Source: a virus. From it: a stretch of 21,050 nt of DNA. Each line of letters opens with the position of its first letter. Positions within the stretch are counted from its first letter, which is position 1. This document shows positions 1-21,050 of the stretch, in pieces. The notes beneath the pieces were generated by a model. The model had not been told where the DNA came from. It made no database searches and saw only the letters and a program-made list of their open reading frames with translations. Position numbers and translations under genes: made by a program. The stretch spans positions 1 to 21,050 of IMG/VR virus record IMGVR_UViG_3300044970_000512; one strand, given 5' to 3'.

Positions 1-2
1 TT

Positions 3-191
3 CTCAAAGAAGTAGCAGAGGTAAAACACTGCTATGAAGGTCTATTTGGAGATGATTATACTCCAAGTGCTGGTAATTATGATGATGCCTTTGAAGATGG
101 TTGTGCTTATGGTGAGATTACCTTTGCCCGCACTATGTTAGAATGTATTGGTGAAAAGTTTGAGTATCCTTGTATGAAAGAAAATGACTAA
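3..191 (+). CDS. Small protein, 5' end outside the window
   Basis: This is the last 62 codons of a gene entering from the left, read in frame from base 3 to the TAA at 189-191. Its tail has a Cys-Tyr pair, an acidic D/Y-rich stretch and then the pattern YG-ITFAR-LE-IGE. The same pattern closes the protein at 1761-2135 (YGRITFARELLESIGE), so the two are local paralogues at least at the C-terminus. The next gene starts inside its last codons. I recognise no enzyme motif and assign no function. It is probably a small cytoplasmic early phage protein. Confidence 0.75.
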   Translation, partial: LKEVAEVKHCYEGLFGDDYTPSAGNYDDAFEDGCAYGEITFARTMLECIGEKFEYPCMKEND

Positions 192-369
192 CAAACTAAA
201 ATTCACACAAGTATCCAGAGTCATCTGCCCCAAGACTGGTGTTCATTATCTTGATGCGATTGATGAAAATGGATACCATTGGACTGCACAACAAGAAACT
301 GGTGTAGAACGATGGATCACATACAAAGAAGTTTGGAAGAAAGATCCACAACAACCATTAGATCTATGA
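184..369 (+). CDS. Hypothetical small cyanophage-type protein (61 aa)
   Basis: The ORF begins with ATG inside the last codons of the upstream gene and ends by overlapping the next ATG (ATGA), which is the translational-coupling layout used across this region. The protein starts MTNKLKF and contains two short beta-like stretches (HYLDAIDENGYHW and ERWITYKEVW) rich in aromatic residues. This would suit a small beta-rich fold with a Trp/Tyr surface. There is no signal peptide, membrane segment or catalytic motif. Function is unknown. Confidence 0.75.
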   Translation: MTNKLKFTQVSRVICPKTGVHYLDAIDENGYHWTAQQETGVERWITYKEVWKKDPQQPLDL

Positions 370-596
370 AACATCCTGCGAACGATTGGGAATGGGAAGA
401 TACTGCTGAGGAGGCTTTCCTTCAGTGGTTTCATGATGACTATGGAAGTCCCTATTCCCTTCGTTCAGAATGGTTCTTTGGTGATTGTAAAGTACAAGAC
501 GAGAACACATTAAAAGATCTGATGTACAAGTGGTTGCATTCAGCCTTCTTGACGGGTTATAATACTGGCAGATGCACCAAGACCAATGAGAGTTGA
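366..596 (+). CDS. Hypothetical acidic small protein (76 aa)
   Basis: I start this at the ATG at 366, which overlaps the upstream TGA by ATGA. An in-frame upstream ATG at 279 lies deep in the previous gene and is less likely. The protein (MKHPANDWEWEDTAEEAF...) is rich in Trp, Tyr and acidic residues and contains the stretch FLQWFHDDYGSPY. The length and aromatic/acidic content match the other early-region proteins here. No catalytic or DNA-binding motif is visible and I do not recognise a named family. Confidence 0.7.
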   Translation: MKHPANDWEWEDTAEEAFLQWFHDDYGSPYSLRSEWFFGDCKVQDENTLKDLMYKWLHSAFLTGYNTGRCTKTNES

Positions 597-774
597 AATT
601 AATTACAGCCCATCTACGGAACATTATGTCTGGAAACTATGGACTGGCCCTGATGGTATTGATGACTACGAAGGTGTTGCAATCTCACTTGGAGAGTGCT
701 TTGAGGAACTAATTAAATACGAAACTCTGAACGGACTTCATTACTTTGGTGGAACTGAAAATGGATCAAATTGA
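586..774 (+). CDS. Hypothetical small protein (62 aa)
   Basis: The ATG at 586 lies within the last codons of the upstream gene (11-nt overlap), and the stop lies inside the next gene. The protein opens MRVEINYSPSTEHYVWKLW, followed by GPDGIDDYEGVAISLGECFEELIKYE. This looks like a short beta hairpin followed by a helix. It has no signal peptide or known motif. The internal AATTAAATAC near 712 resembles a late-promoter core but encodes L-I-K-Y within the helix, so I do not call a promoter there. Confidence 0.72.
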   Translation: MRVEINYSPSTEHYVWKLWTGPDGIDDYEGVAISLGECFEELIKYETLNGLHYFGGTENGSN

Positions 775-1039
775 CCCTTCACTTATTCTCAAATATGATG
801 ATCATATTTACTATCACGGAGAAAAGTATCAGAAAGTAGTAGAACCCAAGAGTTTTTATGATAAACTCTGGGAAGAACTTGGAAAGAAAGTTGGATATGG
901 TATTGATTGTGATGAACTGACTGATAGGGTTATGGATTTGATTAAAGATAATATTCCAGAACCTTTGGAAAATAAGTATCACTCTGATATTATTGCAGGA
1001 TACAATAATGCACTCAACGATATGAGAGAGAGGTTCTGA
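761..1039 (+). CDS. Hypothetical protein, paralogue of the next gene's C-terminal domain (92 aa)
   Basis: I choose the ATG at 761; an in-frame TTG at 746 is possible but weaker. The second half (KLWEELGKKVGYGIDCDELTD...IIAGYNNALNDMRERF) matches the C-terminus of the following protein (KLWNRVRDELGYSIDCCDEI...LVDGFNHCLDKMKEML) in order and spacing. Adjacent genes therefore share a helical domain of about 70 residues with a conserved G-Y-x-I-D-C core, which points to a tandem duplication. The stop overlaps the next ATG. No function is assigned. Confidence 0.75.
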   Translation: MDQIDPSLILKYDDHIYYHGEKYQKVVEPKSFYDKLWEELGKKVGYGIDCDELTDRVMDLIKDNIPEPLENKYHSDIIAGYNNALNDMRERF

Positions 1040-1764
1040 TGACTGAATTTCAACCAAAACCACAAACACCAGAAGAAGTTGCCGAAGGGCTTCGTAATGC
1101 TATGAAACAAGCAAAGGAAGATGGTGTGATGGATGCTACTCCTTATCTTAAACAAATGACTTTCAAATCTGATATTGAAAAGACCGAAGCAGAAATCAAA
1201 GTGCTTCAAAAGAAACTTGAACTCCTCAAAGAGATTGAGACACACAAATCTCAACCAAGAATGAGGTTTGATTATGGTGGAAAGTTTGAGATTGTCTCTT
1301 ATAATTATGAGGAATATCTTCGTCTTGAATTTAATGATGGAAGCCATAATTGGTCTAAGAGAAAGCATACTGTTGATGGTGTGGTAATGGTTGCTATTAC
1401 TGATGGTGAAACTCATCGTCTGCTTGAAGGATTATGGTTTAATGATGTAAAGAAGGGGAAGTATGATGATGTAGTTGATGAACCTGAACATTATGATGAA
1501 GTAGAGTGGGATGAGAAAGATAATCCAAAACCTGTGGATGAAGTTGTGGATAGGTTGATTAAAAAATACCAAGCACAAAAACTCTGGAATAGGGTGAGAG
1601 ATGAACTTGGATATTCTATTGATTGTTGTGATGAAATTGTAGATTTGGTGCAGAACTGGCTTCCAGAGTATCAATCTGCTGCTGGTTCTCAAAATGTAGA
1701 TACTGAATTACTTGTGGATGGTTTCAACCATTGCCTTGATAAAATGAAGGAGATGCTACGATGA
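1039..1764 (+). CDS. Hypothetical multidomain protein with coiled coil (241 aa)
   Basis: The start codon overlaps the previous TGA. Three parts can be seen. Residues about 1-70 are a charged helical region with a short coiled coil (IEKTEAEIKVLQKKLELLKEIE). Residues about 75-135 look beta-rich (FEIVSYNYEEYLRLEFNDG, then TVDGVVMVAITDG). Residues about 180-241 form the helical domain shared with the upstream 92-aa protein. It looks like a mosaic of modules used elsewhere in this cluster. No catalytic residues are recognisable, and function is unknown. Confidence 0.75.
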   Translation: MTEFQPKPQTPEEVAEGLRNAMKQAKEDGVMDATPYLKQMTFKSDIEKTEAEIKVLQKKLELLKEIETHKSQPRMRFDYGGKFEIVSYNYEEYLRLEFNDGSHNWSKRKHTVDGVVMVAITDGETHRLLEGLWFNDVKKGKYDDVVDEPEHYDEVEWDEKDNPKPVDEVVDRLIKKYQAQKLWNRVRDELGYSIDCCDEIVDLVQNWLPEYQSAAGSQNVDTELLVDGFNHCLDKMKEMLR

Positions 1765-2135
1765 CCGACAGAACCGACGATTGGAGAACTATCTTTGGAG
1801 ACCTCACAGATGCTACTGGGTGTTATGAGATTGATAGGGTAAACATTTATCAACTTACATCACACTTGGAAGAACTCTATCTTAAAATTAGAGAACTTGA
1901 AGGTGGTGAGAAACAAGTTAAATCAGAAACAATAACCGACACACGAAAACTTGAACTTCTTCTAACTGAAATCAAATCCACCGCAAAACGAAAAACTTGC
2001 TATGATGGTAAAGGTGGTGGAGATTATTATGAATATTCAGAGGATCAGGATATTATATTTGATGATGGTGATCGGTATGGTAGGATTACATTTGCCCGTG
2101 AATTGTTAGAAAGTATTGGTGAGAGTTATGAATGA
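1761..2135 (+). CDS. Hypothetical protein, paralogue of the partial gene at the left edge (124 aa)
   Basis: The ATG overlaps the upstream TGA (ATGA). The N-terminal half contains a predicted coiled coil (LEELYLKIRELEGGEKQVK and a second helix, LELLLTEIKS). The C-terminal half has CYDGKGGGDYYEYSEDQDI followed by YGRITFARELLESIGESYE. This tail matches the gene ending at 191, and the helix plus acidic D/Y loop plus ITFAR arrangement recurs. No enzyme motif is visible; it may be a small protein-binding module. Confidence 0.75.
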   Translation: MTDRTDDWRTIFGDLTDATGCYEIDRVNIYQLTSHLEELYLKIRELEGGEKQVKSETITDTRKLELLLTEIKSTAKRKTCYDGKGGGDYYEYSEDQDIIFDDGDRYGRITFARELLESIGESYE

Positions 2136-2673
2136 TGATATGCCATGGGTTAATCTCACACAAAAAGAGATTGAAGAACTCCGCAACAAAAAACACGAAC
2201 TGACTGAATATGGCAAAGAACAACTGAAACGACTTATGAGAAACCAAGAACCTTATCCTGATGCTATGTTTGAGGAAGCTGAGCGTCGTGAAGCAGAACG
2301 CAAGGCTCTTGATGCCCTTGATGAAATCTACGAGAAACACGGGGATGCTATGTTGCGTCTTGCTGAAATTGAGAAGGATCAGTGGGAACGAGAGGAAAGA
2401 AGTAGAACAGTTCTTTCACGATATAATCACTTCTATAATGAAGAATGTTCTGGTATGCCTCACGGGACGCCAATCACACCAGAACATATGCAGGCAATGA
2501 CACTTGAATGTATGATTGACGCTCTCCGTTGTGAGAATATGAACATGGAGTATGATGCCATTGCGATTGATGACATCAAGGATTTGATTGATGGATTATA
2601 TCGTCAGAGTAATGAGTATCTTGAACGAGTGAGACAAAACAATGAACGAAGAATCACGAAAGAAAGCACTTGA
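2128..2673 (+). CDS. Hypothetical charged helical protein (181 aa)
   Basis: I start at the ATG at 2128, which overlaps the upstream stop; a TTG at 2116 is a weaker alternative. Residues about 40-95 form a long, highly charged helix (FEEAERREAERKALDALDEI, then EKHGDAMLRLAEIEKDQWER). The DAM-LAEIE part recurs as KYSDAMKELAEIEGRE near the N-terminus of the next protein, so the two share a segment. The C-terminus is helical with conserved-looking acidic patches. No function can be assigned. The 3' end overlaps the next gene by 32 nt, more than the usual 4 nt. Confidence 0.75.
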   Translation: MNDDMPWVNLTQKEIEELRNKKHELTEYGKEQLKRLMRNQEPYPDAMFEEAERREAERKALDALDEIYEKHGDAMLRLAEIEKDQWEREERSRTVLSRYNHFYNEECSGMPHGTPITPEHMQAMTLECMIDALRCENMNMEYDAIAIDDIKDLIDGLYRQSNEYLERVRQNNERRITKEST

Positions 2674-3031
2674 ATTTGGAATAGAAGCAATTCACAAGTA
2701 TTCTGATGCGATGAAAGAACTTGCAGAGATTGAGGGTCGGGAGAGAGAAACCCCAGTTTATAGGTTCTTTGCGATTGATTACTTTGCGACTGGTGAGGGT
2801 AGATCTATTTGGCTGATGATTTGTCGTTATCATCTTGAAGAGAGGGATTATGAGTTTACAAAATTTGCAAACTTTGTTGGTGATGATCATTATCTACGCG
2901 GATTTGATGAACTTACAGAGCGAGAGTTTCTGGATAAGTATACGCGATTTATTCCCAACCTGATTGCCAATATGCTTCGGAATAAAACTATTGGTACTTG
3001 GCAAACACATTTACACTTTAATCTCTCATAG
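2642..3031 (+). CDS. Hypothetical protein (129 aa)
   Basis: The ATG at 2642 lies within the end of the preceding gene and starts MNEESRKKALEFGIEAIHKY. The first 35 residues are a helix paralogous to part of the upstream protein. The remainder (YRFFAIDYFATGEGRSIWLM...FVGDDHYLRGFDELTEREFL) looks like a small alpha/beta domain. This is the last gene of the first run: a gap of about 80 bp with a strong promoter follows. The C-terminal region has no recognisable catalytic motif. Confidence 0.75.
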   Translation: MNEESRKKALEFGIEAIHKYSDAMKELAEIEGRERETPVYRFFAIDYFATGEGRSIWLMICRYHLEERDYEFTKFANFVGDDHYLRGFDELTEREFLDKYTRFIPNLIANMLRNKTIGTWQTHLHFNLS

Positions 3032-3087
3032 GACACTTTCTAAACTGGCACACGGGAACTCCACAAACCCTGCGAATACCCTATAAT
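3031..3087 (+). promoter_or_regulatory. Early promoter with upstream palindrome (copy 1)
   Basis: A perfect -10 box TATAAT lies at 3082-3087. The imperfect palindrome GGACACTTT...AAACTGGCAC begins at 3031, 51 nt upstream of the -10 start. At 17-bp spacing the -35 position reads CTCCAC, not TTGACA. The predicted start near 3094 gives a short leader to the ATG at 3113. The right half-site AACTGGCAC is the best preserved in the window. Confidence 0.75.
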
Positions 3088-3112
3088 ACACCCATAAACA
3101 CCCATTATTGTG

Positions 3113-3376
3113 ATGACTTTTCAACCCTACAACATTGTTCCTGGAACTGAGATTCTTCATAGTTTGACTGATGTTTATGAACTTTGTGATGAAGCAGAGG
3201 GAATGACTTATCGTGTAGAACTCAATGCTGATAATGCGGGAGTTTATATTCGGTCAAGTGAAAAGGGACATGAAGAAGGTTCTAAAGACATTAGTGAAGA
3301 TATGTCTATCGGCAACAAACAACTTGCAATCGTTGTTGCTCGTCGTATTCTTGAACTTTATGGAGAACTGAAATGA
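3113..3376 (+). CDS. Hypothetical small protein (87 aa)
   Basis: This is the first gene after the TATAAT promoter. I use the ATG at 3113; a GTG directly before it is in frame. The protein (MTFQPYNIVPGTEILHSLTD...) has a beta-rich centre (MTYRVELNADNAGVYIRSSE) and a C-terminal helix (LAIVVARRILELYGELK) that ends much like the ITFAR-LE-IGE tails upstream. That may mean a distant relation, but the identity is too low to insist on. The stop overlaps the next ATG (ATGA). Function is unknown. Confidence 0.75.
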   Translation: MTFQPYNIVPGTEILHSLTDVYELCDEAEGMTYRVELNADNAGVYIRSSEKGHEEGSKDISEDMSIGNKQLAIVVARRILELYGELK

Positions 3377-3636
3377 ACATCAAATTTAAAGGACATTCAC
3401 CGACTGAACGTGAAGTAGAAATCACACAAAAAGAACTCTTCCAACTTTTTGAGATGATGCGTGAAGAGTTTGAAAATCATATTACATTTGCAAGATTTGG
3501 TCGTTCTTATCCGTGCAAACTTGAAAAATCTATTGTAGATTTTTGTGATTCTCATTCAGTTGATGTAGAATACGACAAAGATCGTGTTGCTTTCTTTAGT
3601 GCTATTCTAGACAACCTCAAGAACCCTTATCAATGA
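3373..3636 (+). CDS. Hypothetical small protein (87 aa)
   Basis: The start overlaps the upstream stop, and the stop overlaps the next ATG, so it sits in the middle of a coupled run. The sequence MNIKFKGHSPTEREVEITQK leads into an amphipathic helix (LFQLFEMMREEFENH) and an F-G-R-S-Y-P-C segment, then a closing helix. This could be a small helical regulator or host-interaction protein, but nothing in the sequence identifies it. It has no membrane segment or signal peptide. Confidence 0.75.
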   Translation: MNIKFKGHSPTEREVEITQKELFQLFEMMREEFENHITFARFGRSYPCKLEKSIVDFCDSHSVDVEYDKDRVAFFSAILDNLKNPYQ

Positions 3637-3833
3637 ACACAAGAGCACAAACAATCTGGAACGCATTTTGTGGTGAACTAATTGTAGAACCCACAGATGA
3701 TATGCGAGAAGCTCTTGCGACTGTTGTTCGTGAGATTGTGAATGAGTATCAATACTATCACTTTGGTGATGGTGAAGATATGGTAGTTGATGCTCGTGTG
3801 CTTTATGAACTTGCGGAGGAACTTGAAAAATGA
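3633..3833 (+). CDS. Hypothetical acidic helical protein (66 aa)
   Basis: The ORF overlaps both neighbours by 4 nt. The protein (MNTRAQTIWNAFCGELIVEP...) looks almost fully helical with an acidic C-terminus (YHFGDGEDMVVDARVLYELA). Proteins opening with this pattern, R-A-x-x-I-W-N-A-F, look familiar from cyanophage early regions, but I know of no assigned function. There is no metal-binding or nucleotide-binding motif. Confidence 0.72.
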   Translation: MNTRAQTIWNAFCGELIVEPTDDMREALATVVREIVNEYQYYHFGDGEDMVVDARVLYELAEELEK

Positions 3834-4012
3834 ACGACGAAAAGAACCCTGATGAGATTGTCGTCAGGGATATTGATATGATACACTTTGAAATGATGGA
3901 TGATGGGTTCCTCTGGTGTGGAATCTATCATAAGAATGGCCAGGTTGATCATTTTAACATCACTGCTAAAAAGAATAAACTCTCTACCATTTGGATGCCT
4001 GATTGTGGATAA
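3830..4012 (+). CDS. Hypothetical small beta-rich protein (60 aa)
   Basis: The ATG overlaps the upstream TGA. The protein (MNDEKNPDEIVVRDIDMIHF...) alternates short beta-like stretches: DIDMIHFEMMDDGFLWCGIY and HKNGQVDHFNITAK. This fits a small beta sheet or barrel with one tight turn. It ends in CG just before the stop, and the next gene probably starts at a GTG overlapping this stop. Function is unknown. Confidence 0.7.
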   Translation: MNDEKNPDEIVVRDIDMIHFEMMDDGFLWCGIYHKNGQVDHFNITAKKNKLSTIWMPDCG

Positions 4013-4289
4013 ACTCAAAGTAAATGTGGATCAGAAAGCTTTCTCTATGAAAGTTGATGAACTCTTTGATGTGATTACAAACATCGTTGCACACCCTCAC
4101 ACAGCTATCGTGAAACATGATAGAGAACGAGCTGCGAAGATCTTTCTTGCTCTTCAAGATTATGTCTATAATCACACTGAATGTTGGGAAAATACAGGAT
4201 GTTTTGTATCAGAACCTGCATTAGATTTTGATACATACCTTGAGGGAATCTTTGATGAAGATGAGATTTATGAAATTCATAACATGTAA
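4005..4289 (+). CDS. Hypothetical protein, start uncertain (about 94 aa)
   Basis: The frame is open far upstream, but its upstream part shadows the preceding gene. I place the start at the GTG at 4005, which overlaps that gene's stop; the ATG at 4047 is the main alternative. From there the protein reads as a helical domain (MKVDELFDVITNIVAHPHTA, then HDRERAAKIFLALQDYVYNH) with an acidic tail (DTYLEGIFDEDEIYEI). No known motif is visible. The stop lies inside the next gene. Confidence 0.6.
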   Translation: MDKLKVNVDQKAFSMKVDELFDVITNIVAHPHTAIVKHDRERAAKIFLALQDYVYNHTECWENTGCFVSEPALDFDTYLEGIFDEDEIYEIHNM

Positions 4290-4506
4290 ATGGGAAATGA
4301 TTGCATGGGGATTTGGAGCAATCTCTAATGCAATCTATTTTCGTTTAACCCTAGAAGATAATATAGATAGATGTGCATTTTTTGAAGAATTATCTGCGGG
4401 GTGGATTGGAATGGAGGATGAACATTTAATGTCTCAACCAGGTTTTGATCCTTATAATTTGAGTGGTAGAGATTCTTATTACACTTATGTGATGAGTAAA
4501 AAGTAA
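4270..4506 (+). CDS. Hypothetical small protein (78 aa)
   Basis: I choose the ATG at 4270, which overlaps the previous gene by 20 nt; a further in-frame ATG lies nine codons on. The protein (MKFITCKWEMIAWGFGAISN) has a moderately hydrophobic N-terminal third that could be a weak membrane segment, although charged residues interrupt it. The rest is acidic and aromatic, ending in DSYYTYVMSKK. The stop TAA overlaps the next ATG (TAATG). Function is unknown. Confidence 0.65.
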   Translation: MKFITCKWEMIAWGFGAISNAIYFRLTLEDNIDRCAFFEELSAGWIGMEDEHLMSQPGFDPYNLSGRDSYYTYVMSKK

Positions 4507-4856
4507 TGGACTTTCCAGTGTTCTTAAATAAATGGATAATCGGATTTAATCCGATTAAATACACGCCATTCTGGTGGTGGTATCGTCTTATGAGTCATCA
4601 AGGTTTTCGCTTTGATGATTATCATGTATGGGGAGAGTTTTGGCACTCTCTGAATGGTGGGTGGTTAGATATGAACTATCAATGGGAGTTTGAGAAGTTC
4701 TGGGGTAGGGGAGCAAAACCTGAGAGGATTGTACTACCTGCGAAGGACTTTGATGCTCTTGTAGAACGATTGAATCAACCACCAGATCCTATTGCAATGG
4801 AAAGATTCAAAGAAATACTAAATCGTAAAGCACCTTGGGAGAATAACGATGATTGA
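4506..4856 (+). CDS. Hypothetical protein with DUF1778-antitoxin-like C-terminus (116 aa)
   Basis: The start overlaps the upstream TAA. Two regions differ. Residues 1-70 are extremely aromatic (FWWWYRLMSHQGF, WGEFWHSLNGGWLDM). Residues about 75-116 (RIVLPAKDFDALVERLNQPP...RFKEILNRKAPW) resemble the C-terminal arm of DUF1778/TacA-type antitoxins, where the pattern L-x-x-x-x-F-x-x-x-L-x-x-P-P followed by a KAPW-type end wraps the toxin. The usual ribbon-helix-helix N-terminus is absent. The likeness is from memory and covers only about 40 residues. A perfect inverted repeat (AATCGGAT / ATCCGATT) sits at 4538-4556 inside the coding region. Confidence 0.7.
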   Translation: MDFPVFLNKWIIGFNPIKYTPFWWWYRLMSHQGFRFDDYHVWGEFWHSLNGGWLDMNYQWEFEKFWGRGAKPERIVLPAKDFDALVERLNQPPDPIAMERFKEILNRKAPWENNDD

Positions 4857-5019
4857 AGTAAAAGAAAGAGAAGATGGTTCATTTGATATTTCATGGGACG
4901 AAAATGATCCCACTGAAAGTATCTTGAATACCTGGACAGAACAGGACTTTATTGATTGTATTACGCAAGAATGTAAAAAGATTATTGAAAATGGTTCGGA
5001 AGAAACAACAAGTAACTGA
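4849..5019 (+). CDS. Hypothetical acidic small protein (56 aa)
   Basis: The ATG at 4849 overlaps the last codons of the upstream gene. The protein (MIEVKEREDGSFDISWDEND...) is strongly acidic, with a beta-like FDISWDENDP and a helix TEQDFIDCITQECKKIIENG. The pattern ISWDENDP-ES-LNTWTE-DFI looks familiar from small cyanophage proteins without assigned function. The 3' end overlaps the next gene by 29 nt in another frame. Confidence 0.7.
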   Translation: MIEVKEREDGSFDISWDENDPTESILNTWTEQDFIDCITQECKKIIENGSEETTSN

Positions 5020-5158
5020 GTTTTATAAAGTCGGATACATTCTTGACTATGAACAAAAATGGGCCTGTTACTTTGATTTTAATTGTGCCCAAGAAGCTAT
5101 GATGAAAATGATTCGTAATGGTGTGCATGTGACAGGCATGGAAACCCAGACCCTGTGA
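4991..5158 (+). CDS. Hypothetical small protein (55 aa)
   Basis: I start at the ATG at 4991 (MVRKKQQVTEFYKVGYILDY). An upstream in-frame start would lie wholly inside the preceding gene. The protein is a short beta unit (YKVGYILDYEQKWACYFDF) followed by a helix (CAQEAMMKMIRNGVHV). Its stop codon TGA at 5156-5158 is part of the GTGACAGTT half-site of the following promoter palindrome, so gene end and operator share bases. It closes the second run of small genes. Confidence 0.68.
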   Translation: MVRKKQQVTEFYKVGYILDYEQKWACYFDFNCAQEAMMKMIRNGVHVTGMETQTL

Positions 5159-5212
5159 CAGTTTACTGGCTGTCCACCGATCCCGCCGAAGGGGTTCTGA
5201 TCTTGGTATCTT
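5155..5212 (+). promoter_or_regulatory. Early promoter with upstream palindrome (copy 2)
   Basis: The palindrome starts with GTGACAGTT at 5155 and is followed by ACTGG and a closing CCAC ending at 5177. The -10 TATCTT lies at 5207-5212, 52 nt after the palindrome start. The -35 position reads CGCCGA, so there is no standard -35. The sequence after the -10 is AGCCATGTTGAGAG, shared with the copies at 17736 and 18642. A start near 5219 is expected. Confidence 0.72.
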
Positions 5213-5261
5213 AGCCATGTTGAGAGACATAGGTTGTCTCAAGACAACACAAAACCCCTTC
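5188..5261 (+). repeat. Inverted repeat flanking the promoter, with leader hairpins
   Basis: GAAGGGGTT at 5188-5196 is perfectly complementary to AACCCCTTC at 5253-5261, with the -10 box between them. Inside the leader, GTTGTC-TCAA-GACAAC at 5233-5248 makes a 6-bp hairpin (7 bp if a 2-nt loop is allowed). TTGAGA at 5220-5225 could instead pair with TCTCAA at 5237-5242. The two pairings exclude each other. Whether this controls the downstream gene is inference. Confidence 0.5.
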
Positions 5262-5279
5262 AAGTAACCTCAAGTCAAC

Positions 5280-5666
5280 ATGGCAACTCGCGGACGAATC
5301 GGCATCCAACTCAAGGATGGATCTGTTCTCTCTGTGTATTCACATTGGGATAATTATCCTGAGTGGAATGGTAAGAAACTCAAAGAACATTTTAACTCCT
5401 ATGAACAAGCTGCAGAGCTGATTGATGGTGGTGACATCAGTTCTCTGTGGACTGATACCGATTGGCAGAATAACAAAATGGAAAGCTATCGCACTCTGTA
5501 TTATGCAGAACGTGGTGAAGGTGACACCGAACCTAATCTGCACAATTCCTTCCAAGCTTTCATCAGTGGCGTGAATGATTCTTGGTCTGATTACGCCTAC
5601 CTCTTTGCCGATGGTGAGTGGAAGTGTTATACTCCTAAAGGTAATGAAGAACAAATCCCTGCGTGA
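5280..5666 (+). CDS. Conserved hypothetical cyanophage-type protein (128 aa)
   Basis: This is the first gene behind the promoter at 5155-5212. The protein opens MATRGRIGIQLKDGSVLSVY, then SHWDNYPEWNGKKLKEHF, a combination I associate with a recurrent cyanophage and bacterial small protein without a defined role. It is acidic and aromatic, with an N-terminal beta meander and a C-terminal beta segment (YAYLFADGEWKCYTPKG). It has no membrane segment and no recognisable catalytic residues. There is no strong Shine-Dalgarno before the ATG. A long structured leader of about 60 nt precedes it. Confidence 0.8.
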   Translation: MATRGRIGIQLKDGSVLSVYSHWDNYPEWNGKKLKEHFNSYEQAAELIDGGDISSLWTDTDWQNNKMESYRTLYYAERGEGDTEPNLHNSFQAFISGVNDSWSDYAYLFADGEWKCYTPKGNEEQIPA

Positions 5667-5667
5667 T

Positions 5668-5808
5668 ATGGAAAACCTTATTCAAGTGAAGTATTACTTC
5701 AAGGAACATCCAAACACTACTCTTTCGGTGTTCCTTAAAACTGAAGAACAGGTAGAGGCTTTCAAAGCCAAACATCCTGACTATGTTTATGTTGGAGAAA
5801 CTAAATGA
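5668..5808 (+). CDS. Hypothetical small protein (46 aa)
   Basis: The frame is open from 5575, but the upstream part shadows the preceding gene. The ATG at 5668 lies one base after that gene's TGA. The protein (MENLIQVKYYFKEHPNTTLS...) reads as strand, turn, strand, helix: VFLKTEEQVEAFKAKHPDYV. The ending EEQ-x-x-AF-x-x-KHPDYVYVG resembles a short ferredoxin-like half. The stop overlaps the next ATG (ATGA). No function is assigned. Confidence 0.7.
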   Translation: MENLIQVKYYFKEHPNTTLSVFLKTEEQVEAFKAKHPDYVYVGETK

Positions 5809-6209
5809 AACCTGACAACACTCTTCGCAACGCCAGTATCATTGGTGTTTCTTTTCTTGTCTCTCTGGTGATTATCAATGCTGTTATTGGTCCGATCTAT
5901 AATGTATGGGCACAATCCCTTGCAGGTAAAGCAGAACTACAAAAAGCAGAATATACCCGTCAAGTTGCAGTTCTTGAAGCACAAGCAAAGAAAGATAGCG
6001 CACAGCAATTAGCTGATGCTGAAGTGATCCGTGCTCAAGGTGTTGCTAAAGCAAACCAGATCATCGGTAACTCGCTGAAAGACAATCGTGAGTATCTGCA
6101 GTATCTGTATATTACTGGTCTGGAAGAAGGTTCTAACAAAGGTAATGTGACCATCTATGTTCCTACTGAAGGTGGAATGCCTGTTCCTACTCTGCAAATG
6201 AATAAGTGA
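5805..6209 (+). CDS. SPFH/prohibitin-like short membrane protein (134 aa)
   Basis: A transmembrane helix lies at residues about 9-33 (ASIIGVSFLVSLVIINAVIG). It is followed by an Ala/Gln/Glu-rich coiled coil (ELQKAEYTRQVAVLEAQAKK ... LADAEVIRAQGVAKANQIIG) and a tail NVTIYVPTEGGMPVPTL. This matches the C-terminal coiled coil and tail of SPFH/band 7 proteins such as prohibitin. The globular SPFH domain is missing, since full prohibitins are about 250-300 aa. It is probably an oligomerising inner-membrane protein exposed on one face, and it may interact with host FtsH/prohibitin complexes (inference). It overlaps the next gene by one base. Confidence 0.75.
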   Translation: MKPDNTLRNASIIGVSFLVSLVIINAVIGPIYNVWAQSLAGKAELQKAEYTRQVAVLEAQAKKDSAQQLADAEVIRAQGVAKANQIIGNSLKDNREYLQYLYITGLEEGSNKGNVTIYVPTEGGMPVPTLQMNK

Positions 6210-6574
6210 TGAAAAAGTTTCTGGTTGCAATGATGATTCTGACTGCAACTCCAACCTATGCGAATCAAACTTACCGACCTTTTACTTATGAAACCTCATG
6301 TGCATTGGAAACTCCTAGTGAGTTTCTGATTGATACATGTAAGGTGATTGAAACACGCGAGTCCAATGGAGCACTGCGGACTCGCAACATTTTCTCCAAT
6401 CGGTTCAAACTTACGATTAAATCGTGGTTTGATAAGAAAGAAGGTTTCTTGACTCGTGACTCTCACAATAACATTACATATAAGTGGCAGTATAAAACTG
6501 CTACCGTAGAAGGGCCTAATCCTTGGACTTATGTGATGCCAGGAGTATTGTTGCAGGATGTTTCATGGGACTAA
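6209..6574 (+). CDS. Secreted or periplasmic hypothetical protein (121 aa)
   Basis: I use the ATG at 6209, sharing one base with the upstream TGA; a GTG just before is in frame. The N-terminus MKKFLVAMMILTATPTYANQ is a clear Sec signal peptide with a likely cleavage after TYA. The mature part has two Cys residues (SCALE and DTCKV, about 14 apart) that could form a disulphide. It then has beta-rich sequence (FKLTIKSWFDKKEG, ITYKWQYKTA). Coupling to the membrane-anchored SPFH-like gene suggests both act at the host envelope. Family is not recognised. Confidence 0.75.
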   Translation: MKKFLVAMMILTATPTYANQTYRPFTYETSCALETPSEFLIDTCKVIETRESNGALRTRNIFSNRFKLTIKSWFDKKEGFLTRDSHNNITYKWQYKTATVEGPNPWTYVMPGVLLQDVSWD

Positions 6575-6578
6575 ATAC
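6570..6578 (+). promoter_or_regulatory. T4-type late promoter motif
   Basis: CTAAATACC lies 18 nt upstream of the ATG at 6597 and overlaps the stop codon of the preceding gene. CTAAATA/TATAAATA is the late -10 element read by the gp55 sigma factor in T4-like phages. There is no -35, as expected for that class. It suggests late expression of the acyltransferase, unlike its neighbours. Confidence 0.65.
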
Positions 6579-6596
6579 CTAAGTTTTTCTCTTAAA

Positions 6597-7217
6597 ATGT
6601 TTATCAAAAACAACAAACCAATCAGAATACTTGGGTATCCTCAATCTTCAATCGCAGAACAATACTGTCAAGTTTTTTCTAAAGAAGGTCTTGTTGATTT
6701 TGAGTTAATGATACCTGAAGATTTCAAATCTTTGGGTAATAAAAATCAATACCAATACATCATTGCTTTCTATCTCGATATGGAGCTTAGGAAAGAAATA
6801 TGTGACATATTGGATGATCTAAACTTAGATTGTGTTTCATACATAGATGACACAGTTTACATGTTTCCTTCCTCAAAAATAGGGAAAGGATGCTTTATTG
6901 GTCATCTAGTTGAAATTTGTTGGAATGCTTCTGTGGGAGATTACTGTTACTTTGATAATCAATCTGGTATTGGTCATGATGTTGTTTTAGGTAGAAACTG
7001 TATTGTAAGTTCTAGAGTTTATGTTGGAGGCAGAACAAAAATTGGAGAAAACTGTCTCTTTTACCTTAATGGTTCTGTTATGAATAACTTAAATGTTTGT
7101 GACAATGTAACTCTTTGTACACACAGTAATATTACAAAAGATATTACAAAACCAGGAAAATATGTAGGAAGAAATGCAAAACTTATGAAGTCGGAAACTA
7201 CCGATGAGGATCTCTGA
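6597..7217 (+). CDS. Hexapeptide-repeat (left-handed beta-helix) acyltransferase, NeuD/PglD-like
   Basis: I use the ATG at 6597, placed 18 nt after the late motif; an ATG at 6558 would lie inside the previous gene. Residues 1-80 look like the small Rossmann-type N-domain of NeuD/PglD-type O- or N-acetyltransferases (KPIRILGYPQSSIAEQ). Residues 90-195 carry imperfect hexapeptide repeats (SSKIGKGCFIGH, ASVGDYCYFDNQSGIGHDVV, TKIGENC) that form a left-handed beta-helix. The His in GIGHDV (about 127) sits where the family's catalytic His is found. At 206 aa it is full length. It probably acetylates a sugar in host surface glycans or on the virion; the substrate is unknown. Confidence 0.8.
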   Translation: MFIKNNKPIRILGYPQSSIAEQYCQVFSKEGLVDFELMIPEDFKSLGNKNQYQYIIAFYLDMELRKEICDILDDLNLDCVSYIDDTVYMFPSSKIGKGCFIGHLVEICWNASVGDYCYFDNQSGIGHDVVLGRNCIVSSRVYVGGRTKIGENCLFYLNGSVMNNLNVCDNVTLCTHSNITKDITKPGKYVGRNAKLMKSETTDEDL

Positions 7218-7229
7218 TTGGTCAGCCCC

Positions 7230-7258
7230 TTGACTTTCTCCGCAATTCACATTATTTT
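7230..7258 (+). promoter_or_regulatory. Sigma70-type early promoter
   Basis: TTGACT (7230-7235), a 17-bp spacer, then TATTTT (7253-7258) followed by GGCCTTGTT, like other promoters here. The upstream context CTGATT...CAGCCCC resembles the promoters at 9252 and 10697. It serves the 47-aa gene starting at 7282. Confidence 0.7.
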
Positions 7259-7281
7259 GGCCTTGTTCAACTGATTCACTT

Positions 7282-7425
7282 ATGAACGACTTTGATTTTG
7301 ATTCTTTTGATGAAAACGAACTTTATCAATCTATGATGGAAACTAATCCTGAAGATTGGCTTCCTGATGCTGGTATCCGTGAAGAGTTTGATCGAGAAAC
7401 TCTTGCCCTTCTGAAGAACTTCTGA
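7282..7425 (+). CDS. Hypothetical very small acidic protein (47 aa)
   Basis: The ATG at 7282 lies about 17 nt after the predicted transcription start. The protein (MNDFDFDSFDENELYQSMME...) is strongly acidic, begins with a D/F repeat, and ends in a helix (IREEFDRETLALLKNF). Its acidity and size could suit a DNA-mimic or protein-binding peptide, but that is only a guess. The last codons double as the promoter (TTGCCC -35) of the next gene. Confidence 0.65.
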   Translation: MNDFDFDSFDENELYQSMMETNPEDWLPDAGIREEFDRETLALLKNF

Positions 7426-7431
7426 TACAAT
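7403..7431 (+). promoter_or_regulatory. Sigma70-type promoter inside the end of a coding region
   Basis: TTGCCC (7403-7408), exactly 17 bp, then TACAAT (7426-7431). The -35 and spacer fall inside the last codons of the 47-aa gene. The predicted start near 7438 leaves a short leader with GAGG ahead of the ATG at 7459. Confidence 0.6.
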
Positions 7432-7458
7432 AAGTATGGTAATGGTTTAGAGGTTTGG

Positions 7459-7974
7459 ATGAAGATTGTCGTAAGACATTCATACAAAGAAGGAGAGATC
7501 TCGGAGACCCGTACTCTGAGTTTTCTCCCTTTTTATTATACTCATGAGATTACTGAATCCGTTATGAGTGTGATTCAGAATCAACTGAGTCCCGACCTTC
7601 TCACCAAAAAATACCGAGAAGAAAATGTAACAAACCAAATGTATGGTCATTGTTACCATTCAACTCAAGCGTTGTTCTACCTAATGGACACCGATAAGTT
7701 AGTTCCCATGAGTGGAATTGACTATCGGAATGATACTCACTGGTGGTTACAAGATGGTGAAACGATCTACGATGTAACTGCGGATCAGTATTACTCTGTA
7801 GGACAAGTTCCTCCGTATGCAACAGGAAGGAAAACGGCTTGGTATGGTTGGAAACAACGACCACACCAGAGATCTTTGAATCTTATGATGAAAGTTCTCT
7901 ACGCATGTAACATTGAGTATTGTTACGAAACCCTCAAACCTCAGTCAGGTGCCTTGACAGAGTTCCTTGTCTGA
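7459..7974 (+). CDS. Putative Cys-His-Asp (papain/transglutaminase-like) phage protein (171 aa)
   Basis: Start ATG 7459 has a GAGG about 7 nt upstream. The protein contains a conserved-looking trio in the correct order for papain-like or transglutaminase-like folds: Cys65 in MYGHCYHSTQALFYL, His94 in DTHWWLQDGE, and Asp105 in IYDVTADQYY. From memory, G-H-C...HWW...DxTADQ is a recurring arrangement in a phage protein family of unknown function. The length (171 aa) suits a single catalytic domain. Activity (hydrolase, deamidase or none) cannot be decided here. The promoter of the next gene overlaps its last codons. Confidence 0.7.
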   Translation: MKIVVRHSYKEGEISETRTLSFLPFYYTHEITESVMSVIQNQLSPDLLTKKYREENVTNQMYGHCYHSTQALFYLMDTDKLVPMSGIDYRNDTHWWLQDGETIYDVTADQYYSVGQVPPYATGRKTAWYGWKQRPHQRSLNLMMKVLYACNIEYCYETLKPQSGALTEFLV

Positions 7975-7982
7975 TGTATTCT
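7954..7982 (+). promoter_or_regulatory. Consensus sigma70-type promoter overlapping the gene end
   Basis: TTGACA (7954-7959), 17 bp, then TATTCT (7977-7982) followed by GG. This is the closest match to TTGACA-17-TATAAT among the second promoter class. It starts within the final codons of the 171-aa gene and gives a leader of about 67 nt before the ATG at 8056. Confidence 0.68.
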
Positions 7983-8055
7983 GGTTATGTAATCAAACGA
8001 AAGAACTTAGTTCTTCAACCTGATTGCAAACTTGTTCTTTAATTTAATTAAAACA

Positions 8056-9222
8056 ATGACTACTAAATCTTATGTGCCCATTGAGGTGCAAATGGTTTGG
8101 GATAAAGTTGCCCAAACTTGTGCCAATCCCCTTGGCATTTCTGAAGAAATCTTGGTACAATCTCTTATTGATTGTCCTGCTCGTGAGTATGAAGGAGCTG
8201 AATTTCTCGGTCGTTATCTGATTCCTCGCATGTATGTGCGTTACGACTTGAGGGAGCAACCCCGTGACAAAAATAACGACGCTGAACATGTTAATGACCT
8301 CTTCAACTGTTATGATGTTGAGGGTTACAAAACAGAATGTCCTCCTCCCATCTGTTGCTTTGATGGAGATGACATGAATCCCACATCACTCAAAGCTCAA
8401 TCTGGTTACAATCGTTTTGAGGCTTTGAGTCGTTATGGTCAAGAACTGTACATCTTTGATGTATACAAGTTTGAATCCCGTTATTGGGAAATTATTGCTC
8501 GTAATGTGAGCAATCACCATAAGAATCCTCAACTGTCACAAAAAACTCCCGATTACATTAAAGAGGTTTGCAACGCAGTAAAAGATAACATCATTGAGGG
8601 TACTGTTGATGCCATCAATGATTTTGTTGACATCATTGCTGCAGATCGTTCTTCCAAGATTCGCAAAAAAATCAAAGTTGAGTGTTACAACAACTGTCAA
8701 GTTTATCCTAACTTTCGTACCTACAACTCTGTTGGTCATTCGGAAAATACTCTGAATGGTTTCATCAAAAAGAATAACTTTGCTAAGCAAGGTATTGAAG
8801 GACGCACTGATTCTGAGTTGATTACTCAAGGATATATTTCCTATTGTTGTGGTGCAGGTAACAACAAAGCTACCTGGGGTCGTGCTCTTGCACATGCTCA
8901 ACGCCTTGGCATTCCTGTGTATATTTTTGGTTATGCACAAAATCGTGTACCAGACCTGCAAAAGTTCCGTGAAAACTTTATCAATGAGTTTAACGAAATG
9001 AAATCATTGATGATTGAATTTGCTGCAGAATTGTGTGATGTGGACGCATCTACTATTGATGACGAAAACTTCCCTATCAAGATCGCTGGATTCCTTGCTC
9101 AATACATTGAGCCTAATCCTCAACATCAGGGTCGCCCTTCTGAGCAAGGTCTGGTAGACATGTATGGTAATTCTGTTAATTTTGACGGAACTCAGCCTTG
9201 TCTGACCCTTACTCAACCTTGA
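8056..9222 (+). CDS. ParB-like domain protein (388 aa)
   Basis: I choose the ATG at 8056 (MTTKSYVPIEVQMVW); an in-frame TTG at 8032 is less likely. Residues about 95-160 (PPPICCFDGDDMNPT, then SGYNRFEALSRYGQ, YIFDVYKFESRY, ARNVSNHHKNPQL) follow the order of the ParB/Srx fold: a P-I strand, the G-x-x-R-x-x-A box (here SGYNRFEAL, 116-124), and a downstream N-x-x-H/R segment. The C-terminal half contains YCCGAGNNKATWGRALAHAQ and a strand GIPVYIFGYA, and I cannot assign it. ParB-fold phage proteins may bind or nick DNA or use CTP. It lies directly before an endonuclease and a methyltransferase, so a DNA-processing role is plausible (inference). Confidence 0.65.
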   Translation: MTTKSYVPIEVQMVWDKVAQTCANPLGISEEILVQSLIDCPAREYEGAEFLGRYLIPRMYVRYDLREQPRDKNNDAEHVNDLFNCYDVEGYKTECPPPICCFDGDDMNPTSLKAQSGYNRFEALSRYGQELYIFDVYKFESRYWEIIARNVSNHHKNPQLSQKTPDYIKEVCNAVKDNIIEGTVDAINDFVDIIAADRSSKIRKKIKVECYNNCQVYPNFRTYNSVGHSENTLNGFIKKNNFAKQGIEGRTDSELITQGYISYCCGAGNNKATWGRALAHAQRLGIPVYIFGYAQNRVPDLQKFRENFINEFNEMKSLMIEFAAELCDVDASTIDDENFPIKIAGFLAQYIEPNPQHQGRPSEQGLVDMYGNSVNFDGTQPCLTLTQP

Positions 9223-9280
9223 TCCATAAGGATTTCTGATCGTTAAGCCCCTTGCCCTCCCCAGGGGTAGGGGGTATTCT
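9220..9280 (+). promoter_or_regulatory. Hairpin plus sigma70-type promoter
   Basis: CCTTG...TAAGG makes a weak 5-bp hairpin at the gene end, followed by CTGATC, then AGCCCCTTGCCC. The -35 is TTGCCC at 9252-9257 and the -10 is TATTCT at 9275-9280, 17 bp apart. AGCTTTG follows the -10. The unit is nearly the same as that at 10659-10725, so the two promoter cassettes are related copies. Confidence 0.72.
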
Positions 9281-9303
9281 AGCTTTGTAATGAGATTTCT
9301 ACG

Positions 9304-9825
9304 ATGTCTTTCACCTGTCCCTGTTGTAAAGTAGAAAAATCAGAAAATAATTTTGTAATGTCTGATCTTGGGTTTCCCTTGATTTCAATTTGCAATGAAT
9401 GTTCTGATGAACATTTTATTACAAAAGTTGATTGTACTTGTTCAGTATGTAAGAGGAAACTTCCTCATACTTATTTTCAACATTATCGTACAAGATTTAA
9501 GAAAAATGGTAAACGGTTGCGGGTAAATACCAACTGCAAAGATTGTTCAAAGAAAGAATCTGCAATCGTAACCAAACTTAAAAAGGAACATCCAGCCCCT
9601 CCTTACTTGACACCTTGTTATCAATGTCGTAGGATTTGTTATGAAAAACGAGAAGACATTCCGGAAGGTGTAGATGGTACAAATGGTCCGTGGCAATGTG
9701 ATCATGACCACAAGACAAAAGAGTTTCGTGGTTACTTATGTAAATTATGTAACACTGGAACTGGAATGATTGGTGATAATGTAGAGTATTTCCAGATAGC
9801 TGTAAAAAACAAAAAATCGAAATGA
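9304..9825 (+). CDS. Endonuclease VII-like (HNH/His-Me finger) nuclease with zinc ribbons (173 aa)
   Basis: The C-terminal half (PCYQCRR, CDHDHKTKEFRGYLCKLCNT, GMIGDN) matches the recombination endonuclease VII family: a zinc site from CxxC at 105-108 and CxxC at 146-149, and the catalytic D-H-D-H at 133-136. The N-terminal 80 residues add two more Cys clusters (CPCC...CNEC and CSVC...CKDC) that look like zinc ribbons not present in T4 gp49. The family cleaves branched DNA or acts as a nicking or homing nuclease. It is coupled to the methyltransferase gene by an ATGA overlap, so it could instead be the nuclease half of a modification/cleavage pair. Which one is right is inference. Confidence 0.82.
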   Translation: MSFTCPCCKVEKSENNFVMSDLGFPLISICNECSDEHFITKVDCTCSVCKRKLPHTYFQHYRTRFKKNGKRLRVNTNCKDCSKKESAIVTKLKKEHPAPPYLTPCYQCRRICYEKREDIPEGVDGTNGPWQCDHDHKTKEFRGYLCKLCNTGTGMIGDNVEYFQIAVKNKKSK

Positions 9826-10658
9826 ACTTGAATCAAATCATCACCTCAGACAACATTGAGTATCTCAAAACACTTCCAGATGAATGTATTGATCTTGTCG
9901 TAACTTCTCCGCCCTATGATGAACTTAGGGACTATAATGGATACACTTTGGATCTTCATGGTCTGGGTGAACAACTCCTGAGAGTTCTCAAGGACGGTGG
10001 AATCTGTGTGATGGTGATTCAAGATTCTACGAAGGATTTTGCAAAGTCCCTTACATCTTTCCGCACGATCGTTGACTGGTGTGATAACATTGGATTCAGG
10101 CTATTTGAATGTAACATTTATCACCGCCAAGGAACTGAGGGTGCATGGTGGAAAAAGAGATTCCGTGTCGATCATGAATACATGCCTATCTTTCTGAAAG
10201 GTAAGAGACCTCAGTATTTCGACAAGGAAAATATAAAAATCCCATCGAAACATGCCAATAAAGTAATGACTGGTGCAAACATTCGCACCAAGAATGGTAA
10301 AACTGGTTCTCGTAAAGTTAAAATCAATCCGACAAAGTGCCCTGGTACTGTTATGACCTTTGGGAATACTTGTGGAGGGGAAAGTAAACTTAAAAGTCAA
10401 CATCCCGCAGTATTCCCAAACATGTTAGCTTATGACATGATTGAATGTTTCTGCCCTCCTGGTGGTGTGGTTCTCGATCCTTTTAATGGGAGTGGAACTA
10501 CTACACTTGCAGCCAAATGTCTTGACCGAAATTACATCGGAATTGACGTTTCTGAGGAATACAATAACATTGCAATGCAACGATTGCAAACTGAAAGTAT
10601 TGTTAGGAAAACTCAAGTCCAAGAAGAAAAAACAAAATCAATTTTTGACATTAGTTGA
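9822..10658 (+). CDS. Beta-class DNA methyltransferase (N4-cytosine or N6-adenine)
   Basis: Catalytic motif IV is TSPPY (28-32) and the AdoMet-binding motif I is DPFNGSGTT (219-227), followed by YIGIDVSEEY (238-247). Motif IV before motif I is the beta-class order. TSPPY is more frequent in N4-cytosine enzymes and also occurs in N6-adenine enzymes. HPAVFP at 194-199 is another family signature. At 278 aa it is a complete enzyme without an obvious specificity subunit, so target recognition probably lies in the region 100-190. It may protect phage DNA from host restriction or tune expression. The start overlaps the nuclease stop, and a hairpin follows the stop codon directly. Confidence 0.9.
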   Translation: MNLNQIITSDNIEYLKTLPDECIDLVVTSPPYDELRDYNGYTLDLHGLGEQLLRVLKDGGICVMVIQDSTKDFAKSLTSFRTIVDWCDNIGFRLFECNIYHRQGTEGAWWKKRFRVDHEYMPIFLKGKRPQYFDKENIKIPSKHANKVMTGANIRTKNGKTGSRKVKINPTKCPGTVMTFGNTCGGESKLKSQHPAVFPNMLAYDMIECFCPPGGVVLDPFNGSGTTTLAAKCLDRNYIGIDVSEEYNNIAMQRLQTESIVRKTQVQEEKTKSIFDIS

Positions 10659-10680
10659 CCTTATCTATTGGATAAGGTTT
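10659..10680 (+). terminator. Hairpin at the end of the methyltransferase gene
   Basis: CCTTATC (10659-10665), loop TATTG, GATAAGG (10671-10677) form a perfect 7-bp stem starting at the base after the TGA, followed by only three T. It could act as a weak terminator or as an RNA processing or stability element. A related, less perfect hairpin sits before the promoter at 9252. Confidence 0.5.
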
Positions 10681-10696
10681 CCTGATCCAAGAGCCC

Positions 10697-10725
10697 TTGC
10701 CCCGTCTGGGGTAAGGGTGTATTCT
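10697..10725 (+). promoter_or_regulatory. Sigma70-type early promoter
   Basis: TTGCCC (10697-10702), 17-bp spacer, TATTCT (10720-10725), then AGCTGT. It has the same CTGATC...AGCCC context as the promoter at 9252. The predicted start near 10732 means the in-frame TTG at 10733 would be almost leaderless, which supports the ATG at 10748 as the helicase start. Confidence 0.75.
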
Positions 10726-10747
10726 AGCTGTATTGAAACGCAATTTC

Positions 10748-11974
10748 ATGATTCTTCGACCACACCAACAACGCGCAGTTGATCTGATGCAACTGCACCG
10801 AAAAGGTCAGATGGTGATGCCTACTGGAGCCGGCAAAACTCCGACGATGAGTTTTGATGCAAAGCTTCAATTTCATTGTGGTTATTCGGAACAAACTATT
10901 GTAGTGTGTGCTCCACGCATCCTTCTGGCTAGCCAGTTGTGTTCTGAGTTTCTGGAGTTTATCACCAACGCAAGTGTGATGCACGTCCACAGTGGTGAAA
11001 CGCATCACTTTTCGACTACCAAACCTCAAGAGATTGTTGATTGGTGGGTGAACACTCGCGGTCACAAACTGATCTTCACCACTTACAACTCTCTGGATCG
11101 ACTGCAGCAATCTCGCATCAAAGTTGATACCATCTACTTTGACGAAGCTCACAACTCCGTCAAACGTAATTTCTTCCCTGCAACTGAATACTTCAGTCAC
11201 GAAGCTGACCGTTGTTACTTCTTCACTGCGACTCCCAAACATTCTCTCGCAGTCGGTAAGCCTGGGATGAATGATCCTGAGGTTTATGGTCAGGTGATTT
11301 GTAATGTTCCTGCACCTGAACTTGTGCAAGGTGGTTACATCCTCCCTCCGAAAGTTCTTGCAAAACAACTTCCTATGGTCAAGTCGGGTAAGATTCCTGC
11401 GGATCGGGATTGCACCAATCTGATTGAAACTCTGGATGAATGTGGTAAGGACAAGGTGTTGATCTGTGCGAAAGCTACCAAACAGATCTCTGCACTGATG
11501 TCTGAGACCGACTTCATTCAACAGTTGCAAGATCGTGGGTTTTCCTATCTTTACATCACTGCAAAGACGGGTGCAATTATTGATGGTCAGAAGGTGAACC
11601 GTGAGGTATTCTTTGAGACCCTAAGTGCGTGGGGTAAGGATGACAACAAGAAGTTTGTTGTGCTACACCATTCTATCCTCTCTGAGGGTATCAACGTCTC
11701 TGGACTTGAGGGGGTGATCTTTATGCGGTCTATGGACTACATTGGTATCTCTCAGACCATTGGCCGTGTGATCCGTATGCACCATGATGATGCAGCTCGC
11801 ATCCGTAGTGGTGAACTGATCCCTGGTGATGTTGACAACTACACTAAATCTTTCGGTCTGGTTGTTGTTCCTGTCTTCAACAAAGTGGGAATCTCTACTC
11901 ACCAAAAGATCCAAGCTGTGGTCGATACGATCTTCCAACAAGGAATGCCCGCTATTTCCGTGGTAAAACGATAA
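10748..11974 (+). CDS. Superfamily 2 DNA/RNA helicase, UvsW/type III restriction-like (408 aa)
   Basis: The motifs appear in order: Walker A PTGAGKT (25-31), motif Ia APRILLASQL, DEAH (132-135), TATP (160-163), SEGIN (312-316) and motif VI QTIGRVIRMH (336-345). These define an ATP-driven SF2 translocase of the UvsW/ResIII type. T4 UvsW is about 500 aa with an extra N-terminal DNA-binding domain. Here the helicase core starts at residue 1 (MILRPHQQRAVDLM), so that domain is absent. UvsW itself unwinds branched recombination intermediates. With an endonuclease VII-like gene upstream, a role in processing branched DNA or in replication restart is plausible. The stop codon sits inside the hairpin with the late promoter. 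Confidence 0.88.
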   Translation: MILRPHQQRAVDLMQLHRKGQMVMPTGAGKTPTMSFDAKLQFHCGYSEQTIVVCAPRILLASQLCSEFLEFITNASVMHVHSGETHHFSTTKPQEIVDWWVNTRGHKLIFTTYNSLDRLQQSRIKVDTIYFDEAHNSVKRNFFPATEYFSHEADRCYFFTATPKHSLAVGKPGMNDPEVYGQVICNVPAPELVQGGYILPPKVLAKQLPMVKSGKIPADRDCTNLIETLDECGKDKVLICAKATKQISALMSETDFIQQLQDRGFSYLYITAKTGAIIDGQKVNREVFFETLSAWGKDDNKKFVVLHHSILSEGINVSGLEGVIFMRSMDYIGISQTIGRVIRMHHDDAARIRSGELIPGDVDNYTKSFGLVVVPVFNKVGISTHQKIQAVVDTIFQQGMPAISVVKR

Positions 11975-11987
11975 ATACTTTTACCAC
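11960..11987 (+). promoter_or_regulatory. T4-type late promoter in the loop of a perfect hairpin
   Basis: GTGGTAAAA (11960-11968) and TTTTACCAC (11979-11987) are perfectly complementary (9 bp). The 10-base loop is CGATAAATAC and carries the late -10 element GATAAATAC (11970-11978) and the helicase TAA (11972-11974). In RNA the hairpin could stop or protect helicase transcripts. In DNA the late motif lies 27 nt before the ATG at 12005. Confidence 0.65.
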
Positions 11988-12004
11988 AATAATTGCAGGT
12001 TAAA

Positions 12005-12349
12005 ATGGAATCCGATTTCTTATTTGAAGGATTAAAATCTATGAGTAATCCGACAAAAGAAGAACTTGAAGCTGAGGGTGCAAAATATACCCAATCTAAA
12101 GCTGCTGGTGCTTATCCAGGATACAGAAAAAATAGTGAGGAAACTAAAAGAAAAATTAGTGAATCACTAAAGGGCAATGTCCCCTGGAACGCTGGTAAAA
12201 AAGGTCTTCAAACTCACTCAGAAGAAACCAGAGAAAAGATGCGACTATCTCATCTGAAGTATGAAACCGAAGAAGAAAGAATTGCTGCCAGAAGAGAATC
12301 TTACAGAAAACAAAACGAAAAACGCAAACTCAAAAAACAAAAATCATGA
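12005..12349 (+). CDS. NUMOD3-motif DNA-binding protein (114 aa)
   Basis: I start at the ATG at 12005 (MESDFLFEGLKSM); an in-frame TTG at 11993 is possible. The middle contains NUMOD3-type sequence: SEETKRKISESLKGN, WNAGKKG, then SEETREKMRLSH. NUMOD3 units are DNA-binding helices of GIY-YIG and HNH homing endonucleases. No nuclease domain is present, and the C-terminus is a Lys/Arg/Glu-rich helix (RRESYRKQNEKRKLKKQK). It may be a stand-alone DNA-binding protein or the leftover tail of a homing endonuclease. The late motif just upstream suggests expression independent of the helicase. Confidence 0.75.
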   Translation: MESDFLFEGLKSMSNPTKEELEAEGAKYTQSKAAGAYPGYRKNSEETKRKISESLKGNVPWNAGKKGLQTHSEETREKMRLSHLKYETEEERIAARRESYRKQNEKRKLKKQKS

Positions 12350-12392
12350 AGGACTGGACTATCTACTGCAAAAAAAACTTTCCGCGATCTCT

Positions 12393-12411
12393 GTAGTCAA
12401 GCGGTGACTAC
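12393..12411 (+). repeat. Perfect inverted repeat before the oxygenase gene
   Basis: GTAGTCA (12393-12399), loop AGCGG, TGACTAC (12405-12411), followed by an AT-rich stretch ATATTATTATAGG that could hold a -10 (TATTAT at 12413-12418), though no -35 is visible. It may be an operator or an RNA hairpin in the leader of the gene at 12438. There is no T-tract, so it is not a convincing terminator. Confidence 0.5.
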
Positions 12412-12437
12412 ATATTATTATAGGTTAGGTAGCTAAA

Positions 12438-13475
12438 ATGAAAACAAAATCACTACAAAATTATGGTGGCAGTGTTGGTGTTGAAGTTTATGACATTGAT
12501 TGGAATTGTGAGGAAGAGTTGTTGGAACTTGGGAGGATATGTGCCTCCCAGTGTATTGTTTTCTTGAATGAAAATCTCTCGATAGAAACCCTATTTGATG
12601 TGATGGGAAAATGGGGAGACCCAAGTAGGGCTTTTACTCATGAATACATCTGCGATAAGAAACTTACAGGCAGACATTGGAGAGAAATCCTTGCTAACCT
12701 GGGATACATTAGTAATGCAGCTGGAAACCATTTAAGTCAAGCAGTTGCATACGTCAGTTACAAACAAGAAGAAAAAGGTCGCCCTGCGGGTATGTTCCAA
12801 AATGGAGAATTGAACTGGCATTGTGATCAGTGTGCTCTAGAAGATGGTCAACGAGTAATCGGACTTAAGAGTGTAAGTGATACTGAAAATAGCCAAACTC
12901 AATTCCTATGTACTCACGATGCCTATGAATCTCTCAGTTCAGACATGCAGAGCATGGTCAAAGAATTGGTGGTAAAGAATAAGTGGTTTGACAATGTAAT
13001 GGCCCCTGTCCTGAATGACATTCAGGCAGATCTGTTACGTTACAATATGGTCCCTCTTGACGGAATGGAAACTTCCCTCTATACTGAGACCGCATCCGGA
13101 TTACCTGGAATGAAGATTCCCAACTGTTCTTTTGATGGTTTTGTTGGTATGTCAAGAGAAGAAAGTGATAGGGTGATGGATGAGATTAAAAAGGTTGTTT
13201 TCCAAGACAAGTATGTTTATACTCAGGATTGGAATGATGGCCAGGTTGTTTTCATGGATCAAGAAATCACCCTACACAAGAGACCAACGAACATTGAATC
13301 CGGAAACAAAAGGACAATGGCTAGGTCAATATTCTATGTCAACAAACTGTATGACACTGAGAAAGCTCAAAGAGTTACAAAGGTTCGGTATAACGGATCT
13401 TTCTATGACATAGAAGATTTTATTAAACTTGTTGATGAAGATCGCAAACAAAGGTATTACGCATCCACAAACTAA
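12438..13475 (+). CDS. TauD/TfdA-type 2-oxoglutarate/Fe(II) dioxygenase (345 aa)
   Basis: The facial triad can be read directly: H128-x-D130 in NWHCDQCALEDG and the distal His280 in VVFMDQEITLHKRP. Arg296 in NKRTMARSIFY follows at the position used to hold 2-oxoglutarate. The length (345 aa) and order fit the TauD/TfdA family, which hydroxylates small organic acids, sulfonates or bound amino acids with release of CO2 and succinate. Such oxygenases recur in cyanophage genomes as auxiliary genes. The substrate cannot be inferred. The neighbour downstream starts 15 nt after the stop and may be co-expressed. Confidence 0.85.
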   Translation: MKTKSLQNYGGSVGVEVYDIDWNCEEELLELGRICASQCIVFLNENLSIETLFDVMGKWGDPSRAFTHEYICDKKLTGRHWREILANLGYISNAAGNHLSQAVAYVSYKQEEKGRPAGMFQNGELNWHCDQCALEDGQRVIGLKSVSDTENSQTQFLCTHDAYESLSSDMQSMVKELVVKNKWFDNVMAPVLNDIQADLLRYNMVPLDGMETSLYTETASGLPGMKIPNCSFDGFVGMSREESDRVMDEIKKVVFQDKYVYTQDWNDGQVVFMDQEITLHKRPTNIESGNKRTMARSIFYVNKLYDTEKAQRVTKVRYNGSFYDIEDFIKLVDEDRKQRYYASTN

Positions 13476-13489
13476 TTCAAACTAACATT

Positions 13490-14041
13490 ATGGAAAAGTG
13501 GGAAGTTTACGCTGAAGGAACCTTCAACAACATGAGGGGGAACATTCACAACTGGAACCGATCATTTGATGACAAACGAAAGATCTCCCGTGACTTTTAC
13601 TACGGGGTATTTGATGCAGGCAATCCTAACCCGTTGGGGTTGATTAGTGAACAGGCTTTGGAGAACCAACTCACAAAGAAATACAGGCTAAACACTTGGG
13701 ATCACTATCACTCCCCCCAATTTGTGGGTAGGATGATTGCAGAGAATCCAGACAAGTATCTGGAGGATTATGAGGCGTTCAAGGAGATCTTTCTGGTCTG
13801 CACACAACAAATCTGTGTGACTAAAAAGGAGAACGAGAACCTCTCTTTTCTCACTGCACCCGATAAGGAAGATTACAAGGTTCTTGTACCTACCAATCTC
13901 AAATACAATCATCTCGGTATCAAATTGTATCAGAGAGAAGAGGGTAAAGTAAGGTGGAAACATTCTTATCCCGTTGACACCAACATCCTTGACATTCCTG
14001 AAGATCTGTTAGAATATGAAAAGAGGTATCTAGTCGCATGA
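13490..14041 (+). CDS. Hypothetical protein of unknown family (183 aa)
   Basis: The ATG at 13490 lies 15 nt after the oxygenase stop, and the stop overlaps the next ATG. The protein (MEKWEVYAEGTFNNMRGNIH) has the His/Asp-rich segment TWDHYHSPQFVGRMI (about 69-83), then a helix PDKYLEDYEAFKEIFLVC and a region rich in Lys/Asn. DHYHSP might be a metal site, but one motif alone is not enough to call an HNH nuclease. The close spacing to the oxygenase suggests shared expression and perhaps that it acts on, or presents, the same substrate (inference). Confidence 0.78.
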   Translation: MEKWEVYAEGTFNNMRGNIHNWNRSFDDKRKISRDFYYGVFDAGNPNPLGLISEQALENQLTKKYRLNTWDHYHSPQFVGRMIAENPDKYLEDYEAFKEIFLVCTQQICVTKKENENLSFLTAPDKEDYKVLVPTNLKYNHLGIKLYQREEGKVRWKHSYPVDTNILDIPEDLLEYEKRYLVA

Positions 14042-14427
14042 ACTTTCCAAACACAAGTATCCTAGACCCTGATAATGGGCCCACAGGATTCACCACACCC
14101 GACTTCCAGTTTGCTGCTATTCCCTTTGGAAATCAGTACATGATTATCGCAGAGGGTCAACAGATTGAAGTAGTTGATACTCGACAGCTTGCAGAGATTC
14201 GGCTTGAACAATTAAAAAACTCGCATCGGGTTCGCAAGACAGGTAGTAAGACACCTGTGAGCCAGAAATCGCAAAAAAAGGCGAAACCGTCTAGTGGCCG
14301 CAAGGGTTCTCAGGGGTCAAAACCCAAGGCCACCAAGGGTTCCACCACAAAACCCAAATCCAAGAGTGTGCCAGTCAAGAAACCGCACACCCTTCACCCG
14401 AATCCGCTCATGGATGCACTATCTTAG
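14038..14427 (+). CDS. Protein with basic histone-H1-like tail (129 aa)
   Basis: The start overlaps the upstream TGA (ATGA). Residues 1-65 are a compact-looking domain (FQFAAIPFGNQYMIIAEGQQ, then VVDTRQLAEIRLEQLK). Residues about 66-120 are low-complexity Lys/Ser/Thr/Pro/Gly (SQKSQKKAKPSSGRKG, KPKATKGSTTKPKSK), like the disordered DNA-binding tail of linker histones. It may bind nucleic acid through charge. The last 20 codons contain the promoter palindrome and -10 box of the next gene, so amino acid choice in the tail is constrained by an operator. Family is not recognised. Confidence 0.78.
   Translation: MNFPNTSILDPDNGPTGFTTPDFQFAAIPFGNQYMIIAEGQQIEVVDTRQLAEIRLEQLKNSHRVRKTGSKTPVSQKSQKKAKPSSGRKGSQGSKPKATKGSTTKPKSKSVPVKKPHTLHPNPLMDALS
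14368..14425 (+). promoter_or_regulatory. Early promoter with upstream palindrome (copy 3), inside a coding region
   Basis: GTGCCAGT at 14368 and CCGCACAC ending at 14390 form the palindrome (outer arms GTGTGC / GCACAC perfect). The -10 TATCTT is at 14420-14425, 52 nt from the palindrome start, followed by AGCTTTGTTAGAGA. The -35 position (CCCGAA) is not consensus. The whole unit lies in the 3' part of the upstream gene and drives the ATG at 14445. Confidence 0.68.
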
Positions 14428-14444
14428 CTTTGTTAGAGATCATT

Positions 14445-14657
14445 ATGACTACTAAAACAAAACGGGTTTCCGTTATTCCCCTGTCCAGTAAAGCTAAGAA
14501 TCGCTTTGCTAACATCATGGATAACTTTCACACCTGTACTGTTGAACAGGAGAAAGTGATTGATGGTGTTGAACATTTCTTTCTCGTTTCCATGAACAAA
14601 ATGTACTGTTTCTGGGTTCCGAAGAAAGGTAACGAACACTGGAAGATTGAGAAGTGA
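14445..14657 (+). CDS. Hypothetical small protein (70 aa)
   Basis: I start at the ATG at 14445 (MTTKTKRVSVIPLSSKAKNR), about 13 nt after the predicted transcription start; an in-frame TTG at 14430 would be nearly leaderless. The sequence (FANIMDNFHTCTVEQEKVID, then FFLVSMNKMYCFWVPKKGNE) suggests a small alpha/beta domain with two close aromatic strands. The pattern S-K-A-K-N-R-F-x-N-x-M looks familiar from small cyanophage proteins of unknown function. The stop overlaps the next GTG. Confidence 0.75.
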   Translation: MTTKTKRVSVIPLSSKAKNRFANIMDNFHTCTVEQEKVIDGVEHFFLVSMNKMYCFWVPKKGNEHWKIEK

Positions 14658-14938
14658 CAGTTGAATTATTCCACAAAGCTCCAGATGGTTATTCTTACGA
14701 ACAAGAAAAGGATTTTAAGCGTAATGTTACTGCTATCTGGTTGCGTCATCACAAACAGTATGATTACAACCTCGGGAAACCAGTCAAAACCATCTGGGGC
14801 TTTTACAATACAAAGACAAGGCAATTTCATGCCCCAGTTAATAGTAAGACAGTGGGAAGTGTAGTTGACATTCAACACACTACACCCTATACTGCTATGC
14901 CACTTAAAGTCAACCCACTTGAGGCTGCATTTGAATGA
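14654..14938 (+). CDS. Hypothetical protein, GTG start (94 aa)
   Basis: The GTG at 14654 overlaps the preceding TGA (GTGA) and there is no better ATG nearby, so a GTG start is likely. The protein (MTVELFHKAPDGYSYEQEKD) has a central stretch AIWLRHHKQYDYNLG, then VKTIWGFYNTKTRQFHAPVN, typical of a small beta-rich fold, and a tail TPYTAMPLKVNPLEAAFE. It has no catalytic motif. It overlaps the next ATG (ATGA). Confidence 0.72.
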   Translation: MTVELFHKAPDGYSYEQEKDFKRNVTAIWLRHHKQYDYNLGKPVKTIWGFYNTKTRQFHAPVNSKTVGSVVDIQHTTPYTAMPLKVNPLEAAFE

Positions 14939-15120
14939 GTCGCAAACACAAACAACTTATCCGCGATCTTGAGAATTATCATGAATCTAGGTGTTCCGAT
15001 CTTGCAATGGAAGGTAGGGACAAAGATGCAATGTCTCTCTATGATGAAATGGTCATAGATGAAAAAGATCCCGAAAATTATCTGTTCATTTCTTATCACC
15101 GTATTCACTTTAATCCCTAA
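14935..15120 (+). CDS. Hypothetical small protein (61 aa)
   Basis: The start is coupled to the preceding stop. The protein begins MSRKHKQLIRDLENYHESRC and continues with acidic stretches (EMVIDEKDPENYLFISY). It looks helical with a short C-terminal strand. No motif can be assigned. The following gene begins 3 nt after its stop. Confidence 0.68.
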   Translation: MSRKHKQLIRDLENYHESRCSDLAMEGRDKDAMSLYDEMVIDEKDPENYLFISYHRIHFNP

Positions 15121-15123
15121 ATC

Positions 15124-15516
15124 ATGAAGTTCAAAGTTGCCTGGAGCTCTCCTCGTCAGGGTATCCAATCCACGACTGTTGATGCACTTGGTCCTATGCA
15201 GGCTCAGGAACAAGTTGAATCAATGTATGCACACATTGATGGGTTTAGGTTTATTTCTACTTCTCCTGTATTTGAGAAAAAAGAAGAACCTGAACAACAA
15301 CAATCTTATAGTTCTGAATCATCTAATAATGATTCGAGTGGAGGTGTTGATAGTTTCAGCACTCTGATTGGTGCTGGATCTTTCTTCATTGCTGCTATTG
15401 CAATTCTCTTTGGATTGTTCACCCTTCCGACTGGAATTGGTGCCATGTTGGTTGGTGGGGGCATTGGTTGGTTGGGATGGAAACTGGCTTGTTTCCTCAG
15501 TGATAGAGGCTGGTGA
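15124..15516 (+). CDS. Small two-helix membrane protein with cytoplasmic domain (130 aa)
   Basis: Residues 1-60 are a soluble beta/alpha unit (KFKVAWSSPRQGIQSTTVDA...), followed by a Ser/Gln/Asn-rich linker (QQQSYSSESSNNDSSGG). Two hydrophobic segments follow: about 80-103 (LIGAGSFFIAAIAILFGLF) and 105-124 (PTGIGAMLVGGGIGWLGWKL), the second being glycine-rich in a way that favours helix packing. It is probably an inner-membrane protein. The stop overlaps the start of the metallopeptidase-like gene, so the two are likely co-translated. Confidence 0.75.
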   Translation: MKFKVAWSSPRQGIQSTTVDALGPMQAQEQVESMYAHIDGFRFISTSPVFEKKEEPEQQQSYSSESSNNDSSGGVDSFSTLIGAGSFFIAAIAILFGLFTLPTGIGAMLVGGGIGWLGWKLACFLSDRGW

Positions 15517-15896
15517 TGGATTACGTTACTCCAACTCATCAGGACATTCTCGATGCAATCCGACAAGCTAACTTCGTAGTATTTGTAAACAATCACAAGG
15601 TTTGCAAAACTCAAAAGTATGATGGCTATGTGATTACGACAAGAAATCACATGAATCAATCGAGAAAAAATGAGTTTGTAATTTGTCCAAGTGTTATTGA
15701 AAAAAACTATGAAGATTGGCAAGGTGAAGTTAATCGCACCATTGCACATGAGGCAGTTCATGTAGCACAAGTATGCAGATTCAAAGATGGTTACATTCGA
15801 CCTCTTGGATTCAGAAAAGACATTGAGAAAGAAGCCTTTGCGATTCAAGACAATCCTAGAGAGGTTCTTCGCATCCTCAAAAAATACTGCCTCTGA
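15516..15896 (+). CDS. Small HExxH metallopeptidase-like protein (126 aa)
   Basis: I use the ATG at 15516, which shares one base with the upstream stop. The zinc motif HEAVH lies at 78-82 (NRTIAHEAVHVAQVC). A second acidic helix, EKEAFAI (104-110), about 24 residues downstream offers a third zinc ligand, Glu106, as in small gluzincins. The length (126 aa) is close to the minimal catalytic unit of such minigluzincin/IrrE-SprT-like peptidases. A host-protein cleavage role, perhaps at the membrane with its coupled partner, is inference. There is no signal peptide. Confidence 0.75.
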   Translation: MDYVTPTHQDILDAIRQANFVVFVNNHKVCKTQKYDGYVITTRNHMNQSRKNEFVICPSVIEKNYEDWQGEVNRTIAHEAVHVAQVCRFKDGYIRPLGFRKDIEKEAFAIQDNPREVLRILKKYCL

Positions 15897-15898
15897 CC

Positions 15899-15927
15899 TT
15901 GACAAATCCAAACAAAACATTTACACT
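15899..15927 (+). promoter_or_regulatory. Sigma70-type early promoter
   Basis: TTGACA (15899-15904), exactly 17 bp, TACACT (15922-15927), followed by AAAGGAG. The predicted start near 15934 gives a leader of about 17 nt to the ATG at 15951. No palindrome is present upstream, so this promoter belongs to the second class. Confidence 0.65.
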
Positions 15928-15950
15928 AAAGGAGTAGTTTAACACTGAAA

Positions 15951-16184
15951 ATGAAGTATCTCTATCTCGTTGATTATTGGGTTCCGTTTCCTTCTTCTGA
16001 ATACGGTGGCGTCGTAAGTGTCATCGCAGAGAATGACAATGAGTGCCACGATGTTCTTCTAGAATGGCGTGATGAGTATGAAAATGCTCATGATTCTCGC
16101 ATCATGGAACGTGTAGTAAATGCACATAAGTTTGCTCTTGTGGATGAAGAACCTTCTCGTGTTGTTGATAGTTTTACAACCTGA
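15951..16184 (+). CDS. Hypothetical small protein (77 aa)
   Basis: This is the first gene behind the TTGACA promoter. The protein (MKYLYLVDYWVPFPSSEYGG, then VVSVIAENDNECHDVLLEWR) reads as two beta strands, a helix and further strands, possibly a ferredoxin-like unit of the kind often seen in small phage proteins. Acidic and aromatic residues dominate. It overlaps the next ATG by one base. The function is unknown. Confidence 0.74.
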   Translation: MKYLYLVDYWVPFPSSEYGGVVSVIAENDNECHDVLLEWRDEYENAHDSRIMERVVNAHKFALVDEEPSRVVDSFTT

Positions 16185-16360
16185 TGGACTTCCTAACGTA
16201 TAAAGAACGAGAATTGATTTATAGATCAGTTCAATACTATAAAGAACATTTCGATTCATCCAACGAAGAACTTAAATGGGACTGCGATGTAGTTTTGGAA
16301 AAGTTTTGTCCATATGTTAATATCAATGGAATTGAACCTGGGTTTAGATCGGATGTGTAA
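16184..16360 (+). CDS. Hypothetical small protein (58 aa)
   Basis: The ATG at 16184 shares a base with the preceding TGA, and the frame runs to a TAA at 16358-16360. The protein (MDFLTYKERELIYRSVQYYK) is a charged helix followed by an acidic segment (FDSSNEELKWDCDVVLEKFC) and a short tail. Its position in the coupled chain is the main support. No motif is recognised. Confidence 0.6.
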   Translation: MDFLTYKERELIYRSVQYYKEHFDSSNEELKWDCDVVLEKFCPYVNINGIEPGFRSDV

Positions 16361-16362
16361 AG

Positions 16363-16485
16363 ATGACTGAAGACCAACTAATTTTGATTGAGTGCCTTGC
16401 TGATGATGAAGAATGGCAAGAATGGGAACAAAAAGCACAACAATACAATGTAACGATTGGTTACTACATCGCTGAGTTCGTGTGA
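16363..16485 (+). CDS. Hypothetical very small acidic protein (40 aa)
   Basis: The ATG at 16363 lies 2 nt after the previous stop, and the TGA at 16483-16485 is embedded in the GTGACAGTT half-site of the next promoter palindrome. The peptide (MTEDQLILIECLADDEEWQE, then WEQKAQQYNVTIGYYIAEFV) is a single acidic helix with a hydrophobic end. Its length is at the limit of confidence; support comes from operon spacing. Confidence 0.55.
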   Translation: MTEDQLILIECLADDEEWQEWEQKAQQYNVTIGYYIAEFV

Positions 16486-16539
16486 CAGTTTGCGAACTGG
16501 TACAGAGGGCCTTTACAGGGCCCTTTTTTCATGTATTAT
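16482..16539 (+). promoter_or_regulatory. Early promoter with upstream palindrome (copy 4), nested with a terminator
   Basis: GTGACAGTT (16482-16490), TGCG, AACTGG (16495-16500) then TAC form the palindrome. The -10 TATTAT lies at 16534-16539, 52 nt from the palindrome start. A near-consensus -35 TTTACA (16512-16517) lies 16 bp upstream of the -10 and covers most of the loop of the terminator hairpin. A start near 16546 would be leaderless for the ATG at 16546. Confidence 0.72.
16507..16529 (+). terminator. Intrinsic terminator
   Basis: GGGCC (16507-16511), loop TTTACAG, GGCCC (16519-16523), then TTTTTT (16524-16529). This is a GC-rich stem followed by six T, the classical Rho-independent form. 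It ends the run 15951-16485 and isolates the downstream gene. Confidence 0.8.
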
Positions 16540-16545
16540 GGCCAC

Positions 16546-17439
16546 ATGAAGAACACTCACCTAGAACATCCCGAAGACGCGATCCTGAACGATGGTCGGG
16601 ATGGTGCAAAGAATGTCCTGCGATTCCTGCGGGAACGCAACAGCAAACTGTCTGTAAAGTATGATGGTGCTCCTGCAATCGTGTGGGGTACTTGTCCTTT
16701 CACGGGTAGATTTTTTGTTGGTACGAAAAGTGTATTCAACAAGAAAAAGATCAAGATCAATTATTCTCACTACGACATTTCTGTCAATCATGATGGGAAT
16801 GTTGCGTCGATTCTGCATGTTTGTTTCGACAATCTCCCTCGCATCAAAGGTATTGTGCAGGGTGATTTCATCGGTTTCGGTGGTAATGACTTCTACAAGC
16901 CTAACACGATTGAATACAACTTCAGTCGTCTTGTGGAAGAGAATGTGATCATTGCTGCACACACTTCCTACACCAGTTCTACTCATCTGAAAGACGCAGT
17001 TGCATCGTTCGGTGTTGATGAGGAACTGCAATCTCCTAATGTTAAGTTCCTGAAAACTGATGCACACTTTACCTCCCGTCGTCGTCGAATTGATCTCCTT
17101 CTTGGTCTTGCAAGTGTGGCTATCAATTTTGTTAAGTTCCCTTCGCAAAAAGAAGGACAAGAACTCAAAGTAGCTGTGAACAAGTGCATCCGCGAACAAC
17201 GCGACATTGCAGAGTCGGGTATGGACAACAACCTGATGATTCTCTACAAACTCATCATTGAGATCAAAGAGCTTCTCATGGAAGGTATCACCTCCGTTGA
17301 GAATGTTCAATGTTACATTGGTGATGAAAAGTGCGATCATGAAGGTTATGTAATGACCAACAAGTTTGGTACTTTCAAACTGGTGAATCGTCGTCAGTTT
17401 TCTTATGCAAACTTTACTCTCAAAAAATCCTGGAGCTGA
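16546..17439 (+). CDS. Ligase/nucleotidyltransferase-fold protein, DUF6267-like (297 aa)
   Basis: I start at the ATG at 16546 (MKNTHLEHPEDAIL) because the -10 box lies over the alternative ATG at 16531. Residues 38-48 (KYDGAPAIVWG) fit motif I K-x-D-G of covalent nucleotidyltransferases, with Lys38 as the candidate AMP/GMP acceptor. GDFIGF (106-111) suits motif III, EGYV (266-269) motif IV, and FKLVNR (277-282) motif V. This order is that of DNA/RNA ligases and capping enzymes. A C-terminal OB domain is absent. I recall similar proteins as DUF6267 in cyanophages. A role in RNA or DNA end repair, or transfer to a protein, is possible but unproved. Confidence 0.75.
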   Translation: MKNTHLEHPEDAILNDGRDGAKNVLRFLRERNSKLSVKYDGAPAIVWGTCPFTGRFFVGTKSVFNKKKIKINYSHYDISVNHDGNVASILHVCFDNLPRIKGIVQGDFIGFGGNDFYKPNTIEYNFSRLVEENVIIAAHTSYTSSTHLKDAVASFGVDEELQSPNVKFLKTDAHFTSRRRRIDLLLGLASVAINFVKFPSQKEGQELKVAVNKCIREQRDIAESGMDNNLMILYKLIIEIKELLMEGITSVENVQCYIGDEKCDHEGYVMTNKFGTFKLVNRRQFSYANFTLKKSWS

Positions 17440-17443
17440 AACA

Positions 17444-17728
17444 ATGAAGTTTTCTGATCTTGAGTTTAATCCTCACCGATTTGAGCATGGTATTCATGCC
17501 AAACATGAGTTTGATAATGGATATGGTGTCAGTGTTTTGCGATTCAACATTACACTTTTGAATGGTGAAGTTGTGCAGGGTTCTTATGGTTCTCTTGAAG
17601 GGCTGTATGAAGTCGCTGTAACCAAAGGTGGAAAGCCTTGTTATGATACTCCTATCGCTGATGGTGTGATCGGTTATTGTGATGAGGCTGATGTTGAAGA
17701 CATTATGGAACAAGTCGCAAAACTTTAG
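17444..17728 (+). CDS. Hypothetical small protein (94 aa)
   Basis: I start at the ATG at 17444, 4 nt after the ligase-like gene; an in-frame ATG at 17405 would lie in the previous gene. GGAG lies upstream at a suitable distance. The protein (MKFSDLEFNPHRFEHGIHAK, then FDNGYGVSVLRFN) has a beta-rich core with Gly-turns and an acidic C-terminus (EADVEDIMEQVAKL). This pattern resembles small cyanophage proteins of unknown function. It is probably co-expressed with the ligase-like gene. Confidence 0.78.
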   Translation: MKFSDLEFNPHRFEHGIHAKHEFDNGYGVSVLRFNITLLNGEVVQGSYGSLEGLYEVAVTKGGKPCYDTPIADGVIGYCDEADVEDIMEQVAKL

Positions 17729-17735
17729 GATCACT

Positions 17736-17792
17736 GTGCCAGTTCCGGAACCGGCCTAGTCCCTTGCCAGAGGTCGCCAGGCAGTGTATTGT
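17736..17792 (+). promoter_or_regulatory. Early promoter with palindrome and consensus-like -35 (copy 5)
   Basis: GTGCCAGTTCCGGAACCGGC starts at 17736. The -35 is TTGCCA (17764-17769), the spacer 17 bp, the -10 TATTGT (17787-17792), followed by AGCCATGTTGAGAGG. It is a hybrid: the palindrome of the first promoter class and the TTGCC -35 of the second. Confidence 0.75.
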
Positions 17793-17814
17793 AGCCATGT
17801 TGAGAGGTTTCCCC

Positions 17815-18048
17815 ATGACCCACACAATCGCAGAACGCACCACGATGTCACAAGGTATGCCGATCACGGTTACCACTGTGAACGGAATGGATCGCGTTGA
17901 GATTAACAACAAACTACATAAGATTGGTGATCAGTTGCTCAAACTGAAAATGCAACAACAGTATTATGTTGAAATGCGAAATGTAATTGATCGTCAGAAC
18001 GAAATGCTTGAGATGGATGATCTTTTTGATGAATTGTTTGGAGGTTAA
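17815..18048 (+). CDS. Hypothetical coiled-coil small protein (77 aa)
   Basis: I use the ATG at 17815 (MTHTIAERTTMSQGMPITVT). The ATG at 17797 (MLRGFP-) is in frame but coincides with the expected transcription start. A short beta unit (MPITVTTVNGMDRVEINNKL) precedes a long helix (KIGDQLLKLKMQQQYYVEMR, then NVIDRQNEMLEMDDLFDELF) likely to form a coiled coil. GGAGG near its 3' end serves as Shine-Dalgarno for the next gene. No function is assigned. Confidence 0.74.
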   Translation: MTHTIAERTTMSQGMPITVTTVNGMDRVEINNKLHKIGDQLLKLKMQQQYYVEMRNVIDRQNEMLEMDDLFDELFGG

Positions 18049-18050
18049 TT

Positions 18051-18167
18051 ATGACACCGAACTGGCAACATAACTCTGGTAAGAATAAACAAACCAAGGG
18101 AATGTGTAAGGGTAAAGTTAAAGCCCGCAAACAAGCTCTCCAACACCTGAAACTCAAACTTAAATGA
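18051..18167 (+). CDS. Very small basic protein (38 aa)
   Basis: The ATG at 18051 is preceded by GGAGGTTAATT, the same leader used by the gene at 19441. The peptide (MTPNWQHNSGKNKQTKGMCK, then GKVKARKQALQHLKLKLK) contains many Lys/Arg and almost no acidic residues, so it probably binds nucleic acid or an acidic partner. The strong Shine-Dalgarno and the 4-nt overlap with the next gene support expression. Confidence 0.65.
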   Translation: MTPNWQHNSGKNKQTKGMCKGKVKARKQALQHLKLKLK

Positions 18168-18409
18168 CCCGTACTCTCTCTGAACTTCGTCAAGCTATTG
18201 ATCGCATGATTCAACAGCAAGGTGAAACTGCCCCTGTCGCTGCATGGATCTATACGAAAGAAGATGTCCTAGATTATCCCGATGAGGTTGAAGTAACTGA
18301 GGAAGTTGCTAATCAAGTGATTGAAAGCCTGGATCAATACGATCACATCTATACGGAAATCTTTGATCTAATTGATGAAGAACTCCGTCAAATGAACGTC
18401 CTTAACTAA
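18164..18409 (+). CDS. Hypothetical acidic helical protein (81 aa)
   Basis: The ATG overlaps the upstream TGA (ATGA). The protein (MTRTLSELRQAIDRMIQQQG, then YTKEDVLDYPDEVEVTEEVA) is rich in Glu/Asp, with helices at both ends (VIESLDQYDHIYTEIFDLID). It follows a strongly basic 38-aa protein in the same transcript, so the two could bind one another; this is only suggested by charge. No known family is identified. Confidence 0.74.
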   Translation: MTRTLSELRQAIDRMIQQQGETAPVAAWIYTKEDVLDYPDEVEVTEEVANQVIESLDQYDHIYTEIFDLIDEELRQMNVLN

Positions 18410-18419
18410 ACACACTATC

Positions 18420-18635
18420 ATGGCAAAACGTTACACTAAGTTTGATCTGACTGCAAAACAACTGATTGCTCTTGTTCTTTTGATCATTCTTCTAGCTGGT
18501 GGTATCATTGCCTTCCAAGCCTGGTTGCTCGGTATTGTTCTGGGTTGGTTCGGAGTGACTCTGGCATTCTGGCAAAATGTTGTGATTGTGTTGCTCATTG
18601 GTATGTTATTCGGTGGTTCTCGGAGCAGCAAATGA
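18420..18635 (+). CDS. Small two-helix membrane protein (71 aa)
   Basis: Two hydrophobic segments are visible: about 13-33 (LIALVLLIILLAGGIIAFQA) and about 35-65 (LLGIVLGWFGVTLAFW, then NVVIVLLIGMLFGG). The basic N-terminus (MAKRYTKFDLTAK) and the basic end (SRSSK) both favour the cytoplasmic side. This suits an inner-membrane hairpin. Timing or lysis functions are possible for small phage membrane proteins, but there is no holin signature beyond the topology. Confidence 0.75.
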   Translation: MAKRYTKFDLTAKQLIALVLLIILLAGGIIAFQAWLLGIVLGWFGVTLAFWQNVVIVLLIGMLFGGSRSSK

Positions 18636-18641
18636 TCTAGT

Positions 18642-18699
18642 GTGCCAGTTGGTGGACTGGACACCAGATCCGCCACTGGGGGCTCAGATCAGGTATCTT
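18642..18699 (+). promoter_or_regulatory. Early promoter with upstream palindrome (copy 6)
   Basis: GTGCCAGTT at 18642 and ACTGGACAC ending at 18664 form the palindrome. The -10 TATCTT lies at 18694-18699, exactly 52 nt from the palindrome start, followed by GGCCATGTTGAGAGG. The -35 position reads CGCCAC. The surrounding ATCCGCCACTGGGGGCTCAG resembles sequence before the promoter at 20070. Confidence 0.75.
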
Positions 18700-18724
18700 G
18701 GCCATGTTGAGAGGAATCCACCCC

Positions 18725-18889
18725 ATGCGAATTGATGTTAAGTGCTACGGAGCTCCTTGGGAGAACACTACCACTGACATGGACAAAGCTTATGATCTCG
18801 CATACGATTTGAGCGAAGAATACCAGTGCGATGTAGACCTTCGCTACAACGAAACTGGTATCATTTTCACCACCGTTTCTAACTACTGA
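18725..18889 (+). CDS. Hypothetical small protein (54 aa)
   Basis: I use the ATG at 18725 (MRIDVKCYGAPWENTTTDMD); the in-frame ATG at 18704 falls at the expected transcription start. The protein reads as strand, helix, strand: RIDVKCYGAPW, KAYDLAYDLSEEYQCDVDLR, ETGIIFTTVSNY. This resembles a small ferredoxin-like or swapped-hairpin fold. Function is unknown. The next gene begins 2 nt after the stop. Confidence 0.7.
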   Translation: MRIDVKCYGAPWENTTTDMDKAYDLAYDLSEEYQCDVDLRYNETGIIFTTVSNY

Positions 18890-18891
18890 TC

Positions 18892-19122
18892 ATGAGAACT
18901 CTGACTCTCCAAGTTACTGAAGCTTCATTTGATTTTGATGATCTTGACTTCACTCCTGAAGAACAACAACAGGTGATTGATTCTGTTGTTGGTAATGTCT
19001 TTGAGGTGGAAGTTGATGATGAAGATGATGATGAAGCCATCGCTGATGTTCTAGTTGAAGAAGTGACAGATTACACTGGTTGGTGTGTATTTTCTCTTGA
19101 CTTTATTCATGTTCTGAAATGA
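18892..19122 (+). CDS. Hypothetical highly acidic protein (76 aa)
   Basis: The ATG at 18892 follows closely on the previous gene. The protein (MRTLTLQVTEASFDFDDLDF) contains the run VEVDDEDDDEAIADVLVEE, giving a strong negative charge, and a C-terminal strand GWCVFSLDFIHVLK. DNA mimicry or binding to a basic host protein would fit the charge, but this is inference. The stop overlaps the next ATG. Confidence 0.72.
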   Translation: MRTLTLQVTEASFDFDDLDFTPEEQQQVIDSVVGNVFEVEVDDEDDDEAIADVLVEEVTDYTGWCVFSLDFIHVLK

Positions 19123-19277
19123 CTGATAAATACGAACTCGTTGACTTTTTGCTTGAAAAATGTTTAGAAGATACGGATCTTCTAGAGAACATTATTGAAG
19201 ATTATGTTACGACAATGAGTGATAGTAAGTTTGAAGAGCTTGAAGATTTCATGGTCAACAACTTTGGAGATAATTGA
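19119..19277 (+). CDS. Hypothetical acidic helical small protein (52 aa)
   Basis: The ATG at 19119 overlaps the preceding TGA (ATGA). The protein (MTDKYELVDFLLEKCLEDTD, then LLENIIEDYVTTMSDSKFEE, LEDFMVNNFGDN) is entirely helical and acidic. The codons for T-D-K-Y spell GATAAATAC, a late-promoter core, but a strand of the coupled operon continues through it. I treat that as possible coincidence. Confidence 0.66.
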   Translation: MTDKYELVDFLLEKCLEDTDLLENIIEDYVTTMSDSKFEELEDFMVNNFGDN

Positions 19278-19438
19278 TGAACGTTTCTATTCTTCGCCCA
19301 TACCTGTTCACCAATGAGCAAATGAGTTTGATCTATGATCTGCTCAGTGCTTATTTGGGTGAGGCAGATGAACCTGAGGATCTTGCTCTCACTCAGACAA
19401 CTTTAGATGTTATTACTTTACAAACTGTAGGAGGTTAA
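19277..19438 (+). CDS. Hypothetical small protein (53 aa)
   Basis: The ATG at 19277 shares a base with the previous TGA. The protein (MNVSILRPYLFTNEQMSLIY, then DLLSAYLGEADEPEDLALTQ) looks like an amphipathic helix with an acidic loop and a short C-terminal helix. GGAGG in its final codons acts as Shine-Dalgarno for the next gene. No motif is recognised. Confidence 0.65.
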   Translation: MNVSILRPYLFTNEQMSLIYDLLSAYLGEADEPEDLALTQTTLDVITLQTVGG

Positions 19439-19440
19439 TT

Positions 19441-19578
19441 ATGTTTTCTATTCTCACTATTGTCGCCGCATGGTTCGCCTTTGGCTATTGTGTCACTGAC
19501 ATTATTCTGAATGCCCGAAGTGCTAAGCGTCTGGATGAAATGTTGAATGACATTGAGGAGATGCAGAAGAAAGATTGA
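19441..19578 (+). CDS. Single-pass small membrane protein (45 aa)
   Basis: The ATG at 19441 is preceded by GGAGGTTAATT. One N-terminal hydrophobic segment (MFSILTIVAAWFAFGYCVTD) is followed by a charged helix (ARSAKRLDEMLNDIEEMQKK). It is probably an inner-membrane anchor with a cytoplasmic coiled coil. It lies 2 nt before the RlpA-like gene, so the two are probably co-translated, and this protein might supply membrane localisation for its partner (inference). Confidence 0.68.
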   Translation: MFSILTIVAAWFAFGYCVTDIILNARSAKRLDEMLNDIEEMQKKD

Positions 19579-19580
19579 TT

Positions 19581-19886
19581 ATGATTTTAGCTGGTTTGAT
19601 GTGTGGCATTGCTACATACTATGGAATCGGAGATGGCTTTCATGGAAAACTCACGGCTAACGGGACTAGGTTTCATGCTCATAATCTTACTGCAGCTCAC
19701 CCTTATTTGCCTTTCGGCACGAAACTGAGAATCACCAATCAAGATAACATGAAACAGGTGATTGTAAGAGTCAATGATCGTGGGCCATACAGCCACGCAG
19801 ACATTGATCTTTCGTATGGAGCTTTCAGGAAGATTGCTCCTCCATCCAAAGGTAACGCAGTTGTCTGTTATCGGGTGATCGGTTAG
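19581..19886 (+). CDS. RlpA-like double-psi beta-barrel protein (101 aa)
   Basis: The sequence follows the RlpA/DPBB pattern: ATYYGIGDGFHGKLTANGTR, NLTAAHPYLPFGTKLRITN, VIVRVNDRGPY, DIDLSYGAFRKIAP. The residues H40 and the NDRGP and DIDLS motifs are those of the family. RlpA proteins act as lytic transglycosylases or bind peptidoglycan in the periplasm. Here the start MILAGLMCGIATYYG has no proper signal peptide, so delivery would rely on lysis-stage membrane damage or a partner. A TTG at 19575 adds two residues only. It may assist host cell-wall degradation. Confidence 0.85.
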   Translation: MILAGLMCGIATYYGIGDGFHGKLTANGTRFHAHNLTAAHPYLPFGTKLRITNQDNMKQVIVRVNDRGPYSHADIDLSYGAFRKIAPPSKGNAVVCYRVIG

Positions 19887-20156
19887 TTACAACAATTCAT
19901 TTTTTGATGATTCTAATTGCAACGGATGAACCAATCCCCTACTGGGGTAAAATTGCAGAAAAATCAAAGTTTGCTCAAACTCAAACCCCTTGCCACAACA
20001 GGGATCTCACTGAGACAGAATCGGGACTCACTGGGGGCTGGTATGATCGTCCCCAAACCCAGCCCCCTTGTGACAATCCGCAAACCGCACACTAATCCCC
20101 CCACTGGGCGCTGATACGATGTATCTTAGCTATGTTGAGAGAAACACACAACTCCC
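19887..20156 (+). other. Intergenic region with repeated promoter-like modules and a GC hairpin
   Basis: These 270 bp hold no convincing gene; the short ORFs here have unlikely compositions. Three degenerate modules of ATC-CCC-ACTGGG type are visible, with starts at 19934, 20020 and 20094. The first has a CCCC-TACT-GGGG mini-hairpin (19936-19947). The second ends in TATGAT (20042-20047). The third belongs to the functional-looking promoter at 20122. GGGGGCTGG (20033-20041) pairs perfectly with CCAGCCCCC (20059-20067). A TTGCCA at 19990 has no -10 at the right spacing. Confidence 0.55.
20070..20127 (+). promoter_or_regulatory. Early promoter with upstream palindrome (copy 7)
   Basis: GTGACAAT at 20070 and CCGCACAC ending at 20092 are the most degenerate palindrome copy. 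The -10 TATCTT lies at 20122-20127, 52 nt from its start, followed by AGCTATGTTGAGAG. The -35 position reads CCCCAC. The predicted start is near 20134, with about 23 nt of leader to the ATG at 20157. Confidence 0.66.
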
Positions 20157-20369
20157 ATGACTTTCGTTGACGCATTGATTGCATCTGGTTATGTGTTTGA
20201 TGAAGACAACTATGATGGTTGTTTTGTCAAACAAGACGCAGAAGGTTTCATTCATTGTTACCAAGAAGGTGAGGATGAAGGTGAATGGAATTATGTGAAA
20301 ATGACTGATGAGTTTGATGTTATCACTGAGGTAACATTTGATCCTGAAACTGATAAAGTTTCTCTCTGA
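20157..20369 (+). CDS. Hypothetical acidic small protein (70 aa)
   Basis: This is the first gene after promoter copy 7. The protein (MTFVDALIASGYVFDEDNYD, then GCFVKQDAEGFIHCYQEG) is strongly acidic and reads as a beta-rich domain with an N-terminal helix. It ends in a strand pair (VITEVTFDPETDKVSL). I do not recognise a family. The next gene starts 5 nt after the stop. Confidence 0.74.
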   Translation: MTFVDALIASGYVFDEDNYDGCFVKQDAEGFIHCYQEGEDEGEWNYVKMTDEFDVITEVTFDPETDKVSL

Positions 20370-20374
20370 GAACA

Positions 20375-20617
20375 ATGCACTTCACACATAAAGTTAGAAG
20401 TTGGAGTGTAACTCTTCCCGTTGAATTAGAGGAAGAGAAAAAGTGGTGGAAACGGAAACCTGGAAAACCCAGAAAGATGGGTGATCCGTTACCACCACCA
20501 AAGGGTAAAATACCCAAGAAAGGTAGTGACAAACGCATGTTGCAAGGTTACTACATGTTGAAGAGAACAGGACAACCTGTTGATGCACTTGAATCCCTAA
20601 TCTCTCACCTTTTGTGA
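20375..20617 (+). CDS. Hypothetical basic, proline-rich protein (80 aa)
   Basis: The ATG at 20375 lies shortly after the acidic 70-aa gene. The protein (MHFTHKVRSWSVTLPVELEE) has a central Lys/Pro/Gly-rich section (WWKRKPGKPRKMGDPLPPPK, GKIPKKGSDKR) that is probably disordered and nucleic-acid-binding. It finishes with a helix (LQGYYMLKRTGQPVDALESL). No family is recognised. Acidic and basic neighbours alternate here, as they do near 18051-18409. Confidence 0.7.
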   Translation: MHFTHKVRSWSVTLPVELEEEKKWWKRKPGKPRKMGDPLPPPKGKIPKKGSDKRMLQGYYMLKRTGQPVDALESLISHLL

Positions 20618-20619
20618 TC

Positions 20620-21006
20620 ATGAACAAAGTTGAACACTATAGTGTCATGTTGTGTGACGCACTCTACATGTCCATGAAAAGTTGGACTCTGCGACTGCAT
20701 GAAAATGCAGCAGCTAAGGGTGATGATGTAGATTATCACATCAACAAAATCGAAGAAATTAAAGAGAATGGTGTGGATGTTGAGTTCTATCTGGAGTCAG
20801 GCCGTAAGTATTACAAACTGATTCGCAAGGATGGTATCAGTCGCTCGGTGCATTGTTTCATTAACAAATCCACTGGAGATGTTCTGAAGTCTGCATCCTG
20901 GAACGCACCAGCTAAGGGTGTCCGTTACAATCTTATGGATGACAATTCTCGGGAATTGTGTTATGGTAATTGTGATCCTTTCGGTGGCTATTTGTATCAA
21001 CGATGA
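20620..21006 (+). CDS. Hypothetical conserved-looking phage protein (128 aa)
   Basis: I use the ATG at 20620 (MNKVEHYSVMLCDALYMSMK); a GTG at 20614 is in frame. The C-terminal half is the characteristic part: VEFYLESGRKYYKLIR, SRSVHCFINKSTGDVLKSAS, NAPAKGVRYNLMDD. The pattern KYYK-I-R...S-VHCFI-K-TGDV-K-ASW-APAKGVRYNL looks familiar from many cyanophage and other marine phage small proteins, with no function known to me. It is probably a beta-sheet domain. The stop overlaps the next ATG. Confidence 0.78.
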   Translation: MNKVEHYSVMLCDALYMSMKSWTLRLHENAAAKGDDVDYHINKIEEIKENGVDVEFYLESGRKYYKLIRKDGISRSVHCFINKSTGDVLKSASWNAPAKGVRYNLMDDNSRELCYGNCDPFGGYLYQR

Positions 21007-21050
21007 ACCCAGATGTAACCAAACTAGAGAATTGCCCAGAATGTGATGCA
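21003..21050 (+). CDS. Start of a further gene, 3' end outside the window
   Basis: The ATG at 21003 overlaps the preceding TGA (ATGA). Sixteen codons are visible (MNPDVTKLENCPECDA), with a CPEC pair that may be half of a zinc-ribbon site. The gene continues beyond the right edge. Confidence 0.6.
   Translation, partial: MNPDVTKLENCPECDA

Follow-up and report, generated by a model that had tools for sequence, protein, structure and literature searches.

Background

T4-like cyanophages are very abundant in the sea. In T4 itself the middle promoters carry a MotA box, TGCTT, near -30, and T4-type phages such as RB49 contain PeSL (promoter-early stem-loop) cassettes. For Syn9 and P-TIM40, Doron 2016 reportedly describes a 'novel regulatory element' at early genes, which is said to be conserved among T4-like cyanophages.

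Passages of a 2010 review call the mechanism of early and middle transcription in cyanomyoviruses still unclear, state that these viruses lack homologues of motA, asi, alt and modA, and mention that in S-PM2 and Syn9 early homologues are preceded by sigma-70-like motifs (PMC2984593). On the host side, PMM1637 (PlmA), a cyanobacterial GntR regulator, is described in excerpts as binding Yfr2 promoters with the CGRE1 motif (PMC6778093, where the work on CGRE1 and PMM1637 at Yfr2 is cited as Lambrecht 2018), as mediating the induction of Yfr2 in high light and in late nitrogen starvation, and as reported to bind the PII-PipX nitrogen complex (PMC6243067, PMC6778093). PlmA is stated, in a passage of PMC7344720, to be present in all cyanobacteria and restricted to them. 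The NtcA box is quoted as GTA-N8-TAC in part of another paper (PMC3037559).

Palindromes and -10 boxes in the window

The window is the whole 21,050-nucleotide stretch analysed here (IMG/VR record IMGVR_UViG_3300044970_000512, positions 1 to 21,050). Phage records with DNA similar to it number 11, all of them Synechococcus phages and including S-PM2 and DSL-LC02; judged from these short stretches of identity, the window appears to belong to a T4-like cyanophage. An earlier note on this DNA had reported seven palindromes at a fixed distance from -10 boxes. All seven pairs are present at, or no more than 1 nt from, the places where it had put them, and the distances from first base to first base are 52, 52, 52, 52, 51, 52 and 52 nt in site order. 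With the copies in register, the start of the first site moves from 3031 to 3030.

The sites, all on the + strand, were scored with a 32-column profile built from 66 sites of six other cyanophages, the window being excluded. Palindrome 1 (AGGACACTTTCTAAACTGGCAC, 3030..3051, score 26.0) precedes a TATAAT -10 box at 3082..3087. Palindrome 2 (GTGACAGTTTACTGGCTGTCCAC, 5155..5177, score 13.1), the right arm of which is displaced by 1 nt, is followed by a -10 box with a conserved downstream stretch, TATCTTAGCCATGTTGAGAG, at 5207..5226. The weak palindrome 3 (14368..14390, score 5.4) lies within ORF 14038-14427, and its -10 box, TATCTT (14420..14425), overlaps the stop codon of that ORF. Palindrome 4 (16482..16503, score 32.3) is the best copy, with 1 mismatch of 18, and its -10 box is TATTAT at 16534..16539. 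ORF 16531-17439 (phrog_455) starts at this box or slightly downstream of it. Palindrome 5 (17736..17757, score 20.3) is paired with TATTGT and the conserved downstream stretch at 17787..17806, palindrome 6 (18642..18664, score 13.1) with TATCTT and the same stretch at 18694..18713, and the degenerate palindrome 7 (20070..20092, score -4.8) with TATCTT and the stretch at 20122..20141.

The quality of the sites is uneven: those at 3030, 16482 and 17736 are strong, those at 5155 and 18642 fair, and that at 14368 marginal. The outside profile thus gave five good matches, one marginal match and, at 20070, none. This last site is recognisable solely from its spacing and -10 region; it was retained for the spacing and for its versions in the related contigs L013 and L032, in which a recognisable left arm persists. 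In terms of the palindrome promoter class defined in this analysis, all seven window sites have the spacing and five of the seven are clear by profile. Chance agreement was assessed with 60 dinucleotide shuffles of the window, a hit being a score of at least 4 with TAnnnT 51–53 nt away. The window gave 7 oriented hits, one of which is the 16482 palindrome in reverse reading, whereas the shuffles averaged 0.1 hits and never had more than 1.

The statement that five of the seven promoters lack a -35 had to be corrected to four of seven, judged by likeness to TTGACA at a spacing of 16–17 nt. TTGACA-like hexamers occur at 3030 (TCCACA, 4/6), 16482 (TTTACA, 5/6) and 17736 (TTGCCA, 5/6). Since 39 of the 89 oriented sites in six cyanophages have a -35 as well, the regulator may merely tune such promoters. 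The arrangement resembles the T4 middle promoters in having a putative activator site in place of, or in addition to, the -35, and differs from them in that this site is palindromic and near -53. MotA middle promoters were rejected as a candidate, TGCTT being found by eye in none of the seven window spacers. The NtcA box was likewise rejected: inspected by eye, neither the consensus nor the seven window copies fit GTA-N8-TAC.

Occurrence in other cyanophages

The phage operator has the consensus GTGNCAGTT-N4-AACTGNCAC, spans 22–23 bp and is centred near -53; written out, the motif is GTGNCAGTTNNNNAACTGNCAC. The earlier note had named a lack of enrichment in related phages as grounds for refuting its claim; this check was made in six genomes and did not refute it. 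The palindrome was chosen alone (at most 3 mismatches of 18), and TAnnnT was then sought 51–54 nt from its first base on either strand. It was in place at 80 of 93 palindromes: 18/25 in S-CRM01, 6/6 in DSL-LC02, 29/30 in ACG-2014f, 4/8 in Syn9, 15/15 in P-SSM2 and 8/9 in S-PM2. The palindromes without a -10 in place are those of S-CRM01 (7/25), Syn9 (4/8), ACG-2014f (1/30) and S-PM2 (1/9). The 51–54 bin contained 89 oriented sites, versus 4–27 in the other 4-nt bins, all except one of which held 4–13.

Palindromes also outnumbered matches to a reversed-pattern control, by 25 to 1 in S-CRM01, 30 to 2 in ACG-2014f, 15 to 0 in P-SSM2 and 8 to 2 in Syn9. T4 gave 0 with either pattern, and RB49 one weak match versus 2 in the control. 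In five further T4-like cyanophages a -10 was in place at 15 of 22 sites (an eye count, 22 of the 28 matches being examined); S-ShM2 and S-PRM1 each had 2 of 4 palindromes without one, some of them on a doubtful strand. The element is thus found in the same kind of phage as that of Doron 2016, and Syn9 itself has the 8 palindromes, 4 with a -10 in place, listed above.

DNA site or RNA stem-loop

A palindrome before a promoter could also be an RNA stem-loop, that is, the terminator of the upstream gene set before the next promoter as in PeSL cassettes. In ACG-2014f the palindrome often begins within a few nucleotides of the end of the preceding gene, and two S-CRM01 palindromes (125866 and 154637) were annotated as rho-independent terminators by the depositors. 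In the window a hairpin resembling an intrinsic terminator (GGGCC..GGCCC followed by T6, seen by eye) lies at 16507..16529 on the + strand, between palindrome 4 and its -10 box, and terminator-like hairpins occupy the spacer at 10 of 89 sites elsewhere. The pairing of the arms speaks against a stem, however. Watson-Crick pairing holds at arm pairs 4-19 and 7-16 in just 32 and 34 of the 89 sites; otherwise A/G is the most frequent state at the former and G/G or C/C at the latter. With two arm positions unpaired in most sites, the element is a DNA site and not an RNA stem. Moreover, a run of four T within 8 nt after the palindrome occurs at 1 of 89 sites, and a terminator does not require a fixed 51–54 nt to the next -10. 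In P-SSM2 TAnnnT is in place on both strands for 7 of 15 palindromes, some of this being chance in an AT-rich genome. RNA stem, terminator and PeSL were therefore rejected as highly improbable on arm pairing, missing T-runs and fixed spacing. Like a PeSL cassette, the cyanophage element is a small intergenic unit that stands ahead of a sigma-70 promoter, in some cases includes a terminator, and is dispersed among small genes of unknown function; it differs in that the palindrome is a DNA site rather than a hairpin.

The half-site at Yfr2 promoters

A first search for Yfr2 was negative in 30 of 30 small genomes, possibly those of non-photosynthetic lineages; a hand-picked set of 72 other genomes, of 1.5–3.1 Mb, was therefore searched for PlmA. 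A single, full-length PlmA homologue was found in 46 of the 72, while two further genomes gave only weak matches, and one a partial match. Yfr2 is present in all 46 genomes with the full-length homologue.

From 118 Yfr2 matches, 70 were taken (30 found as loci plus 40 from the upper part of the list); these copies are not independent, many coming from close relatives or one genome. The half-site GTGNCAGTT/AACTGNCAC occurs exactly within 160 nt upstream of 34 of the 70 copies from small-genome cyanobacteria, versus a mean of 0.27 and a maximum of 3 in mononucleotide-shuffled upstream regions. In sense orientation, with at most 1 mismatch, it lies 57–66 nt upstream of Yfr2 in 40 of the 70 copies and is absent from that interval in 30; of the remaining 10-nt bins of this 160-nt region, three hold 5, 2 and 1 and the rest 0. 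In the phages a -10 at 52–53 would, on an assumed start, place transcription about 64 nt from the first base of the palindrome. Phage and Yfr2 promoters thus share the half-site, and its distance from the start is similar in both, although the arrangement differs and 30 of the 70 Yfr2 copies lack it there. In small-genome Yfr2 promoters a single half-site is strong, and in many of them a second copy adjoins it back to back (AACTGNCAC-GTGNCAGTT), unlike the spaced palindrome of the phages. No fixed distance from half-site to -10 was evident in the 70 copies (TAnnnT offsets 50–61, most often 58). A further difference is that the phage sites are many and stand in front of genes for proteins and tRNAs.

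In five other loci Yfr2 (Cyano-1/Yfr2, RF01701, above cut-off) is preceded by the full palindrome; these are loci that were brought in via the palindrome and picked by eye, and the RNA starts 61–64 nt from the first base of the palindrome. The palindrome also precedes an RNA of Nostocales to which Rfam gave no name at gathering or sensible E-values. For the cyanobacterial RNA loci, 45 of 47 oriented ones were used, selected by a common TGCAAGGAGT and including some from one genome or near-identical. In the 46 small genomes, the spaced palindrome (at most 3 mismatches) exceeded its control in 11, equalled it in 3 and fell below it in 32.

PlmA as the candidate regulator

What stands of the earlier interpretation is that the element is a DNA site with dyad symmetry, keeps a constant position with respect to the -10, is enriched in related phages and is absent from T4. 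Its remark of knowing no described factor with this site is not supported, since Yfr2 promoters have the half-site at about the same distance, and those bearing CGRE1 are reported, in the passages available from PMC6778093, to be bound by PMM1637/PlmA. CGRE1 presumably corresponds to the half-site common to phage and Yfr2. We infer that the phage promoters are PlmA-dependent.

The regulator is probably the host's. With the Fischerella protein as query (tblastn, E<=1e-5, 50,697 phage records), no cyanophage matched PlmA, and a phage-encoded PlmA was ruled out for cyanophages; the sole matches were partial, in four records of Escherichia, Salmonella and Listeria phages. Among PDB entries the relatives of PlmA were distant GntR-type helix-turn-helix (HTH) matches only.

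Taking these data together, it is probable that all seven elements represent one type of promoter, which recurs throughout the T4-like cyanophages examined, and that its operator is bound by host PlmA (PMM1637/Sll1961), the one estimate covering both. Each promoter comprises an operator centred near -53, the predicted binding site of this GntR-family protein, followed by a -10 box of sigma-70 type; a -35 may be present or absent. In the uninfected cell PlmA would raise Yfr2 transcription from the half-site, which lies there in much the same position. On phage DNA a PlmA dimer, bound directly upstream of the -35 region, would help host RNA polymerase by recruiting or stabilising it, and could act before any phage factor exists. 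Binding of the phage copies, activation and the early nature of the genes are all three what we infer from sequence. If true, having both a named host factor and its defined operator would make early and middle transcription of cyanomyoviruses a directly testable question, and would tie the onset of infection to a regulator reported to bind the PII-PipX complex and to mediate Yfr2 induction.

The operator might instead belong to a different factor, whether phage-encoded, virion-borne or another host regulator, with the likeness to Yfr2 due to common ancestry of the site or to coincidence. PlmA is a candidate here, the small-genome Yfr2 sites are arranged differently, and of the 10 window proteins scanned several belong to no family with a known function. 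Yfr2 promoters nevertheless have the identical 9-nt half-site, at a similar distance from the start, the full palindrome stands before cyanobacterial RNAs, where a phage factor is not expected to act, and binding of PMM1637 to Yfr2 promoters is reported (PMC6778093, in part). We regard a different factor as unlikely. It is scarcely probable at all that the sites are primarily a decoy, soaking up scarce PlmA dimers and altering Yfr2 and its targets with promoter activation secondary. There are as many as 30 palindromes per genome, and a table quoted in the portion of PMC6243067 at hand gives about 400 PlmA chains per cell of S. elongatus; a decoy, however, has no need of fixed spacing to -10 boxes, and several phages have few sites.

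Returning to a PlmA-bound operator, there is about an even chance that T4-like cyanophages run this promoter class through PlmA by copying the Yfr2 operator, that one palindrome may drive two divergent promoters, as in P-SSM2, and that the copies may draw PlmA off Yfr2, linking infection to host nitrogen and light signalling (PII-PipX-PlmA). The papers searched, as far as their accessible text goes, neither tie the palindrome to cyanophage promoters nor give an account of a cyanophage promoter class run through PlmA by such copying; the most relevant two, Lambrecht 2018 and Doron 2016, lay outside the search. The phage motif, and perhaps the PlmA link, may already be in print there (the CGRE1 paper and Doron 2016).

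Between the Fischerella PlmA and 30 of the 46 small-genome homologues, the HTH domain is on average 77% identical and the remainder 45%.

The conserved stretch at the -10 box

Likeness among the window promoters extends beyond the palindrome to TATCTTAGCYATGTTGAGAG, which includes the -10; it is matched perfectly at 5207 and 20122, less one position at 18694 and two at 17787, and recurs exactly in 42 stretches of viral contigs. After removal of copies with identical flanks, the viral contigs gave 189 oriented copies, both strands counted. In a set of 32 freshwater-type copies, picked by the -10 stretch alone and with the full 60 nt upstream present, a spurious best left half-site was found at 13 nt in 9, and the best left half-site was 51–53 nt away in just 14, which speaks against a general link to the palindrome.

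Promoters of the window

The window, 21,050 bases of an IMG/VR virus record, is, judging by its DNA, a piece of a T4-like cyanophage: 11 phage records resemble it over short stretches, and all of them are Synechococcus phages. Among its genes, PHROGs identified an Endonuclease VII-like gene, a DNA methyltransferase, a helicase and a taurine-dioxygenase-like gene at 9304-13475. All seven palindrome/-10 pairs claimed in the earlier note were found (palindromes starting at 3030, 5155, 14368, 16482, 17736, 18642 and 20070). The near-constant spacing also held, being 52 nt from the first base of the palindrome to that of the -10 box in six sites and 51 nt in one, once the first site was re-registered to 3030. 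The palindromes were scored with a profile that left out the window and was made from 66 sites in six further cyanophages: five exceeded 13, one reached 5.4 and one was at -4.8. Seven oriented hits scoring at least 4 had a -10 box in place (one being the 16482 palindrome read backwards), whereas 60 dinucleotide shuffles averaged 0.1. A recognisable -35 was present at 3/7 promoters, and a terminator-like hairpin lies in one palindrome/-10 spacer (16507-16529).

The stretch following the -10 box, (A/G)GCCATGTTGAGAG, is conserved at 5207-5226, 18694-18713 and 20122-20141. Its conservation is strong in freshwater types; it also occurs in marine phage S-T4 (locus L513) as TTGGCCATGTTGAGAG, and in altered form in S-PRM1 (L510). 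Two promoter-like stretches (9249-9284 and 10694-10729) carry a related -10 region, TATTCTAGCT, with a CCCTTGCC..GGGG hairpin replacing the palindrome.

Occurrence in other phages

Bare palindromes (at most 3 mismatches of 18) were counted in 18 records, with the same pattern reversed as control (in brackets). The T4-like cyanophages gave: window 3 (1), Syn9 8 (2), S-PM2 9 (2), S-CRM01 25 (1), P-SSM2 15 (0), P-SSM4 7 (1), S-ShM2 4 (1), DSL-LC02 6 (1), S-T4 7 (0), P-HM1 6 (0), ACG-2014f 30 (2) and S-PRM1 4 (2). Counts in other phages were T4 0 (0), RB49 1 (2), P-SSP7 0 (1), PSS2 0 (1), Ma-LMM01 0 (2) and S-TIM5 2 (0), where one of the two sites has the -10 box in place; scanned with the cyanophage profile, T4 gave two hits, neither with a -10 box. 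Every counted T4-like cyanophage is recorded as Kyanoviridae except the window and P-HM1 (Eurybiavirus, family blank). One strict form of the palindrome occurs in at least 120 stretches of viral contigs.

The enrichment of the palindrome upstream of -10 boxes in related phages, the lack of which the earlier note had named as one refuting outcome, was borne out: TAnnnT lay 51-54 nt from the first base of the palindrome, on either strand, at 80 of 93 palindromes in six genomes. When each genome in turn was left out of the profile, the spacing in every one of the six still peaked at 51-53 nt. By eye, the -10 box was in place at 15/22 sites examined in five further T4-like cyanophages (P-SSM4 4/5, S-ShM2 2/4, S-T4 4/4, P-HM1 3/5, S-PRM1 2/4). 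Among 189 oriented palindromes of viral contigs, both strands counted, 62 TATAAT matches (at least 5 of 6) lay at 52 or 53 nt. A recognisable -35 was found in 39/89 oriented phage sites.

In ACG-2014f and S-CRM01 the sites are concentrated among small unknown genes and tRNA genes. The annotated stretch of ACG-2014f holds 25 plus-strand sites, 24 of them with a downstream start codon listed; this codon lies 79-86 nt from the site in 20, and the unit therefore spans the intergenic gap. At 7/15 palindromes of P-SSM2 (66592-66613 of AY939844 and six more, candidate divergent promoters), TAnnnT is in place on both strands. Some of these are chance matches in an AT-rich genome, but the pattern suggests that a single palindrome could serve two divergent promoters.

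A 2016 study of Syn9 reportedly described a new regulatory element of early genes that T4-like cyanophages have in common, and the window sites are for this reason best regarded as new members of a promoter class that has probably been described.

Nature of the site

Two S-CRM01 palindromes (125862-125891 and 154634-154661) are annotated by their depositors as rho-independent terminators, and a separate terminator-like hairpin occurs within the spacer at 10/89 oriented sites. That the palindrome itself acts as an RNA stem is made very unlikely by poor pairing, arm pair 4-19 being Watson-Crick in 32/89 sites and pair 7-16 in 34/89, and by a following T-run at only one of the 89. The commonest non-Watson-Crick states at these pairs are A/G, and G/G or C/C. 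Because both pairs are mostly not Watson-Crick, the palindrome is best read as a pair of degenerate DNA half-sites with the sequence GTGNCA(G/C)TT.

The palindrome in cyanobacteria

Searched for exact matches, 84,980 species genomes yielded 113 stretches. Forty-five loci (L321:2841-3070, L286, L284 and 42 more among L253-L364) share a common layout of palindrome, TATnyT box and conserved RNA with terminator; the titles listed for them name filamentous cyanobacteria, chiefly Nostoc, Calothrix, Fischerella and their relatives. The box lies 54 nt from the palindrome in 42/45, whereas 52-53 nt is usual in phages. The RNA, of about 160 nt (ends approximate), runs from TGCAAGGAGTGATACCA... to a terminator such as AGCGCTTGAGTGAGCAAAACTCTCAAGCGCTTTTT, and had no match in an Rfam search. 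At five loci the palindrome precedes another RNA, Cyano-1/Yfr2 (RF01701), above the cut-off. With at most one mismatch, the palindrome was present in 61 of 386 cyanobacterial genomes and the control in 18 (by eye).

PlmA as candidate regulator

PMM1637, a GntR regulator shared by all cyanobacteria, is reported to bind yfr2-homologue promoter regions bearing the motif CGRE1, to which CGRE1 in MED4 is described as confined, and to mediate the induction of Yfr2 in high light and late in nitrogen starvation (PMC6778093). Named PlmA, it is described as a PII-PipX partner, of which an S. elongatus cell contains about 400 chains (PMC7344720, PMC6243067). The Fischerella protein L396 was assigned by us to PlmA from its GntR domain and single-copy homologues. 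Its mean identity to 30 small-genome homologues is 77% in the HTH domain and 45% elsewhere; no homologue was found in cyanophage records at E<=1e-5. PlmA probably sits at about -64 to -43, directly upstream of the -35 region, where it would assist the host polymerase, the -35 of these promoters often being poor. The position of the site and the induction of Yfr2 argue for activation, not repression. The conserved RNA found in filamentous cyanobacteria may itself be a small RNA under PlmA control, as yet undescribed. The link of PlmA to phage promoters may be new, or may already be contained in the 2018 CGRE1 paper.

Yfr2 promoters of small genomes

A search of 72 small cyanobacterial genomes for PlmA left 46 with a full-length homologue, regarded by their size as mostly picocyanobacteria; all 46 carry Yfr2. 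The 160 nt upstream of Yfr2 were analysed in 70 of the 118 copies listed, many being close relatives. An exact half-site on either strand occurred in 34/70 (shuffled mean 0.27) and, when one mismatch was allowed, a half-site occurred in 58/70 (shuffled mean 6.3). Two results speak against a simple picture: no fixed distance from half-site to -10 box was evident in the 70 regions, and the spaced palindrome exceeded its control in 11 of the 46 genomes, equalled it in 3 and fell below it in 32. A sense half-site lies 57-66 nt upstream of the RNA in 40/70 copies. In 14/30 loci from Prochlorococcus-sized genomes the element matches GTGACAGTTAAGATAGAGGTCT exactly or with one change; other loci have two half-sites back to back, AACTGNCAC-N-GTGNCAGTT or near (Yfr2 promoters L442, L445, L453, L454, L456, L457 and L497). 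In some copies the half-site is just 21-24 nt from the RNA.

What the first reader, a model, noticed from the sequence alone, without database searches (positions are those of the whole stretch)
8056..11974. Island of ParB-like protein, endonuclease VII-like nuclease, methyltransferase and helicase
Four DNA-acting proteins follow each other in three transcription units, the middle two coupled by a 4-nt overlap. Two units have nearly identical hairpin-plus-TTGCCC promoters, which suggests the units were assembled or spread as cassettes. Methyltransferase plus nuclease plus helicase with a ParB-fold protein recalls the parts list of restriction or defence systems, and of anti-restriction or superinfection-exclusion modules. 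It could equally be a set of recombination enzymes. The added N-terminal zinc ribbons of the nuclease and the missing UvsW N-domain make both unlike their T4 namesakes.
Basis: inference. Interest (0 to 1): 0.62.

Follow-up and report, generated by a model that had tools for sequence, protein, structure and literature searches.

The report
Restriction-modification-like cassette in cyanophage
In a virus of cyanobacteria, a mobile two-gene cassette that looks like a bacterial restriction-modification system (a DNA-cutting enzyme plus the enzyme that marks DNA as 'self') sits between two long-standing neighbour genes, which would let a lytic virus cut host or rival DNA while sparing its own; the cutting has not been tested.

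Summary
The four genes are real and correctly placed, but they are not one four-part system. P1 (8056-9222) and the helicase (10748-11974) are an old neighbour pair: 28 of 33 P1 loci with enough downstream DNA have uvsW 80-113 bp on, none with the other two genes. P1 has no sequence-family hit, but its AlphaFold model (pLDDT 77) matches ParB/Noc/KorB, so 'ParB-like' holds. The helicase is the normal short cyanophage UvsW. The nuclease and methyltransferase (9304-10658) are a coupled, horizontally spread pair: 26 of 28 close methyltransferase loci have the nuclease directly upstream. The nuclease family's best solved relative is restriction enzyme Hpy99I (E 1e-10), not T4 endonuclease VII (E 0.57); a euryarchaeal contig carries the pair among cellular genes. 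Best reading: a type II restriction-modification-like cassette. It lies between two stem-loop promoters of different ancestry, and a relic of another phage's gene end marks the downstream join, resembling known T4-type 'PeSL' shuffling. Cleavage, specificity and protection are untested; a homing nuclease with a cargo methyltransferase is the main rival.

The parts
7459..7974 (+). conserved gene on the upstream side of the slot (phrog_12251)
7954..7982 (+). promoter-like element TTGACA-N17-TATTCT overlapping the end of the upstream gene, in front of P1
   Evidence: sequence; same element in relatives L008, L070, L072, L077
8056..9222 (+). P1, ParB/Srx-fold protein (ParB-like domain about residues 40-215 plus a C-terminal region without a match)
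   Evidence: invariant Q68 P69 R70, G117, R120
9247..9284 (+). stem-loop promoter, copy 1 (class found after P1-type genes), now in front of the nuclease
   Evidence: same class in L077 and L088
9304..9825 (+). Hpy99I-like beta-beta-alpha-metal nuclease with zinc ribbons; D133 H134 H136 R142 N150
9822..10658 (+). beta-class N4/N6 DNA methyltransferase (TSPPY, later DPFNGSGTT), overlapping the nuclease by 4 nt
10671..10685 (+). GATAAGGTTTCCTGA: relic of the last codons and stop (DKVS*) of the upstream gene (window homologue at 7459-7974) as it is in empty-slot phages; recombination scar
   Evidence: L071, L075, L086, L089, L098
10693..10729 (+). stem-loop promoter, copy 2 (empty-slot class), the promoter of uvsW
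10748..11974 (+). UvsW-type helicase, short cyanophage form, backbone gene

Best explanation
The island is a backbone pair (ParB-fold P1 followed by uvsW) into whose intergenic stem-loop promoter a mobile two-gene restriction-modification-like cassette has been inserted. The likely mode of action, inferred: the methyltransferase marks a short DNA sequence on the phage genome, so virion DNA enters the next cell already protected; the Hpy99I-like nuclease, made from the same promoter and overlapping the methyltransferase gene by 4 nt, cuts the unmarked sequence in host or co-infecting phage DNA. Loss of the cassette would expose unmarked progeny, and cutting of rivals would favour its spread by recombination between stem-loop promoters. 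Shown: coupling of the pair, its spread, relation to R.Hpy99I, intact catalytic residues, position between two promoter copies of different ancestry, the scar. Inferred: cleavage, shared specificity, protection, targets.
For: Nuclease-family profile: best PDB match is restriction endonuclease Hpy99I, E 1e-10 over profile positions 42-169, against 0.57 for T4 endonuclease VII. The shorter type-B nucleases score 62 bits against Hpy99I and 30 against the homing enzyme F-CphI. PADLOC type II REase model, E 4.7e-4. Of 28 loci whose methyltransferase is at least 82% identical, 26 have the nuclease ORF directly upstream, one is cut by the contig end just after the nuclease tail, one lacks it. The methyltransferase target region is nearly invariant across both nuclease types. 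Horizontal spread: 95% methyltransferase, 70% helicase and 40% DUF6267 protein identity between the window and L042. The pair lies next to OTCase, UbiA and ATP_bind_1 genes in a euryarchaeal MAG contig (L206), as a cellular R-M locus would. In PMC6083498 methylase adjacency is the ground for calling Endo VII-motif enzymes restriction enzymes. Empty and filled slots compared directly.
Against: No recognition sequence or activity is known. The longer type-A nucleases, the window's kind, score about equally weakly against Hpy99I and F-CphI (21 and 27 bits). The position near uvsW in five of 25 non-redundant contig groups besides the window would also fit homing. The L206 contig may be mis-binned and holds runs of N. 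R-M pairs in lytic phages are uncommon (own knowledge).
Confidence: 0.6

Rival explanations
1. The nuclease is a free-standing homing endonuclease of the Endo VII-motif (DHHRN) family, like F-CphI of cyanophage S-PM2. It cuts a site near uvsW in phages lacking the cassette and is copied in; the methyltransferase is cargo or blocks self-cutting.
For: F-CphI is a proven homing enzyme with this motif in a cyanophage (PMC6083498); the profile matches F-CphI at E 1.3e-9. Cassette copies lie directly upstream of uvsW in L044, L047, L064 and the window and downstream in L042 and L048. Nuclease without the methyltransferase occurs next to uvsW (L024) and near it (L037).
Against: Near-constant coupling to one methyltransferase, stronger match of type B to R.Hpy99I, and most cassette loci show no uvsW within the DNA held.
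Confidence: 0.25
2. All four proteins form one defence or exclusion system: a ParB-fold NTP switch, a helicase, a nuclease and a methyltransferase acting together.
For: ParB-fold or ParB-like proteins recur directly upstream of uvsW in cyanophages, and an unrelated ParB-like gene is next to uvsW with a nuclease of this kind in L037 and L024.
Against: P1 and the pair co-occur only in the window; no P1 locus has the pair and the reverse.
Confidence: 0.08
3. A set of recombination enzymes: junction resolvase plus UvsW.
For: T4 endonuclease VII and UvsW both act on branched DNA (own knowledge); the Endonuclease_7 core is present.
Against: Weak match to T4 endonuclease VII (E 0.57), almost nothing after the core where T4 has its dimerisation region, optional occurrence, coupling to a methyltransferase.
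Confidence: 0.05

Closest known systems
R.Hpy99I and its methylase, type II restriction-modification (Helicobacter)
   Same: zinc beta-beta-alpha-metal nuclease with the DH-H-R-N residues; gene next to a methylase (PMC6083498)
   Different: phage-borne, nuclease first with 4-nt overlap; specificity unknown; an extra N-terminal zinc ribbon in the window's type
F-CphI, Endo VII-motif homing endonuclease of cyanophage S-PM2
   Same: cyanophage, same catalytic motif, one zinc ribbon, small size
   Different: F-CphI sits beside the intron-containing psbA and has no annotated methyltransferase next to it
Chlorovirus methyltransferase/restriction endonuclease pairs
   Same: lytic virus with adjacent pair; thought to degrade host DNA while own DNA is methylated (PMC7019647)
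   Different: eukaryotic host; nucleases packaged in the virion; homology to this nuclease not examined
PeSL promoter stem-loops of T4-type phages (Arbiol 2010, Comeau 2014; cited in PMC4503421)
   Same: sigma-70-like promoter plus stem-loop between genes in a variable region; recombination between copies shuffles genes
   Different: here the hairpin lies across the -35 box and spacer; the original papers could not be read here
Orphan ParB-CTPase-fold proteins of phages (PMC12704722)
   Same: ParB fold with conserved QPR and GxxR motifs, plus a further C-terminal region
   Different: not recognised by Pfam or PHROGs; fixed next to uvsW

Membership tests
Type II restriction-modification system | nuclease related to a known type II restriction enzyme, catalytic residues intact | tested here: met
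   Hpy99I E 1e-10; D133 H134 H136 R142 N150 invariant in 18 sequences
Type II restriction-modification system | adjacent DNA methyltransferase, linkage conserved | tested here: met
   26 of 28 loci; SPPY and FxGxG motifs invariant
Type II restriction-modification system | same recognition site for both enzymes; methylation blocks cleavage | not testable with these tools
   needs enzyme assay and methylome
Endo VII-motif (DHHRN) homing endonuclease | DHHRN residues | tested here: met
   motif as given in PMC6083498
Endo VII-motif (DHHRN) homing endonuclease | optional gene between conserved genes, empty alleles exist | tested here: met
Endo VII-motif (DHHRN) homing endonuclease | cuts the cassette-free allele at one long site | not testable with these tools
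   needs cleavage assay
T4 endonuclease VII resolvase | full-length relation to T4 gp49 including the region after the core | tested here: not met
   only profile positions 128-154 match, E 0.57; protein ends shortly after the core
ParB-CTPase fold | fold | tested here: met
   top 25 PDB fold matches are ParB, Noc, KorB, PadC, pNOB8 ParB; best E 1e-5, prob 1.00; then sulfiredoxin
ParB-CTPase fold | nucleotide-binding motifs | tested here: met
   QPR 68-70, G117 and R120 invariant in 28 sequences; NTP binding itself untested
ParABS partition system | ParA partner and parS sites | not tested
   not searched systematically
UvsW helicase | phage UvsW-type helicase family | tested here: met
   phrog_16 E 1.5e-62; relatives annotated UvsW in S-CAM9 and S-SCSM2R
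PeSL element | stem-loop plus sigma-70-like promoter, structure conserved | tested here: met
   20 copies, 3 of 7 consensus pairs with double changes
PeSL element | terminator and promoter activity | not testable with these tools
   needs reporter assay

The most novel reading that the evidence does not exclude
The slot just upstream of uvsW in T4-like cyanophages is a dedicated conflict locus in which fast-diverging ParB-fold switches, methyltransferases and restriction-type nucleases replace or join each other, with UvsW as the constant partner, forming a phage-versus-phage exclusion system.
Probability: 0.2. Interest if true: 0.75.

Novelty: new variant of a known kind. Interest (0 to 1): 0.52.

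Why it matters
Complete restriction-modification pairs in lytic phages are uncommon; if active, this one would show how a lytic cyanophage marks its DNA and cuts rivals or host, and could explain some of the many 'orphan' methyltransferases in cyanophages. The empty, half-filled and filled alleles give a directly testable case of cassette insertion at a promoter stem-loop. The P1-uvsW pairing gives an orphan ParB-fold family a fixed genomic partner.

Tried and rejected
P1 by sequence: no Pfam, PHROG, NCBIfam, PADLOC or convincing PDB sequence match. First P1 model from 9 close sequences was poor (pLDDT 58) and matched nothing; it was replaced by the 28-sequence model. Single P-SSM2 protein as query found no relatives in viral contigs. 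Helicase against PDB by single sequence: no match. Two PeSL papers not held. A first guess that all slot genes are unrelated cassettes was weakened: profile comparison links P1 with S-T4 gp029 and P-SSM2_038, and L076-type with L092-type. A motif test (GxHR-like box) favours ParB-like genes in the slot (5 of 13 families against 4 of 68, p 0.004), but the pattern was chosen after seeing the sequences.

Full report
What is there. The window is a 21,050-base virus record from a T4-like cyanophage: its helicase matches 419 phage records, nearly all Synechococcus, Prochlorococcus or 'cyanophage'.

P1 and uvsW are a backbone pair. P1 relatives were found in 37 viral-contig loci (some contigs are near-duplicates). 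Of the 33 with at least 300 bases downstream, 28 have uvsW 80-113 bases after P1, and none has the nuclease or methyltransferase. The same order is in Synechococcus phages Sf-CH5 and Sf-CH8. P1 has no sequence-family match, but a model from 28 relatives (pLDDT 77, residues 9-215 mostly above 80) gives ParB, Noc, KorB, PadC and pNOB8 ParB as the first 25 PDB fold matches (best E 1e-5), followed by sulfiredoxin. The ParB-typical Q-P-R (68-70) and G..R (117, 120) are invariant. Orphan ParB-fold proteins are common in phages and bind CTP, ATP or GTP (PMC12704722); what P1 does is not known.

The place before uvsW is a replacement slot. Between the conserved gene at 7459-7974 and uvsW, relatives have nothing but a promoter (L071, L075, L086, L087, L089, L092, L098), P1, or other genes, many of 300-460 aa and several with a ParB-like box: L096-, L076-, L072-, L083-type, and L080-type one gene further up. 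Other cyanophages have ParB-like genes directly before uvsW too (P-SSM2_038, L124, L024, L037). Profile comparison joins some of these into a diverged family. The L083-type protein carries an HNH domain and matches the PADLOC defence model NsnA, E 8e-18.

The nuclease-methyltransferase pair is the inserted part. The pair occurs in many viral contigs with the nuclease first and, in most of the window's type, the same 4-nt overlap. Two nuclease types about 40% identical (with and without the first zinc ribbon) precede methyltransferases that remain at least 82% identical, with a near-invariant target region. Identities between the window and L042 are 95% for the methyltransferase and 70% for uvsW, so the pair has moved between lineages. 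No isolate in the phage collection carries a close copy: the best rows there are 42% (methyltransferase) and 34% (nuclease over most of its length). In L044, L047 and L064 the pair itself is directly before uvsW, in L042 and L048 after it.

Why restriction-modification. The nuclease profile finds R.Hpy99I first (E 1e-10) and T4 endonuclease VII only at 0.57. The methyltransferase is a beta-class enzyme whose best solved relatives are cytosine-N4 methyltransferases; the modified base is not settled, as CcrM-like adenine models also score. A euryarchaeal MAG contig, L206, holds both genes beside OTCase, UbiA and ATP-binding genes, though binning error is possible. The published analysis of this nuclease superfamily uses an adjacent methylase as the sign of a restriction enzyme. 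Chloroviruses are the precedent for a lytic virus with such pairs, thought to degrade host DNA.

How it got there. Copy 1 of the stem-loop promoter (9247-9284) matches the version that follows P1 in L077; copy 2 (10693-10729) matches the version of empty-slot phages such as L071, including 15 bases (10671-10685) that are the last codons and stop of those phages' upstream gene. The pair therefore lies exactly between two promoter elements of different descent, with a scar on the uvsW side. The stem shows compensatory changes at 3 of 7 consensus pairs across 20 copies. This is the behaviour described for PeSLs in T4-type phages (original papers not held).

Limits. Contig sampling is redundant and uneven; the ParB call for slot genes other than P1 rests on motifs, weak profiles and one post-hoc test. 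No activity has been measured. The choice between restriction and homing is a matter of likelihood, not proof.

Noticed in passing
window 12005-12349: 114-aa ORF with a NUMOD3 motif (E 1.6e-11), a DNA-binding module of homing endonucleases, directly after uvsW; a second trace of mobile elements at this locus.
   Followed up: no
L083 1453-2832, also L084, L093, L095, L097: 459-aa protein in the slot with a C-terminal HNH domain and a PADLOC NsnA match; possible phage-borne defence nuclease.
   Followed up: partly
L160 1616-2143 (phage S-SM2): Gene annotated 'restriction enzyme type II R/M system 1' lies two genes before uvsW, followed by a 379-aa protein with a DQQHSLTALL stretch directly before uvsW.
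   Followed up: partly
L206 591-2797: In the euryarchaeal MAG contig the methyltransferase comes first and is followed by several zinc-ribbon units before the nuclease core; part of the contig is masked.
   Followed up: partly
L136, L138, L143, L100: Other DNA methyltransferases (NPPY type) a few hundred bases before uvsW in further cyanophage contigs.
   Followed up: no
window 10659-10677: Short inverted repeat CCTTATC-TATTG-GATAAGG just after the methyltransferase stop; its right arm is part of the relic.
   Followed up: no

What the first reader, a model, noticed from the sequence alone, without database searches (positions are those of the whole stretch)
16482..16546. Terminator and promoter share the same bases
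The intrinsic terminator (GGGCC/GGCCC stem, six T) has TTTACAG as its loop. TTTACA is the best -35 for the TATTAT -10 box at 16534, with a 16-bp spacer. The stop codon of the upstream 40-aa gene is part of the palindrome just before it. End of one unit, operator, terminator and start of the next fit in about 65 bp. The predicted transcript would begin at or next to the ATG at 16546, which implies a leaderless message.
Basis: partly seen in the sequence, partly recalled or inferred. Interest (0 to 1): 0.6.

Follow-up and report, generated by a model that had tools for sequence, protein, structure and literature searches.

The report
Phage promoter nested inside a terminator
In this virus of cyanobacteria, about 65 bases carry the stop codon of one gene, a palindromic control site, a transcription terminator and the promoter of the next gene, with the promoter's -35 box in the terminator's loop; relatives keep this layout while swapping the stem bases, so it is a real, compact regulatory cassette, a variant of a kind already described in T4-like phages.

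Summary
The window is a 21-kb fragment of a T4-like cyanophage; the gene at 16546 is DUF6267/phrog_455. From this sequence alone nothing exceeds chance; relatives decide it. In 50 non-redundant upstream regions the -10 box ends exactly 6 nt before the ATG in 40, and the base before the ATG is a pyrimidine in 40/40: strong support for a leaderless start. In 16 relatives the stem arms covary (33 double changes versus 11.8 in shuffles, 0/500) while the loop TT of the -35, the T-run and the -10 core stay fixed. The palindrome is not incidental: a dyad TGTGMCASTT-N4-AASTGKCACA lies 29-30 nt upstream of TATAAT in many cyanophage promoters and not in T4, RB49 or KVP40. Best reading: a self-insulating phage promoter, related in design to PeSL terminator/promoter cassettes, with an added dyad and, at DUF6267, a leaderless start. 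KVP40 already shows nested terminator/promoter cassettes, so this is a new variant of a known kind. Termination, initiation and the dyad's binding protein are unmeasured.

The parts
16363..16485 (+). 40-aa ORF whose stop codon TGA (16483-16485) lies inside the dyad
   Evidence: conserved in close relatives L002, L004, L005, L019; stop-in-dyad seen in many other cassettes
16481..16504 (+). 24-bp dyad TGTGACAGTT-TGCG-AACTGGTACA, probable regulator site
   Evidence: fits the class dyad, score 26.7, exactly 29 nt from the -10
16505..16529 (+). intrinsic-terminator hairpin and T-run
   Evidence: spacer fold -13.1 kcal/mol, z -4.1; covariation in 16 relatives
16512..16517 (+). -35-like TTTACA at the apex/loop of the terminator
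   Evidence: TT invariant and TTKAC-like loop kept while the arms change
16534..16539 (+). -10-like TATTAT
16546..16548 (+). predicted +1 and start codon of a leaderless message
   Evidence: predicted from spacing conserved in 40/50 and -1 pyrimidine in 40/40; not measured
16546..17439 (+). DUF6267 / phrog_455 gene served by the promoter

Best explanation
A self-insulating phage promoter cassette used by sigma-70-type RNA polymerase. At the RNA level, transcripts arriving from upstream form the hairpin and stop in the U-run (16524-16529). At the DNA level the same bases hold the -35 box (in the loop), the -10 lies just beyond the T-run, and 29 nt upstream of the -10 sits a 24-bp dyad that probably binds a regulator. 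Initiation is predicted at the A of ATG 16546, giving a leaderless DUF6267 message. The terminator keeps upstream transcription from occluding the promoter and gives the gene its own timing. Shown: the arrangement, its conservation, stem covariation and the fixed spacings. Inferred: that it terminates and initiates, that the message is leaderless in vivo, that a protein binds the dyad, and the insulating role.
For: -10 to ATG distance of 6 nt in 40/50 relatives with a pyrimidine at -1 in 40/40; stem covariation with fixed loop -35, T-run and -10 core; dyad at fixed 29-30 nt from TATAAT in G001, S-SSM7, P-SSM2 and the window, in S-PM2 and P-SSM4, which did not supply the matrix, and in IMG/VR loci; spacer folds better than shuffles, -8.4 versus -3.5 kcal/mol; in cyanophages -10 boxes sit 17-21 nt from terminator loop centres 42 times against about 12 expected from other distances; a 76% identical cassette stands before a helicase gene in S-T4 with the same predicted +1 and an 18-nt leader.
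Against: No RNA data. Many members of the promoter class lack the hairpin or T-run (24/106 and 4/106 for perfect dyads), so termination is not needed for the promoter. TATTAT and TTTACA are imperfect boxes. About 10 of 50 DUF6267 loci lack the 6-nt spacing, and Syn9 and S-SRM01 have a leader there. Relatives are not independent samples.
Confidence: 0.77

Rival explanations
1. Only the promoter is functional; the inverted repeat is a DNA-level feature (a PeSL-style recombination point or a cruciform at the -35) and termination is incidental.
For: Many spacers of the class fold as inverted repeats without a T-run; the cassette is found before different genes.
Against: At DUF6267 the T-run is invariant (five T columns) next to a covarying stem, which is the signature of a terminator; covarying arms do not suit homologous exchange, which needs the same sequence.
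Confidence: 0.12
2. Only the terminator is functional; the -35/-10 resemblance is accidental and DUF6267 is read from an upstream promoter by read-through, with ATG 16531 or 16546 as the start.
For: Promoter-like sites are at chance level in this region; an in-frame ATG at 16531 exists.
Against: The fixed 6-nt -10 to ATG distance and the fixed dyad to -10 distance have no reason under this view. ATG 16531 is not conserved: S-CREM1 has an in-frame TAA two codons before the conserved MKNTHLEHPED start. There is no ribosome-binding site upstream of either ATG.
Confidence: 0.08
3. The coincidence of both signals is chance.
For: Counts of such sites in this 3-kb region equal the shuffled expectation.
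Against: Conservation, covariation and fixed spacings across many lineages.
Confidence: 0.02

Closest known systems
PeSL (promoter early stem-loop) composite terminator/promoter motifs of T4-like phages (Arbiol 2010, Comeau 2014; cited in PMC4503421; the papers themselves were not held)
   Same: A compact stem-loop terminator joined to an early-type sigma-70 promoter between genes in variable regions of T4-like phages. KVP40 has nested copies with TTGAC in the 5' arm, a T-run and TATTAT.
   Different: In RB49 the terminator lies wholly upstream of the -35 (tandem). Here the -35 is in the loop, a 24-bp dyad sits 29 nt from the -10, and the start is leaderless.
MotA-dependent middle promoters of T4
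   Same: An upstream box at a fixed distance from a -10, with a weak -35 in many members.
   Different: The box here is a 24-bp dyad centred near -53, not a single box near -30 (MotA box position from general knowledge); the dyad pattern is absent from T4.
Early-gene regulatory element reported for cyanophage Syn9 (Doron 2016, recalled from the abstract; not held)
   Same: Possibly the same element: Syn9 has four members of the dyad class.
   Different: Could not be compared; the published motif was not available.

Membership tests
PeSL terminator/promoter cassettes | stem-loop intrinsic terminator joined to a sigma-70-type promoter in an intergenic gap | tested here: met
PeSL terminator/promoter cassettes | repeated in the genome in front of different genes | tested here: met
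   several copies in G001; S-T4 copy before a helicase gene
PeSL terminator/promoter cassettes | mediates recombination between cassettes | not tested
   the S-T4 copy is compatible, but no exchange was traced
PeSL terminator/promoter cassettes | early expression | not testable with these tools
   no expression data for this phage
Intrinsic terminator | G+C-rich RNA hairpin followed by a U-run, conserved by covariation | tested here: met
Intrinsic terminator | transcripts end in the U-run | not testable with these tools
   needs 3'-end mapping
Leaderless mRNA | 5' end at or within a few nt of the start codon | tested here: inconclusive
   predicted by conserved -10 to ATG spacing and the -1Y/+1A pattern; no 5'-end data
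MotA-dependent middle promoter | a single MotA box in place of the -35 | tested here: not met
   a dyad well upstream of the -35 is found instead; dyad pattern absent from T4

The most novel reading that the evidence does not exclude
The dyad-binding factor makes termination and initiation a coupled switch: polymerase that terminates in the hairpin stays on the DNA and re-initiates at the promoter lying beneath it, so that the leaderless message is made in step with the upstream unit.
Probability: 0.08. Interest if true: 0.8.

Novelty: new variant of a known kind. Interest (0 to 1): 0.52.

Why it matters
It defines a testable cyanophage promoter class (dyad - 29 nt - TATAAT - six nt - A), shows a -35 box kept in the loop of a covarying terminator, and predicts a leaderless phage gene conserved in many cyanophage lineages. 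It gives exact predicted start sites and a search model for gene regulation in abundant aquatic viruses, and points to a regulator that has not been identified.

Tried and rejected
Rfam on 16300-16700: no match. Single-sequence statistics: uninformative. Two-mismatch search of the half-site in the window: at chance level. Host-operator idea: the exact dyad occurs in only 44 stretches of all GTDB contigs, mostly outside picocyanobacteria (one Cyanobium MAG), so a host regulon is not supported. ATG 16531 as the start: rejected by conservation. T4, RB49 and KVP40 as holders of the dyad class: none found. My first hairpin scan had a loop error, fixed. The PeSL papers and the Syn9 transcriptome paper were not held, and literature searches found no description of this element.

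Full report
What the window is. The window is an IMG/VR virus record of 21,050 bases. The region matches T4-like cyanophages at protein level and by distant DNA similarity. The gene at 16546 is DUF6267 (Pfam E 2.5e-88) and phrog_455.

Observation. From this sequence alone neither the promoter-like nor the terminator-like count exceeds shuffles. The case rests on relatives.

Relatives of the gene. Eighty IMG/VR loci and eight annotated phages gave upstream regions, and Syn9 was added. After removing those at least 90% identical over 60 nt, 50 remained. A -10-like box (at least 4/6, A2 and T6) ends exactly 6 nt before the ATG in 40 of them; the other distances from 3 to 30 have 0.9 each on average. 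The base before the ATG is C or T in all 40. With the usual -10 to +1 distance this places +1 at the A of the ATG. The regions are related by descent, so 40/50 is not 40 independent events, but they are diverse and even the -10 words differ.

The hairpin. In 16 relatives with strong hairpins (chosen for that, so percent paired is favoured) the stem changes from GGGCC/GGCCC to GGGGG/CCCCC, CCCC/GGGG or GGGGTC/GACCCC. Pair counting gives 84.4% paired against 56.7% in shuffles, 33 two-sided changes against 11.8, and a covariation score of 0.655 against 0.210, with 0/500 shuffles reaching each; sliding the partner lowers all of them. Invariant columns are the TT of the loop -35, five T of the run, a TG, the A and last T of the -10, and the ATG. 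S-CREM1 carries TTGACA at the apex of a perfect stem.

The dyad. A matrix built from G001, S-SSM7 and P-SSM2 finds the 24-bp dyad at 29 or 30 nt from TATAAT in 13/13, 17/22 and 16/23 hits (P-SSM2 has three more at 28). These three genomes supplied the matrix, so their counts are partly circular. The window, not used to build it, has two hits, both at 29. Reversed sequences give 0-4 scattered hits. S-PM2 and P-SSM4, also not used to build it, show the same peak; T4 and KVP40 have none; RB49 has none at 29/30. Syn9 has four members, one of them before its DUF6267 gene. In GTDB genomes the exact dyad is nearly absent. Class members have A at +1 in 43/51, most often ATA, and leaders of mostly 15-24 nt. 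DUF6267 promoters differ in having ATG at the same place, so an ATA to ATG change in the first three transcribed bases would be enough to make the start leaderless (inference).

Hairpins across the class. The 29-30 nt spacer folds at -8.4 kcal/mol on average against -3.5 in shuffles, with 35/58 below z -1.5. For promoters with a perfect dyad the excess is smaller: 24/106, only 4 of them with TTTT. The terminator is therefore an optional overlay on the promoter, frequent at DUF6267. Without using the dyad at all, cyanophage terminators have a -10 placed 17-21 nt from the loop centre 42 times, against about 12 expected from other distances.

Compactness. The stop codon of the upstream ORF lies within the dyad in many cassettes and, in several P-SSM2 cases, in the TAA of TATAAT.

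A copy before another gene. In S-T4 a 70-nt stretch 76% identical to the window's cassette precedes a DNA helicase gene, with the same predicted +1 and an 18-nt leader, while the DUF6267 gene of S-T4 has no such element.

Comparison with known systems. PeSLs are composite terminator/promoter motifs of T4-like phages; the primary papers were not held and are known here through PMC4503421 and memory. RB49 shows a tandem form, with TTGACA after the T-run. KVP40 shows nested ones such as GGGTTGACTGCGGTCAGCCCTTTCGCGTATTAT. The nested layout is therefore not unique to cyanophages. What appears new is the dyad at fixed spacing, the covariation around a kept loop -35, and the leaderless start. The Syn9 transcriptome study (Doron 2016), which as I recall from its abstract reports a novel early-gene element, was not held and may describe the same dyad; if so, that part is already known.

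Mechanism. Most likely the terminator insulates the promoter from upstream transcription. Recycling of terminated polymerase to nearby promoters has been shown in vitro (PMC6978380) and is an attractive but untested extension.

Limits. There are no expression data; predicted starts rest on spacing; the regulator is unknown; early timing is assumed from the PeSL analogy, not tested.

Noticed in passing
16546-17439: DUF6267 looks like a member of the polynucleotide ligase / nucleotidyltransferase superfamily: invariant KYDG, HEGYV and K-x-x-x-R motifs; a confident model (pLDDT 89.8) whose best PDB matches are DNA and RNA ligases, weakly (best E 2.6e-3).
   Followed up: partly
3029-3113: A second member of the dyad promoter class: dyad 3029-3052, 29 nt, TATAAT 3082-3087, predicted +1 at 3094, 19-nt leader to ATG 3113, no strong hairpin; the upstream ORF 2642-3031 ends with TAG inside the dyad.
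   Followed up: partly
L007, L045, L076, L086 immediately upstream of DUF6267: An alternative conserved upstream sequence, about GTGTCCCTATAGT, abuts the ATG directly in some relatives, with no dyad or terminator.
   Followed up: no
KVP40 (L203-L215), e.g. 21169, 39856, 121399, 150224: Vibrio phage KVP40 carries several near-identical nested terminator/promoter elements, GGGTTG(A)C-loop-GCAGCCC-T-run-cgTATTATAGC.
   Followed up: partly
19575-19886: ORF whose sequence looks like an RlpA-like / double-psi beta-barrel protein (by eye).
   Followed up: no
P-SSM2 55771, 58549, 60640, 62002 (+): Upstream ORFs run through the whole promoter and stop at the TAA inside TATAAT.
   Followed up: no
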